From: Mucilaginibacter rubeus
GTDB taxonomy: Bacteria > Bacteroidota > Bacteroidia > Sphingobacteriales > Sphingobacteriaceae
Assembly: GCF_014643835.1 (NCBI RefSeq)
Contig: NZ_BMKD01000001.1
Location: 1,567,558 to 1,631,557, forward strand
Direction: 5' to 3'
Length of the DNA: 64,000 nucleotides
Every line of letters begins with the position of its first letter. The first letter of the stretch is position 1. Made by a program: the position numbers and the translations under genes. Shown here in pieces: positions 1-64,000 of this stretch. Under the pieces are notes generated by a model. That model had not been told where the DNA came from. It was given only the letters and a program-made list of their open reading frames with translations, and did not search any database.

Positions 1-170
1 TCAAAATTACGGGTATCATTACCGTTCTTTTTATTATCGAGCTCCTCCAATACCTGGATGGGTATGGCAACATCGTGCTCCTGAAAGTTTTGAAATGCGT
101 TGTGATCATACAGGATCACAGAAGTATCTAAAACAAATATTTTCTTCTGGTTACGCTGACCGTCCTTCAT
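1..170 (-). CDS. PhoH-like protein, N-terminal PIN domain (cut by window edge)
   Basis: The first 56 codons of a gene reading off the left edge; the start is the ATG at 170-168. The translation contains FVLDTSVILYDHNAF followed by AIPIQVLEELDNKK. This is the entry to a PIN nuclease fold: an early Asp in LDTSV, then the helix carrying VLEELD. In Bacteroidota this combination is typical of the long PhoH-like proteins (PIN domain followed by a P-loop ATPase/helicase domain), but the ATPase part lies outside the window, so the assignment rests on the PIN part only. Such proteins are predicted RNA-directed nuclease-ATPases of the cytoplasm. A purine-rich AGGCGG lies just upstream of the start. The gene follows a candidate structured RNA on the same strand. 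Confidence 0.75.
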   Translation of the reverse strand, partial: MKDGQRNQKKIFVLDTSVILYDHNAFQNFQEHDVAIPIQVLEELDNKKNGNDTRNF

Positions 171-237
171 ATCCGCCTAAAATAACGATTTTAAGGCTTG
201 AAGAAAAATTTCTCCTCAAACAAAAAACCTGCAAAAG

Positions 238-565
238 CGAAAACGGGAGTCATCTCTTGCGATTTGAACTCCCGTTTCCAAACTGTTGTTTAACCGTAGT
301 TGCCCAACAGCATCAAGTTTTGTGTATCTCTTACCGACATGATCTTCGTCCGTTGCTCTCACGAGCGGTCGACTATTTTCAATGTCACCGGTTTCTGTTG
401 TTTCCCTCCGTAGAGTTCTTCTTCTTAATTCCGGTACCTCCTTTAATTGCTTTCTTTTTTCAAAAGACTTTCGCCTTCTTCATTTTTTCTTGCAACTCAG
501 GGACTTCCCTTGATCTTTAGTTCCCCCGAAGGTTCACCCGATTCAATTTCTGTTTTCCTGAAAGG
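238..565 (-). ncRNA. Candidate structured RNA upstream of phoH-like gene
   Basis: No convincing reading frame exists between the phoH-like start and the gene ending at 823. On the minus strand the segment is purine rich and rich in hairpins capped by stable tetraloops: a CC-UUCG-GG hairpin near 520-530, CUC-UACG-GAG near 412-421, GCUC-GUGA-GAGC near 358-369, and a final 10-bp stem (241-250 with 268-277) whose loop can close further on GCAA. T-rich sequence follows that stem, as in an intrinsic terminator. A promoter-like TTG-N18-TACTTTG lies at about 570-598. It carries AAAGGAGGT (complement of 436-444), a perfect match to the 16S anti-Shine-Dalgarno, and about ten GGA triplets. It does not show the conserved cores I know for RNase P RNA, tmRNA or SRP RNA. 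Function unknown. Confidence 0.45.
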
Positions 566-569
566 CTGT

Positions 570-598
570 CAAAGTACGTCGTTCTTGATGATTTCAAT
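570..598 (-). promoter_or_regulatory. Promoter-like element for the candidate RNA
   Basis: On the minus strand TTG and TACTTTG are separated by 18 bases, close to the Bacteroidota housekeeping pattern (TTTG at -33, TAnnTTTG at -7) but with one base missing in the -7 box. It would start transcription near 565, just before the first tetraloop hairpin. Confidence 0.3.
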
Positions 599-822
599 AT
601 CGGGACATTACCGTGATTTGGCAAATATTTTTGATTGTTTTTATTAACAGGTTATTAACAATAAACCAACACTTATCAACATTAAATTCCAATCCTTCTC
701 AAGTATAAATCAAGGTAATTAACTGAAATACAGGCTACATTATTAACATTGCCCTTTATTAACAAAATGCATGAAAAACCATTTGTATCGAAAAAGGAAA
801 AACGCGTAAAATCATAAAAACG

Positions 823-1581
823 TTAAATTTTCTCTGTTAAATGCCGCCAATATCGCCTCGGAATATGACGCACATGAAGCCTGGTATTTTTGCGTGAAGC
901 GATGTTTATGCTATTAAAATAATTCTTCCAAAGGTCTTGATAGACACCTTCATCCTCGCTATAAGCCGCAATTACATTAACCGGTTTACTTAACTCATCA
1001 AAATTCATTTCGATGAATTGCGTGTCATGAAGATCGTAGTACAGCCCATAATTTCTTTTAATATCATAGATCATCCATTTTTGATCGGTATAGCGGCTTT
1101 TAAAATGCTTAATCAACAATGGCAATACATTAAAATCAGGTTCGATGGCAGCATAAAAAGTACCATCATTTAGTTTTTGAAACCTAACAAAAGCTTCCAT
1201 CCTGTGTTTTTCGCGCCGCACCATCTTTAAAATCTCCGATAGTCGCATCACATATCTATTCCCGTAATCTTCTTCAATATTTTGGTCGCTGTCAAAAACA
1301 TGGCGGATAAAACCCAGCACATTGCAGTCTTCGCCGGCAATTTCGGCCATGTGACTAATGTAAAGGCGCTGCACCCCGGCAGCTGAAAGTTTTTTCCGCA
1401 ATCCCTTTAATACCCGGCCGGCGCGCGCCTCGTCAGTAACAATAGGAATTACCTCTTCAAACAACGCACAGCTGCGCCACTCCCCTTTCAATAACTTTAC
1501 AGGATAGAGTTTACGTTCGTAAATCTCGAACACGGCTGTAAGCAAGCCTTCAAACGATCCGTCATAAACCAGCGTGTTCAT
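823..1581 (-). CDS. TIGR03915-family (DUF4130-type) putative DNA metabolism protein
   Basis: A soluble 252-residue protein with no signal peptide. The sequence LVYDGSFEGLLTAVFEIYERK at the N-terminus and the central GNRYVMRLSEILKMVRREKHRM, then FVRFQKLNDGTFYAAIEPDFNVLPL (quoted in pieces), are hallmarks of the family annotated as probable DNA metabolism protein (TIGR03915), whose members are encoded beside the radical-SAM family TIGR03916. Here it follows that partner at once, with one base between them, so the two are surely co-transcribed. In other bacteria the two domains can be linked to a uracil-DNA-glycosylase-like domain, which suggests DNA repair or base modification; the biochemical reaction is not known. 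No catalytic motif can be named from the sequence. Confidence 0.8.
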   Translation of the reverse strand: MNTLVYDGSFEGLLTAVFEIYERKLYPVKLLKGEWRSCALFEEVIPIVTDEARAGRVLKGLRKKLSAAGVQRLYISHMAEIAGEDCNVLGFIRHVFDSDQNIEEDYGNRYVMRLSEILKMVRREKHRMEAFVRFQKLNDGTFYAAIEPDFNVLPLLIKHFKSRYTDQKWMIYDIKRNYGLYYDLHDTQFIEMNFDELSKPVNVIAAYSEDEGVYQDLWKNYFNSINIASRKNTRLHVRHIPRRYWRHLTEKI

Positions 1582-1582
1582 A

Positions 1583-2869
1583 TTAAAACAAGTTAAGTTG
1601 GGTTTGTGTATTTTTAATGTACTTGCTTTGCGATTGGGCCATAATAAACTGTTTGATATTTTGGCCTGTTAAATCGCGCCGTTCAAATTCATTGCTTTTG
1701 CAGGTAATAAAGTACCGCGCGCGGTTAATGGCCACTCCTATTTTTTTTAGCTGTTCCCAGCCCAGCCCGGCAAATTTACGTGCAGCCACAATTTTTTGTG
1801 CCGATAACAAACCGATACCTGGCACCCGGAGGATCAGCTGCAAATCAGCCTTATTGATATCAACAGGAAAAGCCTGCATATTGCGGATTGCCCAGCTGAG
1901 TTTGGGATCAATATCCAGATCAAGTAACGGGTTTTGATTATTGACGATCTCGTTTACATGGAAACCATAAAAACGCATGAGCCAGTCGGCCTGATAAAGA
2001 CGATTTTCGCGCACCAGTGGCACCGCGGTATTCAAAGCAGGCAGGCGTCGGTCGGCCAATACAGGTACATAACCCGAATAATACACCCGTTTCAAGTTAA
2101 AATTTCTATAGAAATAATTAGCCGATTGCAGCACCTGCTGATCGCTCTCAGGCGTGGCGCCAACAATTACCTGGGTACTTTGCCCTGCAGGTGCAAACAT
2201 GGGGGCGTTTTTGAAAAGCTTTTTCTCTTCTGTGTTCCGGATGATCTCCCGGCTCAAAAAATGCATCGGGTCAATCATGTCCTGCCGGTTTTTATCAGGT
2301 GCAAGCAGTTTTAATCCGGCTTCTGTAGGCATTTCTAAATTCACACTGAGCCTGTCGGCATATAACCCGGCCTCCTGCATCAGCTCCGCACTTACACCGG
2401 GAATGGATTTTAAGTGAATGTATCCGTTAAAGTTATGCTCAGTTCGGAGTTTTTTAGCTACGTGCACTAATCGCTCCATGGTATAATCAGCATTTTTAAA
2501 AATACCAGAGCTTAAAAACAAGCCTTCAATGTAATTGCGGCGATAAAAGTTAATGGTAAGGTCAACTACTTCCTGTACCGTGAACGCGGCCCGTTTGATA
2601 TCATTATTCTTCCGCGACACGCAATAAGCGCAATCAAAAATACAATGATTAGTAAGCAGGATCTTCAATAACGAAACACAACGCCCATCTTCCGTATAAC
2701 TATGGCAAATTCCGTTACTGGCATTTCCCAAACCCTTGTCCTTATTTTTCCTGTTACTTCCGCTCGACGCACATGATACATCATATTTAGCCGCGTCGGC
2801 CAAAATATTAAGCTTTTCCGTTATCCTCCCTACATTCATATCAGCCAAAAATACTAATATTTTTAGCAA
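1583..2869 (-). CDS. Radical SAM protein, putative DNA modification/repair (TIGR03916 family)
   Basis: A 428-residue cytoplasmic protein. The N-terminal third has the radical-SAM cluster motif CxxxCxxC in HCIFDCAYCVSRKN, preceded by the family's conserved segment GNASNGICHSYTEDGRCVSL. The three Cys bind a 4Fe-4S cluster used to split S-adenosylmethionine. The C-terminal part has a helix-hairpin-helix (VPGIGLLSAQKIVAARK, about residues 350-366) of the non-specific DNA-binding type, which supports work on DNA. It forms a two-gene unit with the downstream TIGR03915 protein. The substrate is unknown: these proteins are called DNA modification or repair proteins from gene neighbourhood only. The start ATG at 2869 fits the conserved N-terminus. 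Confidence 0.85.
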   Translation of the reverse strand: MLKILVFLADMNVGRITEKLNILADAAKYDVSCASSGSNRKNKDKGLGNASNGICHSYTEDGRCVSLLKILLTNHCIFDCAYCVSRKNNDIKRAAFTVQEVVDLTINFYRRNYIEGLFLSSGIFKNADYTMERLVHVAKKLRTEHNFNGYIHLKSIPGVSAELMQEAGLYADRLSVNLEMPTEAGLKLLAPDKNRQDMIDPMHFLSREIIRNTEEKKLFKNAPMFAPAGQSTQVIVGATPESDQQVLQSANYFYRNFNLKRVYYSGYVPVLADRRLPALNTAVPLVRENRLYQADWLMRFYGFHVNEIVNNQNPLLDLDIDPKLSWAIRNMQAFPVDINKADLQLILRVPGIGLLSAQKIVAARKFAGLGWEQLKKIGVAINRARYFITCKSNEFERRDLTGQNIKQFIMAQSQSKYIKNTQTQLNLF

Positions 2870-2874
2870 TTAAT

Positions 2875-3078
2875 TCAAATTGCGGGATAAATAAATGGGA
2901 AGGCTATTTTTTTGCTGTATGCCTCAACAACTTTTTCCTTCACGGCATTGATACCGCTTTTAGCACTATTGTTCATATTTAGTTCCAACACTGCGTGAGC
3001 ATCTATAGCGAAAACTGGAACCGCCTGTACATTGTTGCGCAATTCAATATTTTTTTTAAAAAAGCTCCGCAGCGACAC
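2875..3078 (-). CDS. Short open frame of doubtful status upstream of the radical-SAM gene
   Basis: A 67-codon frame ending five bases before the radical-SAM start. The peptide has one moderately hydrophobic stretch (VQAVPVFAIDAHAVLEL) and no motif I recognise. It could be a small leader gene, the tail of a decayed gene, or chance. There is no clear ribosome-binding site or promoter. It is listed because no other feature explains this segment. Confidence 0.2.
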   Translation of the reverse strand: MSLRSFFKKNIELRNNVQAVPVFAIDAHAVLELNMNNSAKSGINAVKEKVVEAYSKKIAFPFIYPAI

Positions 3079-3689
3079 AGATAAGCCAGATCAAGCGTTT
3101 TGGAGGCAATCAACGCAACAAACTTTAATGTATTTGCAACAAGCGCAAAGCACTTTCAATGAACTCATAGTGTGCAATGTTCGAACCAATTAGTACATTG
3201 ACCGGATTCACTAAAAATTATTTTCAATTCAAATCAACAAAATAAACACTATAGAAATTCATGACCGATGTTTATACAGAGAGAGTCAATAATATCTATC
3301 GTTAATACAAAAAAAGCGCTCCGTATCTCACCCCGGAGCGCTATTCAATGTTCCTACAAACACTGTTCAACTAAACTCAGATCTCTACAATCTAAGATTC
3401 ATACTGTTCAATAACGTATGCTATAAAAGCAAGTGTACAGAAAACAGGGGCAATAATCGCCCATATATCATAATATTTACAATTCAACAGAAAAATAAAT
3501 TTGAAATTCAAACAAAAATCAACTCCGACTTATTTTTTCACAACAAATACTACTATTTCTTATATGAAACATGACAATATCAATCAACAGAATGGTATTT
3601 AATATAACATCATAAGCATAGTTTCGATGTAAGCTCATACGGAAACAAGCAGTTGCAGGCAACTCGAAAAAAGAAAACTAGGGAGTTAT
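3079..3689. other. AT-rich intergenic stretch
   Basis: No gene of usual size. It holds one strong hairpin terminator (3315-3342) and, on the minus strand, a possible 39-codon frame (3392-3511) encoding a single membrane span; the latter has only a TTG start and is treated as a finding. The rest is AT-rich with nothing else recognisable. Confidence 0.5.
3311..3342 (-). terminator. Intrinsic terminator
   Basis: Nine-base-pair perfect stem AGCGCTCCG/CGGAGCGCT (3315-3323 with 3334-3342). On the minus strand a run of seven or more T follows directly. It would end transcripts from the gene at 3690-4286 or from a short transcript in between. Confidence 0.75.
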
Positions 3690-4286
3690 TTAGCAGTTAG
3701 CCTTGGGCGGCTGTTTGGGTGTTTTTATAGAGCGGGTGGTTTCAAACTCAAAACTGTACGCATCAGCTGATGTAAGCTTTGTTTCAAAAACCCTGAAATC
3801 AATGGATTGAAATGACTGGGCAATCAATACATCTGCAAAGGAGATGCCTACATAAGGTACATGTTCTTTTTGAGGTACGGGTATACCTTTTACCGGCGCT
3901 GCATGCAATACATTATCCGCATTAAAACGCGTTTCCGCATAAGTAGGGATACATTTTAAGTATAATTTCTTACTTGTAACCCGCATTTGTATGTAATTAT
4001 ATGCCTGCTCTCCAAACTGGATCTGCCCCCTTATATTCTCATAATGCTTCCAGTCATGAATGCCCGGAAGGTTTACAGGGATAGCTATTTCTTTCAGATC
4101 GTGAATATCATACAAGCCTTTTGATGCCTGCTCATTATAAAAATTCTCCGTCCGCCATGACAGATATTGATGCATAATCAGCGATCCGCCCGAACCATAG
4201 GTGTGCACGATCAACAATAATATGGCAACAAGTTTCTTCAAAGGCAGTATAGTTTGATATCTGTAAATATAGAAAACCTGCAACAT
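3690..4286 (-). CDS. Conserved exported hypothetical protein of Bacteroidota
   Basis: A 198-residue protein with a hydrophobic N-terminus (KKLVAILLLIVHTY). The next part, with EIAIPVNLPGIHDWKHYENIRGQ and later QAYNYIQMRV and LYLKCIPT (in pieces), matches my memory of a widespread Bacteroidota hypothetical family of exported proteins with the pattern I-x-V-x-LPY/G-x-x-DW followed by YNYV(K/Q)R. Function unknown. The ATG at 4286 gives 15 extra residues before the signal-like segment; a TTG at 4241 would start directly at LKKLVAIL, as the family usually does, so the real start is uncertain. The tail is rich in Lys and Pro and ends in Cys. It stands alone, with a terminator downstream at 3315-3342. 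Confidence 0.6.
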   Translation of the reverse strand: MLQVFYIYRYQTILPLKKLVAILLLIVHTYGSGGSLIMHQYLSWRTENFYNEQASKGLYDIHDLKEIAIPVNLPGIHDWKHYENIRGQIQFGEQAYNYIQMRVTSKKLYLKCIPTYAETRFNADNVLHAAPVKGIPVPQKEHVPYVGISFADVLIAQSFQSIDFRVFETKLTSADAYSFEFETTRSIKTPKQPPKANC

Positions 4287-4368
4287 TTATGCAACAATTC
4301 ACAAAACTATTTATTAAATTATTACAGGTATTTTTAAACAAAAACACTCTTTTGTCTATTATTAAAAT

Positions 4369-5913
4369 TTATATCTTCAGCTTTCCCGTATTGGTTAGCA
4401 AAATAAATGGCGCAACCGGATTCCATCCCGGCTTAACCCCCTGCTGATTAATAAAACCCGTAGAATAATTACCGAGCAGGATATCCGGTTTGCCATCTTT
4501 ATTAAAATCGCCCACATCCATGCAGATCCATCGCCCTTCATGCTCAATCGGTAAATTATGCGGCATAAAATGCAGCGGACTGTCTTGCTCAAAATACGTA
4601 AAGCCTTCTGCAGGGTTATTTTTCAAATCTGAAAAAAAGGCGATCACCGCAATATCCTGCAAGCCATCTCCATTGAAATCAGTCGCTACTGCTTTTGTAG
4701 CACCGTTAACCGGGAAGAAATAAGCCTTTTTGTATTTAAAATCACCCTGATTCAGGAAAATGTAAACACCATGAAACGGTTTCAACACACGGGAATAATC
4801 GCTGTTATCACCACTTGTATACAGGATATCCAGCTTTCCGTCTCTATTGAAATCAACCAGCTGAAAACTGCTCGACCCGTAAAATGGCGGAAACCGCAAC
4901 AAATTGCGTGTTGTAAAACCACCTTTGTGATCATTCAGAAACAACCAGATCCCTTCGTCGGCCTGGGCAAACAAGCAGGCTACATCCGGCCATCCGTCAT
5001 GATCAAAATCTCCTGTTACTGCCTGCTCAGCTCCTGGTATTGAGCTAACAACATGCTTTTCAAATTTTTTATCGGGTAGCTGCTTGTATAAATACAAGCC
5101 TCCTGTGTTATGGCCAAACCCGCATATTACAAAATCATTCAATCCATCTTTGTCAAAATCGGCGGTTAATGATTGAACAGGTCGAGGCAAACCGTTTGTT
5201 ATTTCTTCATCCTGCCAGGTCCCATTGTCATTGAATGTAATATCAGTCAAAAAGCCGTTGAACACATCAACTGCATCCATCGATCCGATAAAAGTAAACA
5301 AGCCATGTTCTTTGCCCGTTGCATCTTTTGCAAAACGGGCATCAACAGCAGGCGAGCTATACCGGTGCGCCGAAAGCTGAACCAGTTTATCAGACCATTG
5401 GTAGATACTGCTGCTGTTACGGTCGCTGGTATAAACCTTGCGCCCAATAGTATCAAAGACAATCATTGTGGTTGTGGCATCGAGGGGTTTGTAACCGCTG
5501 GGCTTTTCCAAACTAAAAACACCCCAATCTTTAACCGGCTTAACAGGTTGCTGTGCCGGCTTAAGTGCCTTCGGTGCCGATTTGCTATAATAATCTACTA
5601 TTTTCAGCCACTCATCATATGACAAAGCCGATTTTGCTGATGGGTTGTTCACATACTGATCATCATCATAAACCTGTATCCCAAGCCGGGGCGCCATTAC
5701 AGGCAATACATGTTTAACCCATGTTTCTTTATCAAGAAATTGCGCTTCCGGATACTCATGACAACTTTTGCAGTATTTTAATGATAGCGACTTACCATCG
5801 TTTTTTGCCAGGTCGCCCTCGGCTGCCGGCTCTCCGCAGCTAAACTGCATAAAGCATACTACAGCACCAATCAAAAATACACAAAACGATAACCGGCGTT
5901 TTCTCAGATCCAT
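4369..5913 (-). CDS. Lipoprotein with c-type heme motif and FG-GAP/VCBS repeats
   Basis: A 514-residue exported lipoprotein: basic N-terminus, hydrophobic stretch and lipobox ending at Cys26 (MQFSC). One heme-attachment motif CKSCH lies at residues 48-52 in a short monoheme domain, with a possible distal Met in PVMAPRLG. From about residue 150 to the end the protein is a beta-propeller of FG-GAP/VCBS repeats, seen as repeated D-x-D-x-D-G and N-x-D-G calcium-binding loops (DFDKDGLNDF, DFDHDGWPDV, DFNRDGKLDI, DFNGDGLQDI, DFNKDGKPDI). It is probably anchored at the outer face of the inner or outer membrane. The ligand of the propeller is unknown; a heme close to it suggests a redox enzyme or an electron carrier. 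It lies downstream of a SusC/SusD pair but is separated by 94 bases. Confidence 0.75.
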   Translation of the reverse strand: MDLRKRRLSFCVFLIGAVVCFMQFSCGEPAAEGDLAKNDGKSLSLKYCKSCHEYPEAQFLDKETWVKHVLPVMAPRLGIQVYDDDQYVNNPSAKSALSYDEWLKIVDYYSKSAPKALKPAQQPVKPVKDWGVFSLEKPSGYKPLDATTTMIVFDTIGRKVYTSDRNSSSIYQWSDKLVQLSAHRYSSPAVDARFAKDATGKEHGLFTFIGSMDAVDVFNGFLTDITFNDNGTWQDEEITNGLPRPVQSLTADFDKDGLNDFVICGFGHNTGGLYLYKQLPDKKFEKHVVSSIPGAEQAVTGDFDHDGWPDVACLFAQADEGIWLFLNDHKGGFTTRNLLRFPPFYGSSSFQLVDFNRDGKLDILYTSGDNSDYSRVLKPFHGVYIFLNQGDFKYKKAYFFPVNGATKAVATDFNGDGLQDIAVIAFFSDLKNNPAEGFTYFEQDSPLHFMPHNLPIEHEGRWICMDVGDFNKDGKPDILLGNYSTGFINQQGVKPGWNPVAPFILLTNTGKLKI

Positions 5914-6007
5914 TTAAGCTTGCTTATACCTTACCACAATATTAAAATACAAGAAAGAGGCAGCAACAAGCACCACCTCTTTCTCGCTAAAAACAGAATG
6001 ATTGAAA

Positions 6008-7789
6008 TTAATATTTAGGATTTTGCTTTAAAATAGAAGTTCCACCTATTTTTTCAAGATCTATCTGAGCTTGCGGTATCGGATAAACCTCGTTTTTTCC
6101 AGTTGTAAAATGAGCACCTGTAACATCGGTAATCACTTTACCATCAAAAGCAAAGTATACTCCCAAAGCTGCTTGTGCTATCCCCCAGCGCGAAAGGTCA
6201 AAGAAACGATGTCCTTCCATGGCCAGTTCCAGCTTACGCTCAAAATAGATTGCTTTTAAAGCGACATCCTTACCTGTAAAAAAGCCCGCAGGATATTGAC
6301 TTACTACATAGTTAGCCGCCGGGGTGGTGGTATAACCGCCCATAGGATTCGCCGCATCTTTATAAGTGTATACAAAACTGGCTGGGTTAGCCGCACGTGC
6401 ACGCACCTTGTTTACATAACTTAAACCCAAATCACCTGTTCCTAATTGTGCTTTTGCTTCGGCAGCCATCAGCAGCACATCTGCAAAACGGATTACGTTA
6501 ACCTGGTTTGCATTGCCCGGGGCCCATGAATGGCTGTCGGCATATGTGCCCTTGGTAGCCTGGTAATAAACGTTCTTTTTAGGCGAATACGGACCTGCCG
6601 AACTTTGTTCACGGATCCAGTTCATACCCGGATGGTTACCCCAATCAAGATAAGGGATACCACGACGACCAACAGTCCAATCCAAACGCGGATCAAGGTT
6701 ACCGGCATCCAGTGTAAATGATTTATCTGATGCAATGTTCATATCATTTGCAACCGGATGTGAATTATAATCGTCAAGATATGGCAAACCGGCGGCGTTA
6801 GTCCTGAATGAGTTAGCAAGATCTAAAGTAGGCTGAAAAAATCCGCAGCAACCGAACGGGCTGTTGTACGGATAATTCAACATATCACCATTGTTGGCCT
6901 CACCAATGGTATTGGTACCATCATTTGCCGCTTGCTGGATAGCAAACACCGTTTCCTTGTTGTTTTTGGTAGCAGCGTTGAAGTTATCAAAATAATTATC
7001 AGTTAATCCGTACGCTACGCCCTGCGAGTTAGTACCCCCGCTGATCACCTCGGTAAATATCTTATCGGCATTGGTATAATCTTTTTGATACAGATACGTT
7101 TTCGCTAGGTACGCACCTGCTGCCCATTTATTTACACGTCCCTTTTGTGCTTGCGTGCCGGGTAAATTAGCATAAGCATATTTAAAATCATCAACTATTT
7201 TAGGCCAGATATCTTTGTCGTTAGGTTGTACATAGTTGGTTGTCGTTTCGTCAATATAGGGCACATTGGCAAACATCTTTTTCAAATCAAAATAGTAATG
7301 CGCGCGCAAAAAACGAGCCTGGGCTATAATATTGGTTTTATCGGCATCAGCAATCCCGCTCGCTCCCGCAGCTGCCTTTAACACGTTGTTGGCGCGGCTT
7401 ATACCCTCGTAATCGGCCTTCCATTTACTGTTTAAAAATCCATTACTGGCATCAACAGTGAAAGTAGCAATGGAGTTAATAGCCGGCTGATCGATACCAG
7501 AACTGCCTTTATGCGCATCGCCTCCGGCAACGCTGCCGTAAATCCAGTTATCCGGCGATACCTCCCAGGCACTACCACCACCTAAACCGGCATTATTTCC
7601 GTTACCTCCCTGCCCGTCAAGTGCAGAATAAGCTCCTATCAGCAACCCGTCAACGCCGGCTTTTGTAGTAATTTGCGCTGAGCTAAGCGCCCCAATGGCT
7701 GGCTGATCGAGATACGCCTTTTTACATGAACCCTGTAAAATACCAGCGGCAATTAATGCTAATACTGATACACGTTGTATATTTTTCAT
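6008..7789 (-). CDS. SusD/RagB-like outer membrane lipoprotein
   Basis: A 593-residue surface lipoprotein that caps its SusC partner and binds the nutrient. There is a signal peptide with a lipobox near residue 22 (LQGSCKK), followed by the usual YLDQPA and GALSS start and the family's TPR-like helical core: ISRANNVLKAA, IAQARFLRAHYYFDL (the conserved ExxFLRA/YxxF region), RVNKWAAGAYLAKTYLYQKDY, and the C-terminal IYFERKLELAMEGHRFFDLSRWG. It lies 14 bases after its SusC, as expected of an outer-membrane uptake pair. No glycoside hydrolase is adjacent, so the substrate cannot be named. Confidence 0.92.
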   Translation of the reverse strand: MKNIQRVSVLALIAAGILQGSCKKAYLDQPAIGALSSAQITTKAGVDGLLIGAYSALDGQGGNGNNAGLGGGSAWEVSPDNWIYGSVAGGDAHKGSSGIDQPAINSIATFTVDASNGFLNSKWKADYEGISRANNVLKAAAGASGIADADKTNIIAQARFLRAHYYFDLKKMFANVPYIDETTTNYVQPNDKDIWPKIVDDFKYAYANLPGTQAQKGRVNKWAAGAYLAKTYLYQKDYTNADKIFTEVISGGTNSQGVAYGLTDNYFDNFNAATKNNKETVFAIQQAANDGTNTIGEANNGDMLNYPYNSPFGCCGFFQPTLDLANSFRTNAAGLPYLDDYNSHPVANDMNIASDKSFTLDAGNLDPRLDWTVGRRGIPYLDWGNHPGMNWIREQSSAGPYSPKKNVYYQATKGTYADSHSWAPGNANQVNVIRFADVLLMAAEAKAQLGTGDLGLSYVNKVRARAANPASFVYTYKDAANPMGGYTTTPAANYVVSQYPAGFFTGKDVALKAIYFERKLELAMEGHRFFDLSRWGIAQAALGVYFAFDGKVITDVTGAHFTTGKNEVYPIPQAQIDLEKIGGTSILKQNPKY

Positions 7790-7803
7790 AATGATTTCTC
7801 TAT

Positions 7804-10800
7804 TTAAAATTTAGCCTGAACACCTAATAAATATGTACGATTTGGAGAATAGTTACCACGGTCAACACCAAAGTTTGTGCTGCTGTTGGTGTTGCTGGTG
7901 GTACCTCCGCCAACAATCTCCGGGTCAACTCCCGAGTATTTAGTTATGGTAATTAGATTTGCGCCTGATAAGTATACACGCAAGCTGCTCAAACCAATTG
8001 ATTTGATGATTTTAGGAGCAAACTTGTAGCCTATTTGCATGTTTTTCAGTCTCAGGTATGAGCCGTTCTCAACATAAAAAGAGTTAGGAACCGTGTTGGT
8101 GCTAAATGAGCCATCAATTTCCTGGATAGGAGCCTTGGCATTGGTGTTTGACGGTGTCCAAGAATCATATAAAGCATTTTTGCTTTTTGCACCGGCAAAG
8201 TTGGCATAAAAATCTGTCCACCACCTCACGTCATTCCAGATCTTGTTGCCGTATGATCCGTACCAGAACATATTAAGATCGAAGTTTTTATAGCTAAAAT
8301 CAAGGTTTAAGCCACCTGTGAATTTAGGATTAGGATTACCCAATAAGGTACGATCGTCGGCAGTAATTTTTCCGTCACCGTTTATATCTGCGTATTTGAA
8401 ACGGCCAACTGCGGCATCGTTCTGATAAGTTCCGCCAGCAGCCGTATTTGCGGCGTCAATTTCAGCTTTCGAATCCCAGAAACCGTCAGTTTTATAACCA
8501 AAGAAACCGCCAACCGGGCCACCTACGCTGTTTCTAATAATCGAGCTGCCATTAAATCGGCCAGAGTTTTGCTCAAAGTAGGTTTGTCCGAGAGTTACTT
8601 GCTTAATAACGTTGTGATAAGTTGTAAACGTTAAGGCGGCATTCATTTTCAGATCGTGGGTTATATTGGTGTGGGTACCAATTGTAATATCCAAACCGGT
8701 ATTATTCATTGCACCTACGTTGCTGTACGGTGCAGTTGCCGAACCGGCAGTACCAGGAAGTGCAGGATTAAATAACAGATCGGTGATGATCTTTTTATAA
8801 TAATCGGCAGAGATGTCCAACTTTTGACCAAAGAATGAACCATCAAAACCAACGTTGAAGTTTTTATCTTTTTCCCATTTAGCATCAGGGTTACCTATGC
8901 GGTTTTGAGCGAAACCGGCAACCGTACTTGTAGAGGTACCATTAATATCGTAGTAGGAGTTTGTTTTGTTACTGCCAAATGTAGTAAACGCATTTGCAGG
9001 GTCAACGTTGATCTGGTTACCCATAATACCATAACCACCCCTGATCTTCAAATCGTTAATCCATGATACACCTTTCAGAAAATCCTCCTGCGATATACGC
9101 CAGCCCGCACTAACGGCCGGGAACCATCCATACTGGAAAGACTTGAACCTGGAAGAACCGTCACGACGGATAGTAGCATTCAACAGATATTTGTCGGCAA
9201 AAGTGTAATCCAAACGGGCAAGCAGTGAAAATATCTTATCGCGTGTTAATGTGCTGTAAGCAGTTGGTGTACCGGTACCTGTAGATATGGTGGTATAATC
9301 CTTATCAAATGTAAAGTAACCGGTATTGGTTGCGCCTAAGGTTTCGTACCTATTTTTATAAGCTTCGGTACCTGCCAATACTTTGATATCATGTTTCCCA
9401 ATTGTTTGGTGATAAGTTAAAGTATTTGTCCAGGTATAGTTATATCCGTTAAATGAGTTTTCCGAATATGAATTGGTCGAGTTGTTTTCAGAGTTCTCAT
9501 ATTCCGGGAAGGTAAAGCTATGATTATAGTCTGAATAATACTCACCACCAAACTGCGTGCGTAAAGTGAAGTACCTCAGGAAATCCACCTCGGCAAACGC
9601 ATTGCCAAAAAGCCTGTTAAATGCACCGTAGTTATTTTTAGTACGATCCATAATGGCTACCGGGTTACGTGCATTACCTAAGTTGGCAGTATTTGAACCC
9701 GCGTAGTTGCCTTTGATGTCATAAACCGGAATAATAGGCTGCTCGCGGAATGACATGCCGATAGCCGACCCCTCATCATTTTCGTTGATCAGCGGGTTTT
9801 CGGTTAATGAATATGACAAGTTCTCACCTATCCTGATATGTTTGGATACGTTGTAGCTTGTATTAGCCCTTACGGTGTAACGCTTATCGTAGGTATTTTT
9901 CAAGGTACCCTTTTGGTTAAAGTAATTCAATGAAAACAAATAAGTAGCGGCATCAGTGCTTCCGCTCATAGCCAGGTTATGGCTTTGAATCGGCGCCGAT
10001 TTAAATATCTTGTGGTACCAATCAGTACCGCCCTTGTTTGCTCTTGTAATACGATAAAAACCTGACGCATCGCCTGATGTATAAAATGGGTTTACATTGT
10101 ATTTAGCTGGATCAACAGCCGGGTCACCATCATGAACTCCAGCCGGGCCTACGCCACCTGCACTGATATAATCAGGCAAAACATCACCATTAGCGCCGTA
10201 AAGGTTGCTGCTAAGGTCAACAGGAATACTTTTAAGTGCTGCGGTATTTTTTATAGCCAGGGCTCTTAATTGCATCATCTCGGTTGGATTGAGCAAATGG
10301 AACACATTACCGCCTTTCGGCACCTGTGTACCATAGTAGGCATCGTACGAAACGTTGGTTTTTCCGTTACCTTTTTTGGTAGTGATTACGATTACACCGT
10401 TTGACGCCCTTGCACCGTAAATAGATGCCGAGCTCGCATCCTTAAGTACCTGCATGCTTGCCACGTCATTGGGGTTAATATCGCTTACGTTGGTTGTTGG
10501 TACACCGTCAACCACGTAAAGCGGCTGGTTATTGCCAAACGTGTTAGCACCACGGATTTTTACAGAAGGATTTTCACCCGGTTGCCCTGAAGCGATAACG
10601 GTAACACCGGCCGCCTGGCCTTGCAGCTGGCTTTCAACCGATGAAACCGGCTGACGGGTCAGTGCAGCAACGTCGACAACGGCTACAGCACCCACCAGGT
10701 CTTTTTTACGTTGTGAGCCGTAACCTGTAACCACCACTTCATTAAGTGCATTGCTGCCCGCAGTAAGCGTTATCCTTAAATTAGGATCGGTCCCTACGGT

Positions 10801-11064
10801 AACTTCTGTTGTTTGATATCCAATATAAGATATCACTAATACATTGCCTGGTTTTAAGCTGAGTGTAAACTCGCCATTAACATCGGTCACCGCACCTGTC
10901 GTTGATCCTTTGAGCCTGATAGAAGCACCAACAACCGGCTGCTTGTCATCGCTGCCGATAACCTTTCCTTTGTACTTTGTTTGGGCCATAACTACCACCG
11001 AGGATATCAGGCAGCACAACAGTACAGCCAGAAACCTCCCTCTGAGAAGTAAATTTTTAAGCAT
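7804..11064 (-). CDS. SusC/RagA-type TonB-dependent outer membrane transporter
   Basis: A 1086-residue outer-membrane receptor. After a signal peptide (about 1-27) comes a carboxypeptidase-regulatory-like domain (GKVIGSDDKQPVVGASIRLKG), a TonB-box-like segment and the SusC signature EVVVTGYGSQRKKD near residue 110, then the plug domain with VLKDASSASIYGARASNGVI and a long beta-barrel ending in aromatic residue F1086. There is no STN domain, so unlike the second SusC in this window it is not expected to signal to an anti-sigma factor. It transports a large substrate with TonB energy together with the SusD encoded downstream. The region upstream is a 1.17-kb gene-poor stretch that must hold its promoter. 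Confidence 0.93.
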   Translation of the reverse strand: MLKNLLLRGRFLAVLLCCLISSVVVMAQTKYKGKVIGSDDKQPVVGASIRLKGSTTGAVTDVNGEFTLSLKPGNVLVISYIGYQTTEVTVGTDPNLRITLTAGSNALNEVVVTGYGSQRKKDLVGAVAVVDVAALTRQPVSSVESQLQGQAAGVTVIASGQPGENPSVKIRGANTFGNNQPLYVVDGVPTTNVSDINPNDVASMQVLKDASSASIYGARASNGVIVITTKKGNGKTNVSYDAYYGTQVPKGGNVFHLLNPTEMMQLRALAIKNTAALKSIPVDLSSNLYGANGDVLPDYISAGGVGPAGVHDGDPAVDPAKYNVNPFYTSGDASGFYRITRANKGGTDWYHKIFKSAPIQSHNLAMSGSTDAATYLFSLNYFNQKGTLKNTYDKRYTVRANTSYNVSKHIRIGENLSYSLTENPLINENDEGSAIGMSFREQPIIPVYDIKGNYAGSNTANLGNARNPVAIMDRTKNNYGAFNRLFGNAFAEVDFLRYFTLRTQFGGEYYSDYNHSFTFPEYENSENNSTNSYSENSFNGYNYTWTNTLTYHQTIGKHDIKVLAGTEAYKNRYETLGATNTGYFTFDKDYTTISTGTGTPTAYSTLTRDKIFSLLARLDYTFADKYLLNATIRRDGSSRFKSFQYGWFPAVSAGWRISQEDFLKGVSWINDLKIRGGYGIMGNQINVDPANAFTTFGSNKTNSYYDINGTSTSTVAGFAQNRIGNPDAKWEKDKNFNVGFDGSFFGQKLDISADYYKKIITDLLFNPALPGTAGSATAPYSNVGAMNNTGLDITIGTHTNITHDLKMNAALTFTTYHNVIKQVTLGQTYFEQNSGRFNGSSIIRNSVGGPVGGFFGYKTDGFWDSKAEIDAANTAAGGTYQNDAAVGRFKYADINGDGKITADDRTLLGNPNPKFTGGLNLDFSYKNFDLNMFWYGSYGNKIWNDVRWWTDFYANFAGAKSKNALYDSWTPSNTNAKAPIQEIDGSFSTNTVPNSFYVENGSYLRLKNMQIGYKFAPKIIKSIGLSSLRVYLSGANLITITKYSGVDPEIVGGGTTSNTNSSTNFGVDRGNYSPNRTYLLGVQAKF

Positions 11065-11359
11065 GATTTTAATTTAATTTAGTTAATATATTTGATTAAG
11101 AACATAGCCCAAAAAGCTGAAATACAGCAACTTGGTTTCGGCAGTGGTAGAGGCAGCGCCTGGGATTTTTTTAGTTTTTGGCTTAAAGCAATGGTAGAGA
11201 CATTGCTGCGAAATAAATACTTACTCCGGCAAATACAACGTTACAGGCTATCGTGTAGGACAAAGCCATATAACAACCAAAAAACAAATGCGATACTGAT
11301 TATTGTGTAGGCAATAACAGTTTTAAATTTTAATCAAATGGAAATCATTGCTCCGTGAC

Positions 11360-11383
11360 TGAATGTGAGATAAGCCTTGCGGC
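11360..11383 (+). repeat. Direct repeat copy 1
   Basis: A 24-base exact repeat beginning TGAATGTGAGATAAGC and ending CTTGCGGC; the second copy starts 99 bases later. Similarity extends a few bases on both sides (GACTGAATG here, GATTGAATG in copy 2). No protein-coding explanation seen. Confidence 0.8.
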
Positions 11384-11458
11384 AGTAGCACGAAAAATGA
11401 AATTCATTCATCTAACACGTAAGGAAAAAATGCCTTCTATCATATGGTTGCCTCGGAT

Positions 11459-11482
11459 TGAATGTGAGATAAGCCTTGCGGC
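11459..11482 (+). repeat. Direct repeat copy 2
   Basis: Second exact copy of the 24-base repeat. Both lie 300-420 bases upstream of the SusC start. The inner GCC-TTGC-GGC can form a tiny hairpin. It may be a regulator site pair or copies of a dispersed genomic repeat. Confidence 0.8.
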
Positions 11483-12059
11483 CGTAATCCAAAAACTAAC
11501 AATGATCAAAACATTTACTATCCTTTCAAAGTACTAAAAACTTAATTTTTACTGGTGATAAAATAGTATTAAATAAGGTTATTTATAGTGTTGGTTTATT
11601 TCTGTTTGATTAAATCTAAAATAGGCATAGTGTACAATTTGCACAAATCACTTTTTAGTTTTACGAATTAAATATTAAACAAAGCATAATATTATCAATA
11701 ATGAAAGCAAACTATTGTTTTAAAAAAACATTTCGGCAAAACTGCCACTTTTATTAAAAATCGATTTTTACCTGTATTTTTTACATTAATCATATATCGG
11801 GATAATATGCGATAAAAAAAGAGTGTTTTTTATAAACCCAGCTGTTTGTTAAAAATAAAAACATAACATCAGCTGAATTTAATGTTAAAATAGCATTACA
11901 TAGACCTGCAGATAAATTTCAAATTTTTCTGTTAGATATAAGATATGGCACTTTGCGCCCAGTCGGGGATTAAAAAAATAAAATGATATAAAAGAGTCTC
12001 CTATTTTGCTAAAAGATGACATGGCATCGTTTGTATTATTTACTTAAATCGGTAAAACA

Positions 12060-12160
12060 TAGGAGGACACGATCCATTCAATGCACGATGCCACTTTCAA
12101 ACCGGGCCATGACCGCTCAAACTGGCCATTTGGTTTCCTCGTGGAAGAATGATATTAAAC
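12060..12160. mobile_element. Possible remnant of an IS21-like element end
   Basis: A GC-richer patch inside AT-rich DNA, with two related units AAACCGGGCCATGACCGC and AAACTGGCCATTTGG in tandem. Terminal non-coding parts of IS21-family elements in Bacteroidota have this texture of repeated CCGG/TGGCCA units. No transposase frame remains. This rests on pattern memory only. Confidence 0.25.
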
Positions 12161-12235
12161 TTGATATAGCAACTGCACAGTTTATTTTACAGACCCTACA
12201 ATTCAAAATTCTGTCTTTTATCATCCAAAATCAAC

Positions 12236-13969
12236 CTAATTACCCACTTTAGTATTATAAATGGCAGTTACTATAAATTGATTTACTGCGACGGCTGGTA
12301 TCGTAATTGTGCTTGTTCTGCTCAATCTTGCTATATTAATGCCCAAAAACTTTCCGGTGATATCAAATACGGCCCCTCCGCACTCCCACGGTTTTATTCT
12401 TGCATCATGAACAAATACATTCCCAAATCCATCTTTTCGAATGCTTTTCCCCCCTATGAAGTGGTCGGCCGGATGATTGGTAATTTTTTGGGGTGGATAT
12501 TTTAGGGCGACTTTTTTTATTAACTTTTCTCCCTTATGATTGATTGTCATTAAAGTAGTATCGCCGGCGCGGAATTTTAGAAGGGCTTTAAACATATCCA
12601 GTTCGTCATTTACAGTTTTGTCATCAATTGCTAAAAGCTCATCGCCGGTTGTTAGTCCGGCAGCCTCAGCCGCGCTGTTGGGCTGAATAAAAGTAAATAA
12701 TAACGCCTGTCCCTTTTGCCGGGCAACAGCTCCCAAATAGCCGTAACTGGTTTTTTTTGGCAAGCTTACGCCAACGCTTCCCAAAACACTACTACAATAC
12801 GGAGAATCAGCGCGAAGAGAAATCAAAAAACTACCCAAATCGTTATCACTAAGTGTATCTGCCAATAACATTCCAAGCCTGATACCTTCCTTCCCTAACT
12901 TTGAAACGGGCAATAATATCGCAAGGTCATTAATTCTGTCTCGTCTGATAATATTTGCCTTAATAGTCTTGCCGCCCGATAATGTGATAAAAGGATCCTC
13001 GCCAATCATTGAGCTTTTAGTCAAAACGACATCTGAATTTTTGAAAGCAGCTTTTACATTGATATTATCTAAAGAAAAAATAGTCCCTGCTATAGTCTGT
13101 TCCTTACCATCAATAACACTCTTAATATTTACACAAGTTGTTTTAAAACGCTTGTCCACACTTTTAAAATACTTATCTGGATTTTCAGCTACCGGAAAAT
13201 CATTGGCCGGCCGATTTTTTGAAATCACGTTTGTATCCAAAGGCAGGGAAGTATAATTCTCTAAACGGGTTAGTGCTGTATAATATTTACGATAGGTATC
13301 TACGGGGATTTCATAATTAATATCCTCCGACCGTTCGATGCCGCTATGGATTCCGATCAAACGACCAGACAGATCAAACAGGGGGCCGCCTGAATCTCCC
13401 GGCTCCATCACGCAAGTTGATTCCATAAAACCATACCTGTTATTTAAATTGGTGATATGTCCAAACCTTACATCAGGTTTGCGTTGTTCCATGCTTTCCG
13501 GGTAAGCTATGCTAATACATGGCTGGTTGATTTTGACATCTGAATACCAGCCCATTTCGACAAACGGCCAATCCCCTTTTGGGATTATTTTGAGCATGGC
13601 TGCATCCGGCAGCATAAATATTGGGGGAATAGTAATACGGCCCAAACCACGGGCCAGGCACACTTTCCCATCGGGGAACATTACCTGGTAGGTTTTGCCG
13701 GGCATTACCACATGTGCTGCGCTTAAGATCTCTCCTCCTTTCGAGACTACAACACCACTAAACTGCGCACTCATCCGGCTATACTGTAAAGTATCATATT
13801 CCCACATCAATACACTGGCAGCATAACCTTTTTTTATCGCAGTTTTTATATTATCCTGTAGTTGCGTAGCTCCGGGCTTTTGTATCCGCTTATCAACATT
13901 TTGCGCATTAATAGCCTGCAGGTTCCATAAGCACTGCAGGAAAAAAAATAATAAAAACCGTTTTGTCAT
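12236..13969 (-). CDS. Secreted trypsin-like serine protease with PDZ and degenerate second protease domain
   Basis: A 577-residue protein with a signal peptide (residues about 1-22). The first S1-type domain (about 50-235) has a complete triad: His in LSAAHVV, Asp in LPDAAMLKI and Ser in EPGDSGGPLFD. A second protease-like domain follows. Its His position reads VVLTKSSMI (Ser in place of His), the Asp survives in INDLAILLPV, and the Ser position reads PWECGGAVFD (Cys in place of Ser). A PDZ domain (IQPNSAAEAAGLTTGDELLAIDD, in pieces) sits between the two halves of this second domain. The first domain may cleave periplasmic proteins, with the second acting as a binding module. It stands alone on the minus strand. 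Confidence 0.8.
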   Translation of the reverse strand: MTKRFLLFFFLQCLWNLQAINAQNVDKRIQKPGATQLQDNIKTAIKKGYAASVLMWEYDTLQYSRMSAQFSGVVVSKGGEILSAAHVVMPGKTYQVMFPDGKVCLARGLGRITIPPIFMLPDAAMLKIIPKGDWPFVEMGWYSDVKINQPCISIAYPESMEQRKPDVRFGHITNLNNRYGFMESTCVMEPGDSGGPLFDLSGRLIGIHSGIERSEDINYEIPVDTYRKYYTALTRLENYTSLPLDTNVISKNRPANDFPVAENPDKYFKSVDKRFKTTCVNIKSVIDGKEQTIAGTIFSLDNINVKAAFKNSDVVLTKSSMIGEDPFITLSGGKTIKANIIRRDRINDLAILLPVSKLGKEGIRLGMLLADTLSDNDLGSFLISLRADSPYCSSVLGSVGVSLPKKTSYGYLGAVARQKGQALLFTFIQPNSAAEAAGLTTGDELLAIDDKTVNDELDMFKALLKFRAGDTTLMTINHKGEKLIKKVALKYPPQKITNHPADHFIGGKSIRKDGFGNVFVHDARIKPWECGGAVFDITGKFLGINIARLSRTSTITIPAVAVNQFIVTAIYNTKVGN

Positions 13970-14035
13970 TATACATTATAATTGAACCGTAGCGTTGTCC
14001 AAACGCTGCTGTTTAGGGTACCTGCCGATGTAAAA

Positions 14036-14059
14036 AGAGCCGGTATTAAAACCGGCTCT
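14036..14059 (-). terminator. Intrinsic terminator at the end of the TlpA/SusCD block
   Basis: Nine-base-pair stem AGAGCCGGT/ACCGGCTCT with a six-base loop; TTTTTAC follows on the minus strand. It lies about 80 bases after the stop of the last gene of the block. Confidence 0.8.
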
Positions 14060-14140
14060 CCGGAAATTAAACTAAAACTGATGGAAAACGTCCTACAGGG
14101 ACTGTCTTTACGATAGCCAGTGCTATCATTTTATAATTTC

Positions 14141-14698
14141 TTAACTGTTAAAGATCTTTTTGAGCTGTATATCGATATCAGAGGAAGTGGGATTTATTAA
14201 AATCACATTCCCCTCAGCATCCAGTACAATTGCAAAGGGTACCGACTGGATACCTAAAGCATTCGTCATCACTGATGCATCTTTACCCTCCTCATATTTA
14301 TCTATTCCCTGTTGCCAGGGCATTGCTTCTTTAAGCATGGCGTTTTTCCAGGCCTTACTGTTCTGGTCGATCGAAACGCTAACTATCTCAAATCCTTTAG
14401 CGCGGTATTGTTTATATAACTCCTTAAGGTGCGGAATAGCCGCCCTGCAGGGCATACACCATGAAGCCCAGAAGTCAACCAATACAACTTTACCTTTAAC
14501 CGATGACAATTTGATGGATTTACCACCGGCAGTTTGTAACTCAAAAGCCGGCAATGGTTTTCCAACTAATAAATTTTGACTTGCTGTAACAGTATCCCGC
14601 TTCTCTAATGATGAAGCTTTTACATCCGCCTTCCATCCGATGCTTAGGGCAAGCATTACCGGTGTTATCAACAGCAACTTTTTAAAGTTTATTTTCAT
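14141..14698 (-). CDS. TlpA-like periplasmic thiol-disulfide oxidoreductase
   Basis: A 185-residue thioredoxin-fold protein with an N-terminal hydrophobic export signal (LLLITPVMLALSIGW). The redox site is WCMPC in VLVDFWASWCMPCRAAIP, and the cis-Pro is in QSVPFAIVLD. Such proteins reduce or isomerise disulfides outside the cytoplasm. It is the last gene of the block that starts at the second SusC; nine bases separate it from the gene before, so they are co-transcribed. Its partner may be the DsbD-alpha-like domain encoded just upstream, which could hand it electrons. Confidence 0.88.
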   Translation of the reverse strand: MKINFKKLLLITPVMLALSIGWKADVKASSLEKRDTVTASQNLLVGKPLPAFELQTAGGKSIKLSSVKGKVVLVDFWASWCMPCRAAIPHLKELYKQYRAKGFEIVSVSIDQNSKAWKNAMLKEAMPWQQGIDKYEEGKDASVMTNALGIQSVPFAIVLDAEGNVILINPTSSDIDIQLKKIFNS

Positions 14699-14707
14699 TT
14701 AGCCTGA

Positions 14708-16588
14708 CTATAAAACCTGTAATTCAATTACCTTTCTTTTAGGCGGAAAACATTTGTTGTTATCACAAACCTGGTAATAAAGCCCGCATTTGACTACCAT
14801 GCCAGTCTTTAATGAAGCCGCACTTATCTCGGTTTTAAATGTTGCTATGCCCTCCCAAACAAACATGCCTTCGCCGCCGATAAATGGCACACCTGCCGAT
14901 GCCTGCCACTCGCCGCTTGTTACACCTTTGGGTAACTCAATAATAGGTTGTGTGGTAATAAAAGGGCTGTCCTTAGGTACATAGGCGTAAATATGCCAGC
15001 CTTGCAAAATCTCAGCCTTAACAACTACCTGTTTTTTCCCGTTTGCTTCATCAATCAACATGGCGCTCACTGTCACCGGATCGGTACGGGTTGGTACTGT
15101 TGCCGCATTTGCAGTTTTAATGTCGCCGGTTGATGCGGGTGTTATTGCCGCCGTTTCTGTTTTATAGGTATTCACCATAAATTTAAACCCTCCGGCTTCG
15201 GTATAATAAAGGTTGGATTTGTTTTTGGTTAACCAAATGCGCCATTCTTTGGCAGATGTGAATTTTTCGGTGGTATATCTTTCCAATACCCTTTGGGCCA
15301 GGGCAGGCTCCTCTCCTTTCTCAAGCATATTGATACATTTTTCAAGCAGCTCAATTTTGCGGTTGGAGATCCCCAGTTTTTTTGCATCCTCATCAACCTG
15401 TAACGAGTAAGCATCAACCGGATAAAAATACTCGAGGTTATCCCGATAGTACTTATGATAGGCCTCTACGTTAGTACCAAAAGCATCATACATGCCGCTG
15501 CCAGTCCAGCTTTTAAGATATTCATCAAAACTTTGTACATCATCCGATACCGGCATCTTTAAAAACGCCTCGTTACCTTTACCAATACCCTCGCCTTTGG
15601 CTTTACGATCTTTAAGTTCCTGCTGCATTTTTAGCAGGCGGGCGTTACCCTCTTTCCGGGCTATCAGCGTTTTTTGATATAGAGCTTTATCACTGCGGTA
15701 AATCATTTCATTTACCCACTCACGGTTTTCAATTTGTACTTTTTTCATGATGGGCGCCTGGTGATCAAACTTTTTGATGTAGCAAACTGTGTTCACAAAT
15801 ACATCTTTAGCTTCATCGGTCATATGATTTGGCGAAGCAGAAAAGCCCCACATAAAATAATTACCCTGACGGCCTAACGCTACTGCTTCAGCATTTTTTA
15901 AGCAAACACCGCCGCTTATAGCTTCGGCATCCGGCGAATCATTAAATCCCTCGCCATGCGCCACCATGCCGATAATGTATTTATCCTTAGCTGCAGGATC
16001 TTCTTTGATCACCTTCCACATAGGCAGTTCCTTCGGGGTAGTTGCTCCCTGAAAGCCGTTAAAAAAAGAACCCGGCGTAGGCCTGTTAACTAAAGTTAAC
16101 TTCACTTTTACAGGTGTATTAAATATGGCATGACTGGTTTTGATGTTCAGCGCATCGTCTTCCAAACACTGACAATACCAATCAAACTTAAGTCCTATCG
16201 GCATGCCCACATCGGGAGCCAGCTGATGCATCAAAATAATAGGCCTGTCAAAATTGGCAGGTAATTTTATCGGACCCGCATCGGCAATTGTTACGTCGAC
16301 ATTGGCAGACATCGAAGCATCGTAATCCCTCACATCCACAACTTCAACTTTGTCAAAGCGCGTTTCTAAAAAAGCCTTAAAATCGGCCATACGGGTTTTC
16401 CAGGCCTCATCTACCGCGCCCGCGGCTGTGCTATAGTAAGTAATATGTTCGGGCTTAGGTTTTGCCGGATCATATCCTACATATAAAACATGAAGTGCTA
16501 TTTTGCCCGCTCCGTGTTTTATGACGTTACCCAAAGAGGCTACGCTAAACATAACACAAAGCAGAAAAGCCAAAATGATCTTTTTCAT
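14708..16588 (-). CDS. Exported ThuA-like/DsbD-alpha-like fusion protein
   Basis: A 626-residue exported protein (signal about 1-20). The C-terminal 110 residues match the DsbD N-terminal (alpha) domain: LQGWHIYAYVPKDSPFITTQP, then GEGMFVWEGIATF and the redox pair in CGLYYQVCDNNKCFPPK (in pieces). That domain passes electrons to periplasmic thiol proteins. The N-terminal half (residues about 25-270, with KIALHVLYVGYDP, IILMHQLAPDVG, YFMWGFSASPNHMTDEAK and VFVNTVCYIKKFD) looks like a ThuA-type glutamine-amidotransferase fold; that part is less certain. A long helical linker joins them. It lies between two TlpA-like genes (6 and 9 base gaps). No DsbD membrane domain is present, so its electron source is unknown. 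Confidence 0.65.
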   Translation of the reverse strand: MKKIILAFLLCVMFSVASLGNVIKHGAGKIALHVLYVGYDPAKPKPEHITYYSTAAGAVDEAWKTRMADFKAFLETRFDKVEVVDVRDYDASMSANVDVTIADAGPIKLPANFDRPIILMHQLAPDVGMPIGLKFDWYCQCLEDDALNIKTSHAIFNTPVKVKLTLVNRPTPGSFFNGFQGATTPKELPMWKVIKEDPAAKDKYIIGMVAHGEGFNDSPDAEAISGGVCLKNAEAVALGRQGNYFMWGFSASPNHMTDEAKDVFVNTVCYIKKFDHQAPIMKKVQIENREWVNEMIYRSDKALYQKTLIARKEGNARLLKMQQELKDRKAKGEGIGKGNEAFLKMPVSDDVQSFDEYLKSWTGSGMYDAFGTNVEAYHKYYRDNLEYFYPVDAYSLQVDEDAKKLGISNRKIELLEKCINMLEKGEEPALAQRVLERYTTEKFTSAKEWRIWLTKNKSNLYYTEAGGFKFMVNTYKTETAAITPASTGDIKTANAATVPTRTDPVTVSAMLIDEANGKKQVVVKAEILQGWHIYAYVPKDSPFITTQPIIELPKGVTSGEWQASAGVPFIGGEGMFVWEGIATFKTEISAASLKTGMVVKCGLYYQVCDNNKCFPPKRKVIELQVL

Positions 16589-16594
16589 ACCTGC

Positions 16595-17719
16595 TTAATT
16601 AAAAAGTTCGGCAAGTTTATGATTGAGGTCTTCCCCGCGCAGATTTGTGCTAATAAGTTTGCCGTCGCGGTCTACCAGGAATGTAGCAGGTATAGCCGAA
16701 ACGCCATAAAGACGGGCAACGCTGTTGTTGTTGCCATTCAAGTCGCTAACCTGCGGCCATGTCATACCCTCCTGTTGCAGAGCTTTCAGCCATTTGTCAC
16801 GGCTGCTGTCAAGCGATACCGAAAGGATTTCGAACCCTTTATCCTTGTACATTTTATACTGACTTAACAGATTTGGGATTTCCTGACGACAAGGTGAACA
16901 CCAACTTGCCCAAAAATCGACCAAAACGATTTTGCCTTTATAGTCGGCTAACGATAAGCGTTTGCCGGCAGGGTTGACCTGAGTAAAAACCGGCGCCGGG
17001 CCACCTATTTTTAAACGGTAATGTGCATCAATAAATTCTTTGATAGTTTTACCATTATCAGTTGCCTGGATTGCCGGACTGAAAGTTTTGAACACCTGTT
17101 CGGCTACTGTAACCGTTTTTTCATTAGATGCAGTGCCGAACAGCGCTACCGGTGCAAAGAACGAATCGGGGTGCGTTTTGGCAAAATCGAGATTTTTGCG
17201 CTGAAAATCGGCAATCATTTTATAGTGATGGCGGGCAACCGAATTGGTAAATGCGGTATCATTCACCAACTCGGGCGCTGCCGCAATTTCAGCATTAGAA
17301 ATATGATCGATGTCCCATGGCATCGGTCCTACAGCTTTCACATAAGCCGAATATTCATCATATGTTTTGGATCCGCTCATCTGGGCGTTTGCCAGGGAAT
17401 CTTTAGAAACTATATTAAGCGTTTCATTAGAAAAATTAAAGTAGAGAATATCGCCGCCATGGGTGGCAATTTCCCGGCCGGCGCCTTTATGATCAAGTGC
17501 AAGGCGTACAGAACTGTATGGGTTCATCCTACCTGTGAAATGAAAAGCGCCGTTAACTAATGTGGTCGAATCTTCATGCCCCTTGCCGCCTGTCATAAAG
17601 CTTAAATAAACTTTCTGACCGTTTAGATTGCCAATCTGCCCATTAATAGCGAACTGGTTAGTTTGACCGGCGGCGTTCAACGCAGCCATGCTCAAAATTA
17701 AGTTTAGTAGTTTTTTCAT
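16595..17719 (-). CDS. TlpA/DUF4369-type thiol-disulfide oxidoreductase
   Basis: A 374-residue exported protein with the two-domain layout common in Bacteroidota: an N-terminal DUF4369-like beta domain (FAINGQIGNLNGQKVYLSF, about 22-130) and a C-terminal AhpC/TSA-thioredoxin domain (about 235-374). The redox site is WCSPC in VDFWASWCSPCRQEIP and the cis-Pro is in SAIPATFLVD. The signal peptide ends near MAALNAAGQ. It heads the three-gene thiol-disulfide group; a 148-base gap separates it from the PKD-like gene upstream, which leaves room for a promoter but shows no clear terminator. Confidence 0.88.
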   Translation of the reverse strand: MKKLLNLILSMAALNAAGQTNQFAINGQIGNLNGQKVYLSFMTGGKGHEDSTTLVNGAFHFTGRMNPYSSVRLALDHKGAGREIATHGGDILYFNFSNETLNIVSKDSLANAQMSGSKTYDEYSAYVKAVGPMPWDIDHISNAEIAAAPELVNDTAFTNSVARHHYKMIADFQRKNLDFAKTHPDSFFAPVALFGTASNEKTVTVAEQVFKTFSPAIQATDNGKTIKEFIDAHYRLKIGGPAPVFTQVNPAGKRLSLADYKGKIVLVDFWASWCSPCRQEIPNLLSQYKMYKDKGFEILSVSLDSSRDKWLKALQQEGMTWPQVSDLNGNNNSVARLYGVSAIPATFLVDRDGKLISTNLRGEDLNHKLAELFN

Positions 17720-17867
17720 TTCTTTATATGTTATACATCGAGTCGACAGGTTACGTTATACTTTTCAAGGATGAAACGCTCTTGTTAATGTCATGACTGC
17801 GGCCAACAACACAAAAATCATTCATGCTGTTGGTTAATCTTTTATATGGTTTTGATTAGTTAGTTTT

Positions 17868-19304
17868 TTATCTGCTCACGATGTCAATCGGTTCGCCCGG
17901 TATACCGGTTATTGTTTTGGTGATATTACCGGTTTTAGAAACACTTACGTCAAGCGTATAAACTGCCCCATCTGCGCCAACAGTAAGGGTGTTGTCATCC
18001 AAACTGATCTTCATCATGGATACCTTTTTACCGCCAAAGTCTGCGTCGAGCTGTCTTATATCTTCATTAATTGGGTTATAGCGGTAAATTTTCCCTTTTG
18101 ATGAAAAATAAAACACATTTAAGCTATTCACCACCCATTTGGTATTATCATCAATTAAGGCGCTGCCTTTGAATGTGCGTTTGCCCAGCCCTTTAAATGT
18201 CCGGTCGTCGCCCATAGGGTAGCTAAAACTTAGTTCGGTTATGGTACCTGTCGCTGTTTTAAAGAAAGCATAGGAAGGGCCACCTTCTGTAGGTTTCATG
18301 AACAACAAATTATCGTATCCTACATTTTTAGGGTCAAAGCCAGTGCTTGCGGTATCAATCTGGTAATTGGTGCCAGAGTAAGTACCATCGGCCCCGAAGG
18401 TAATAAAGGCTTTTCCTTTAAGATTGTAACCGATAAAAAACGAGCTTCCATGTGTAAAATATTTAGACATGGTGTAATCACCGCCCTGTTCGTTGGCAAA
18501 TTTGCCGTAGTCATCAGCAAATGGCGCTGTTGAGGATACACCTACATATAGCTTAGCATTGATAACTCCCGTTGGCACTGTCCCCATTTGTACAGGGCCT
18601 AAAAATGGCTCCAGGTAACCTGTATTGATAACAGCCGGCGGCGAGAAGAATTGCGCTGCAAAATCTGTTCGTTTTAATAAGGTGCTGGCGTCAAGCACCA
18701 CTCCGCTTTTATTAGGATCGTTGCTTAGCACCCAATATTCCTCTTTGGTATTGGGTTGATAAGGCAGTGGTTTTGAATAGTACAACTGAACCGGATTGAT
18801 AGGCAAATCGCCTTTATTAAGTGATTTATAAATATCGCCCAACACTGTTTTATCCGGTTTTACGAACGATAATTTGGTAACCCCATTATCGTTACTCAAC
18901 ACCAAAATACCTGCCGAAAACTGCGTCGTACCTGTAATTTTGAAAGGGAACGTATAAAATAATCCATTCCGTTTGTCGGTAATGGTGAGTTTACATGCGC
19001 GGTCGCCGGGGCCTAAATTGTAGACCATTTTCAAAGGGTAGCCTTTGAAAACTGCTTCCCGGAGTTCTTCTTGTACGGTGATGTGCCATTCAAAATCAAG
19101 ATCCTTTAAGGGATCCGCACCGGCCAAAGTAACCTTGGGGTTTATGGTGAGCGTATCGCCGAGCAGGGCTGCAAATGTGGCGTTATTAATGCCGGTAACT
19201 ACCGGCTCTGAAGGTGGCGAGTATACATAATTGCCGAGGTCTTTTTTACATGAAGTATAAAATACCGTTATGAGCGCCAATATAGCTATCGATTTAAATT
19301 TCAT
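17868..19304 (-). CDS. PKD-like-domain surface lipoprotein
   Basis: A 478-residue lipoprotein (lipobox near residue 19, TVFYTSCKKDLGNYVY). The CKKDLGNY-Y start, the early Ig/PKD-like beta domain (FAALLGDTLTINPKV, DFEWHI) and a long beta-rich C-terminal part with SSKGKIYRYNPINEDI are typical of the PKD-like family lipoproteins encoded after SusC/SusD/DUF4843 genes. The C-terminal part may be a beta-propeller. It probably assists binding of the nutrient taken up by the pair. Eleven bases separate it from the DUF4843 gene upstream. Confidence 0.75.
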   Translation of the reverse strand: MKFKSIAILALITVFYTSCKKDLGNYVYSPPSEPVVTGINNATFAALLGDTLTINPKVTLAGADPLKDLDFEWHITVQEELREAVFKGYPLKMVYNLGPGDRACKLTITDKRNGLFYTFPFKITGTTQFSAGILVLSNDNGVTKLSFVKPDKTVLGDIYKSLNKGDLPINPVQLYYSKPLPYQPNTKEEYWVLSNDPNKSGVVLDASTLLKRTDFAAQFFSPPAVINTGYLEPFLGPVQMGTVPTGVINAKLYVGVSSTAPFADDYGKFANEQGGDYTMSKYFTHGSSFFIGYNLKGKAFITFGADGTYSGTNYQIDTASTGFDPKNVGYDNLLFMKPTEGGPSYAFFKTATGTITELSFSYPMGDDRTFKGLGKRTFKGSALIDDNTKWVVNSLNVFYFSSKGKIYRYNPINEDIRQLDADFGGKKVSMMKISLDDNTLTVGADGAVYTLDVSVSKTGNITKTITGIPGEPIDIVSR

Positions 19305-19315
19305 GACCTAAGTGT

Positions 19316-20176
19316 TTAATTGATAATAACCTGCTGACCATTTTCATCAACAAAAAAGTACTTGCCTGCCTGCGCATAATACTTGAGGTAAAACTTCTTA
19401 CCGGGCGAAGAAGAACTATAAAAATCATAATCGTTGCTTCCATCGGCCCTTTTGGTAAGTATGTAGCCTTTTTCGGGATATCGCGCTACCCAGGCAAAAG
19501 GGTCATTAATAAAGGTCCTCACGTTATCTATATAATACAGCGTACGCGGGATCTGGAGATAAGCATTAGGTTTTGACATATCAACCAGATCGGTAGTACC
19601 CGAAGAGATCAGGAACAATTGGTGTTTTATCCTGCTGTAAGGGCCCAGATTACCCATCCAGTAAATCCACCAGGCCGGTTGCTCCAGACGCGACGAATAA
19701 AGGATAGACCTCATCCTCAACGCTACAGGCAATGACGAATTAAAATCCTGACCACCCGAAACAAGAATGGTAAGCACAACCGATTTATTTGCAAGTTCTG
19801 GGTCGGTATTTTTGATGATGACAGGTACCTTTACTGTGCCCGAATCAGCAGGCATAGTGTACGAGGGCTTAAGCGCTTCATAGTGCAAACCGGCTTTGGC
19901 CGTGGTAGCGGTGTCAACTACGGATATCGCAAACCTTCTTTCGGTTTTTGACCTTTGCCCCGAAATGATCACCGGTACCCAAATGGTATCCTGCGCCAGG
20001 GTTGGATTATAGGCGAAAGAATATGTTAATACCGACGTATCCTGGTTGCCGTCTTTATCCTTATAATTCAGATAAATATTATCCCTGGAGCCGTATGTAA
20101 GTAATTGGTCTTTTTTGCAACCGAAAAGAGCTGCAAAGACCACTAAAACAAAAAATATATTTCTTTTCATTGTCAT
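19316..20176 (-). CDS. DUF4843-type surface lipoprotein
   Basis: A lipoprotein of about 286 residues. The start is placed at ATG 20176 (MTMKRN, with MKRN at 20170 as the alternative). A longer frame reaching 20266 would overlap the SusD gene and lacks a signal at its N-terminus. The lipobox is AALFGCKKDQ. The order beta-domain with FAISVVDTATTAKAGLHYEAL, then VKVPVIIKNTDPELANKSV, is the DUF4843/Calx-beta-like pattern. DUF4843 genes regularly sit directly after SusD and before the PKD-like gene, as here. Role: probable accessory substrate-binding surface protein; the ligand is unknown. Confidence 0.75.
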   Translation of the reverse strand: MTMKRNIFFVLVVFAALFGCKKDQLLTYGSRDNIYLNYKDKDGNQDTSVLTYSFAYNPTLAQDTIWVPVIISGQRSKTERRFAISVVDTATTAKAGLHYEALKPSYTMPADSGTVKVPVIIKNTDPELANKSVVLTILVSGGQDFNSSLPVALRMRSILYSSRLEQPAWWIYWMGNLGPYSRIKHQLFLISSGTTDLVDMSKPNAYLQIPRTLYYIDNVRTFINDPFAWVARYPEKGYILTKRADGSNDYDFYSSSSPGKKFYLKYYAQAGKYFFVDENGQQVIIN

Positions 20177-20189
20177 AAATGGTATGAGA

Positions 20190-21683
20190 TCAATTATTGT
20201 AAGCCGTTTCGTCGTCGGGGATCGGGAACACGTATATGCTGTTTGATGCCGGATAGATCTGGCCACTGGCCGCCACTATATCAAGGTTTAAGCGTTTATA
20301 CATGTAAAATATCTGGCTCTCGCCGTAAAACTCTTTACGGGCTTCTTTAACCAGCTCATGCATAAAAGCTGATTTGCCCAAAGTATTCGGCAATAAATCG
20401 ATAATGCCCCTATGGGTACGTACTGTATTTAAATACTCAATGGCTTTTGTTGGGTTACTATCATAGCTTGCTTCAGCTGCTATATAGTAGGCCTCAGTTA
20501 AGCGAAAAGACGGCGCCATTAACGGGTGCAGGTTTACCTGCGGCGAACTGTTAACCAAATATTTAACCAGGTAACTACGGTTTGGGGTTACATCTGTAGC
20601 TGTAAAAAACCATTCTCTGTAGCGCCAGTCCTCGGCACCAACAGTGCTTTTTTCATAGATATTATCTAACTGCAACGGTGTTGGCTGATATTGAGCAGTA
20701 TTTGTGGCACTGAATAACGTAACAAGCGCGTTGTTATCGTTGGCATGTGGTGCATACCAGCCAAATACCAGCTCGTTATAAAACACCCTGTCTTTTTGCT
20801 CAACGTTGTTGTTAAAGGCATCATCTTTTTGAGTCCAGGGGAATTTATTAGCAGTTATTACATCATTGGCGTTGGAGAGTGCATTCTGGTAGTCATTTTC
20901 ATACAGGTAAATCCTTGCAAGTTCGCCGCATACGGCATAATAATTAAGCCTGTGCCTGCGGTTTTGCAAAAACAGGGTATTACTTGTGGTTTCTGTTTGT
21001 TTGCGGCCTGTATAACCGCCGGGATAGGTTTTGTTGGGATATCCAACTATGTAGCCTGGAGAAAGAATGGGATCAGTTGTACTTAGCAACGCACGTGCAT
21101 TACGCAGATCAGCTATAGCGTTGTTAATTACCTCAGCTACTGATGAAAACGGTGTACTTTTAATACTAACATTGGTTACATATGGGATGCCTTTGGCGTT
21201 CGGATTGGATTTATACGAAGCCGCGAACATGCGCAAAAGATCAAAATGCAGGTATGCGCGAAGGGCGAGCGCTTCGCCTTTAATGATGGCATAGTTGTTA
21301 CCCGAAAACACAGCCTTTTGTTTATCTATCACCTGTAATATTTCATTACAATTACCGATGGCGTTATAAACCGCCGACCAGATCTGGCTGTTTTTATCCT
21401 TTAAAATGCTTTGGCTGTACTGAAAAGAAGCGATCTTTTGAAAATCAGTATTCGAAAACGAATAGTTCTGCGCCATGATATCCAGGTTGCTAAACGTGAG
21501 GTTGCCACCGTACATATCTGCTTTGGTACACCTGGTGTAAACACCATTCAACGCCTCCTCAAAACCATCTTCAGTGGTAAACAGTTGCTCTTTGGTTACA
21601 TCAGATTCCGGCTGTACATCCAAAAACTTTTTGCATGAGGTAAATACCAGCAACGGGATTATAAAAATTAAATATCTCTTCAT
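20190..21683 (-). CDS. SusD/RagB-like outer membrane lipoprotein
   Basis: A 497-residue surface lipoprotein. The signal and lipobox are in PLLVFTSCKKFLDVQP; the conserved early LFTTEDGFEEALNGVYT follows, then IKGEALALRAYLHFDLLRMFA (in pieces) and the C-terminal LVKEARKEFYGESQIFYMYKR. Nine bases separate it from the SusC upstream. It belongs to the sigma/FecR-controlled locus, so its expression should follow substrate binding at the outer membrane. Confidence 0.92.
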   Translation of the reverse strand: MKRYLIFIIPLLVFTSCKKFLDVQPESDVTKEQLFTTEDGFEEALNGVYTRCTKADMYGGNLTFSNLDIMAQNYSFSNTDFQKIASFQYSQSILKDKNSQIWSAVYNAIGNCNEILQVIDKQKAVFSGNNYAIIKGEALALRAYLHFDLLRMFAASYKSNPNAKGIPYVTNVSIKSTPFSSVAEVINNAIADLRNARALLSTTDPILSPGYIVGYPNKTYPGGYTGRKQTETTSNTLFLQNRRHRLNYYAVCGELARIYLYENDYQNALSNANDVITANKFPWTQKDDAFNNNVEQKDRVFYNELVFGWYAPHANDNNALVTLFSATNTAQYQPTPLQLDNIYEKSTVGAEDWRYREWFFTATDVTPNRSYLVKYLVNSSPQVNLHPLMAPSFRLTEAYYIAAEASYDSNPTKAIEYLNTVRTHRGIIDLLPNTLGKSAFMHELVKEARKEFYGESQIFYMYKRLNLDIVAASGQIYPASNSIYVFPIPDDETAYNN

Positions 21684-21692
21684 GGTTATGTG

Positions 21693-24600
21693 TTAAAATG
21701 AACCCAATAATGAAAATGTTAAGCTGCGGGCAAAGGGATAATAGATCCCACGCTCTGCCTGGATAGTTGAAGTCCTGAAAACATCGTTTGCTGTGGCTGC
21801 CAGCCTCAAATTTTGAAGCCCCAAACGACGAATAGCGTTTGGCTTAAAATCATATGACAAGTAAAGCGACTGCAGCTCTATCAGGTTATCTTTTTGTACA
21901 AATCGCGATGACACATAAGTATCGGTTAGGTCAGTAATATTTTTGAAAAATGTGCGATCGCCGGGCTGTTTCCACCTCTGCTCCAGCACGCGGCTATCAA
22001 CATTAAAACGGGGATCAGCATTTTCAACCCTGTCGATAAGCGTTTGGTTAAAGGCTTGCCCACCAAAACGGTAATGGAAGCTAAAGCTCAGCATAAACCT
22101 TTTGTATGATACCGTACTACCAAAAAAGCCCTCGGCCTTTGGCGTGGTATTGCCCACGTCCTGTACATCCTTAACATCCCACACATAGGTTAGGGTACCA
22201 TCTTTTTTCACCAGGATCTCTTTGCCGTTTTCAGGATCAATACCCAATGACCTCACAGCGTAAATGGTATTCAGTGATTTACCTTCAACATACCGCGTTA
22301 GCGGGGTTGAAAAAGCGTTGTTATCCTTATTGGTCTGGAAGTTATCTATGTTATTATTGAAGGCTTTAAGCGCATCAGATATGCTCACTATTTTGTTAAC
22401 GTTATGAGCAAGGTTACCGGTCAGGTTAATGTTCCAGTTGGATGTATGGAAAACCTGGGCTACGAGGTAAAGCTCATAGCCTTTGTTTGACATGTCACCA
22501 AGGTTATCTTTATAAGTTGTAAAACCTGTTGACGGCGCAAGATTGATATCAGTAATTAACCCTTTGGTAAGTTTGTAATAGTATCTTGGCGATATAACTA
22601 TCCTATCTTTAAACAACCCAATGTCCATACCCACATCAGAGGTACGGGTTTTTTGCCATTCCAGGTTGCTATTGCCGTAGCCCAGGATGGTAGCGCCGAT
22701 ACCGGTTGAATACCAGTTTTGTGTATCATATGAATAAATTGAGCGCGACTGGTATGCCGGGAAGCTGATAGAACCAAGCGTTGCGATACTGCCTTTAAGG
22801 CGCAGCTGGCTTATTACTTTTGAGCCCTGAAAAAAGCCTTCCTTATGAATATTCCAGCCAATCCCAAGGGATCCGAAAGGAGCATAACGCCTGTCGGCCC
22901 CGAAAGCCGATGAACCATCAACCCTTACCGATGCATCTAACAGATATTTGTTTTGGAACGCATAGTTGCCAGAAAAGAAAGCACCTGCCGTTCTTGACTT
23001 GGTAACATCTCCGTAAGGGCCTGAATTTTCTTTGTAAATACGTGCAAAGCCAATATTGGTAAACCTGTCGTTTGAAAAACCCTGGGCCGAAAATGATTTA
23101 ACATCGGCCTTTGAAGCCAAAATATTAGCACCTAACACAAGGTTGAAATAATGATCGCCCAACTGCTTGTTATAACTGATAGTTACGTTTCCGTCAAGGT
23201 TAAGACTGGCATTTGTTCCGTAATCATAAGTCCCCCTGTTGTTCAGCCTATCAGACGCGTAGTTGTAAAAAACACTACTTAAGGGCGATACATAATTATC
23301 AGATGTTGAATTGGTTTTGTTTACGCTCATTAACGCCCTTAACCTCAGGCTTTTTGTCATCTTATAATCAGCAGAGAACGACTCCAGTATTTCTGTATAT
23401 GCCGCTTTATTAAAACTGCTCAGGCTGGCTTCATATAAAGGGTTAAACACATTTTCGGTAACATATTGATCAGTTCCTGAACGGCCGGTGTTTACACGCC
23501 AGTTGGCCAGTTCCTGTACCAATCTGCCTGTACTGTCCCTTATCGGGAAATATGGGTTGGCATTTACATAGGTCGAAAAATCGCCGTAAGGAGAATTGGC
23601 CTGGTTAACCTGTGTAATGGTCAGATCATTCCTGATAATAAGCTTTGAGCTTGGATTATAGGTAAAATCAATCCCGCCGCTATAACGCGTATTGTCAGAA
23701 CCCTTCATAACCCCCGGTTGTGTCTGGTATCGCAAGTCGATACCATACCTGAACGATTGATCGCCTCCCTGCGCGTAAACCGAATGCTTCTGCTGATAGG
23801 CGTTTCTTAAAGGCTGCGACAACCAATAAGTATTAACACCGCTCGCCACATTTTTTAAGCGCGTGAACAACTGGGCGTCAAGCTCGTCCTGTTTAGTATC
23901 ACCGCTGGTAGATGTCTGTGTGTCATATAAACCCACAAGCTGCTCATAGGCCACTTTTTGTTTAGCATTAAGCACGTGATAGTCGGACAGATCCGGGCCG
24001 TTGAAGGTAAGCTCGTAATTGTATGATAACTGCAGTTTCCCGGCAACAGGCGCTTTGGTAGTGATCACCATTACACCGTTGGCTGCCCTTGAACCGTAAA
24101 CCGCAGTAGCCGCACCATCTTTCAATAAGGTAACCGATTCTATCCGGTTAATATCCAGGTCAACTACTTTTTGAAGCGATACTTCAAAGCCATCAAGGAT
24201 AAAGGCCGGCAGGTTATAATTGCTTGAAAGGTTATTGCGGTCAAGTATTTTATCATTGATGGAAGGGATAGCCGTGGCGCCCCTTACGTTTATCTTTGGC
24301 AGCTTGTTTGGATCCGAACCGATAAAGTTATTATCAAGTACTTTAAACGACGGATCAAACGAGGCTATACTTTTGATCACGTTTTGCGGGTTATTACGCT
24401 TCAAATCTGCACCGCTTACCGTGATGGCATTACCGGTATAATTATCTTTTTTAATAACCTGGTAACCGGTTACCACTATGTCTTTAATGTTATTAATATC
24501 AGGCAAAAGCCTCACTACAATCGATTGCCCTGCTACCACCTTAACTTCTGCGGATTTGTAGCCCATAAACGAGAATATTAATGTTTGCCCTGCATCCGCC

Positions 24601-25127
24601 TGTACATTAAACTCCCCTTTATCATTGGTTTGGCCTATTACTCCCCTGCCGCCTTTAATGGCAATGTTTACACCGGGCAAAGTGGTTTTACTCACCGAAT
24701 CCAGAACACGGCCACTCACCGGAATTTTGCTCATCGGCGCAGCCAGTTCCGGCCGCGGTTCGGGTATTTTATTTTGGATTACGATGGTTTTAGATACAAT
24801 GGTAAAACTCAGATCAAAATCTTTAAGACACGTGTTAAGCACATCAACAAGCGGCGCGTCATGAAAATTGGCATCAACTGTTTTGCCTTTTATATTTACT
24901 TTTTCGCTGTAAAAAAACAAATAGCCTGTTTGTTGTTTTATATCCTTAAAAACCGATTCGAGGCTTTTATTTTTACCGGATATGGTTACCGTTTGAGAAT
25001 AACTTGCAGCCGATAAGTGCAACACGCCAACAAGCAACAGTATAGTGGTGAGTTTCAATACTAATAAGAATTTGCACTTTACCCCCCGCATTGCGCATAC
25101 GGCGTTGTAAAGAAAAGTTAATTTCAT
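21693..25127 (-). CDS. SusC/RagA-type TonB-dependent transporter with STN signalling domain
   Basis: A 1144-residue receptor. After the signal segment (about 20-45) comes an STN domain (about 47-115: SLESVFKDIKQQTGYLFFYS, then VDANFHDAPLVDVLNTCL), the periplasmic domain that contacts a FecR anti-sigma factor. A carboxypeptidase-regulatory-like domain (VSGRVLDSVSKTTLPGVNI), the plug (DIVVTGYQVI, VTLLKDGAATAVYGSRAANG) and a barrel ending at F1144 follow. The FecR and ECF sigma genes lie directly upstream in the same direction, so transport and signalling are coupled. The first residues before MRGVKCKFLLVLK may not be translated. The substrate cannot be told from the sequence. Confidence 0.93.
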   Translation of the reverse strand: MKLTFLYNAVCAMRGVKCKFLLVLKLTTILLLVGVLHLSAASYSQTVTISGKNKSLESVFKDIKQQTGYLFFYSEKVNIKGKTVDANFHDAPLVDVLNTCLKDFDLSFTIVSKTIVIQNKIPEPRPELAAPMSKIPVSGRVLDSVSKTTLPGVNIAIKGGRGVIGQTNDKGEFNVQADAGQTLIFSFMGYKSAEVKVVAGQSIVVRLLPDINNIKDIVVTGYQVIKKDNYTGNAITVSGADLKRNNPQNVIKSIASFDPSFKVLDNNFIGSDPNKLPKINVRGATAIPSINDKILDRNNLSSNYNLPAFILDGFEVSLQKVVDLDINRIESVTLLKDGAATAVYGSRAANGVMVITTKAPVAGKLQLSYNYELTFNGPDLSDYHVLNAKQKVAYEQLVGLYDTQTSTSGDTKQDELDAQLFTRLKNVASGVNTYWLSQPLRNAYQQKHSVYAQGGDQSFRYGIDLRYQTQPGVMKGSDNTRYSGGIDFTYNPSSKLIIRNDLTITQVNQANSPYGDFSTYVNANPYFPIRDSTGRLVQELANWRVNTGRSGTDQYVTENVFNPLYEASLSSFNKAAYTEILESFSADYKMTKSLRLRALMSVNKTNSTSDNYVSPLSSVFYNYASDRLNNRGTYDYGTNASLNLDGNVTISYNKQLGDHYFNLVLGANILASKADVKSFSAQGFSNDRFTNIGFARIYKENSGPYGDVTKSRTAGAFFSGNYAFQNKYLLDASVRVDGSSAFGADRRYAPFGSLGIGWNIHKEGFFQGSKVISQLRLKGSIATLGSISFPAYQSRSIYSYDTQNWYSTGIGATILGYGNSNLEWQKTRTSDVGMDIGLFKDRIVISPRYYYKLTKGLITDINLAPSTGFTTYKDNLGDMSNKGYELYLVAQVFHTSNWNINLTGNLAHNVNKIVSISDALKAFNNNIDNFQTNKDNNAFSTPLTRYVEGKSLNTIYAVRSLGIDPENGKEILVKKDGTLTYVWDVKDVQDVGNTTPKAEGFFGSTVSYKRFMLSFSFHYRFGGQAFNQTLIDRVENADPRFNVDSRVLEQRWKQPGDRTFFKNITDLTDTYVSSRFVQKDNLIELQSLYLSYDFKPNAIRRLGLQNLRLAATANDVFRTSTIQAERGIYYPFARSLTFSLLGSF

Positions 25128-25199
25128 ATTTTTGAATAAGATTGGGTTAATAAAATGCAGCCCAGGGCTTCGACATCTTGTGCTGCCTGACCTATTTTA

Positions 25200-25227
25200 A
25201 ACCGGAAGCGGTGAGAGGCTTCCGGTT
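25200..25227 (-). terminator. Hairpin between fecR-like gene and SusC
   Basis: Ten-base-pair stem AACCGGAAGC/GCTTCCGGTT with an eight-base loop. T-rich sequence follows on both strands (TTTAAAATAGG on the minus strand, AATTTTTGG on the plus strand). It suggests that the sigma/anti-sigma genes end here and that SusC has its own promoter. Confidence 0.65.
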
Positions 25228-25349
25228 AATTTTTGGTCTGTTGATATGAGATTGGTCTGAGATTTATCGTACTTGTTTATCCATTAAGTTTTGTTTTAGT
25301 GATTAGCATTTAGTTTTGTTAGTTGTTAGTATAAAGTTTAAGTTAAATA

Positions 25350-26516
25350 TCATTTACCGTAGGACACCTTCACTGTTTTGCCCTCCACCGAAAATTTCAT
25401 GTTGTTAAGTTCCAGGATTCTAAAAACGTCGGTCAGTTTACTGCTCCTTGAAATTTCACCGAAAAATTTCTCCGTTGGCATATCGCCTTCATAAACCACA
25501 TCAATATCATACCAGCGGCTTACCTGGCGCATAACCTCGCGGATATCCTCATCTGCAAATGAGAATACCCCGTTTTTCCAGGCAACTTCTTTGTCAAGGT
25601 TCACTTGTTGTTTACTGATGGTACCGTTACCTGTACGGCCTATTACCGCCTGCTCACCGGGAACAATAAGTATTGAGTTTGTTGCCGATGTTACCTTTAC
25701 CGAACCTTCCAACAGTGTGGTTTTAACCAAAGCTTCATCGCCGTAAGCATTGACATTAAAATGCGTACCGAGCACCTCAATAGTTTGCAATGCCGATTTA
25801 ACCCTGAATGGCATTGCTTTATTTTTTGTTACTTCAAAGTAGCCTTCGCCATTGAGCGTTACCTCACGTTCCGCTCCCTTAAACACGGTTGGATAAGTTA
25901 TTGACGATGCCGCGTTAAGCCACACGTTAGTGCCGTCGGGCAGGATGACCTTGTACTGCCCGCCGTTAGGTGTGGTAACCGTGTTTTGAACAGCTTGATT
26001 TTGCCCGTTTGCGTCGGCCTGGTAAACGATCTGCCCATCGGCCGTTTTGGTGATTTTCACCCCGGCCTGTTTAGCTATTTGCCCGTTGGCAGCATCATCA
26101 AGCGATATGGTTGTGCCATTGGCCAAAGTAAGCGTAGCCTTGTTGGTACCAGGTACTATACCTTTGTAAGAGTTTGCGGCCAAATTATCGGCCTTATACC
26201 GGTTACGAATAAAAAAGTAAGCACCAACCGAAAGAAACAACAGAATTGAGGCGGCCACGGCATATCTGGTCCAACCCGATCTTAAAGGCATGGTAACCGG
26301 CTTTTTTTCGTATTGCGCTATCCTCTCATCAACCTTTGCTTTAATGGCATCTTTCAGATACAGGTAGTCGGCCTCATTTTCATCGGTAATGAGGTCATCG
26401 TTCAAATCAAACAGGTTATAGTACGATTCCAGGAATTTAATTTCTTCCTGAGTAGCCTCACTACGCCTGTATTTTGTTAGTATCTGTATAAAATATTGCT
26501 TGTTCGCCTCGTCCAT
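25350..26516 (-). CDS. FecR-family anti-sigma factor
   Basis: A 388-residue inner-membrane protein: a cytoplasmic N-terminal helical part that binds the sigma factor, one membrane span (YAVAASILLFLSVGAYFFI, about 86-104), and a periplasmic part with the FecR domain (NTVTTPNGGQYKVILPDGT, then VWLNAASSITYPTVF and EREVTLNGEGYFEVTK, in pieces) and a C-terminal DUF4974-like domain (FSFADEDIREVMRQVSRWYD). It relays the state of the STN domain of the SusC downstream to the ECF sigma factor encoded upstream. Confidence 0.92.
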   Translation of the reverse strand: MDEANKQYFIQILTKYRRSEATQEEIKFLESYYNLFDLNDDLITDENEADYLYLKDAIKAKVDERIAQYEKKPVTMPLRSGWTRYAVAASILLFLSVGAYFFIRNRYKADNLAANSYKGIVPGTNKATLTLANGTTISLDDAANGQIAKQAGVKITKTADGQIVYQADANGQNQAVQNTVTTPNGGQYKVILPDGTNVWLNAASSITYPTVFKGAEREVTLNGEGYFEVTKNKAMPFRVKSALQTIEVLGTHFNVNAYGDEALVKTTLLEGSVKVTSATNSILIVPGEQAVIGRTGNGTISKQQVNLDKEVAWKNGVFSFADEDIREVMRQVSRWYDIDVVYEGDMPTEKFFGEISRSSKLTDVFRILELNNMKFSVEGKTVKVSYGK

Positions 26517-26693
26517 TTACATCCTTTATATATACATGAGTCCGCAAAATGAAAATAGCCCATGTTAATTGAAAATATTTTTAATGTTTTATTTAAAAAT
26601 AATGCAGGTTTAAAATCAAAATGATAAAATATCATCAACCAATCATCATAATTGATAAAAATAGGGCATCTTCATTAAAGAAAAAACGTTTTA

Positions 26694-27272
26694 TCAACCT
26701 TGTTGATAAAAATAAAGCAATACATGAAGTAAGAAAAGTGATTTACGAAGTGTTGCAAGGGCCTTCCCCATTTGGTTACGAACAGTTTTGGGGGAGATTT
26801 CCAGTTGATCGGCAATTTGCTGGCTTGAGAGGCCTTCATAAAAGCGCAAATTGAATATGATACGCTGTTGAGCTGGTAACGTATCAATAAGCTCATTAAA
26901 AGCTTTCAAAAATTCATCATGAAGCACATTAGCATCGGCGCGGCCAAGATGGCTTTCAATTTCATGGACTGTATCGGGCAAGGCCGCATAGCGCGATTCC
27001 TTTTCCATATATTTAAAAACGCCATTGCGAGCGGCAATCAATAAATAAGCCGGCAGGTTTTCAATCGGCGACTTTGACGCACGCATCCATAACTGCACAA
27101 ATACGTCCTGAGCAATATCCTGAGCGCGTTCAATATCGTTAACCCGTTTGTATGCTGCGTTATAAACCTGTTTCCAATATTTGGTATATAATACATCAAA
27201 GGCAGGTTTGCTACCTTCACTAATGAGTTTCAGAAGTTTGGCATCGTCGGCTGACAAGTCAAGAGGGGCCAT
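26694..27272 (-). CDS. ECF RNA polymerase sigma factor
   Basis: A 192-residue sigma-70-family ECF protein. Region 2 is seen in FDVLYTKYWKQVYNAAYKRV and AQDIAQDVFVQLWMRA; region 4 in LPAQQRIIFNLRFYEGLSSQ and QIADQLEISPKTVRNQMGKAL. The short hydrophobic tail (LFLLHVLLYFYQQG) is common in Bacteroidota members of this group. It should direct transcription of the SusC/SusD locus downstream when FecR releases it. The gap of 177 bases to fecR holds nothing I recognise. Confidence 0.93.
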   Translation of the reverse strand: MAPLDLSADDAKLLKLISEGSKPAFDVLYTKYWKQVYNAAYKRVNDIERAQDIAQDVFVQLWMRASKSPIENLPAYLLIAARNGVFKYMEKESRYAALPDTVHEIESHLGRADANVLHDEFLKAFNELIDTLPAQQRIIFNLRFYEGLSSQQIADQLEISPKTVRNQMGKALATLRKSLFLLHVLLYFYQQG

Positions 27273-27729
27273 GCGTTATTTTAATTTCCTATATTGATCA
27301 GGTTAATTACACAAACATCATGGTGTTTTAATGCTCATTGTATATGTGTCAAATCCAAATATAGAAATTATCTGGCAAAATAAAATCTTATAAACGGGTT
27401 TAACCCCGATGGCAGAGAATTATCAGCTTAGCATGGCAAGAAAACTCCGATTTCCGTTAGTATGATGGTCTCTTCCCTATTATTGTAATTTTCCATGAGC
27501 CAAACCATTACAATCAGGAAAGGGCAAACCAGCATCCTACTGCCCCTGCTATTGTTTTCCTCATTTTTTACAGTTGCAAAACGGCAAAATGGACCGTATT
27601 GGTTACACCGTTATACATTTGTGCATAAATGCCCCTACAGAATAAGTTTAAGGCTTAATGGCTTAACAGAATCCCAGTACAATATATCCTATAACATTTA
27701 CTACATTTATACTTAAGTTATCAAAATCT
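27273..27729. other. Intergenic region between divergent genes
   Basis: It separates the sigma-factor gene from the DUF1304 gene and must hold both promoters. A 73-codon plus-strand frame at 27495-27716 has a vaguely signal-like start but no family pattern, and is not called. I see no strong hairpin. Confidence 0.4.
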
Positions 27730-28089
27730 ATGGATCTTATTATCAAAGTACTCATCGGCCTGGTAGCCTTTATCCATTGTTATATATTATGGTTGGAAAT
27801 GTTTGCCTGGACAACCCGTGGCCCCAAGGCATTCAACAAATCATTGCAGGAACTGGAAAACAGCAAAGTTTTAGCGGCTAACCAGGGTTTATACAACGGA
27901 TTTTTAGCAGCAGGTCTGATTTGGACATTCTTTATCAGCAACGCACAATGGCATAACTATGTGGCCCTGTTTTTCCTGAGTTGTGTGGCCGTAGCTGGCA
28001 TTTACGGGGCACTTACAGTAACCAAAAAGATCTTCTATATACAGGCCGTACCTGCATCACTGGTCATTTTATTGATCCTGATGAGGTAG
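27730..28089 (+). CDS. DUF1304 family small membrane protein
   Basis: A 119-residue inner-membrane protein with four predicted spans. The start FIHCYILWLEMFAWTTRG and the following NQGLYNGFLAAGLIW are the signature of the DUF1304 family, in which the His and Glu of the first segment and the N-Q-G-x-Y-N-G-F-L-A motif are conserved. The function of the family is unknown. It is a single gene, converging on the phosphorylase-like gene. Confidence 0.88.
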   Translation: MDLIIKVLIGLVAFIHCYILWLEMFAWTTRGPKAFNKSLQELENSKVLAANQGLYNGFLAAGLIWTFFISNAQWHNYVALFFLSCVAVAGIYGALTVTKKIFYIQAVPASLVILLILMR

Positions 28090-28311
28090 GCGCATTTATC
28101 AACCCACGCGATCTTTTATGTGGGTCGAAATGGAAAAAACTATCAAGGGATTGGTCATGCTATAGCCGGTTACAACAAACAATTCACGGTTTCGATTGCT
28201 GCCTGGATAAAAACCAACAACGTGTCGAACTTACGACCAAGCGTGGCATCGCCCCCGAGGTTTGTGAACCGGCTGCTCAAAAGGTTATGGGAAGTAGCGA
28301 AGAAGCCCACA

Positions 28312-29979
28312 TTAACAAATATTAGTACCGTTGATAGTATAAAGCTGTTTATAATACTCATTTGCCATCCGGTTACTGTCAAAGAGAGGGAATATATCCT
28401 GCATGCTGCGCCTAATTATTTCAACCCATTTATCCGGATGATCGTAATACAGGGGAATGACTGTTTTTTGCAGCAAATTGTACAAGTTATGCGCATCGGT
28501 TTCATCCTGTTGAAATTTATGCTCACTAATTTCAGTATTAGGTATAACAAAACCGTTCACTCCATCCACAACAAATTCCGGAAACCAGCCATCAGGAATC
28601 GAAACATTAACACATCCGTTCATTGCCGCCGACATCCCGCTCGTACCTGAAGCTTCGTGGGTCAGCCGCGGCGTGTTGAGCCAGACGTCTGCCCCTTGTT
28701 TAAGTAATCGTGATAAACGCAATTCATAACCGACTAAAATCGCGCAGTTTGGGTAATCCTTACATAAGTTTACGATCTTATTAAAACTGGCTATCGCATC
28801 ATAATCCATTGGATAAGGCTTTCCTGCCCATATCATTTGGATCGGCATTTTATTGTTAGTTAGAAGTTGGTGAAAAAAGTCCATATCATGCAATAGCAAT
28901 TCCGGCCTTTTGTACCCGGCAAACCTTTTCGCAAAAACAATGGTGAGCACTTCAGGATCGAGGAGAACACCACATTGGTCCGCTACCTCGTCAAAAAGTG
29001 CACGTTTACCTGCCTTTTTCCTTTCCACCAGCTTTTGCATCTGATTAGTTTCCAATGCCGCATACATTTCCTTGTCTGCCCAATAAGAATAGCTCTGGGC
29101 GTTGGTTATAGAAGTAAGTTCACAAATGCCGTTATTTCCATTCCATATTCCCTGTAGCGTGTTTAAATGCATTTTTGACACAGCATTGGCTTTGCCGGAG
29201 AACCTAAACGCAGTTAAGGTATGATCCATAACGTCGCCCTGACAACCCGCTATTTCCTTCACTTCATCTATTGGAATATCCCCCCAAAACCCCATTTTAT
29301 TAAGCAGGAACAAATCAGACCGTTGGTTGCCGCCAGGCTCGGGTGTATGGTTAGTGAAAACCAGTCTTCTTTTTACTTCCTCAACGGACTTATATTTTTT
29401 ATATAAATAAAATGCGATGGGTAAGGCATGCGATTCGTTCAGATGATAAATATCTGGTTGGAAATTGATTGCTTCTAATAAGCGTGCCCCGCCTTCACCC
29501 AACAATATCGCAGCAGCAGTCCCCGTTTCAGGATTACTGTCATAAAGCTTATGTGAAATGGTTTTAGCCAAATAATCATTCTCCGGCAGATCTGTTGTCA
29601 GGAAAAACAGAGGAGCCGTTTTAAAAATTTCAGGCTTCAGGTAAAACGCGGTAACCCAAACATCGTGGCCGGATACCTTAATAGTAAATTTAATGCCGGT
29701 ATCAATGAGGAAGTGATATATTTTTTCCTGGAAGAGTACCTCCATGGTTTCATCACCCTTTCTTCCCTGGTTATAATAACCATATTTCCACAAGATTCCG
29801 ATACCTATAACGTTCTGCCTGAGTTCATAGGCGCTCCTCATAAAAGAGCCTGCAAGATAGCCGAGGCCACCTGAGTAGGTTTTAAGGGGCTGATGGACGG
29901 CATATTCCATGCAAAGATAAGCGACCGGCATTTTGTATTCCGGGTTTATTGGGTAAGGATGCTGAAAGGAGAAGCTCAT
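28312..29979 (-). CDS. glgP: Alpha-glucan phosphorylase family protein (GT35-like), short form
   Basis: A 555-residue cytoplasmic protein of the short alpha-glucan phosphorylase family (TIGR02094 type). Visible motifs: MPVAYLCMEYAVHQPLKTYSGGLGYLAG (in pieces) at the N-terminus, LGEGGARLLEAINFQPDIYHLNESHA, VFTNHTPEPGGNQ, and the C-terminal FAKRFAGYKRPELL, MIWAGKP and RLTHEASGTSGMSAAMNG. Active phosphorylases use pyridoxal phosphate bound to the Lys of GTSGMK; here that position is Ser, so phosphorolysis is in doubt. By family it should act on glycogen or maltodextrin. Phosphoketolase lies in the same island, and the upstream region has an FNR/CRP-like dyad at 30114-30127. Confidence 0.8.
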   Translation of the reverse strand: MSFSFQHPYPINPEYKMPVAYLCMEYAVHQPLKTYSGGLGYLAGSFMRSAYELRQNVIGIGILWKYGYYNQGRKGDETMEVLFQEKIYHFLIDTGIKFTIKVSGHDVWVTAFYLKPEIFKTAPLFFLTTDLPENDYLAKTISHKLYDSNPETGTAAAILLGEGGARLLEAINFQPDIYHLNESHALPIAFYLYKKYKSVEEVKRRLVFTNHTPEPGGNQRSDLFLLNKMGFWGDIPIDEVKEIAGCQGDVMDHTLTAFRFSGKANAVSKMHLNTLQGIWNGNNGICELTSITNAQSYSYWADKEMYAALETNQMQKLVERKKAGKRALFDEVADQCGVLLDPEVLTIVFAKRFAGYKRPELLLHDMDFFHQLLTNNKMPIQMIWAGKPYPMDYDAIASFNKIVNLCKDYPNCAILVGYELRLSRLLKQGADVWLNTPRLTHEASGTSGMSAAMNGCVNVSIPDGWFPEFVVDGVNGFVIPNTEISEHKFQQDETDAHNLYNLLQKTVIPLYYDHPDKWVEIIRRSMQDIFPLFDSNRMANEYYKQLYTINGTNIC

Positions 29980-30077
29980 ATGATTTAAAAAAAAGACCCG
30001 TAGCTATTTTAAAGCTGACGAGTATATTAGTATTATAGACTATTTTGATTTCTGTTTTTCACAAGTTGTGATGAATG

Positions 30078-30127
30078 TTTTTTCAAATGTTGGTGTTTAT
30101 CTGCTAACCGGGAATGACACGGATCAG
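30078..30127 (-). promoter_or_regulatory. FNR/CRP-like site and -7 box upstream of glgP-like gene
   Basis: Dyad ATGAC-acgg-ATCAG at 30114-30127. On the minus strand AACATTTG (one mismatch to TAnnTTTG) at 30091-30084 predicts a start near 30078, about 42 bp from the dyad centre, the class-II spacing. Confidence 0.45.
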
Positions 30128-30437
30128 GGTATTATATGACAGTACGCACAAAACACTCAAATTCAAACGATGGATTAAGAGCCAAATTTGAAACCGGCCC
30201 GCAATTGACTTTAATAAGTGACCTCACTCCTACATACTTTAAAACAGAAAACCGCTTTTAATATTTCCGTTTACAAAATTCTTTCACAATGATACCCTTT
30301 CCGTGTAAGTACTTTCGTCATTCCCGTGTTTTCCAGTCTGAATATGAAAAAAGGACCAAATGCGGCTGCGAAGACCTTCGGGAGCTCATTTTGAGCCTAT
30401 CGCGCATATTAATAAATGATTAAAACTTAATAATCAT

Positions 30438-30486
30438 ATGATCTGCGTCAAAAACGATTGTTTATTAATTGTTACTTTTGTATAGT
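30438..30486 (+). promoter_or_regulatory. FNR/CRP-like site and -7 box of the RND efflux operon
   Basis: Dyad ATGAT-ctgc-GTCAA at 30438-30451 and an exact TAnnTTTG box (TACTTTTG, 30473-30480). The predicted start near 30486 is 41.5 bp from the dyad centre. This would place transcription after the ATG at 30458, favouring the TTG at 30488 or a later codon as the start of the first gene. Confidence 0.5.
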
Positions 30487-30871
30487 TTTGAAAAAGTTCA
30501 CGGCCATATTGCTTTTAACAACCTTCCTGTTCTCAACAACTGAACTCCACCAGTTGCTGAAATTGCCTGTGGTTTTTGAACACTTTGCCGAACACCGGAA
30601 GGAAAACAAGAGCATTTCATTCCTGCAATTTCTGGACATGCATTACATGCATGGCAGCCCGAGGGATAAAGACTACAGCGAGGATATGAAGCTGCCCTTC
30701 AAAACAGCAGATAATTGCACAGCGACGATATCACCCGTGCTGGTTCCTCAATTATTCCAGCCACTCGTCCCTCCCCTGGTATTCTCAACGAAAACGAAGT
30801 TACATGCCTTCGATCAGTCGTTTAACCACTCAACTTATTTATCCAGCATTTGGCAGCCGCCAAAATCCTAA
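30458..30871 (+). CDS. Small exported protein preceding CzcA/CusA (HYC_CC_PP-like family)
   Basis: A protein of 127-137 residues with an N-terminal signal (KKFTAILLLTTFLFSTTELHQ) and the pattern LLKLPVVFEHFAEHRKENK, then FLQFLDMHYMHG and DMKLPFKTADNC (in pieces). This is the small conserved Bacteroidota protein regularly encoded just before CzcA/CusA efflux genes. The family name refers to His/Cys/Pro-rich motifs that are weak here. It is probably periplasmic and may help metal efflux; its role is unproven. The ATG at 30458 lies upstream of the predicted transcription start, so TTG at 30488, directly before KKFTAIL, is the better candidate. Ninety-three bases separate it from the RND gene. 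Confidence 0.65.
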   Translation: MFINCYFCIVLKKFTAILLLTTFLFSTTELHQLLKLPVVFEHFAEHRKENKSISFLQFLDMHYMHGSPRDKDYSEDMKLPFKTADNCTATISPVLVPQLFQPLVPPLVFSTKTKLHAFDQSFNHSTYLSSIWQPPKS

Positions 30872-30964
30872 TTAGCAGTCATTTCTATGTTATTTACAGC
30901 GCTTAGCCTGGCTATTCCTGCTATGCGCTGCTTTTTGAATTGCTAATTTTCAAGATCTTATTTT

Positions 30965-33900
30965 ATGTTAAATCATATTATCGCTTTTTCCGTGCGGAAT
31001 AAGCTGATCATAGGGCTTTTTATTATCGCCCTTATTGGCTATGGCAGCTATCAGTTTACCAGGCTGCCCATTGATGCCGTACCCGATATTACCAACAACC
31101 AGGTACAGGTTATTACCATCGCCCCATCATTCGGAGCTACAGATATCGAACGTTTGGTCACCTACCCTATAGAGCAGGCGAACAGCAATATCTCGGGCTT
31201 AAAAGAGATCCGAAGTTTTTCCAGGTTTGGCCTGTCGCTGGTTACCATTGTTTTTGACGACGCTACAGATGTTTACTGGGCGAGACAGCAGGTTGCCGAA
31301 CGTTTGCAAAAAGTGCAAAGCCAGATACCCGCCGGTATCGGCACACCCGAGTTGGGCCCGGTAAGCACCGGGCTGGGCGAAATTTACCAATACGTAGTGC
31401 GCCCCAAAAAGGGCTATGCCGGTAGGTATAACGAAACCGAGCTCCGTACGATACAGGACTGGATAGTTCGCCGCCAGTTACTCGGCGTCAAAGGTGTAGC
31501 CGAAGTGAGCAGCTTTGGCGGGAAGCTTAAACAGTATTCTATTGAAGTTGATCCTAATAAACTGCTTTCCCATAATATTACCATAACCGATGTTTTTAAG
31601 GCCCTGGAAAGTAACAACCAGAACACCGGCGGCGCTTATATTGAAAAAGGCCCGACGGTGGTATATATCCGTAGCCAGGGGCTGATCGGCAATATGGAAG
31701 ATATCAATAATACGGTAATTAAAAATACTGCCGATGGCTCGCCGCTTTTTATTAAAGACGTGGCTGACGTTAAAATAGGCTATGCTACCCGTTATGGTGC
31801 GATGTGCTATAACGACGAAGGCGAAGTTGCGGGAGCGGTTGTCATGATGCTGAAAGGTGCCAACAGCAGCGAGGTGATTAAAAACGTAAAGGAACGTATA
31901 GCACAAATCCAGAAAACTATGCCAGAAGGCGTTGAGATTGAACCTTTCCTGGACCGTACCAAAATGGTGAACAACGCTATCGGTACTGTGGAGCGCAACC
32001 TGCTGGAGGGGGCACTCATTGTGGTATTTGTACTGGTATTATTTCTTGGCAATTTCAGGGCAGGTTTACTCGTTGCCTCTGTGATTCCGTTGTCAATGCT
32101 GTTTGCCATTATTATGATGAACCTTTTTGGCGTAAGCGGTAACCTGATGAGCCTTGGTGCGCTTGATTTCGGTTTAATTGTAGATGGCGCCGTAATTATT
32201 GTAGAAGCCGTAATGCATACCCTTAGCCATAGCAAACATTTTACATTAACTGACAAGATTGGGCAGAAAGAAATGGATCAGGAGGTGAACAGTTCTGCCA
32301 GCAAAATGATGAATAGCGCTGTTTTTGGCCAGATAATTATATTGGTAGTATATCTGCCGATCTTCACTTTGCAGGGAATCGAGGGTAAAATGTTTAAGCC
32401 TATGGCGCAAACCGTAGCGTTTGCGCTGTTGGGCGCTTTTATTTTATCACTCACTTACATCCCTATGATGAGCGCCGTCTTCCTGAGTAAGAAGATCAAG
32501 CACAAGCCCAATTTTTCGGATAGGTTAATGGCGAAGGTTGAAAGAATATATCAAAAAACATTAAGCGGGGTAATTGCATTTCCCAAAGCTGCATTATTAA
32601 CTATTATCGGTCTGTTTATATTTTCAGCCTATATTTTAACCACACTGGGCGGTGAGTTTATACCTGCACTGGAAGAAGGTGATTTTGCGGTTGATACGCG
32701 GGTGCTAACCGGCAGTAGCCTGAATACTACTATTACCAATACCCAAAAGGCCGCCCACATCTTAAAAAGCCAATTCCCCGAAGTTGAAAAGGTGGTGACC
32801 AAAATAGGCAGCGGCGAAGTTCCGACCGATCCTATGCCGATGGATGCAAGCGATATGATGGTGATCCTAAAACCCAAGAACGAGTGGACATCGGCTAAAA
32901 CCTTTAATGAATTAGCTGAAAAAATGGGTAAGGCCTTACAAGCGGTTCCGGGTGTTACCGCAGGCTTTCAGTACCCGGTTCAGATGCGTTTTAACGAACT
33001 GATGACCGGCGCGCGTCAGGACGTGGTTTGTAAAATATTCGGCGAAGACCTGGATACCCTCGCTGCTTATGCGAATAAACTGGGTAAGATCATCAATACG
33101 GTTGACGGCGCTAAAAACCTCTTTGTGGAAGCAGTTGCCGGCATGCCACAGATTATCATTAATTATAACCGCAATGCCATAGCACAATACAACCTCAATA
33201 TCGCCGATATTAACAAGGTGGTTAACACAGCACTTGCCGGGCAAAGCACCGGAACCCTGTTTGAAGGTGAAAAGCGCTTTGAAGTAGTGGTCAGGATAAG
33301 CAGCGAGCAAAAAAAAGACTTGAAGGATATTCAAAACTTGCTCATCCCGACACCGAGGGGTACACAGATCCCTTTATATCAATTGGCCGATGTACAAATA
33401 AAAGACGGCCCCAACCAGATACAGCGCGAAGATGCCAAACGCCGTATCGTGGTTGGCTTTAATGTGCGCGGCCGGGACGTACAAACAATCGTAAACGAGC
33501 TGCAGGCCAAGGTAGATAGGCAACTTAAATTCCCGGCCGGCTATTATGTAACCTATGGTGGTGCTTTTGAAAACCTGAATGCTGCCAAACAGCGCCTGAT
33601 GATAGCCGTGCCGGTTTCGTTGCTGCTTATTTTCTTACTACTCTATTTTGCTTTCAACTCCATTAAGCAGGGATTATTGATTTACTCCGCCATTCCGTTG
33701 TCAGCTATCGGGGGCATCCTGTTCCTCGCTTTGCGCGGTATGCCTTTCAGCATCAGCGCAGGTGTTGGCTTTATCGCTCTGTTTGGCGTGGCAGTGCTAA
33801 ACGGCATTGTATTGATATCGGAATTTAACCAGTTAAAAAAAGAAGGTATGACCAATTTGAAACATATTGTGTTATCAGGCACCAAGGTAAGGCTAAGGCC

Positions 33901-35317
33901 GGTACTCATGACCGCATTTGTGGCTTCCCTGGGTTTCTTTCCGATGGCTGTCAGTAACGGTGCCGGTGCCGAAGTACAAAGGCCCTTAGCTACGGTAGTA
34001 ATAGGTGGCTTGCTGATCGCGACTTTCCTCACCTTGTTTGTGTTGCCCGTTTTGTATATCATGTTTGAAAAAGGCTTTAAAACAGTGTTATCGAAAAAAA
34101 CGGCCACTTTGTTTTCCATTGCTTTGCTGACTGTATTAAGCCAACCCTCGGGGGCGCAAACGCCCATCACCCTTAAAGCCGCTATAGATACTGCTTTAAA
34201 AAACAACTTACAAGTTAAACATGAACAGTTAAAGTCGAAGTATCAGCAGGTACTGATCGGCACATCAGCCAATATTTCGCAGGCTACGCTGTTTGGGGAG
34301 GTTGGGCAAATCAACAGCAGCTACAACGATACGAAATTCGGTATTTCCCAGTCTTTCAGCTTTCCAACTGTCTATAGCAGGCAAAAAGAACTTTTGCAAG
34401 AAGACTGGAAAAACAGCATACTGAATATCGCGGTAAATGAGGTGCTGTTAAAAAAGCAGGTTAGCCAGGTTTTTAACACCCTGGTATATTTGGAAAACAA
34501 GCGAATGTTACTACAGCATGCCGATAGCCTGTATTTGAGCTTTTATAAAAAAGCCGAGTTGCGGCTGGCCAAAGGCGAAGCCAATATCCTGGAGAAAACA
34601 AGTGCTGAAACATTATTGGGACAGGTGCAGATGCAGCTAAGCCAGTTAAAAGAAGATGTGGCCATCATACAACTGCAATTCCAGTTGTTGCTTAATTCTA
34701 CAGAGCCCTTAACCCCAGACAGATCCGACTATAAATTGGCCGTTACATTGGCTTCAGATATTTTGACCTTGAAAAATCACCCGGTAATAAAACTAATAGC
34801 TCAGCAGCAGCAAATTGCAGACGCTGCTATCCGCATGGAAAAGAGCAAGCTTTTGCCTGATCTGGCCATAGGATATAACAATACCAGCATCAAGGGTATT
34901 GGTGCTGATAATAAGCTTTACAATGGCTCAAACCGGTTTAATTCAGTGCAATTGGGTATCGGCATACCTATTTTTGCCGGGGCGCAAAAGGCGCGGATCA
35001 ACAGCGCGAGAGTAAACAAACAGATAGCCGAAAGTAGTTATGCTATGGAACTTCAAAGCATGACAACGGCTTATCAATCTGCCGTTTTTCAATACCACAA
35101 GTACCTGCAAACGGTTCAGTATTTTGAAAGCAAGCCGTTAAAAAATGCCGCTTTAATAACCGTTACCGCCAACCAGCAAATTGCCGCCGGAAACATCAAC
35201 TACCTGGAATGGACACAACTGATTAACCAGGCCACTACAATTAAAAATGATTACCTGGATGCTGTTCGCAACCTTAACGAGGCCATCATTCAACTCAACT
35301 ATTTTTCAAACAACTAA
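30965..35317 (+). CDS. CzcA/CusA-type heavy-metal RND efflux pump fused to a TolC-like outer membrane factor
   Basis: A 1450-residue protein. Residues 1 to about 1040 form a complete heavy-metal RND pump: the N-terminal span IIGLFIIALIGYGSYQF, the porter start LPIDAVPDITNNQVQVIT, the TM4 proton-relay segment GALDFGLIVDGAVIIVEAV (Asp residues in the membrane) and the second set of spans. At about 1043-1066 a basic-hydrophobic-small segment (KKTATLFSIALLTVLSQPSG, then AQ) looks like a signal peptide, and the remainder (about 1067-1450) is a TolC/OprM-like domain (ITLKAAIDTALKNNLQVKHE, TSAETLLGQVQMQLSQLKED). Such fusions are known in Bacteroidota. It expels divalent metals or Cu/Ag using the proton gradient; the metal cannot be named. 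The adaptor gene follows after 4 bases. Confidence 0.9.
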   Translation: MLNHIIAFSVRNKLIIGLFIIALIGYGSYQFTRLPIDAVPDITNNQVQVITIAPSFGATDIERLVTYPIEQANSNISGLKEIRSFSRFGLSLVTIVFDDATDVYWARQQVAERLQKVQSQIPAGIGTPELGPVSTGLGEIYQYVVRPKKGYAGRYNETELRTIQDWIVRRQLLGVKGVAEVSSFGGKLKQYSIEVDPNKLLSHNITITDVFKALESNNQNTGGAYIEKGPTVVYIRSQGLIGNMEDINNTVIKNTADGSPLFIKDVADVKIGYATRYGAMCYNDEGEVAGAVVMMLKGANSSEVIKNVKERIAQIQKTMPEGVEIEPFLDRTKMVNNAIGTVERNLLEGALIVVFVLVLFLGNFRAGLLVASVIPLSMLFAIIMMNLFGVSGNLMSLGALDFGLIVDGAVIIVEAVMHTLSHSKHFTLTDKIGQKEMDQEVNSSASKMMNSAVFGQIIILVVYLPIFTLQGIEGKMFKPMAQTVAFALLGAFILSLTYIPMMSAVFLSKKIKHKPNFSDRLMAKVERIYQKTLSGVIAFPKAALLTIIGLFIFSAYILTTLGGEFIPALEEGDFAVDTRVLTGSSLNTTITNTQKAAHILKSQFPEVEKVVTKIGSGEVPTDPMPMDASDMMVILKPKNEWTSAKTFNELAEKMGKALQAVPGVTAGFQYPVQMRFNELMTGARQDVVCKIFGEDLDTLAAYANKLGKIINTVDGAKNLFVEAVAGMPQIIINYNRNAIAQYNLNIADINKVVNTALAGQSTGTLFEGEKRFEVVVRISSEQKKDLKDIQNLLIPTPRGTQIPLYQLADVQIKDGPNQIQREDAKRRIVVGFNVRGRDVQTIVNELQAKVDRQLKFPAGYYVTYGGAFENLNAAKQRLMIAVPVSLLLIFLLLYFAFNSIKQGLLIYSAIPLSAIGGILFLALRGMPFSISAGVGFIALFGVAVLNGIVLISEFNQLKKEGMTNLKHIVLSGTKVRLRPVLMTAFVASLGFFPMAVSNGAGAEVQRPLATVVIGGLLIATFLTLFVLPVLYIMFEKGFKTVLSKKTATLFSIALLTVLSQPSGAQTPITLKAAIDTALKNNLQVKHEQLKSKYQQVLIGTSANISQATLFGEVGQINSSYNDTKFGISQSFSFPTVYSRQKELLQEDWKNSILNIAVNEVLLKKQVSQVFNTLVYLENKRMLLQHADSLYLSFYKKAELRLAKGEANILEKTSAETLLGQVQMQLSQLKEDVAIIQLQFQLLLNSTEPLTPDRSDYKLAVTLASDILTLKNHPVIKLIAQQQQIADAAIRMEKSKLLPDLAIGYNNTSIKGIGADNKLYNGSNRFNSVQLGIGIPIFAGAQKARINSARVNKQIAESSYAMELQSMTTAYQSAVFQYHKYLQTVQYFESKPLKNAALITVTANQQIAAGNINYLEWTQLINQATTIKNDYLDAVRNLNEAIIQLNYFSNN

Positions 35318-35321
35318 AAAT

Positions 35322-36461
35322 ATGATCATGAAATCCATTATATATCTATCAGTCATTATTATCCTGCTATCTGCCTGCGGCGAAAAAAAACCGGCAACAG
35401 ATAATACAGATAAAGCAGAGAATACTAACATCGTAACCCTGACGGATGCGCAGCTAAAAAATGCATCGATACTTACAGGCAAGATTGAGCAAAGGGAAAT
35501 ATCATCTGTGTTAAAACTCAATGGAAAAATCGATGTTCCGCCGCAAAATATGGTTTCCATTAGTGTCCCCCTTGGTGGGTATTTAAAATCAACCAAGTTG
35601 TTGCCGGGCATGCATGTGAATAAGGGTGAAGCCATAGCGATGATAGAGGACCAGCAATATATCCAGTTACAACAGGATTATCTTACAGCAAAGGCCCGGA
35701 TAGGATACCTGGAAAATGAATATAACCGCCAAAAAGACCTTAACCAAAGCAAAGCGAGCAGTGACAAGGTTTTTCAGCAAGCCGAGGCCGAATACCGCAG
35801 CCAGCAAGTTTTAATTAGTTCATTAGCTGAGAAATTACAACTCATTGGTATCAACGTACGAACTATCAGCGCCTCAAAAATATCCAGGAGCGTCAATATA
35901 TACTCTCCTATCACCGGCTTTGTATCTAAAGTAAATGTCAATATCGGCAAATACGTATCCCCAACGGAGGTGCTCTTCGAGTTAGTAAACCCAACAGATA
36001 TCCACCTGGCGCTAAAAGTATATGAGAAGGATCTGGATAAATTATATATCGGTCAAAAACTGGTGGCCTATACCAACAACCAACCGGCAAAAAAACACGA
36101 AGCCGAGATATTACTGATTGGCCGTGATCTTTCTGCCGACAGGAACGCAGACGTGCATTGCCATTTTGAAACCTATGATAAAACACTGGTTCCGGGTACT
36201 TATATGAATGCAGAAGTACAAGTAAAAAATACTAAGGCATATGCCATAGCTAACGAAGCCATTGTTCAGTTTGAAGGTAAACAGTATATCTATAAAGTTA
36301 TCGGGAACCGACAGTTTGAGATGACCGAGGTTAATATAGGCGAAAGTGAAAACGGCTTTACAGAAATACTATTGCCCACAAAGGTTATGACCGCGAACGC
36401 TGTTTTTGTAACCAAAGGTGCGTATTCATTATTAATGATGATGAAGAATAAGGCGGAATAA
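35322..36461 (+). CDS. RND periplasmic adaptor lipoprotein (CzcB/CusB type)
   Basis: A membrane-fusion protein of about 379 residues linking the RND pump to the outer-membrane channel. The start is placed at ATG 35322 (or 35328) because the next residues form a lipoprotein signal, SVIIILLSACGEKK; a longer upstream frame would run inside the pump gene. Motifs: the biotinyl-lipoyl half-motifs VSISVPLGGYLKSTKLLPGM and VNIYSPITGFVSKVNVNIGK, a coiled-coil hairpin between them (YLTAKARIGYLENEYNRQKD), and the beta-barrel part PTDIHLALKVYEKDLDKL. It is in one operon with the pump. Confidence 0.9.
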   Translation: MIMKSIIYLSVIIILLSACGEKKPATDNTDKAENTNIVTLTDAQLKNASILTGKIEQREISSVLKLNGKIDVPPQNMVSISVPLGGYLKSTKLLPGMHVNKGEAIAMIEDQQYIQLQQDYLTAKARIGYLENEYNRQKDLNQSKASSDKVFQQAEAEYRSQQVLISSLAEKLQLIGINVRTISASKISRSVNIYSPITGFVSKVNVNIGKYVSPTEVLFELVNPTDIHLALKVYEKDLDKLYIGQKLVAYTNNQPAKKHEAEILLIGRDLSADRNADVHCHFETYDKTLVPGTYMNAEVQVKNTKAYAIANEAIVQFEGKQYIYKVIGNRQFEMTEVNIGESENGFTEILLPTKVMTANAVFVTKGAYSLLMMMKNKAE

Positions 36462-36495
36462 AATTAAATAGCGTTTAAACTAAGGCCTGTCAAAT

Positions 36496-36879
36496 ATGAA
36501 AACTAATATCACGATGAAATTAGTCATCTCAGTAGTCACCATCACTATATTATCATCATGCGAAAAAGCTATTGTATATAATGGGAATGTTACTATTACG
36601 GTACAATACAACCAACAACCTGTGCCGGATATTCCTGTTTATTACTATGTCGGGATACCTGAAAAAGACAACTCAGGCAACATTAGATATCAAGGAATGC
36701 AGCTTTCCGCTATTGATGGAAGTGCAACTTTTAGCCAATTACCCCCCGGGCAATATCACTTTACTGCATCTGGTTTTTTGAAGCCTGCCCAAAAAACGGT
36801 AGCAGCAGACACTGATGTCACAGTAAGAAAGCGTTACCGGGACGAAAGTAATTATCAGATACTACTCCCCCTTCGTTAA
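36496..36879 (+). CDS. Small lipoprotein with Ig-like/carboxypeptidase-regulatory-like fold
   Basis: A 127-residue lipoprotein (signal and lipobox in VTITILSSCEKA). The mature part looks like a single beta-sandwich: VTITVQYNQQPVPDIPVYYY, then GSATFSQLPPGQYHFTASG, the pattern of transthyretin/CarboxypepD-regulatory-like domains. It follows the adaptor gene by 34 bases and precedes a strong terminator, so it is the last gene of the efflux operon. No function can be assigned. Confidence 0.65.
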   Translation: MKTNITMKLVISVVTITILSSCEKAIVYNGNVTITVQYNQQPVPDIPVYYYVGIPEKDNSGNIRYQGMQLSAIDGSATFSQLPPGQYHFTASGFLKPAQKTVAADTDVTVRKRYRDESNYQILLPLR

Positions 36880-36890
36880 ATTAAAGTCCG

Positions 36891-36924
36891 GAAACAGAAA
36901 ATGCCTGTTGGCATTTTCTGTTTC
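36891..36924. terminator. Strong hairpin after the efflux operon
   Basis: Fifteen-base-pair perfect stem GAAACAGAAAATGCC/GGCATTTTCTGTTTC with a TGTT loop, twelve bases after the last stop. It lacks a long T run, but its A- and T-rich arms could serve both this operon and the convergent phosphoketolase gene. Confidence 0.7.
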
Positions 36925-37122
36925 ACCCGGCCCCGTTGTCGTAATAGGATAAATTGCTAAGTACTGCAGGTCGGTTTTTGCAGTGTGGCTTTTGGGGTAC
37001 AGGGAATTACATTATGTCCAGATCTGCATATTTATTGAATCAGGATCCGCAATAAACCCCTGGTTATCATAGTGATTAGATTAAGCATACGTGCAACTTC
37101 TGGCCTTCGAAAATTTCACCTT

Positions 37123-39510
37123 TCAAGCTTTCCACCGCCAATTTCTGATTTCGGGCATATCCTCACCATTAACATTGATGTATTGTTTGTGCTCAACCAA
37201 TTTGTCCATTAGGTTTTGTTTGAGATATAAGCCTTTACTGCCCAAATGCGGCAATCGATCGATTACGTCCATTACGAGATGAAACCTATCCATTTCGTTA
37301 AGCACGGTCATGTCAAAGGATGTCGTTATTGTGCCTTCTTCTTTGTAACCTCTTACATGAATATTGTTATTATTGGTCCTATTATAAGTAAGCCTGTGAA
37401 TAAGCCATGGATAGCCATGAAAAGCGAAGATCACGGGTTTATTGACAGTAAAAAGTGCATCAAAATCATGGTCGTTCAAGCCATGTGGATGGCTGGATTG
37501 CCTTTCCAGCTTTAGCAAGTCGACAACGTTTACAACCCTTATCTTTAAATCAGGAAAATGTTCACGTAATATGGATACAGCAGCCAGCGTTTCTAATGTA
37601 GGCACATCACCGCAGCAGGCCATCACAATATCTGGCTCACAGTCCTGATCATTACTTGCCCAGTCCCATACCCCAATGCCTCTTGAACAATGAACCACAG
37701 CCTCATCCATACTTAACCATTGAGGAGAAGGGTGCTTCCCTGCTACCATAACATTTACATAATGTTTGCTACCCAGGCAATGAGCCATAACCGACAAAAG
37801 GCAGTTAGAATCCGGCGGCAAATAAACCCTCACAATTTCTGATTTCTTATTAATGACGTGATCAATGAATCCCGGATCCTGATGGGTAAAACCATTATGG
37901 TCCTGGCGCCAAACGGTTGAAGTAAGCAGAATATTCAGGGATGCTATCTTTCTCCGCCATGGTATCTCCCGCGTCATTTTCAACCATTTGGCGTGCTGGT
38001 TAAACATCGAATCGACGATATGTATAAATGCCTCATAACAATTGAATAGCCCGTGCCTGCCGGTTAGCAAATACCCTTCGAGCCAACCTTCGCACTGATG
38101 TTCGCTGAGCATCTCCATTACCCTCCCCTCTGGGGCAAGGTATTCATCATTTACATTAATATCAGCGTTCCACTGACGGCTGGTAGTTTCAAAAATTGCC
38201 TCTAACTTATTTGAGACAGTCTCATCGGGACCAAAAACTCTGAAATTTTGAGGATTAAGAGATATTACATCCCGTAAGAAACGACCGGTGACGTGCACAT
38301 CACCTTCGCCTGTGATACCCGGATGATCAACATTAACTGCATATTTCTGAAAATCAGGAAGCACCAACTCTCTAAGCAAAAGCCCCCCATTTGTGTGCGC
38401 ATTTGCTCCCATCCTTCGATTGCCTTTTGGTGCTATTTCCGCAATTTCCTTCTTTAAGCAACCGTTAGTATCGAATAACTCTCCGGGCCGGTAACTCTTC
38501 ATCCAGCTTTCGAGCATTTGCAAATGACTCTCCGGGCTTGACCCGGAAACGGTAAGCGGTATTTGATGAGAGCGAAATGTGCCCTCTATCTGCTTTCCAT
38601 CAACAACCTTTGGCCCGGTCCATCCTTTTGGTGAATTTAATATGATCATTGGCCATTTTGGTCGCTCCTGCCCTGGATGCTCTATGGCATTGTATTTTAT
38701 TTGCTTTAGAAAGTGTACTGCTTGCTCTAAGGCCGCAGCCATAGCCTGGTGCATAATTGCAGGGTCCGAACCTTCGACAAATAAAGGAAAGTAGCCATAA
38801 CCATGAAATAATTGTTCGAGCTCGATGTGGGGAATGCGGGCCAAAACCGTTGGATTTGAAATCTTATAGCCGTTCAAATGCAAAATTGGTAATACAGCGC
38901 CATCGGTAATCGGGTTCAGGAACTTATTAGAATGCCAGGCAGTTGCCAGCGGACCGGTTTCGGCTTCTCCATCGCCCACAACACAAGCAGCAATGAGGTC
39001 CGGATTATCCAGCACAGCGCCAAATGCATGGCTTAACGAGTATCCAAGTTCGCCCCCTTCATGCATTGACCCCGGTGTTTGGGGCGAGGCGTGACTGGAT
39101 ACACCACCTGGAAATGAGAACCGTTTAAACAAATTTTTCATACCCGCGCGGTCCTGGCTAACTTCCGGATAAACTTCGCTGTAGGTTCCTTCCAGGTATG
39201 TACCTGCTGCTACGGCAGGTCCGCCGTGCCCGGGTCCTGAAATGTAAAGCATATTTAAATCATATCTGTTAATGATCCGGTTAAGGTGAGTATAAATAAA
39301 ATTCTGCCCGGGGGTGGTACCCCAGTGGCCTAACTGCATTTTCTTGAGATGTTCTATTTTTAATGGCTCTTCCAAAAGCGGATTATCGCAAAGATAAAGC
39401 TGGCCAACAGACAAATAATTAGCTGCGCGCCAATAAGCATCTAATTTCTCCAAACATTCACCGGTTAACGGCGCGTTATCGATTGATGTGATATCAGTTA
39501 TCATTGTCAT
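37123..39510 (-). CDS. xfp: Phosphoketolase
   Basis: A 795-residue thiamine-diphosphate enzyme that cleaves xylulose-5-phosphate (and often fructose-6-phosphate) with phosphate to acetyl-phosphate and a shorter sugar phosphate. Length and motifs are normal: [36 protein letters not shown] (in pieces), the TDP-binding [55 protein letters not shown] and [16 protein letters not shown]. Acetyl-phosphate can be turned into ATP by acetate kinase, so the enzyme offers an energy-yielding route under low oxygen. No acetate kinase is encoded in the window. The predicted promoter lies far upstream, giving a leader of about 160 bases. Confidence 0.96.
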
Positions 39511-39668
39511 TTTAATTGCTTTAAATAATTTTAAATGCGGTTTATTTCATTCACGATCCACACCATCATCAGTTCCTCATCAGTTGGTATTATATAGACG
39601 TTAACCCCTGAATCATTTGCAGATATATTCTTATTTTGGTCAGATTTCATTATTCACTGATTTGACAT

Positions 39669-39718
39669 TATCAACAAATATCGAATGACTGGGATTCTCA
39701 AAACATGACCGCCATCAC
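39669..39718 (-). promoter_or_regulatory. FNR/CRP-like site and -7 box of phosphoketolase gene
   Basis: Dyad ATGAC-cgcc-ATCAC at 39705-39718; GATATTTG on the minus strand at 39682-39675 differs at one base from TAnnTTTG. The predicted start near 39669 is about 42 bp from the dyad centre and about 159 bases before the start codon. Confidence 0.45.
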
Positions 39719-39744
39719 TAATTCCGATGAGTAACAGCATTTAG

Positions 39745-40329
39745 TTAACCTTTGGATTTACCCGAAGAAAGACTGATGATATGTCTAACCTTAAAAGAAA
39801 TAACCACTCTGAAAATACCTGCTCCCAAAAACGCCATTCCAGTCCATACGATCAGGTTAGCGATACCAAAAGCAGGATAAGCAAGAATGCCAACTGAAAA
39901 GAAAATGATAACCAAGCTATTAAACATGATCCAGCCCCAACTCCCGATACCGTAAGCACGCATATCAAGCGCGCTTCCTATACCCATTATGCCTCTTACA
40001 AGCAACCAAAATCCAACAATAATCGGAAGCAACATCATGGTTATTGTTGGGTAGGTAAACAAATAACTACCTATAGCTAAATCAATCAACCCGCTTGCCA
40101 GCAGCCACCCCCAGCGCTCAATATGCCGGATACTTATCATTGCAAAAACAGTTTCAAAAAGGCCGGTCATCATCATTCCTGCGGCAAACGTAATACTAAG
40201 TGAAAGATACGACTGCAGCGGCGATAGAATCACCCAAAACCCAAGAACACAAAGCAGGATACCAGATAACAGCATCAATATCCAATATCTGGACGGGACA
40301 ATTACCCTGTTATAAACTACAGCTTCCAT
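39745..40329 (-). CDS. HdeD-like (DUF308) membrane protein
   Basis: A 194-residue inner-membrane protein with six predicted spans in pairs: WILMLLSGILLCVLGFWVIL, ITFAAGMMMTGLFETVFAMI, WGWLLASGLIDLAIGSYLFT, MMLLPIIVGFWLLVRGIMGI and so on. The short repeated spans with Gly and the internal SGLIDLAIG are typical of DUF308/HdeD, linked in enteric bacteria to acid resistance. The start at ATG 40329 (MEAVVYNRV) is preferred to a TTG at 40398 that would add a non-membrane stretch. It lies 78 bases after hsp20 and is probably in the same unit. Confidence 0.85.
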   Translation of the reverse strand: MEAVVYNRVIVPSRYWILMLLSGILLCVLGFWVILSPLQSYLSLSITFAAGMMMTGLFETVFAMISIRHIERWGWLLASGLIDLAIGSYLFTYPTITMMLLPIIVGFWLLVRGIMGIGSALDMRAYGIGSWGWIMFNSLVIIFFSVGILAYPAFGIANLIVWTGMAFLGAGIFRVVISFKVRHIISLSSGKSKG

Positions 40330-40407
40330 AGTTTGATATTTTTTGCGGCGTTTGATCAAAGAAGAAGTTGCACCTGTACAATCAAAGTACAGGCGCAACG
40401 CGGTTGA

Positions 40408-40839
40408 TCAGTCAATGTTAATTTTCTTTTTCTCTGCAACAGCAGGGGTTGTTTTACGAATATCAATAGTCAGCAACCCGTTCTTGTAATTTGCTTGAAT
40501 GTGGTCATTATCCACATCTCCGGGTAAGTTGAAGCTTCGGGTAAAGGAACTGCTTGAAAATTCTTTGCGGGTGTAATTCTCTTTTTCCTCATTATGTTCC
40601 TCGCTGGTTTCGGCACTGATAGTCAGCAAACCATTTTCAATACCGATATTGAAATCATCTTTCTTGAAACCCGGGGCGGCAACTTCAAGTTCATAATTCT
40701 CTTTCTTATCACGGATGTTTACCGCCGGCAATAGCTCCCGATTGAAGAAAGGATGATTAAAGAAATTGTCGTTGTTCCAGAAATCCTCCATCATTGAACG
40801 CAATGAGGGGATGTTGTTTGATTTTACTAATGTTGACAT
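40408..40839 (-). CDS. Hsp20-family small heat-shock protein
   Basis: A 143-residue cytoplasmic chaperone of the alpha-crystallin family: short N-terminal region, a core domain from about residue 35 (LLPAVNIRDKKENYELEVAA, then PGFKKDDFNIGIENGLLTIS) and the conserved NYKNGLLTIDI near the C-terminus. The I-x-I/V tail motif appears only as INID. It holds unfolding proteins in an ATP-independent way. The gene is divergent from a universal stress gene; its upstream region has a dyad at 40896-40909. Confidence 0.95.
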   Translation of the reverse strand: MSTLVKSNNIPSLRSMMEDFWNNDNFFNHPFFNRELLPAVNIRDKKENYELEVAAPGFKKDDFNIGIENGLLTISAETSEEHNEEKENYTRKEFSSSSFTRSFNLPGDVDNDHIQANYKNGLLTIDIRKTTPAVAEKKKINID

Positions 40840-40859
40840 AGCGTTGTATATTTAAGTTT

Positions 40860-40909
40860 ATGGATCAAAATTCGGAATGGATTATTCAACCGCACATGAC
40901 CGTGCTCAC
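40860..40909 (-). promoter_or_regulatory. FNR/CRP-like site and -7 box of hsp20
   Basis: Dyad ATGAC-cgtg-CTCAC at 40896-40909 and GAATTTTG on the minus strand at 40873-40866 (one mismatch to TAnnTTTG). The predicted start near 40860 is about 42 bp from the dyad centre. Confidence 0.45.
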
Positions 40910-40930
40910 AAAGAGCTATGATTGTGAGCA
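40903..40930. repeat. Inverted repeat in the hsp20/usp divergent region
   Basis: Eight-base arms TGCTCACA (40903-40910) and TGTGAGCA (40923-40930) around 12 bases, overlapping the hsp20-side dyad. The arms contain the CRP-like TGTGA/TCACA core. Confidence 0.5.
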
Positions 40931-40980
40931 TTAAATGCAAGGCTGCGTTTAACCATTCATGTTTAAAGTCAAATTCAGTC

Positions 40981-41030
40981 ATGATCATGGTCATTTATAA
41001 TGAGGACTGAGATGTGAATATTTGTGTAAT
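40981..41030 (+). promoter_or_regulatory. FNR/CRP-like site and -7 box of usp gene at 41064
   Basis: Dyad ATGAT-catg-GTCAT at 40981-40994 (one mismatch between the five-base arms) and AATATTTG at 41017-41024, one mismatch to TAnnTTTG. The predicted start near 41030 is about 42 bp from the dyad centre. Confidence 0.5.
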
Positions 41031-41063
41031 CAAATCAGTTACTTAAAAATTCAATCCATTATC

Positions 41064-41924
41064 ATGAAAACTATCCTCGCACTCACCGATTTTTCCGATA
41101 ATTCATCAAACGCTGCAAATTTGGCTGTACTACTGGCAGGTAAATTGCATGCCAACGTACTTTTGTATCATAACTATGAAACCATAGCGGTAGCGTCCAC
41201 TTTTTCTGGAGGTCCCTACGTAGACGAAGAGTTTTTTTTAGCCACTGCCGAAATAAAGAAAAAACTTGATCATCAATTAAACACACTGCAATACATTGCA
41301 GATGGGATTGATAAAACCGAACGAAAGCCAACACTTAAAGGCTTAAGCGGTGACGGTAACCTGAAAGATAATCTCAAACAAATACTTGATGAAAACCAAA
41401 TTGTGTTTATAACGATGGGGGCCCCATCAGGTACCTCTATCGAACACTTGTTTTTCGGCAGCGAAACCAATAAAATAATTCAACATACACAACGCCCGGT
41501 GTTGGTTGTACCAGCCAGTACCAGTGTTACCGATATTAAAAAGGTGGTATTCGCTACTACCTTCGATGAAGCGGATATAGCGCCACTCCATTTCTTAATT
41601 GGCCTGGGAAAGATCTTTAAGTTCAGTATTGAAGTGGTACATGTAAACCAGCCAGTAAAAGATAAGAAACAGCAAATTGAAAAGGAAGGAGCTTTCCAAA
41701 AACATATTGCCAAATTCGGGTACGACGATATTTCGTTTAAGGACCTCGGAGGCCGCGAAGTTGCGGACCGGCTACACCGTCATTGCGCTGAAGAAAAACC
41801 TGATCTCCTCGCGGTAGTTCATCACCAACATTCTTTTTTCAGGCGCTATTTTGAACATAGCACTACCAAAGAAGCTCTTAGCGACCTAAAATTGCCGCTG
41901 TTCATTTTCCCGACTATTATTTAA
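41064..41924 (+). CDS. Universal stress protein, tandem-domain type
   Basis: A 286-residue protein with two Usp domains. The first begins MKTILALTDFSDNSSNAANL and holds VFITMGAPSG and the loop HLFFGSETNKIIQHTQRPVLVVP; the second begins IKKVVFATTFDEADIAPL and ends DLLAVVHHQHSFFRRYF. The start is ATG 41064, since upstream residues do not belong to the family. The order of the GAPSG loop and FGSETN only approximates the ATP-binding G-2x-G-9x-G(S/T), so nucleotide binding is uncertain. It resembles the Usp at 60279 most (shared GGPxVxEEF segment). It is divergent from hsp20, with an FNR/CRP-like dyad upstream. Confidence 0.93.
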   Translation: MKTILALTDFSDNSSNAANLAVLLAGKLHANVLLYHNYETIAVASTFSGGPYVDEEFFLATAEIKKKLDHQLNTLQYIADGIDKTERKPTLKGLSGDGNLKDNLKQILDENQIVFITMGAPSGTSIEHLFFGSETNKIIQHTQRPVLVVPASTSVTDIKKVVFATTFDEADIAPLHFLIGLGKIFKFSIEVVHVNQPVKDKKQQIEKEGAFQKHIAKFGYDDISFKDLGGREVADRLHRHCAEEKPDLLAVVHHQHSFFRRYFEHSTTKEALSDLKLPLFIFPTII

Positions 41925-41947
41925 ACCCGGTTCAATTTATTAAAAGC

Positions 41948-41989
41948 GGTCCATTCAAAAATGGGTACAATCCATACTTTGAATGGACC
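41948..41989. terminator. Hairpin after usp gene
   Basis: Twelve-base-pair perfect stem GGTCCATTCAAA/TTTGAATGGACC with an 18-base loop, 24 bases after the usp stop. It could end both this gene and the convergent kinase remnant. Confidence 0.65.
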
Positions 41990-42014
41990 ATTAATATCAG
42001 TTACATGAAGCGGT

Positions 42015-42183
42015 TTATTCAACCGGAAATTTCATTTCGAAAAAGGCGCCATCTCTAAGGCTTGTATCCAAACAATTCGTCAGCAGCTGGATTGGCATAA
42101 ATGATCTGTCCGGTTTTATCAATTATAATAATACCATCTATCACATGATGTATAACAACTTTTAGGAAATTCAGATCATTCAT
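42015..42183 (-). pseudogene. Remnant of a PAS-domain sensor histidine kinase (both ends kept, middle deleted)
   Basis: From ATG 42183 the frame reads MNDLNFLKVVIHHVIDGIII, then IDKTGQIIYANPAADELFGY, a good N-terminal half of a PAS domain, and stops at 42055. In another frame across the same point the sequence reads SLRDGAFFEMKFPVE and a stop (42015-42017), the usual extreme C-terminus of a histidine-kinase ATPase domain. The simplest reading is a large internal, frame-breaking deletion of a PAS kinase. It starts 28 bases after the LOG-family gene and would have been the last gene of that unit. The lost kinase could have been a redox or oxygen sensor; that is a guess. Confidence 0.75.
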
Positions 42184-42211
42184 ATTGATAGCGATATTGA
42201 TAATAAAACTA

Positions 42212-42946
42212 TTAAATGCGTTCCAAAAGCCACTTTATAGGAGTGATCGGCTTTGCGGGCTTTAGCCCAAACGTTTTGATGCACTTTTCGGAAATTAAAC
42301 TAACGGCTTCTTCTATATCATCAGTTATCAAATACAACTTCATATCACCAGGCCCTATTGTTCCATTAGCCTTCATGAGATCGATATGTTCAACAAGTTT
42401 GCAATAGTATTCTTTACCGAAAATAACCACCGGGAAGTCTTTTATCTTGTGTGTTTGGATCAGGGTTAGCGCTTCAAAATATTCGTCCATTGTACCGTAT
42501 CCCCCAGGCATAACAACAAAGGCAAAAGAGTATTTGACCAATAACACCTTCCTTACAAAAAAATGTTTCATGTAAACCCATTTATCGAGGTATTGGTTAG
42601 GCTTCTGCTCTACAGGAAGCTGGATATTACAGGCAACAGACCGGCCGCCAACATCCTTAGCTCCCCTATTAGCCGCTTCCATAAGTCCAGGCCCTCCCCC
42701 TGTCATAATTGTAAAACCAAGCTTCGCAAATTCGGCAGCAGCTTTCCGGGTCAGTTCATAATAAGGATGGTTTTCCTTAAATCTGGCCGAACCAAATACC
42801 GTAATGCAGGGGCCAATAAAATGTAATGCACGGAATCCTTTTATAAATTCCCACATTGTTTCGAACGTAAAACGTAGCTCCTTAAATCGCGAATGGGGGC
42901 CCTCCAGGAATGCGATCTCAGATTTATTGCTCTCTTTAGACATCAC
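42212..42946 (-). CDS. LOG-family (TIGR00730) nucleotide 5'-monophosphate phosphoribohydrolase-like protein
   Basis: A 244-residue cytoplasmic protein with the lysine-decarboxylase-like Rossmann fold. The two signature loops are present: TGGGPGLMEAANRGAKD and the PGGYGTMDEYFE form of PGGxGTxxE, which binds the nucleotide phosphate and provides the catalytic Glu. Proteins of this family hydrolyse AMP or cytokinin nucleotides to base and ribose-5-phosphate; released ribose-5-phosphate could feed the phosphoketolase route, but this is an inference. The gene lies four bases after a truncated usp and 28 bases before a kinase remnant. Confidence 0.88.
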   Translation of the reverse strand: MMSKESNKSEIAFLEGPHSRFKELRFTFETMWEFIKGFRALHFIGPCITVFGSARFKENHPYYELTRKAAAEFAKLGFTIMTGGGPGLMEAANRGAKDVGGRSVACNIQLPVEQKPNQYLDKWVYMKHFFVRKVLLVKYSFAFVVMPGGYGTMDEYFEALTLIQTHKIKDFPVVIFGKEYYCKLVEHIDLMKANGTIGPGDMKLYLITDDIEEAVSLISEKCIKTFGLKPAKPITPIKWLLERI

Positions 42947-42949
42947 TAA

Positions 42950-43063
42950 TTATAATTGGCATAATATTACGCCTGCCCTTATATTTTGAGCAATATTTAC
43001 AGCATAACTTGCCGCATTTTTTGCCTGCGCCGAAAAATCTGTTGGAACTAAAATCGTTTTCAT
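42950..43063 (-). pseudogene. Truncated universal stress protein gene
   Basis: ATG 43063 opens MKTILVPTDFSAQAKNAASY followed by AVNIAQNIRAGVIL, an exact match to the first strand, loop and helix of a Usp domain, but the frame ends after 37 codons with CQL and a stop at 42950-42952. Intact relatives here have about 270-286 residues. What follows is the LOG-family start four bases on, so the rest was deleted. A short leader-peptide role cannot be excluded. Confidence 0.8.
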
Positions 43064-43091
43064 AATTTTTCAAAATCATAATAAAAACCGC

Positions 43092-44456
43092 TCACTTTGT
43101 TTTATTGACGGGTTTAAGGCCATAAAGCTCATTTTCGACCTTGTTGTCAAGGTTATATATGTCTTCATATTTTACAATCTGGCCATCCACAATAGCAGTA
43201 GTGATATAAGTAATCTTGATTGGGACAGGCTTTTTAAGTTGAAAAACTTTAATTTCCCGATCCATCAGGGCCCGGTGCATGGATTTTATGTCTGTTTTAT
43301 TTCCGGCTGTTGCTAATAACAATTTGGCAAGTTCTTCTCCCCGCTCAATTCTTATCGCCCCGTTACTCGTCGCTCTTTTTTGCTTCCTGAATAAATTCTT
43401 ATCAGATAAACCCAACAACTCTATACCTGCCTTATTGCCGGGCATGAAATATATATAATTGCCATTTTTTTGATTGCCTGTTTTTTGTTTAGGAAACAGA
43501 TTATACGGAATCATTTTGTCTCTCTGATTAGTTTTGGGATTTACAGCGCCTGTTCCGGTAGCAAAATCTGTAAGCGTACTTACCATTAAGGGTGTTGGTG
43601 TAGCAGCAGCCCCTACCACTATTTTGAAATTAAACGTTGTATCCGGCAGGACTAATTTTAATGTATAAGTTGGAATATTAATCTGGATATAAGTACTATC
43701 GTTTATTTCGGCCCACCGTAACCGCTCCATATTCACAGCAATTTTTCTCACATCGGCTTCCGGCGTTTCATAGCAGTCTCCCTCATAAAGCCCTTTAATC
43801 AAATGTAACTGATGTTGAAATATTGCGTACTCTTTGTTTAAAGGTTGCACTTTTACTACTGCATCCATAAAAGCAGGTAATTTGAGCGCATTAGTTAATA
43901 TTTCTTCGCTGTTAAAGCCGTTAATGGTTGCCCTATCAATTTTCGCAGGCGGATAATATGGGTTCAGTTTGCCGAAATGCAGGTTATTCATAAAAGCGAG
44001 CATAGCGTCGGTGAGGAATATCTCAAACCGGGCCTTTTGCTTGTTGTTTACTTTACCGGGTTGTTCGAGTATGGTGTGCAAGGTGGTATACTGCAGCTCT
44101 TTAGGATGATAATCTTCGTGCCTTAAACCAAATTGCAACACACAATCAATCAGGAGCATGGCAGCCCATGTTTTATTTTGATCTTTTTGTTCCACTGTCC
44201 ATACCGGAGCAAAAGCCCGTTTTTCGTAAAACCGCTTAGCTGAAACTGGAAAATACAAGCCATTATTCAATGCCTTATCATTTAATTGCCCGGCGATCTG
44301 TGCTGTGATCGAAGTATCAGTTGTATTGCGAATAATGTTTTTTCCTGGTGCATAGCTTTTTGACAAGGCTCCTGCCGGCATAAAAAAAATGCACAAAACA
44401 AACAGCCAAATAAGGGTTTGTTTACTGGCGGCAAAGCTTATTTCAACTATTTTCAT
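43092..44456 (-). CDS. L,D-transpeptidase (YcbB-like) homologue lacking catalytic residues
   Basis: A 454-residue exported protein (signal about 12-32). It keeps the layout of large L,D-transpeptidases: an N-terminal scaffold domain (FYEKRAFAPVWT; FLTDAMLAFMNNLHFGKLNP) and a YkuD-like domain beginning with VNMERLRWAEINDSTYIQIN. The active-site segment differs: the expected HDTPSK region reads YFMPGNKAGIELLG, with no His, and the SSGCIR motif reads ATSNGAIRIE, with Ala in place of the nucleophilic Cys. It therefore cannot make peptidoglycan cross-links by the known chemistry. It may bind peptidoglycan or act as a regulator. An FNR/CRP-like dyad lies upstream, and two decayed genes follow downstream. 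Confidence 0.8.
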   Translation of the reverse strand: MKIVEISFAASKQTLIWLFVLCIFFMPAGALSKSYAPGKNIIRNTTDTSITAQIAGQLNDKALNNGLYFPVSAKRFYEKRAFAPVWTVEQKDQNKTWAAMLLIDCVLQFGLRHEDYHPKELQYTTLHTILEQPGKVNNKQKARFEIFLTDAMLAFMNNLHFGKLNPYYPPAKIDRATINGFNSEEILTNALKLPAFMDAVVKVQPLNKEYAIFQHQLHLIKGLYEGDCYETPEADVRKIAVNMERLRWAEINDSTYIQINIPTYTLKLVLPDTTFNFKIVVGAAATPTPLMVSTLTDFATGTGAVNPKTNQRDKMIPYNLFPKQKTGNQKNGNYIYFMPGNKAGIELLGLSDKNLFRKQKRATSNGAIRIERGEELAKLLLATAGNKTDIKSMHRALMDREIKVFQLKKPVPIKITYITTAIVDGQIVKYEDIYNLDNKVENELYGLKPVNKTK

Positions 44457-44468
44457 AATTTCTTTTTT

Positions 44469-44518
44469 ATGACGTAAAAATGCAATGCCTGGTAGGTTAA
44501 ATTAGTGACGACGGTCAT
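44469..44518 (-). promoter_or_regulatory. FNR/CRP-like site upstream of the L,D-transpeptidase homologue
   Basis: Dyad GTGAC-gacg-GTCAT at 44505-44518 (TGAC/GTCA core perfect). On the minus strand CATTTTTA at 44482-44475 fits the -7 position with two mismatches. The predicted start near 44469 is about 42 bp from the dyad centre. Confidence 0.4.
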
Positions 44519-44565
44519 TTATCCAACTGATCCTGAACACTCAAAACAGTTTCAACTTTGTAAAC

Positions 44566-45384
44566 TCAATATGGAAAGACAAGCACCGGGATGCCTACTT
44601 GCACAGGAACGGAAATATCGCTCCCCTCGGTTCTCAACTGCTCACAATGAAATCGGTGATGTACAACCGCCAGCAGATCGGCATGCATATTATGTATCAT
44701 AACATCAACAGCCCGTGACATATCACGTTCTTTTGTATTACTAAAAAACAGCCTCTCATAGCCGATTTTTTTACTTATCTCGTCGCTAAAGAGTGTTAGC
44801 GCGTAATTTTGTTCCAAATGGGGCAAACCCTTTGCCGAAATATGAGCGAGTAACAGATCTGCCTGAAAGGCCTGGGCCAAAGAAGCAAGATGTTTCAAAA
44901 CATTTAACCGGCAATATCGTAAATCAGCTGTGTAAACCAAGCGCTCAAAACCACCATCAAATTTCACAGGAACAAGCATCACCGGGCAAGATATCCGGTT
45001 TAAAACCGCCTGCACCTTAACGTCCCGATTAAATGGTGCCGATTCCGGCAACCCTTTTATAACCATCCAAACGCAATTTTTATTGATGTAAGCAATCAAT
45101 TGCGCTTCCGTATCACTTGACACTTCAAGTTCTTCAATTAGCGGCATATGTTCACCTTCTTTTAAGGACAAATTGGCCGGTTGGCCCCGTAACGGACCGG
45201 GTATGTAACCATCAGCGGCAACGTACCCCGCCAATTGCAATGCTTTAGAAAACGATGGTTGTTTTACCGCATATATCCGGGCCAAAACTAAATTAGCTCC
45301 AATGCGCTTTGCTATGTTGAAGGCAAGATGCGTGGCATTTGTAGCAGACGCAGAACCATCGTCAATTACCAGGATCGTTTTCAT
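44566..45384 (-). CDS. Universal stress protein, tandem-domain type
   Basis: A 272-residue Usp protein: first domain MKTILVIDDGSASATNATHL to CPVMLVPVKFD, second domain from ERLVYTADLRYCRLNVLKHL to DLLAVVHHRFHCEQL. It is more diverged than the other three: the loop equivalent to the nucleotide-binding stretch reads KGLPESAPFNRDVKV, without the Gly-rich pattern, so ATP binding is unlikely. It has the clearest control site of the window, a perfect FNR box about 70 bases upstream. It precedes the L,D-transpeptidase homologue in the same direction, but that gene has its own dyad. Confidence 0.9.
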   Translation of the reverse strand: MKTILVIDDGSASATNATHLAFNIAKRIGANLVLARIYAVKQPSFSKALQLAGYVAADGYIPGPLRGQPANLSLKEGEHMPLIEELEVSSDTEAQLIAYINKNCVWMVIKGLPESAPFNRDVKVQAVLNRISCPVMLVPVKFDGGFERLVYTADLRYCRLNVLKHLASLAQAFQADLLLAHISAKGLPHLEQNYALTLFSDEISKKIGYERLFFSNTKERDMSRAVDVMIHNMHADLLAVVHHRFHCEQLRTEGSDISVPVQVGIPVLVFPY

Positions 45385-45415
45385 AGGCTGTGTTTTCAGG
45401 TTAATAATTGAAGTA

Positions 45416-45465
45416 CGATAGCAAAATTAGGCATAGGCTCATTTTATCCACTTGATGTAAATCAA
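45416..45465 (-). promoter_or_regulatory. Perfect FNR-type box with exact -7 element upstream of usp
   Basis: TTGAT-gtaa-ATCAA at 45452-45465 is the full FNR/Anr consensus. TAATTTTG on the minus strand (45429-45422) matches TAnnTTTG exactly. The predicted start near 45417 is 41.5 bp from the dyad centre, the canonical class-II activator position. Confidence 0.75.
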
Positions 45466-45679
45466 CGATTTACGTGATTTTCCTCATACATTTTGCAGGC
45501 CTTATAAAACGACTTTTTCATGGTAGCCCTTGAAATGGCTAAAAACATTAATATTCCGTTGCTGATATTAAATGCGAAATAGAATTTAACATGCACATAA
45601 CTGTATATGGGTATAATATCATCTTAAGCTACGATAGCGATTTGCAGACAGCTATTACTATGTACGTCGGACAAAGAGG

Positions 45680-48217
45680 TTATTTAATTTTTTTATAAAA
45701 CCATCTCTTGGCAAGTTCAGCCGATAGAATATATGCAGTAACAGTTGCAAGCATCAACATATAGTATTTCCAGGATAGTGGTACGAAACCAAATATTGAC
45801 GCCAATGGCGAATATGGAATCATTAACACCAATAGCAATATTGCGATGGTAGTTATCGATAGATATCTGCCGGGAAGGCTTTTAAAGAATGACAGTCGGG
45901 TACGTACTATCAAAACAATTAAAACTGCAGAAACCACCGATTCGGTGAACCACCCTGTTTGAAAAACTCTTTGATTAGCATGCAAAATAAAAATGAGCAC
46001 GGCAAATGTTAAATAATCAAAAACGGAACTCAATAAACCGAAAACGATCATAAATCGTTTAATAAAACCGAGGTTCCACCGTTGCGGCGTTTTAAGATTA
46101 ATATCATCAACCTTGTCTGAAGATATGGTCATTTCAGGAAAATCGGTCAACAGGTTGGTAAGCAATATCTGCTTTGGCAACAAAGGCAAAAAGGGCAAAA
46201 ATAACGATGCACCGGCCATACTAAACATATTACCAAAATTTGCACTGGTAGCCATAAAAATATACTTCATGGTATTTGTAAATGTTTTACGGCCTTCTAT
46301 AATCCCGTCACATAATACATTTAGGTCCTGATCTAACAAAACGATATCAGCCGCCTCTTTTGCAACGTCAACCGCCGAATTTACTGATATACCCACATCG
46401 GCCGTGTGCAGTGCCGGCGCGTCATTAATACCATCTCCCATAAAACCAACAACGTTCCCTGCTTTTTTCAAAACACTTATGATACGTTCTTTCTGGCTGG
46501 GCTCAACCTCCGCAAAAATATGAGTCAGGGGCGCCTTATGACGCAATGCTGCACTACTCATATTACGTATTTCCTGACCGGTAAGGACCTGTGCGGATGA
46601 AAGCCCAAGCTGTTTAGCCAGGTTTCTGGCTACCGGTGCGTTATCCCCTGTAATAATCTTAAGTCTGACGCCGAGATGTTGCAGTTTTTTAATGGTTTCA
46701 GACATGCCGGCACGCGGAGGGTCAAATAATGTTATAAACCCAAGGAAAACCATATCATGCTCATTTTCCCTGGTGAAAATTTGATCAGGAGCAACTTCCT
46801 TATATGACACTCCAAGCGTGCGCAATCCCGAATCACTTAAAAGCTGATACTGAACTAAAATCGCTTCTTTATGGTCGCCTATATCCGCAAGAATACCTGC
46901 CGATGTTTCAACCCGATTACAAATATCAAGAACCTGACGCAAAGCACCTTTCGTGATGGCTATATTGGCTGCCGGGATTTTCACCTGTACTGTAAGCCGT
47001 TTACGCACAAAATCATATGGCACTTCTGTAATCGCCGAAAAATCCTTCGCTTCATTTCCCTCATAATGGGCAGAACAGATGGCTTTATCGATCGGGTTGA
47101 CAAATCCTTGCTGGCAGCTGGCATTAAGCCAGGCATATTTAAAAACTCTATCGCTGGGTGCGCCTTTAAAATCAAGTGTCTCTTTTAAAGTTACTTTACC
47201 TTCTGTAATTGTCCCTGTCTTATCAGAACACAAGATATTCATGCTGCCAAAGTTTTCAATAGCGCTCAGCCGTTTTACAATCACCTTTTGACTGGCCATC
47301 CTGCGGGCACCAACCGAAAGATTAACGCTAATGATGGCGGGCAACAATTGAGGTGTAAGCCCTACGGCCAACGCGAGTGAAAACAAAAACGAATCAAGCG
47401 CCGGCTTATGCAGCAACACATTAACGGCAAAGATCACCAACACTAACAAAAGCGTGATCTCCATTAACATATATCCAAATTTTCTTATCCCTTTTTCGAA
47501 ATCAGTTTCAGGAATTCTTAATGACAGCTTATCTGATATTTTCCCAAATTCAGTTTGCTGGCCTGTTGTCACGATGAGTGCCTTTCCAATACCGCTTACC
47601 ACGCTCGAACCCATAAAAAGGCAATTGTTGCGCCTGGCTAAGGGGGCGTCAACACTTTCAACTCCTGGATTTTTTTCTACCGGGTAAGATTCGCCGGTAA
47701 ATGCCGCTTCATCAACAAACAAGGCCTCAGATTCTAAAACAAGGCCATCGGCAGGGATAATATCTCCCGCAGAAAGGCAAATCACATCTCCAGGTACAAC
47801 GGCAGTTACCTCAAGCTCTGTTTTCCTGTTATCCCGTAGCACGGTGCAGTGTAGCTGAACCATCTTTAACAGTTCACTTACCGCACTTGCTGCACCTTTT
47901 TCCTGCCAGAAACCAAGAAGGCTGCTGATCAGGACAATGATCATAATTATTAATGTGTCGGCGGTATCTCCCAGGGCTGCGGAAAGCAAAGCAGCAGCTA
48001 TAAGCAACAATGTTACCGGGCTTTTAAACTGAGAAAATAATATGATCAGGTTATTAAATTTATTAGCTTTTTTTAACGTATTGGCGCCATATTGATTAAG
48101 CCTTTTATTAGCTTCGGCAGTGCCAATACCTGTTGCCTGAGTTTCAAGGAGTTTAAGTGCATCATTAATAGAAAGTTGCCAAAAATTACTCAGTTGATCA
48201 TTAGTTTTGCTTTCCAT
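45680..48217 (-). CDS. mgtA: Magnesium-translocating P-type ATPase
   Basis: An 845-residue P3B-type ATPase. The phosphorylation site is Asp332 in CSDKTGTITEG; the TGES loop (AAFTGESYPVEK), the GDGINDAPAL hinge and the TM4 segment VGLTPQLLPAI are present, the last with the QLLP form characteristic of MgtA/MgtB. The C-terminal spans are complete. It imports Mg2+ (or Ni2+) from the periplasm at the cost of ATP. It is a single gene; the region upstream contains an FNR/CRP-like dyad (48304-48317), so in this organism it may respond to the same signal as the stress genes. No Mg2+-sensing leader was recognised. Confidence 0.92.
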   Translation of the reverse strand: MESKTNDQLSNFWQLSINDALKLLETQATGIGTAEANKRLNQYGANTLKKANKFNNLIILFSQFKSPVTLLLIAAALLSAALGDTADTLIIMIIVLISSLLGFWQEKGAASAVSELLKMVQLHCTVLRDNRKTELEVTAVVPGDVICLSAGDIIPADGLVLESEALFVDEAAFTGESYPVEKNPGVESVDAPLARRNNCLFMGSSVVSGIGKALIVTTGQQTEFGKISDKLSLRIPETDFEKGIRKFGYMLMEITLLLVLVIFAVNVLLHKPALDSFLFSLALAVGLTPQLLPAIISVNLSVGARRMASQKVIVKRLSAIENFGSMNILCSDKTGTITEGKVTLKETLDFKGAPSDRVFKYAWLNASCQQGFVNPIDKAICSAHYEGNEAKDFSAITEVPYDFVRKRLTVQVKIPAANIAITKGALRQVLDICNRVETSAGILADIGDHKEAILVQYQLLSDSGLRTLGVSYKEVAPDQIFTRENEHDMVFLGFITLFDPPRAGMSETIKKLQHLGVRLKIITGDNAPVARNLAKQLGLSSAQVLTGQEIRNMSSAALRHKAPLTHIFAEVEPSQKERIISVLKKAGNVVGFMGDGINDAPALHTADVGISVNSAVDVAKEAADIVLLDQDLNVLCDGIIEGRKTFTNTMKYIFMATSANFGNMFSMAGASLFLPFLPLLPKQILLTNLLTDFPEMTISSDKVDDINLKTPQRWNLGFIKRFMIVFGLLSSVFDYLTFAVLIFILHANQRVFQTGWFTESVVSAVLIVLIVRTRLSFFKSLPGRYLSITTIAILLLVLMIPYSPLASIFGFVPLSWKYYMLMLATVTAYILSAELAKRWFYKKIK

Positions 48218-48245
48218 CAGTTTGGGCTAAAAGAGGTTAGAAAAT

Positions 48246-48317
48246 TCTAAACAAATTGAGCTATTGCGAATTAAAAACTGAATGCTTCTGATCAGTCCGA
48301 AAAATGATTCAGGTCAC
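48246..48317 (-). promoter_or_regulatory. FNR/CRP-like site upstream of mgtA-like gene
   Basis: Dyad ATGAT-tcag-GTCAC at 48304-48317. A TCAATTTG box on the minus strand (48259-48252, one mismatch) would place the start near 48246, about 64 bp from the dyad centre, near a class-I rather than class-II spacing. Confidence 0.35.
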
Positions 48318-48345
48318 TATTAATTATCAGAACATTTTAATAAAC

Positions 48346-49107
48346 CTAAAATCTTCTGCCAATAATTATTTTAACAATGGCACGGTCCGAATTCGATGTA
48401 AATCCATAGCCAATTCCTCCGTTAAACTCCCATTTAGGGTCTACGTTGAGGTCCGTGGCTACAAACAACTGGTGATCTTGTTGTTTAATTGGGTCGTAGT
48501 GAAAAAATGGCCCGGTACTACCATAATATTCGAGGCCCAGGGCAACGGCTTTTGTTACATCGTAACTCCCTTTAACATTTGGTGAAAAGGTAAATCCACG
48601 GTTTTGATCGGGCCCCTTGAAACTCTTCTCGAGGGTAGGATTTAAGGATATATATAACTTGTTCCATTTTTTATCTACGATTGGCCTGATTTCCAGCGTG
48701 GAGGTATTTGCCGAGAACGCACTTTTCTGGAAGCCAAACTCTGTAGATATACTTACCCCCACGGGCCAGTTCCAGCTTGAAGGAGCGGCAACCCTGGGCC
48801 TGATGTGAGAGCCGACGTAAGCCGTCCGGCCCGCATCCCCAATAGAGTTAAAGATATAAAAACCTGTTTCAAACCAGGTTGTCCAACCATGAGTGATCTC
48901 TATCGTTTCATGTACAACATGGTTGGTAGGAAGTTCTCCGCTGGTTACAGTTTTACTGCCGTTTAATGTATAATTGCTATGCAATTCAAACATTGTTTTA
49001 CCTTTTTCAACGGTTTCAGAACCATAAACCTGAATCTCATAATTATCTTGCGCCTTAAGTTCCAGGGCGTAAAACACTAAGATCAATAAACATAAATATT
49101 TCATCAA
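48346..49107 (-). CDS. Outer-membrane beta-barrel protein of unknown function
   Basis: A 253-residue exported protein (signal about 1-20, ending LELKAQ). The mature part has alternating beta-strands with many aromatic residues and ends in Phe (IVKIIIGRRF), as outer-membrane barrels do. The segment IQVYGSETVEKGKTMFELHS and THGWTTWFETGFYIF recall a Bacteroidota family of conserved barrel proteins; I know no function for it. It lies between the MgtA-like gene and the two-component system, about 106 bases after the kinase stop. Confidence 0.65.
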   Translation of the reverse strand: MMKYLCLLILVFYALELKAQDNYEIQVYGSETVEKGKTMFELHSNYTLNGSKTVTSGELPTNHVVHETIEITHGWTTWFETGFYIFNSIGDAGRTAYVGSHIRPRVAAPSSWNWPVGVSISTEFGFQKSAFSANTSTLEIRPIVDKKWNKLYISLNPTLEKSFKGPDQNRGFTFSPNVKGSYDVTKAVALGLEYYGSTGPFFHYDPIKQQDHQLFVATDLNVDPKWEFNGGIGYGFTSNSDRAIVKIIIGRRF

Positions 49108-49213
49108 TAGTCGGTTTTAACTTGTATACAAATAGTATAGCGTTAAAACTATCGGGACAATCTGAAGTAAAATTGGAGTTAAAGCTTATGTATAAGAAAC
49201 GTGACAAACGAAA

Positions 49214-50464
49214 TTAAAAGGTTATGACAAACGTATGCTTTCCCGCGTCATATTGGTATTGGATGCCATACCCATAGTGCTGGCAAATATTTTTAACCAG
49301 TGTTAATCCCAGTCCGGCACCTTGTGAATCTTTGCTTTTGTGAAAACGTTCAAAAATTTGTTGGCCGTTTAACGCGTTTGCAATACCGGTATTTTTTATC
49401 GAAAGTTGGTTTGGGTCAAGACCAATAAAAATTTCACCACCCGGCACATTATGGCGGATTGCATTCCCAAACAAATTATTTAGTAAAATATCTATCAGGT
49501 ATTTACTGGCCGATATCTGTTTCGGATGCAGCTTATACCGGATAGTAAGGTTCTTATTTTGCATAAGTTCCTGAAATTGGAGCATTTTCCTTTCAAGTAT
49601 TACATCGAGTTCAATCGACTCTTCTTCAACGATCAGCTTATTTTCCAGTTTAGCCAGCAGTAATAATGAGTGATTAAGTCGACTGGACTTGTTTACTGAG
49701 CTGTAAATATCTGCGATCTGCGCCAATTGCGCTGCAGTCAATGTTTCGTCCTGTATTAGTGTATCCAATTTGGTGGTTACAACAGCCAGGGGTGTCATCA
49801 TTTCATGTGATGCATTCTCTGTAAATTGTTTCAGGCTAAGATAATCCTGAGTTACCCTCAAAGACATTTCCCGTATGGCTTCATTAAGTTCTGTAAACTC
49901 GTCCACCTTACTTGGCTTACCTGTAAATTGATCAACGTCGGCGATATTGAACTGTTTGATCTCATTTAGGGTGAGCTGAAAAGGCTTCCAAAGGCCATTT
50001 AGCAGATATTTATTGGTTATAAAGAGTACCGTCAATAAACCGGCAAGTAATGCAAGCGTGATAATAGAAATGAGTTCGATAAGGTTTTTTTGCCCAACCC
50101 TCGAAACAGTAATTGTAACCTTATAGTTGCTGTTCTTTAACTTTACGAGGTCTTCTACGGCCCTACCTGCTTCCCGTCGCTGCTCTGCCGGGTTTAAATA
50201 AATAGTGTCAAAGAAACGCTTCTGTACCAGTTGCCTGTAAGTTTTAACAAATACAGCGTGATCGCGGTCAAGGTCATATTGCTGCGGATTGCCATTGTTG
50301 CTCCTGATATACTCTTCCGCCTCTGTTAACTGTTGTTGAAGCGCCCGATCAAGTTGCTGTGTGCCAATGTAATTTATAGCGAAGTAGTAAATCACTGCTC
50401 CTATCACTAACACAGCCAGGGTAATATAAAAACTCGTCCTGGTATAATGCTCTGACAGCCTCAT
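49214..50464 (-). CDS. Sensor histidine kinase, two spans
   Basis: A 416-residue inner-membrane kinase: first span ITLAVLVIGAVIYYFAI, a periplasmic sensor of about 110 residues, second span ELISIITLALLAGLLTVLFI (about 130-150), a HAMP-like linker, an H-box FTENASHEMMTPLAVVTTKL (His is the phosphorylation site), an N-box LLNNLFGNAIRHN and a G-box GAGLGLTLVKNIC. The start is ATG 50464, whose A is shared with the regulator's TGA (TGATG), so the two are translationally coupled. The signal sensed is unknown. Confidence 0.93.
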   Translation of the reverse strand: MRLSEHYTRTSFYITLAVLVIGAVIYYFAINYIGTQQLDRALQQQLTEAEEYIRSNNGNPQQYDLDRDHAVFVKTYRQLVQKRFFDTIYLNPAEQRREAGRAVEDLVKLKNSNYKVTITVSRVGQKNLIELISIITLALLAGLLTVLFITNKYLLNGLWKPFQLTLNEIKQFNIADVDQFTGKPSKVDEFTELNEAIREMSLRVTQDYLSLKQFTENASHEMMTPLAVVTTKLDTLIQDETLTAAQLAQIADIYSSVNKSSRLNHSLLLLAKLENKLIVEEESIELDVILERKMLQFQELMQNKNLTIRYKLHPKQISASKYLIDILLNNLFGNAIRHNVPGGEIFIGLDPNQLSIKNTGIANALNGQQIFERFHKSKDSQGAGLGLTLVKNICQHYGYGIQYQYDAGKHTFVITF

Positions 50465-51138
50465 CAATCAGTGAATTTATAGCCGAGTCCGTATATAGAT
50501 GTCAAATAATCTCTTCCTCCCGCATCCAGAATTTTCCGCCGGAGGTTTTTAATATGGGTATAAATGAAATCAAAACTATCATACATGTCCATCTCGTCGC
50601 CCCAAAGGTGTTCTGCAATAGCATTTTTTGAAATTACTTTACCTTTATTGGCAATAAAGTACAGTAACATTTCATATTCTTTTCTGGTCAGTATTATCGT
50701 ATTTTTATTAACCTCGACAGTACGTCCCTGTATATCAATTGAAATTTCATTAAAAACCAACTTGCTGCTGGTATTTAGCGCTTTCCTGCGATAAACAGCC
50801 ATCAGCCTGGCTTTAAGCTCGGCCAAATGAAAAGGCTTGGTCAGGTAATCGTCTGCGCCTATGTTGAGCCCCTTCAATTTATCATCGAGCGAGTTGCGGG
50901 CAGAAATGATCAAAACAGCTTCGCTTTTTTGTTGTGTGCTTAAGTATTCAAGTACGCCAAACCCTTCGCCATCGGGTAAGCCAATGTCAAGCAAAACACA
51001 GTCATAATCATAATCAGATAGCTTTTGCAGTGCGGGGGTCAATGCATTACAACTTTCACAAATGTTACCATCTACATTCAAATAACTCGTGATGTTTTCG
51101 CGTAAACCTTGCTCGTCTTCTATTACCAGTATTTTCAA
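50464..51138 (-). CDS. OmpR-family response regulator
   Basis: A 224-residue regulator. The receiver domain (1-115) has the acidic pair in VIEDEQG, the phosphorylated Asp in CVLLDIGLPDGEG and the Lys in DYLTKPFHLAEL. The winged-helix DNA-binding domain ends with DSFDFIYTHIKNLRRKILDA and YLTSIYGLGYKF. It forms a pair with the overlapping kinase gene. Divergent from it is a cytochrome b gene (122-base gap), a possible target. Confidence 0.95.
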   Translation of the reverse strand: MKILVIEDEQGLRENITSYLNVDGNICESCNALTPALQKLSDYDYDCVLLDIGLPDGEGFGVLEYLSTQQKSEAVLIISARNSLDDKLKGLNIGADDYLTKPFHLAELKARLMAVYRRKALNTSSKLVFNEISIDIQGRTVEVNKNTIILTRKEYEMLLYFIANKGKVISKNAIAEHLWGDEMDMYDSFDFIYTHIKNLRRKILDAGGRDYLTSIYGLGYKFTD

Positions 51139-51260
51139 AGCTTTTTAATCAAATTTAAAAATTGAAACTGAAGAGAACCTGAAGTATTACCAACACTACA
51201 GACTTACTTCAAAATCATCAGGTAATTTACAAACATTTTAAATGAGGATACAAAACAACT

Positions 51261-51923
51261 ATGGCAATAATCCAACCTGATCGTCGGCCCCTTACCCGCC
51301 GGGTATACTCAGCTCCCTTGCGTTTTTGGCATTGGGCAAACACAATAGTTATCAGTGGTTCATTAATTACTGTTTTGATCAATTCTACTATTACCGACAG
51401 AGGAACTATAACAAACATAATTAAAACGCAACTGCAAACCCAGGGCACTACCATAACTGACGATCAATCGGGCTCCGTTGCTCATGCGCTGGGGGATAGT
51501 GTTTGGAGCATACATACCTGGTTTGGTTATGTATTAGCGGGATTATTGCTGTTTAGGCTCATCCTTGAACTTTTTCAAGTAACCGATCAAAAATTCATCC
51601 GCCGGATAAAGGACCTCTATAGTCAGTTTCATTCCACAAGAAAAGAGCGTGAACTTGCCAAACATGAGCTCATCGTGAAAGCCGTTTATGCAGCATTCTA
51701 TATCTTGCTTATTATAATGGCAGTAACGGGTTTATTCCTGGCATTTGAAAATCTGTTAGCGCCTTTTAAGGCTATCAGGCATAGTGTTAAAGAAGTTCAC
51801 GGATTTTGCATGTATCTGATTATCGCGTTTATACTCGTGCATTTAGCTGGCGTATTTTTGGCTGAGCGGAAAGATGACAAAGGCATTGTCTCAGACATGA
51901 TAAACGGTGGTAATAATAACTAA
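51261..51923 (+). CDS. Cytochrome b561-like (Ni/Fe-hydrogenase type) membrane protein
   Basis: A 220-residue inner-membrane diheme cytochrome b with four main spans: the first begins PLRFWHWANTIVISGSLITV, the second holds HTWFGYVLAGLLLFRLILEL, the third YAAFYILLIIMAVTGLFLAF, and the fourth VHGFCMYLIIAFILVHLAGV. His in RFWHW, HTWFG, VHGF and LVHLAG are candidate heme ligands, the arrangement of the hydrogenase cytochrome b/formate dehydrogenase gamma family. It passes electrons between quinol and a periplasmic partner. The gene converges on the ApbE/Rieske operon with only three bases between the stops. Confidence 0.88.
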   Translation: MAIIQPDRRPLTRRVYSAPLRFWHWANTIVISGSLITVLINSTITDRGTITNIIKTQLQTQGTTITDDQSGSVAHALGDSVWSIHTWFGYVLAGLLLFRLILELFQVTDQKFIRRIKDLYSQFHSTRKERELAKHELIVKAVYAAFYILLIIMAVTGLFLAFENLLAPFKAIRHSVKEVHGFCMYLIIAFILVHLAGVFLAERKDDKGIVSDMINGGNNN

Positions 51924-51926
51924 ATA

Positions 51927-52616
51927 TCATTTTCCGGTAATCAGCTTTGCCATAATAAACGCGGCCCCCGCAGCAAGAGCTCCAATAATTACTACTTTTA
52001 ACGCGCCGCTTAACGCAGGCTGGCCGGTCATTTTGCTTTTGAAATAGCCAAAAATGAACAAGCAAATTATTGTTACCCCGCATGAGTAATAAAGTGCCTC
52101 TTGCGCCTCATGAATAATAATATAGGGTGAAAGCGGGATGATGCCACCTACGATATAGGAAATACCAATAGTAATAGCACTTTGGGTAGCGCGGTTTGCA
52201 TTAGGTTCCTCCAGGCCCAGTTCATAACGCATCATAAATTCAACCCACTGCGTCTTGTCTTTTGCCAGCTCATCTGCTATCTCGTCCTGCAGATGCTTTG
52301 AAAGTCCAAAATCTGCAAATACCTTCTTTACTTCTGCCTTCTCCTGTTCAGGCACACGCTCAACCTCATCATATTCCCGCTTCAACTCAGATTGATAATG
52401 GTCAACTTCCGTTCGACCGGCAAGATATCCGCCCAGCCCCATGGCAATGGATCCGGCTACTATTTCGGCGATACCCGCAGTAACCACCAGGGTCGACGAA
52501 CTTACCGCCCCACTTAGCCCTGCTGCAAGCGCAAAAGGCACGGTTAAGCCATCAGACATACCGATAACGATATCCCTGATGGTTTCTGAACTTGTTACAT
52601 GATGTTCACGATGCAT
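51927..52616 (-). CDS. VIT1/CCC1-family iron/manganese transporter-like protein
   Basis: A 229-residue membrane protein with five spans. The first carries the family signature IRDIVIGMSDGLTVPFALAA; AGIAEIVAGSIAMGLGGYLA is the second, and the cytoplasmic helical loop rich in Glu (EVERVPEQEKAEVKKVF) is the metal-binding region of VIT-type proteins. They export Fe2+ or Mn2+ from the cytoplasm. It is the last gene of a six-gene operon, six bases after the DUF3570 gene, which ties metal handling to the redox genes upstream. Confidence 0.9.
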   Translation of the reverse strand: MHREHHVTSSETIRDIVIGMSDGLTVPFALAAGLSGAVSSSTLVVTAGIAEIVAGSIAMGLGGYLAGRTEVDHYQSELKREYDEVERVPEQEKAEVKKVFADFGLSKHLQDEIADELAKDKTQWVEFMMRYELGLEEPNANRATQSAITIGISYIVGGIIPLSPYIIIHEAQEALYYSCGVTIICLFIFGYFKSKMTGQPALSGALKVVIIGALAAGAAFIMAKLITGK

Positions 52617-52622
52617 ATGACT

Positions 52623-53846
52623 TTATTTAAACTTCATTGCTAAAGTTACAATATTTGAATTTAAACCCGTCGAGCGCATGTAATGTCCCGCCCTGATCTC
52701 CAGCGAATTGAAATGCTGCCATCCAAATACACCGGTTGGCGGCGATAACCTGATGTTGGCACCAACAAAACTACTATGGAGTGTTGACAGGTCGTAATCG
52801 CTGGTATAATACACAGCGGTTGGGTCATGTTGCCCATAAGGTGCAAAGTACCTTGTACCCTGCTGATTATTATACCGGTAATAGGGACTTACTGATACAA
52901 AAGAGGTAAGCTTTATCGGTACCTCCAATTCGGCTGTGTGCGCCCGGATCCCCCAATTGTCCATGTAGTATCTGTAAAACGTTCTGATCACAAAATGATC
53001 ATCCAGAAAATAATTGAACCTTACCGCAATTGGCAATTTATAACGGCTACCTGGCAGGTTTTCAACCCTTTCAGATCCATCGGTAAAATAATCACGTTGA
53101 TATTTTGTTGCCAGTAACCCATGCTGATAGGACGGTTCGATAATGAACAAAGCCTGTAAACGCGTGGTAAGCACCTGCGAAATTGAAAACGAGGTACTAA
53201 ATGAATTGCGGGGGTTATGGTCTACCTTACCCCGCCCGTCCCTCTCTGATCCTGACCCATATCCTGGTGGCCTTAATTCAACCGGCAATATAACCTTCCA
53301 AGTATCAAGAAACACTTGTCCCTTAAAATCAAACTGCGTGTTTTTATCTTTTGATACCCTGGTCAGGTTGATACCCCCACCGATAGACTGGTAATCAAAC
53401 TCATGTGAATAAGACCCGGTTAAGCCAAATGCGTTTCCCGTTTTATCGTTGGATACTGTCCAATTTAGCGAGGGGTATACACGGGTGTCCTGCCTGGATG
53501 CGGAAGAAATACTATAAGGATCGATCTTATCTGAAGAAGCGGAAGTATAATGGTCAACACCTAATTCAAAAGTAAAAGTGTGTTTATTTCCTCCTATTCC
53601 GTATTTGGATAATTGCAGATCGAAGGTATTAGCAAAATCTGTTAGTTTTTCTGTGCCGATACCACCTGTAACCGCCGAGTTGTTACCATCCTGGTGGTAA
53701 TAGGCAGATATGATGTTAATTTCATCAATTTTAAGCTTACGTGCCTGGTAATTGCTGCTATCTTTAACGGGCAAGGCTTTAGTTTGCGCATGCGAAGCAA
53801 CGATTCCTAAATACAGAGCGGCAACGCATAAATATATTTTCCTCAT
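52623..53846 (-). CDS. DUF3570 outer-membrane beta-barrel protein
   Basis: A 407-residue exported protein (signal about 1-20, ending ASHAQ) with the segment KLKIDEINIISAYYHQDGNN and an even run of amphipathic beta-strands to the C-terminal Phe-Lys. This is the DUF3570 family of predicted outer-membrane barrels. In Bacteroidota and Proteobacteria it is encoded next to DUF4266 and ApbE, as here (14 bases from DUF4266). It may let a redox protein reach through the outer membrane; this is unproven. Confidence 0.85.
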   Translation of the reverse strand: MRKIYLCVAALYLGIVASHAQTKALPVKDSSNYQARKLKIDEINIISAYYHQDGNNSAVTGGIGTEKLTDFANTFDLQLSKYGIGGNKHTFTFELGVDHYTSASSDKIDPYSISSASRQDTRVYPSLNWTVSNDKTGNAFGLTGSYSHEFDYQSIGGGINLTRVSKDKNTQFDFKGQVFLDTWKVILPVELRPPGYGSGSERDGRGKVDHNPRNSFSTSFSISQVLTTRLQALFIIEPSYQHGLLATKYQRDYFTDGSERVENLPGSRYKLPIAVRFNYFLDDHFVIRTFYRYYMDNWGIRAHTAELEVPIKLTSFVSVSPYYRYNNQQGTRYFAPYGQHDPTAVYYTSDYDLSTLHSSFVGANIRLSPPTGVFGWQHFNSLEIRAGHYMRSTGLNSNIVTLAMKFK

Positions 53847-53860
53847 TTCCGGTCGCCGTT

Positions 53861-54088
53861 TTAATTACATCCGCAGCCACCGCCGCTCTTTCCGCCATTT
53901 GCTCCTGAACCACCTTCACGGTACAATTGGAAACTTTGCTCAAACTTTTGCGATTTACGGGCTGATAGCTCCATCTCCGCATCATTAAGGCGATTTTTCT
54001 GATATGCTTTTACCGACATGCAAGATGTAAGGCCGAGCGCCGGTAAGCTACTTACCAGCATTAATTTAATCAGGGGTATTTTTTTCAT
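53861..54088 (-). CDS. DUF4266 small lipoprotein
   Basis: A 75-residue lipoprotein: signal with lipobox LTSCMS, the conserved VKAYQKNRLNDAEMELSARK, and a Gly-rich tail ending GGGCGCN with two Cys. The Cys-Gly-Cys tail is the hallmark of DUF4266 and could bind a metal or a cofactor. It lies between ApbE (3 bases) and DUF3570 (14 bases), in the order usual for this system. The role is unknown. Confidence 0.88.
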   Translation of the reverse strand: MKKIPLIKLMLVSSLPALGLTSCMSVKAYQKNRLNDAEMELSARKSQKFEQSFQLYREGGSGANGGKSGGGCGCN

Positions 54089-54091
54089 GTA

Positions 54092-55039
54092 CTAATTTTT
54101 AATATTAATATTATTGGAGGTATAAAGGCGGTTATTGTCGTCGATGATCACACAGGCAAGTTGCTGTAGTTGATTTACCAGGTCCAATCCGACGCTGATC
54201 CCCATTACTGTTACGGGTGTGGCCATAGCGTCGGCAAACTCCGCGCTCGGACAAATAATGCTTACGCTTTTAATTCCGCTTACCGGCAAACCCGTTTTAG
54301 GGTCGATGGTATGAGAATATTTTTTACCATTTATCACAGCGTACTTTTCATAGTTACCGGATGTGGCAATAGCCATATCGCTTATATTGAGCGTTGAAAA
54401 CGGCGTCATCTGCTTATTCGGATCTGCTATTGCTATAGTCCATGGCTTACCATTAGGTTGTGTTCCCCAGGTAATCAGGTCGCCGGCTGCATTTACTATC
54501 CCGCTGTTTACTCCATTTTGCTGTAAAATGGCTTTCGCCCGATCAGCTGCATACCCCTTCCCTATTCCTCCAAAACCTATACGCATACCTTTTTCTTTGA
54601 GCATCACAGTCATGTCATCAGAATCCATGATCACATTTTTATAATTGATCAGTCGTACAGCATTTTGCGCGGTTTCGGCATTAGGCAAACTTTTCATATT
54701 TACATCAAAATTCCACAGGCTTTTATCAATTGATCCGTAAGTAATATCAAATGCTCCCTGCGTAAGCTCGGATATTCTTAGCGAACGCTGAATAAGTTGA
54801 AAAACCTCATGATCTGTTTTTACCGGCTTTATTCCGGCAGCGGCGTTAATCTGGTTGGTTTGGCTATCGTCACTGAACGTAGTTAGTAATTTTTCTATGC
54901 GGCTTATCTCCGCTACAGCCAAATCAATACACTTTGCGGCCCATTGCCCGTCATCTCCTACAACGCTTATCTCAAAACGGTTACCCATCAGTTTCAGCAC
55001 ACGTTGATGTACGGTTGCCCCGCTGTCAATGGCTGTCAT
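54092..55039 (-). CDS. apbE: FAD:protein FMN transferase (ApbE-like) without signal peptide
   Basis: A 315-residue flavin transferase that attaches FMN covalently to Thr or Ser of target proteins. Motifs: IEKLLTTFSDDSQTNQINAA, GFGGIGKGYAADRAKAILQQ, NAAGDLITWG, YSHTIDPKTGLPVSGIKSVS and the metal-site region SAEFADAMATPVTVMG. The start is fixed by an ATGA overlap with the thioredoxin gene. Unlike usual ApbE proteins, which have a lipoprotein or Tat signal, it begins MTAIDSGATVHQRVLKLMGN and lacks any export signal. The N-terminal DSGAT resembles the SGAT core of flavinylated sites. Its target may be another protein of the operon or one encoded elsewhere. Confidence 0.88.
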   Translation of the reverse strand: MTAIDSGATVHQRVLKLMGNRFEISVVGDDGQWAAKCIDLAVAEISRIEKLLTTFSDDSQTNQINAAAGIKPVKTDHEVFQLIQRSLRISELTQGAFDITYGSIDKSLWNFDVNMKSLPNAETAQNAVRLINYKNVIMDSDDMTVMLKEKGMRIGFGGIGKGYAADRAKAILQQNGVNSGIVNAAGDLITWGTQPNGKPWTIAIADPNKQMTPFSTLNISDMAIATSGNYEKYAVINGKKYSHTIDPKTGLPVSGIKSVSIICPSAEFADAMATPVTVMGISVGLDLVNQLQQLACVIIDDNNRLYTSNNINIKN

Positions 55040-55464
55040 TGGACAAACGCTTTGATCTGGTCAATAAACTGTTCAGCGGATTCATTTGGATAACCGTCCC
55101 ACTCCTTTAATACCTTACCATGTTCGTCAACAAGCAGCGTAAATGGGAACTTACCGTCAGGATTGTATTTATCTGCAAGCGCTTCATTTAACTGTACCTG
55201 CTCCTTGCTGAGTTGATTTTTCTTTTGGCGGGGAAAATCAGCCCTTACCAAAACAAGTTTATCTGCAGCGAAATCATTAAATTTTTCGGATTCCAAAATA
55301 TCTTTCCGCAGCCGGATGCAAGGGCCGCACCAATCAGAGCCGGAAAAATTTATTACTATGAGCTTATGCGACGTTGCCGCTTCCGTCTGCGCTTTCTTAA
55401 AATCACCAAGCCATGTAACCGGCTTGCCTGTAAACAACAATAATGAGATGATCAGTAATTTCAT
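55036..55464 (-). CDS. Periplasmic thioredoxin-like protein
   Basis: A 142-residue thioredoxin-fold protein with a short signal segment (KLLIISLLLFTG). The redox site is WCGPC in FSGSDWCGPCIRLRKDIL, and the cis-Pro is in KFPFTLLVD. The GSDWCGPC form is that of the DUF255-like/thioredoxin_7 group. It is translationally coupled to apbE. It may keep Cys of the DUF4266 or Rieske proteins reduced. Confidence 0.88.
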   Translation of the reverse strand: MKLLIISLLLFTGKPVTWLGDFKKAQTEAATSHKLIVINFSGSDWCGPCIRLRKDILESEKFNDFAADKLVLVRADFPRQKKNQLSKEQVQLNEALADKYNPDGKFPFTLLVDEHGKVLKEWDGYPNESAEQFIDQIKAFVQ

Positions 55465-55476
55465 TTTATCAACGGG

Positions 55477-55902
55477 TTAAGAGAATATCCACAACGAGGT
55501 GCCGGTTAAAGTTGTTTGATATACGGTAAGGTTGCGGTTTGCAGGCGAATTTTTAACAACTCCGGCTTCGGAGAAAGCGGAACCATGATTATTGCAAAAA
55601 AACTGCCGTTCGCTGCTCTGATAAATAAGGGGATAGCTTTCATGGGTGCAGGATTGCTGAACAGCAATATAGCTGCCGGTTGTTGTTTTAGCCACTATTA
55701 CACCTTTTGAGGCAAGATAGCCGCCGTTCACGAGTAAAGCCGAGTTTGCTGAAAGGCTGAGATCAAGTGTAAAGTCCACGCCGGTTGGCCCGGTGATACC
55801 TGCCGACGCATTGTCGGATTTTTTACTGCAGCCCATACAGTTAATCAGCGCGAATGACGCTGCCGTAATTCCGGCAATTGATAGAAATTCTTTTCTGTCC
55901 AT
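55477..55902 (-). CDS. Rieske [2Fe-2S] protein
   Basis: A protein of about 141 residues. N-terminus MDRKEFLSIAGITAASFALI then a Cys-rich CMGCSKK: a Tat-like or lipoprotein export signal. The cluster ligands are Cys and His in QQSCTHESYPL and in FFCNNHGSAFSEAG (C-x-H ... C-x-x-H). The protein is much shorter than a cytochrome bc1 Rieske subunit and resembles the small stand-alone Rieske lipoproteins. ATG 55902 is preferred over ATG 55926, which would add residues before the signal. It is the first gene of the operon; I saw no clear promoter or FNR-like site in the 330 bases upstream. Confidence 0.85.
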   Translation of the reverse strand: MDRKEFLSIAGITAASFALINCMGCSKKSDNASAGITGPTGVDFTLDLSLSANSALLVNGGYLASKGVIVAKTTTGSYIAVQQSCTHESYPLIYQSSERQFFCNNHGSAFSEAGVVKNSPANRNLTVYQTTLTGTSLWIFS

Positions 55903-56236
55903 AAATTTAAGATCGGGGTATATCAATAAATCTCAACCAACTTAAACAAGCCTCCTAAAGGTAAATCTCTGCGTAAAGCAATTCAGCTTCAGGTGCGTTT
56001 ATTTAATTATTGCAATAGTATCTTTACATTCTGTAGTTTACATGAAATCACGTGTATTTAACAGATTTTAACAGATCGCGAATTATAAAACAAACCTCCC
56101 ACATATAAGGACCTCCTTAAATATCCGCCATTTTCAAATAGTGATATATATCATTTATTTACCTGACGACCAGCATCATAAAAAAATAAAACAACAGCAA
56201 TTTTGTGCTTAACATAAGTAGGTTAAAGCAGAAAAT
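55903..56236. other. Divergent intergenic region, Rieske operon / alcohol dehydrogenase
   Basis: It carries the GTGAT-N4-ATCAT dyad (56141-56154) on the alcohol-dehydrogenase side and otherwise AT-rich sequence with a doubled TAACAGAT. No gene seen. Confidence 0.6.
56141..56154 (+). promoter_or_regulatory. FNR/CRP-like site upstream of alcohol dehydrogenase gene
   Basis: Dyad GTGAT-atat-ATCAT with a perfect TGAT/ATCA core, 82 bases before the start codon. A CAATTTTG box (56198-56205, one mismatch) would put the start near 56211, about 64 bp away, as for the MgtA-like gene. Confidence 0.45.
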
Positions 56237-57274
56237 ATGAAAGCATTAGTTTATCACGGCCCAGGTCAGAAAGCCTGGGAAGAAAAGCCCAAACCGGTAC
56301 TGCTGTCAACAAGCGATGCCATTGTAAAAATCCTGAAAACAACGATTTGCGGTACAGATCTGCACATTATGAAAGGAGATGTTCCTGAAGTTGCCGATGG
56401 CAGGATCATCGGGCACGAAGGCGTGGGTGTGATCGAAGAAGTGGGAACCACTGTCAGTAATTTTAAGCCGGGCGACCACGTGATTATATCCTGTATCACA
56501 TCTTGCGGTAAATGTACCTACTGTAAAAAGGGCATGTATTCTCACTGTACAGATGGCGGTTGGCTATTAGGGCACCTGATTGACGGCACGCAGGCAGAAT
56601 ATGTTCGTATCCCCCATGCAGACAACAGCCTTTTTCTGGTACCCAGCGGTTCTGACGAAGAAGCATTGGTGATGTTAAGTGATATACTGCCTACGGGCTT
56701 TGAATGCGGCGTATTAAACGGCAAAGTACAACCTGGAGATACTATAGCCATAATAGGTGCCGGCCCGATCGGGATTGCCACTTTACTTACCGCACAATTT
56801 TATACACCTGCGGAAATTATCATGATCGATCAGGATGATAACCGGCTCAATGTGGCCAGGAAATTCGGTGCAACACAGATTATTAATAGCCGCAATGAAA
56901 ATACAATTGAAGCGGTAATGAAACTCACCAACCAAACCGGCGTTGATGTGGCGATAGAAGCTGTCGGTATTCCCGAGACATTCGAGCTATGTGAGGCGAT
57001 TATAGCCCCCGGCGGCCGTATCGCCAACATTGGCGTTCATGGAAAAAGTGTCCGTTTACACCTGGAAGACCTGTGGTCGAAAAACATTACTATCACGACC
57101 AGGCTCGTGGACACAGTGACTTCACCAATGTTGTTAAAAACGATACAATCAAAAAAAATAGCGCCCGCCAAACTAATCACACATCGTTTCAGATTAGATC
57201 AGGTGGCAGAAGCATACGATACATTTGGCAATGCAGCCGAAGCGAAAGCGCTGAAAGTTATTTTAAGCTCTTAA
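56237..57274 (+). CDS. Zinc-dependent alcohol dehydrogenase family protein
   Basis: A 345-residue medium-chain dehydrogenase/reductase. The catalytic zinc ligands are Cys in TICGTDLHIMKGD and the His-Glu of GRIIGHEGVGVIEEVG; the structural zinc Cys are in CGKCTYCKKGMYSHC. The Rossmann motif is AIIGAGPIGIATLL. It oxidises or reduces an alcohol/aldehyde with NAD(P); the TDGGWLLGHLIDGTQAEYVR segment resembles the group seen in bacterial oxygen-limitation loci. It forms a unit with the usp gene 59 bases downstream and has an FNR/CRP-like dyad upstream. In an anaerobic programme it would recycle NADH by ethanol formation. Confidence 0.93.
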   Translation: MKALVYHGPGQKAWEEKPKPVLLSTSDAIVKILKTTICGTDLHIMKGDVPEVADGRIIGHEGVGVIEEVGTTVSNFKPGDHVIISCITSCGKCTYCKKGMYSHCTDGGWLLGHLIDGTQAEYVRIPHADNSLFLVPSGSDEEALVMLSDILPTGFECGVLNGKVQPGDTIAIIGAGPIGIATLLTAQFYTPAEIIMIDQDDNRLNVARKFGATQIINSRNENTIEAVMKLTNQTGVDVAIEAVGIPETFELCEAIIAPGGRIANIGVHGKSVRLHLEDLWSKNITITTRLVDTVTSPMLLKTIQSKKIAPAKLITHRFRLDQVAEAYDTFGNAAEAKALKVILSS

Positions 57275-57333
57275 ACAACATGCATATACGTGCCGAATAA
57301 AACAACATCACAACCGTTAAACCTCGAATAATT

Positions 57334-58176
57334 ATGGAAAAGATATTAGTTACAACAGATCAATCCGTTAATTCCAAAGCGGCCATCCGTTTTGCGATTA
57401 AACTGGCCAGCCAGCGTAAGGCCGAATTAACCATCCTTCATGTATACCATCTTTTAAAACCCTTCAAATGGACAGACCACGCTTTTGCGGCGTATACCAA
57501 TGAATTCAGAAAAAAAACGACAGAAGAATTGTCATCATTTATTGCAGGCATCTATCGTGATATCGATGAACGCGAAATTAACTACCAATTAGTTTTGGTA
57601 TCCAATATCGATGTAGTTGATGGCATCACAGATTATGCCAGCAGGAACAGTTGTTCCTATATCTGCATCAGTACCCGTGGAGCGGGCACTATCGCAAAAA
57701 TATTCGGCACGCATACCGCAAAATTGATCAGCTGTTCGACTGTGCCTGTTATATGCATACCAAGCACATACCATTTAAAAGAATTGAAACACATCCTGTA
57801 TGCTTCGGATATGACCGACTATGAAAACGAATTAAAAGAAGTTGTCGATTTTGCCAGGCCAATTGGTGCCAGTGTCGAGATGGTACATATCGCCTATCCT
57901 AATGAATTTGCTTTTGACAAAGAGTTGGCTGAAGCCACTTTACAGAAAAAAAATAGTTATAAAATTAGCCTTTTAAACCTGCAAAGAGATGTCAACAATA
58001 ATTTACTGGAAGATATAGATCACGCTGTTAAGATCAGCAAACCGTCCCTTTTGGTCTTATTCACTCATCAGTCCAGATCTATGCTCGAAAAACTATTTTT
58101 CCCTTCTAATGCCACAGAATATTCCTTTTATGGAAAGGTTCCTTTACTCACCTTTAAAAAAAAGGAGGGCAAATAA
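57334..58176 (+). CDS. Universal stress protein, tandem-domain type
   Basis: A 280-residue Usp: first domain MEKILVTTDQSVNSKAAIRF to CSTVPVICIPS, second from LKHILYASDMTDYENELKEV. The loop CISTRGAGTIAKIFGTHTAK is close to the G-2x-G-9x-G(S/T) ATP-binding pattern, so this copy may bind nucleotide, unlike the one at 44566. It follows the alcohol dehydrogenase gene in the same transcription unit. Confidence 0.9.
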   Translation: MEKILVTTDQSVNSKAAIRFAIKLASQRKAELTILHVYHLLKPFKWTDHAFAAYTNEFRKKTTEELSSFIAGIYRDIDEREINYQLVLVSNIDVVDGITDYASRNSCSYICISTRGAGTIAKIFGTHTAKLISCSTVPVICIPSTYHLKELKHILYASDMTDYENELKEVVDFARPIGASVEMVHIAYPNEFAFDKELAEATLQKKNSYKISLLNLQRDVNNNLLEDIDHAVKISKPSLLVLFTHQSRSMLEKLFFPSNATEYSFYGKVPLLTFKKKEGK

Positions 58177-58367
58177 TTTTGCTAAGGTCCGCTCCTTGAT
58201 ATATGGATTGCCATTTCTGTAGTGGACCACCGTTAATTGTCTTTGTTATACCCCGCCTGCGTTTAGTATTATTATAAGTTGTGGCTGACCGCTACAACAG
58301 CCAGCCTGTTGCCATTAGTTGTTTTTCAGGGCTGCAAAGCTTTCCAGAAAATACACAACCGGAAGAG

Positions 58368-59438
58368 TTAAACCTGCATCTGGCTCTTTACAGGCCGCTC
58401 ATCGCCCAATAATACACCCCATTGCCTATAATTTTCGCTGCGGTCAAACACGATCTTTAAAATGGATAGTACCGGCATCGCCAGGAACATGCCCGAAAGC
58501 CCCGCCATGCTTCCGCCAATAATAATACCAACGATGGAAACAAGCGGATTAATTTTCACCTGCGACCCTACGATACGCGGCATTAAAATATTGTTATCCA
58601 GAAACTGTACCACTGTAATCGCTCCCAATACAATCAGCACATCTGCAACACTATCTGACGAAGCGAGCGTTAACAGCACACCCAGAATATTGCCGATCAG
58701 GGCACCCAGGTACGGGATCAGGTTCAGAAAAGCGAAGATAATACCAATGAGCAGTGCATTCTGAATATTAAAAGACCATAATATGCCACCCAAAAGAATA
58801 ATGATATAGGTAATCTGTATCAGCAGCCCTACAAGATAGCTTTTAACCATTTTTTCAGTTTGCCTTACAGCTTCCTCCACATTCAGATACTCCTCTTTGT
58901 TAAACCACATCAGCAGAAATCTTAAAAAAAGGTTCCTGTATAGAATGATCAGGTAGATATAGATCGGCAATAACCCAATAAATATAACCATGCCAGACAA
59001 AGATCCAGCCGCGCTGCTTAAAACTCCGCCTAAAGAACTGAATAACTTTTTGCTTTGCACATTAATGAATTTCACTTGCTCTGCCGGGGAATATCCAAAT
59101 GACTTGCTGATCCAGATACTTAGGTTATCCAGGTGTTTGGCCACGGTACGTTGAATCTGCGGAAAATCATCAACCAAAGCACCTATCTGACTGGAGAACA
59201 ACCAGATGATCAGCGCCACGATGACCGTTAATAACAATATTGGCAAAAAAACCGCAATAACCTCCGGCACTTTTAGCTTCCTGAAAAAACGAAAGACGGG
59301 TAAAAGTACCAGGCTGAAGAAGAACGCCATCAACAAAGGCATAATGATCGTATTTCCAGCTATGATGATGGTTCCTAAAACAAACAGGCCAATTAGTTCT
59401 ATGGCCCGTTTCACGGTTACCGGCATTTCTTTTACCAT
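58368..59438 (-). CDS. AI-2E family transporter (permease)
   Basis: A 356-residue membrane protein with about eight spans, beginning RAIELIGLFVLGTIIIAGNT, with the family's VEEAVRQTEKMVKSYLVGLL after a helical periplasmic loop, FLNLIPYLGALIGNILGVLL and NNILMPRIVGSQVKINPLVS, the last being the conserved signature. Members are secondary transporters for diverse solutes, among them Na+/H+ antiporters and the autoinducer-2 exporter; the substrate here is unknown. It is convergent with the usp gene. No FNR-like dyad was found upstream. Confidence 0.9.
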   Translation of the reverse strand: MVKEMPVTVKRAIELIGLFVLGTIIIAGNTIIMPLLMAFFFSLVLLPVFRFFRKLKVPEVIAVFLPILLLTVIVALIIWLFSSQIGALVDDFPQIQRTVAKHLDNLSIWISKSFGYSPAEQVKFINVQSKKLFSSLGGVLSSAAGSLSGMVIFIGLLPIYIYLIILYRNLFLRFLLMWFNKEEYLNVEEAVRQTEKMVKSYLVGLLIQITYIIILLGGILWSFNIQNALLIGIIFAFLNLIPYLGALIGNILGVLLTLASSDSVADVLIVLGAITVVQFLDNNILMPRIVGSQVKINPLVSIVGIIIGGSMAGLSGMFLAMPVLSILKIVFDRSENYRQWGVLLGDERPVKSQMQV

Positions 59439-59562
59439 GGGAGCAGTTTTACACTTTTAGGGGCGCGCTTTTTTTATTACCCAATATAAGCCTTTTATAT
59501 CGGTTTCCCATTTCGGAATAATAAGTACGCGCGATTCCTCTAACAAATCAAGGATGGTTAAG

Positions 59563-59582
59563 CTGACAATAATAATGTCAAA
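59563..59582. repeat. Inverted repeat upstream of AI-2E family gene
   Basis: Arms TGACA and TGTCA around seven bases. The spacing differs from the TGA-N6-TCA dyads, so it is probably not the same factor's site. Confidence 0.3.
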
Positions 59583-59672
59583 AGTAAGGGAGCCGTCGAT
59601 AACCTATAAAAGGTAATGGCATTTACTATATAATAACTCCGTTATGCGTGAGGTTGACGAGTATAACGCTAT

Positions 59673-60152
59673 TCAATCATTATCATTTCTCTGTTTTAAA
59701 GGAGATATCGTATCAGTTCTGATTTCCGAATGCCTGATTTGTCCGCCTAAATACCCAGTCCTAGCAATCAAGCCAAAGCTTATCAAGGATACAGCGAGCA
59801 CTATTAACGCTATACGCCTAACCTGTGATGTATTTTTTAATGTTGCAAAAAGCCCGATCAGGGAAACCCCACCTGTAAGTATTAAAGCGATCAAAGATAC
59901 CAGGGCGAACTCCTCATGATCTTCAATGAGATATTTAGATATTCCTTTTAAATGTTCAATGGTTTCTTCAGCACCCTCGCCTGTTGCATAGGCTATACCG
60001 GCCCCAATTGCTGAGACAATCAAAACATTATAAGCAGCGATTAGTGTACCTTTGTTCCTTTTCCATATCCCATGGATCAGGACAAATGCCCCCAAAGCCG
60101 TACCAACGATAGGCAGGTGGGTGATCAGCAGGTGGATGTGTGTTTGGTTCAT
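59673..60152 (-). CDS. Small conserved membrane protein (DUF2231-like)
   Basis: A 159-residue protein with four spans. MNQTHIHLLITHLPIVGTAL carries three His at the membrane edge, the middle has TGEGAEETIEHLKGIS and IEDHEEFALVS, and the end reads GGQIRHSEIR. The conserved His and Glu suggest heme or metal binding, as in DUF2231 relatives, but this is not shown. Start ATG 60152 (an ATG at 60176 would add eight residues before the conserved start). It is divergent from the usp-ATPase unit and shares the long palindrome between them. Confidence 0.7.
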   Translation of the reverse strand: MNQTHIHLLITHLPIVGTALGAFVLIHGIWKRNKGTLIAAYNVLIVSAIGAGIAYATGEGAEETIEHLKGISKYLIEDHEEFALVSLIALILTGGVSLIGLFATLKNTSQVRRIALIVLAVSLISFGLIARTGYLGGQIRHSEIRTDTISPLKQRNDND

Positions 60153-60210
60153 GACTTTTTTATCAAAGGTGATCAACTAATAGCACTGTTTAAATAGCAG
60201 TAATCAAGCT

Positions 60211-60265
60211 AATAAATGATCTTAATCATTTATTGTCGGGTAATGAACGGATAGCTTTACAATCT
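60211..60265 (+). promoter_or_regulatory. Long palindrome of FNR type and -7 box between divergent genes
   Basis: Perfect 10-bp arms AATAAATGAT and ATCATTTATT around CTTA (60211-60234). For the usp gene on the plus strand TAGCTTTA (60252-60259, one mismatch to TAnnTTTG) predicts a start near 60265, about 42 bp from the centre. On the minus strand the -7 box of the membrane-protein gene is weaker (TATTTAAA). Confidence 0.65.
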
Positions 60266-60278
60266 AAAGAATTACGCC

Positions 60279-61136
60279 ATGAAGATGATTCTAATGCTCA
60301 CTGACTTTTCGATAAATGCAAACCACGCCGCAAAAACCGCCGCAAAAGCGCTGAGGAATTTAAATGCAGATATACTGCTTTACAATACTTATTATGACCA
60401 CCCTATACTTCCTACATATGCCGGTGGCCCCTGGGTGGTAGAAGAATTCGTTTTTCGTAAAGATGAAAGCGCGGCACGACTGGGCCAATTGGCTATTCAA
60501 CTAAGGCATATTATTGCAGATCTGAGTACAGAAGGCGTTGAACCTAAAATTGATTATCAATTTGGTGAAGGTTCACTTGGCAGAAATACAGCGGCGGTTA
60601 TTCAGGAGAACAATGTTGACCTTGTTGTAATCGGCAGTAGTACAGACAGCTCTTTAGACCACTTGATCTTCGGCAGAGATACGATGCAGGTGATAGATCA
60701 TTCGTCCTGTCCCGTATTGATCATCCCGCCAACAGCAGATTTAGCCCGGCTTAAAAAAGTAACGTTAGCCACGGCTTTCGAACTGGCCGATATCAATGCA
60801 ATCAATTACTTAACCGGCTTACAAAAACAGTTAAACTTTCACCTGGAAATTGTCCATGTATCCGCCATAGAAGAGGAAGGCGATCCTGTAAAAGAAAAGG
60901 CTTTACTTAACCATATTGATGCAATCAAACAGGATAATATAACCTTTCAGGAAATAAGGGGAAAAGACGTGATTAAACGATTAAATAGGTTATGCAAAGA
61001 TAACGGATCGGATATACTTGCACTTGTTCATTATCAAAACTCTTTTTTGTCGGGGTTGTTTGACAAGTCTACAACGGTGGCCGCTTTAGACAACCAGCAT
61101 TTACCTCTGATGGTCATTCCGGCTGAAATGGTCTGA
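60279..61136 (+). CDS. Universal stress protein, tandem-domain type
   Basis: A 285-residue Usp: MKMILMLTDFSINANHAAKT, then the family segment LPTYAGGPWVVEEFVF, the loop VVIGSSTDSSLDHLIFGRDT, and the second domain from LKKVTLATAFELADINAI to DILALVHYQNSFLSGLFDKS. It resembles the Usp at 41064 clearly, so the two are paralogues from a duplication. It is co-transcribed with the P-type ATPase that starts 34 bases after its stop. Confidence 0.93.
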   Translation: MKMILMLTDFSINANHAAKTAAKALRNLNADILLYNTYYDHPILPTYAGGPWVVEEFVFRKDESAARLGQLAIQLRHIIADLSTEGVEPKIDYQFGEGSLGRNTAAVIQENNVDLVVIGSSTDSSLDHLIFGRDTMQVIDHSSCPVLIIPPTADLARLKKVTLATAFELADINAINYLTGLQKQLNFHLEIVHVSAIEEEGDPVKEKALLNHIDAIKQDNITFQEIRGKDVIKRLNRLCKDNGSDILALVHYQNSFLSGLFDKSTTVAALDNQHLPLMVIPAEMV

Positions 61137-61170
61137 TCGACTCGTGACTAATTATTAGCTGATCAAATAA

Positions 61171-63687
61171 ATGGCAATAAATAATTTCGATATACAGGGC
61201 CTGAGCGAACAGGAAGTACTTGCGGCGAGATCTAAATACGGAGCGAACAGCCTTTCGTTTAAGAAAGAAAACGGATTTGTTAATGCGTTGATAGGATTGA
61301 CAAAAGAACCGATGGTAATCTTATTGTTGGTTACCTCATGTATTTATTTTATTAGCGGAAAGGCCGGAGACGGTATTTTTTTAGCTTCAGCAATTGTACT
61401 CGTGGCGGGCATATCTTTATATCAGGACTCCAGAAGCCGGAATGCACTCGAAAAATTGAAGGATTTTTCGCAACCCAAATGCAAAGTGATCAGGCACGGA
61501 GAAGTTTTGGAGGTAAAAAAGGAAGAACTTGTTATTGGCGACAGCCTGATGGTAGAGGAAGGCACTTTTATTACTGCTGATGGTGTTATTGAACATTCCA
61601 ATGATTTCTCAATCAACGAAAGCATTCTCACAGGCGAATCCCTGGCTGTTTTTAAAGACAAATCCTCTGCAGACAATCTGATTTTCAGTGGCACAACAGT
61701 AGCAAGCGGACTGGCCATTGCAACCGTAACGGCAATAGGTAATCAAACACGATTAGGTAAAATTGGCGGGAGCCTGGAATCTATAGCGGAAGAAAAAACA
61801 CCCCTGGAAATACAGATCAGCAATTTTGTAAAGAAAATGGTGATCGTGGGAGTAATTGTGTTTCTGACGGTGTGGGGAATAAACTATTTTCATTCGGCAA
61901 ATATCTTAGACAGTCTCCTTAAAGCGCTTACGCTGGCCATGAGTATCCTGCCCGAAGAAATCCCCGTTGCGTTTACCACCTTTATGGCGCTTGGGGCCTG
62001 GCGGCTTATGAAAATTGGCGTCGTTGTTAAGCAAATGAAAACGGTGGAGACTTTGGGCAGCGCATCGGTTATATGCACTGATAAAACCGGCACACTAACC
62101 GAGAATAAGATGAGCCTGGCGAAAGCGTATGTCCTGAAGGAAGATTGCATTTATAATCTTAATGAAAAGCAATTAAACAGCGCAGCAGCAGAGCTAATCG
62201 CGCTTGCCATGTGGGCCAGCGAACCGATCCCTTTTGATCCCATGGAAGTTGCCCTGCACAATGCCTACACCCACACAAATCTGGCAGATGAGCGTCCGGA
62301 TTATAAAATGGTCCACGAATATCCGCTGGGCGGCAAGCCGCCGATGATGACCCACCTTTTTGAAAATAAAAAAGGGAATCGCATTATCGCAGCCAAAGGT
62401 GCGCCTGAAGCATTGATCGGCGTCAGCAACTTAAATCAACCCCAGAAAGAACATGTGACTGCTGCAATAGCTGCTTTGGCTATCGAAGGTTACCGGGTAT
62501 TGGCCGTAGGAGAAGCAAATTTTGTGGGAAGTGATTTCCCTGCTACACAGCAGGAGTTTCATTTTGTATTCAAAGGGCTGGTTGCATTTTATGATCCGCC
62601 CAAGAAAAACATCACTACTGTACTACAGGGCTTTTACAAAGCTGGTATCAAGGTTAAAATCATCACAGGCGATAATGCAGAAACTACCGGTGCTATCGCG
62701 AAGCAAATTGACTTCCGTGGAGCAGACCAATGTATCAGCGGAGACATGCTGATGCAACTGTCAGAACAGGAACTTAGGGAGAATGTGAAGAAAGCCAACA
62801 TTTTTACCCGTATGTTCCCGGATGCCAAGCTAAAGATCATCAATGCTTTAAAAGCCCAAAATGAGATAGTAGCTATGACCGGAGACGGAGTTAACGACGG
62901 CCCCGCGCTGAAAGCGGCGCATATAGGCATTGCGATGGGAAAAAAGGGCACAGAGATAGCGAAGCAGGCTGCCTCATTAATTTTATTGGAGGATGACCTT
63001 TCAAAAATGGTTGATGCTGTAGCCATGGGCCGGCGTATCTACACCAACCTAAAAAAAGCCATACAGTATATTATCTCCATTCACATCCCTATCGTATTAA
63101 CGGTATTTATACCACTGGCCTTAGGTTGGATTTATCCGAATATTTTTTCACCGGTGCATATTATTTTCCTGGAACTGATTATGGGGCCGACTTGTTCGAT
63201 CATTTATGAAAACGAGCCCATAGAAAAGAATGCCATGTTGCAAAAGCCACGTCCGTTCAGTACTACTTTCTTTAATTGGAAAGAGTTGGCGACCAGCATA
63301 GTACAGGGGGCAGCCATCACAATCGGTACACTCACAGTCTACCAATATGCCGTAAGCAAAGCAGCAGATGAACAAGTAACCCGTACCATGGTATTTACCA
63401 GCCTGATATCGGCCAATGTTTTGCTCACCTTAGTAAATCGCTCGTTTTACTACTCGCTGTTTACCACAATCAAATATAAAAATAACCTTGTGCTCCTGGT
63501 TGTCGGGCTCACAATCTTTATATCATCTTCACTGATATACATCCGCCCTTTAGCAGTTTTCTTTGGTTTCAACTCGCTAAATATGAGTGACCTGGTGATC
63601 AGTATTATTATAGGGTTTACCTCCGTCATTTGGTTCGAGCTTTATAAAGCATGGTTACGTAAGGGCTCAGATGTAAAAACCTCGTGA
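61171..63687 (+). CDS. Cation-translocating P-type ATPase of atypical transport motif
   Basis: An 838-residue P2-like ATPase. Standard parts are intact: TGES in ILTGESLAVFK, the phosphorylated Asp304 in CTDKTGTLTENK, the nucleotide-binding region with KGAPEALI, and the hinge TGDGVNDGPALKAA. The ion-site segments are unusual: the TM4 motif is LPEEIPVAF (Ca2+ pumps have PEGLP) and TM6 reads FLELIMGPTCSIIYENEP, without the N-x-x-T/x-D pattern. Ca2+ specificity therefore cannot be assumed. The C-terminal six spans are complete. It is in one unit with a usp gene under an FNR-type palindrome; in Pseudomonas a P-type ATPase is also reported in the Anr regulon. Confidence 0.88.
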   Translation: MAINNFDIQGLSEQEVLAARSKYGANSLSFKKENGFVNALIGLTKEPMVILLLVTSCIYFISGKAGDGIFLASAIVLVAGISLYQDSRSRNALEKLKDFSQPKCKVIRHGEVLEVKKEELVIGDSLMVEEGTFITADGVIEHSNDFSINESILTGESLAVFKDKSSADNLIFSGTTVASGLAIATVTAIGNQTRLGKIGGSLESIAEEKTPLEIQISNFVKKMVIVGVIVFLTVWGINYFHSANILDSLLKALTLAMSILPEEIPVAFTTFMALGAWRLMKIGVVVKQMKTVETLGSASVICTDKTGTLTENKMSLAKAYVLKEDCIYNLNEKQLNSAAAELIALAMWASEPIPFDPMEVALHNAYTHTNLADERPDYKMVHEYPLGGKPPMMTHLFENKKGNRIIAAKGAPEALIGVSNLNQPQKEHVTAAIAALAIEGYRVLAVGEANFVGSDFPATQQEFHFVFKGLVAFYDPPKKNITTVLQGFYKAGIKVKIITGDNAETTGAIAKQIDFRGADQCISGDMLMQLSEQELRENVKKANIFTRMFPDAKLKIINALKAQNEIVAMTGDGVNDGPALKAAHIGIAMGKKGTEIAKQAASLILLEDDLSKMVDAVAMGRRIYTNLKKAIQYIISIHIPIVLTVFIPLALGWIYPNIFSPVHIIFLELIMGPTCSIIYENEPIEKNAMLQKPRPFSTTFFNWKELATSIVQGAAITIGTLTVYQYAVSKAADEQVTRTMVFTSLISANVLLTLVNRSFYYSLFTTIKYKNNLVLLVVGLTIFISSSLIYIRPLAVFFGFNSLNMSDLVISIIIGFTSVIWFELYKAWLRKGSDVKTS

Positions 63688-63875
63688 TAGAAAATACGTT
63701 GATCGTACATTAAGATTTTGAAACAGTCACTTTAGATGGAGAATTAAACCTGATGACACTCCTTATCAATGGAGTAAGACAGGATCTTCTTCTGTTTCAT
63801 CTTACCTGTTATAGTTAGCATCGTGTTAAATATTCTTTGGAGGCTCTACAGCTTTATTGTGCCGCTTGTTACCAC
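63688..63875. other. Intergenic region before the insertion sequence
   Basis: AT-rich. It includes a small ACTCC/GGAGT hairpin near 63765-63785 that may end the ATPase transcript; no T run. No gene seen. Confidence 0.35.
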
Positions 63876-64000
63876 TGTCTTGTCCTGAAATAGGTTTACA
63901 CATCAGTAAACAAAAATGGAAAGATATTCAAAAGTGTATGGGGGTAAATGGCAGAGCCAGTACAGTGAGGAGTTTAAGCGAAAAATTTGCCAGGAATATT
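63876..64000 (+). mobile_element. Left end of an IS3-family-like insertion sequence
   Basis: TGTCTTGTCCTGAAATAGG at about 63876-63894 has the look of a terminal inverted repeat of Bacteroidota IS3-type elements (TGTCCTGAAATAGGTT... family), about 40 bases before a transposase start. The element runs off the window, so its other end and target duplication are not seen. Confidence 0.55.
63916..64000 (+). CDS. IS3-type transposase OrfA, N-terminal fragment (cut by window edge)
   Basis: The first 28 codons from ATG 63916 read MERYSKVYGGKWQSQYSEEF and then KRKICQEY. The YSEEFKRKICQEY stretch is the first helix of the helix-turn-helix of IS3/IS911-type OrfA proteins (pattern YS-x-E-F-K-x-x-V/I). 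The rest lies outside the window. Confidence 0.6.
   Translation, partial: MERYSKVYGGKWQSQYSEEFKRKICQEY

Follow-up and report, generated by a model that had tools for sequence, protein, structure and literature searches.

A tandem CRP/FNR-type promoter in a stress and energy island of Mucilaginibacter rubeus, and a candidate FixL-like kinase/REC-Crp pair for its control

The window, that is, the whole 64-kb stretch of Mucilaginibacter rubeus DNA that was analysed, contains an island of stress and energy genes. Pfam matches confirmed the names XFP, HSP20, DUF308, zinc ADH, the phosphorylase-like gene at 28312 and the cation ATPase at 45680-48217, and Usp was found by Pfam at three genes (41064, 44566 and 60279). 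The gene at 43092-44456 matched only the Scaffold domain PF20142, and the names of the RND genes and of 57334, 59673 and 61171 are those of a preliminary description of this DNA. The island carries a composite promoter made of a dyad (TGA-N6-TCA) centred at -63.5, a dyad centred at -41.5 and a TAnnTTTG box; some copies are imperfect. The ten promoters are listed below, with the number of mismatches (mm) in brackets; the two boxes of the divergent promoter have lines of their own.

30084..30148, minus strand: promoter of the phosphorylase-like gene 28312-29979; distal dyad 30137-30148 (1 mm), proximal dyad 30115-30126 (0 mm), box AACATTTG 30084-30091
30439..30480, plus strand: promoter for 30491-30871 plus the RND genes from 30965; distal dyad (3 mm), proximal dyad 30439-30450 (0 mm), box TACTTTTG 30473-30480 at 22 nt
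39675..39739, minus strand: promoter upstream of xfp 37123-39510; distal dyad 39728-39739 (1 mm), proximal dyad 39706-39717 (0 mm), box GATATTTG 39675-39682
40866..40930, minus strand: promoter of hsp20 40408-40839 (and the DUF308 gene 39745); distal dyad 40919-40930 (1 mm), proximal dyad 40897-40908 (0 mm), box GAATTTTG 40866-40873
40960..41024, plus strand: promoter of usp 41064-41924; distal dyad 40960-40971 (1 mm), proximal dyad 40982-40993 (0 mm), box AATATTTG 41017-41024
44475..44539, minus strand: promoter of the L,D-transpeptidase-like Scaffold-domain gene 43092-44456; distal dyad 44528-44539 (1 mm), proximal dyad 44506-44517 (0 mm), box CATTTTTA (2 mm) 44475-44482
45422..45486, minus strand: promoter of usp 44566-45384, the sole window site with 0 mismatches in both dyads and box; distal dyad 45475-45486, proximal dyad 45453-45464, box TAATTTTG 45422-45429
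48252..48316, minus strand: promoter of the cation ATPase 45680-48217 (mgtA-like); distal dyad 48305-48316 (0 mm), proximal dyad 48283-48294 (1 mm), box TCAATTTG 48252-48259
56142..56205, plus strand: promoter of adh 56237-57274 and usp-like 57334-58176; distal dyad 56142-56153 (0 mm), proximal dyad 56164-56175 (1 mm), box CAATTTTG 56198-56205 at 22 nt
60164..60259, both strands: shared divergent promoter; dyads 60195-60206 (2 mm) and 60217-60228 (0 mm)
60252-60259, plus strand: box TAGCTTTA of the divergent promoter, serving usp 60279 and ATPase 61171
60164-60171, minus strand: box CACCTTTG of the divergent promoter, serving the gene named DUF2231-like in the preliminary description (59673-60176)

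The pair 60195/60217 is able to act in either direction. On the side of 59673-60176, the transcription start is predicted 17 nt inside the listed ORF; thus, the real start of this gene is probably the ATG near 60152. Among 16 homologue regions, four, including that of the nearest relative, G001, had the promoter type of the ATPase gene.

We counted 30 matches to TGA-N6-TCA in the window against 14.43 ± 3.89 expected, and none of 100 shuffles reached 30. By the ORF list, 12 matches were intergenic and 18 lay within genes. The preliminary description had put the chance number at about 15. Its ten dyads are all present; nine of them start one base later than reported, and the tenth, given as 60211, starts at 60217. 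When boxes with at most one mismatch were searched beside the 15 promoter-facing dyad orientations, the box started exactly 23 nt past the dyad in six and at 22 nt in one; a count of six at any single offset was not attained in 20,000 within-sequence shuffles. A shared dyad-box spacing had been claimed for eight sites. Allowing two mismatches, we found it at 22-23 nt for nine of the ten dyads, with 48305 in the wrong register. The original observation holds and is stronger than first stated. Because the sigma-A box is taken to lie at -12 to -5 (available part of PMC9723704), the dyad centre falls at -41.5. The offset of 23 or 22 before TAnnTTTG thus centres the dyads near -41.5 from the predicted sigma-A starts, which is the class-II position.

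The second dyad, 22 bp further upstream, had been overlooked; it has at most one of six mismatches at six of the ten reported sites (30115, 39706, 40897, 40982, 44506 and 45453). A composite scan of the window (one dyad perfect, box ≤2 mismatches, total ≤4, spacing 22 or 23) gave 12 matches, all with a total of ≤3, whereas a first-order Markov null (200 simulations) predicts 0.085 at this total and 0.52 at ≤4. Eleven of them lie upstream of a gene start and the twelfth (54867) within a gene; all fall between 30 and 60.3 kb, none left of 30,079. In the window plus contig C27 of G001, 22-bp pairs occurred 11 times for the TGA half-site and at most twice for every other half-site of the form XYZ-N6-reverse complement. 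The dyads at 48305 (mgtA-like) and 56142 (adh-usp) do exist as reported, but they are distal copies and not the proximal activator sites; the proximal dyads 48283 and 56164, with one mismatch each, had been missed together with their boxes. At the RND site 30439 the box is perfect, yet the distal dyad is poor. The weak single sites 30439, 44506 and 60195 could be chance matches. The composite promoter lends good support to the proposal that one CRP/FNR-family activator acts on the whole island from -41.5.

We searched G001 for dyad-N23-TAnnTTTG (≤1 mismatch) and found 89 matches, against 55 for the reversed control. Twenty of the 89 fall within an 82-kb stretch (about 1.2% of the genome, picked after the hits were seen) containing the orthologous island. 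A lack of genome-wide enrichment had been named beforehand as refuting the regulon; this concentration shows that the sites are enriched in G001. Between the window and G001, 0 of 60 positions changed in the dyads, 0 of 60 at the box positions (which were wrongly placed for 30439, 48305 and 56142) and 1 of 60 in the N6, while 22 of 529 changed elsewhere, which predicts about 2.5 per 60. This conservation is weak evidence.

The window contains no gene for a REC-Crp protein, so the candidate regulator was inferred from G001, which has four REC-Crp fusions (PF00072+PF00027+PF13545). Two of them lie directly behind FixL-like PAS kinases, and two, on C27, have no kinase directly upstream. Two perfect tandems abut the kinase/REC-Crp operon on contig C21, one just before the kinase and one starting at the REC-Crp stop codon. 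Neither the 22-bp tandem nor a two-component REC-Crp in place of a plain FNR had been foreseen in the preliminary description.

Eighty REC-Crp loci (1.50 Mb), from the best 80 of 573 relatives, were then analysed. Of the offsets from TGA dyad to box, 23 occurred 148 times and 45 (23+22) 162 times, against 6-30 for the others, and the dyad-dyad distance was 22 bp 88 times and any other value at most 8 times. The control dyad ACT-N6-AGT (484 strand-sites vs 1718 for the TGA dyad) showed neither peak in these loci. A perfect dyad begins at the fusion's own TGA stop codon in 25 of 79 fusions. The sites have 185 distinct targets, among which our own readings, not Pfam, gave clusters of Usp (18), kinases (17), ccoN (17), ldhA (26), Hsp20 (4) and hemN (4). 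A regular expression classified the recognition helix in 72 of the 80 loci, 35 as type SR and 37 as type IR; the two classes have nearly identical site matrices, and therefore covariation provides no protein-DNA link.

As for a response regulator, the receiver residues D10, D53, T83 and K105 are invariant in 28 fusions, and a gene with histidine-kinase motifs lies directly upstream of the fusion in 74 of the 80 loci. Of the cysteines in the 28 proteins, only the receiver's C52 is invariant. FixL structures match the kinase at C21:160031 (8js5, E 9.4e-33; 1dp6, E 5.4e-32), with the haem-pocket His and Arg aligned. Both residues align in 50 of the 74 upstream kinases, some loosely, and 24 do not align both; thus, many but not all of these kinases are predicted, by sequence, to bind haem through a FixL-type PAS domain.

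In the rhizobial FixL-FixJ-FixK system, low oxygen switches the kinase FixL on. We consider it probable that a FixL-like kinase/REC-Crp system, in which this chain would be condensed into two proteins, drives the island as a Dos/lxa-like low-oxygen regulon. The activator would most likely be REC-Crp, with phospho-receiver, cNMP-fold domain and FNR-like helix-turn-helix in one protein. Low oxygen would activate the histidine kinase with its FixL-like PAS, and phosphorylation of the receiver Asp would permit two CRP/FNR-type dimers to sit side by side on TGAYNNNNRTCA dyads at -63.5 and -41.5, 22 bp or about two DNA turns apart. The bound activator would then turn on sigma-A promoters from the class-II position, and with them universal stress proteins, Hsp20, phosphoketolase, fermentation and transport genes, for survival under microoxic or anoxic conditions. 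Three points are inferred: the binding of REC-Crp itself, and not of a paralogue, to the window sites, its switching by phosphorylation, and the role of oxygen as signal. The oxygen or redox sensing suggested earlier is predicted from the FixL-like kinases beside the regulator and from targets that we read as ccoN-, hemN- and ldhA-like.

We sampled 295 genomes of the class, and 200 of them had tandem dyads (939 tandem vs 27 reversed patterns). Their occurrence follows that of REC-Crp, but also that of an unfused FNR-like protein. The mean number was 4.00 in 102 genomes with REC-Crp and no A3-type FNR, 2.37 in 49 with the unfused protein and no fusion, and 0.56 in 103 with neither REC-Crp nor A3-type FNR (31 of which have tandems); the reversed pattern averaged 0.04-0.16 across groups. 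A perfect tandem is absent in 11 of 143 fusion genomes. Within the genus, 51 genomes carry a fusion and 10 do not, and tandems occur in 47 and 4 of these, respectively; one member, G299 (600 contigs), has 14 tandems and no fusion match. In the fusion-free genomes, the unfused FNR-like genes at loci L173, L177 and L178 have a perfect tandem 6-13 nt past the stop, and 16 of 18 distinct tandems from six such genomes (leaving out L218, a repeat of L212) show the box at offset 23 to one side. Seven unfused A3 proteins keep C10, C13, C59 and C112. We lean slightly towards a fixed class-wide low-oxygen promoter whose sensor is swapped, being an FNR-like protein with an iron-sulfur-type cysteine cluster, a FixL-like PAS kinase with REC-Crp, or both; the window island would be a large instance of the second type.

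These adjoining unfused genes, with the same box spacing, could mean that the activator is a plain CRP/FNR protein and that REC-Crp merely resides in similar islands. Four unfused HTH_Crp_2 genes of G001 exceed the family cut-off, including C27:355421 (helix QENVIR) near the orthologous island and the cysteine-rich pair C28:247711 and C35:58314. However, the best G001 match to the A3-type FNR profile (E 4e-57, by E-value alone) falls below our cut-off of 1e-80, the helices of the pair (ETVFR and ESLFR) are unlike the SR and IR types beside tandem sites, and the C21 tandems abut the kinase/REC-Crp operon itself, which makes this alternative unlikely. We similarly doubt that the signal is another redox, nitric-oxide or energy cue, received by the PAS kinase or the cNMP-fold domain. 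The 24 kinases that do not align both haem residues favour such a cue, as do the targets, since Usp, Hsp20 and ATPases respond to many stresses; however, the best PDB matches of the C21 PAS are FixL, sites precede the genes read as ccoN-, hemN- and ldhA-like, and low oxygen raises cbb3 oxidase and haem-synthesis enzymes in F. psychrophilum (available part of PMC9723704). Chance or codon use in an AT-rich genome would explain about half of the single dyads and fits the 18 within genes, but for the site set as a whole this is refuted by the composite promoters, the 22-bp peak and the excess over the reversed pattern. The kinase/REC-Crp system thus remains our preferred explanation.

Little work seems to have addressed the sensing and survival of oxygen loss in aerobic Bacteroidota. 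A literature search did not find this regulator/promoter arrangement, which is weak evidence of novelty. The finding yields a concrete promoter grammar that can be searched for, together with a candidate regulator pair and a list of targets. If true, one promoter logic is served by two different oxygen-sensing chemistries, and the 22-bp tandem would be a striking class-wide fixed spacing between two activator dimers.

FNR and Anr are [4Fe-4S] oxygen sensors. They share the class-II -41.5 site and the TGAT...ATCA core; an ExxSR-type recognition helix is limited to some of the fusions. Elsewhere in the class, the same tandem promoter serves an unfused FNR-like protein. REC-Crp differs in carrying a receiver and no cysteine cluster, and it was rejected as a [4Fe-4S] FNR because no sensor cysteine cluster occurs in the 28 fusions. 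DosR belongs to the LuxR/NarL-type regulators, and the haem domains of DosS/T are GAF domains. The DosR/DosST system of Mycobacterium resembles the island in its many Usp genes, Hsp20, P-type ATPase and two-component oxygen control, whereas here the output is Crp-type (HTH_Crp_2) and the PAS FixL-like; on this ground the proposed regulator is not a LuxR-type DosR. DosR/DosST is named in the available part of PMC6127331, as is FixLJ/FixK in Burkholderia dolosa. The same part describes lxa of Burkholderia cenocepacia, a large low-oxygen-activated cluster with many universal stress proteins and alpha-crystallin and a candidate CRP-family FixK-like regulator, BCAM0049. It is alike in these features and differs in phylum and regulator type; the low-oxygen induction of the window island is predicted from sequence only. 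NmpRSTU of Myxococcus xanthus, in the available part of PMC11841059, is likewise a haem-dependent kinase pathway, and the oxygen-utilization regulon that it controls includes cbb3 oxidase and HemN genes, but its response regulator is NtrC-like and its sensor a protoglobin. FixL-FixJ-FixK shares a PAS kinase matched to FixL structures, an FNR-type helix-turn-helix and targets read as cbb3 and hemN type. A separate FixJ driving fixK was rejected, as receiver and Crp output form one protein in the four G001 fusions. The proposed system differs from FixL-FixJ-FixK in this fusion of receiver and Crp-type activator, with no separate FixJ step, and in tandem dyads 22 bp apart; if true, a natural fusion shortens the cascade.

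All ten TGA-N6-TCA dyads that the preliminary description had listed were present in the window, nine of them displaced by one base and one by six bases. In total, 30 such dyads were found against 14.4 expected, and the site core, TGAY-N4-RTCA, is similar to that of FNR and FixK sites. The claimed common spacing also held: a TAnnTTTG-like box starts 23 nt downstream in 6 of the 15 promoter-facing dyad orientations, and 22 nt downstream in one. Six at one offset, whatever the offset, was reached by none of 20,000 shuffles. In Flavobacterium psychrophilum the sigma-A box sits at −12 to −5 (PMC9723704), which puts the dyad centre at −41.5.

The offset histogram of the window showed a lesser box peak at 45, that is, 23 + 22. 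Dyads 22 bp apart were frequent in the matching island of G001, the genome nearest to the window (10 pairs in 120 kb of contig C27), with two pairs in each of contigs C21 and C32 and one in the window. Of all the other three-letter half-sites, none exceeded two pairs at 22 bp in the window plus C27. The distal dyad of this tandem, centred at −63.5, occurred with at most one mismatch at 6 of the 10 sites listed earlier. Scanning the window for the composite of tandem and box gave 12 places against 0.085 expected under a Markov null. Eleven lie upstream of genes, and both dyads have at most two mismatches in 10 of these, the exception being the RND site. The register previously assigned to the mgtA and adh promoters was rejected, and the composite scan brings both into register. 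A chance origin of the site set is ruled out by the dyad excess, the box offset, the 22-bp pairs and the composite scan. The CRP/FNR-type regulon is real and strongly supported, and its promoter is a tandem that the preliminary description had missed.

The window and G001 have 29% of 31-letter words in common. Gene order in the island follows that of C27 from 396 kb onward, apart from some gene gains or losses, and the proteins of the common genes are about 90–100% identical. Between the two, changes were found at 0 of 60 dyad positions, 1 of 60 N6 positions, 10 of 230 spacer positions and 22 of 529 positions elsewhere, which is weak evidence of conservation because the relative is so close. 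Of 89 genome-wide dyad-N23-box matches in G001 (at most one mismatch), 20 fall in 82 kb of C27 (370–452 kb), a stretch picked after the matches were seen; the reversed control gave 55 matches in all. The composite scan found no site in the first 28 kb of the window, so the regulon island ends abruptly on its left side near 30 kb. The following features of the window were also recorded:

1–28 kb: SusC/SusD-like, FecR-like and ECF-sigma-like genes (by reading).
36880–37122: between the RND operon and xfp, without about 14 kb of G001 that carries usp-like genes, a kinase and a fusion of phospho-receiver, cNMP fold and Crp-type HTH (REC-Crp).
41925–42211: a PAS kinase of G001 (C27:423067–424254), beside a LOG-like gene (by reading), is missing here.
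43092–44456: L,D-transpeptidase-like gene whose sole Pfam match is the Scaffold domain PF20142 (E ≤ 0.001); no catalytic transpeptidase domain was matched at that threshold, and the product is possibly a non-catalytic relative of the L,D-transpeptidases.

We also examined the ATPase promoter in the 16 best of 30 homologue loci retrieved. It was present in four (L142–L145). No good site was found upstream of the first Met in the other 12, which are not clean negatives because some upstream stretches resembled neighbours' coding sequence.

The window itself carries no gene for the proposed regulator, REC-Crp. In G001, eight genes score above the Pfam cut-off for HTH_Crp_2; four of their products, each about 350 aa long, combine a receiver, a cNMP fold and the Crp HTH. 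Two REC-Crp genes, on C21 and C28, each lie directly behind a kinase with a PAS domain; the other two, on C27, are inside or beside the island with no kinase directly upstream. The PAS domain of the C21 kinase best matches FixL crystal structures; the two FixL haem residues, His and Arg, are aligned both there and in the C28 kinase. A perfect tandem precedes the C21 kinase gene and a second one begins at the REC-Crp stop codon; downstream of this operon, by reading, are ldhA-like and hemN-like genes and a cbb3/ccoGHIS-like cluster. Among the matches listed, the closest named relatives of REC-Crp are from M. rigui (78%) and M. agri (75%), which makes Mucilaginibacter the probable genus. Two further Crp-family proteins of G001 (L035 at C28:247711 and L037 at C35:58314) have an N-terminal C-x4-C-x2-C-x2-C motif and the helices ETVFR and ESLFR; they may sense metals or redox state for a separate regulon.

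Searching GTDB contigs with two receiver peptides retrieved at least 573 relatives, and we analyzed the REC-Crp loci of the best 80, a selection thereby tilted toward close relatives. The upstream neighbour has kinase motifs in 74 loci, an assignment that rests on short motifs; three loci have no neighbour listed and three a motif-less gene. Both FixL haem residues are aligned in 50 of the 74 kinases, several rows loosely, and not in the other 24. Across these loci (1.50 Mb), offset 23 accounted for 148 boxes after the TGA dyad and offset 45 for 162, compared with 6–30 for other offsets. Dyad pairs numbered 88 at 22 bp and at most 8 at any other distance, and a control dyad gave no peak. Sites were selected for the site matrix by the quality of their dyads and boxes, which leaves independent only the positions beyond these elements. 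The gene start lay −60 to +300 nt from the predicted transcription start in 189 of 218 sites (median 18 nt after); target-gene names are our own readings. In 25 of 79 fusion genes (L062–L141), the gene's own TGA stop doubles as the first half of a perfect dyad facing the next gene; therefore, the REC-Crp coding end and the operator overlap. Helix/site covariation was not apparent, as the matrices of the two recognition-helix classes, SR and IR, showed no clear difference. One locus (L121) is titled an alphaproteobacterial MAG, on a 3.1 kb contig, which may reflect misbinning or transfer.

In 295 genomes sampled from the class, the tandem pattern occurred 939 times, in 200 genomes, and the reversed pattern 27 times. 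We found 765 tandems in the 143 genomes with REC-Crp and 174 in the 152 without; a perfect tandem was absent from 11 of the 143. Within the window's genus, a tandem occurred in 47 of 51 genomes with the fusion against 4 of 10 without (Fisher's test, p = 6 × 10−4). The p-values of this and the other genome comparisons overstate certainty, as the genomes are not phylogenetically independent. One genome, G299, combines 14 tandems with no match to the fusion.

The tandem-rich genomes without REC-Crp pointed to an FNR-like protein (A3-type) that is unfused and contains C-x2-C and additional cysteines. With both regulators assigned at our own cut-off of 1e-80, and the cysteines checked in seven A3 rows, among 90 genomes assigned the FNR-like protein, the mean number of tandems was 4.00 with REC-Crp only (102 genomes), 2.37 with the FNR-like protein only (49), 8.71 with both (41) and 0.56 with neither (103); the reversed pattern averaged 0.04–0.16. 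At least one tandem was present in 31 of the 103 genomes with neither. In loci from six fusion-less genomes, five with the A3-type FNR and G144 without it, 16 of 18 distinct tandems are flanked on one side by a box at offset 23. In three loci (L173, L177, L178) the tandem lies 6–13 nt past the stop of the unfused FNR-like gene. A tree of the Crp part, with a midpoint root only, separated 28 fusions from 13 unfused rows by one branch (100/100), and the seven A3-type rows were not recovered as one clade. A plain FNR is a rival candidate for the activator in the window's lineage, and unfused Crp homologues do exist in G001. The A3-type profile has no match there at 1e-80 or better, and for this reason a plain FNR is not favoured, although it is retained as a rival.

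The promoter grammar, kinase adjacency, active-site residues and co-distribution were computed. REC-Crp is likely the regulator and low oxygen the signal; binding, phosphorylation, the response to oxygen and induction are what we infer. Low oxygen would switch on the FixL-like kinase, phosphorylated REC-Crp would bind the two adjacent dyads, and it would then activate from −41.5. Several results count against this reading: the regulator gene is absent from the window, G001 carries unfused Crp homologues, some fusion genomes have no perfect tandem, tandems occur in G299 and in genomes with neither regulator, about a third of the kinases do not align the two haem residues, and the site matrices of the helix classes did not differ clearly.

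In the open-licence literature searched, neither regulation by REC-Crp nor the tandem promoter was found described for Bacteroidota, which is weak evidence of novelty because only that literature was covered. In M. xanthus, an oxygen-utilization gene set is controlled by NmpRSTU via an NtrC-like regulator (PMC11841059). The gene content of the island resembles that of the B. cenocepacia lxa locus. It also resembles that of the DosR regulon, but a defining DosR feature is lacking. The proposed system would work in a similar way to FixL-FixJ-FixK, but departs from it in one defining feature.
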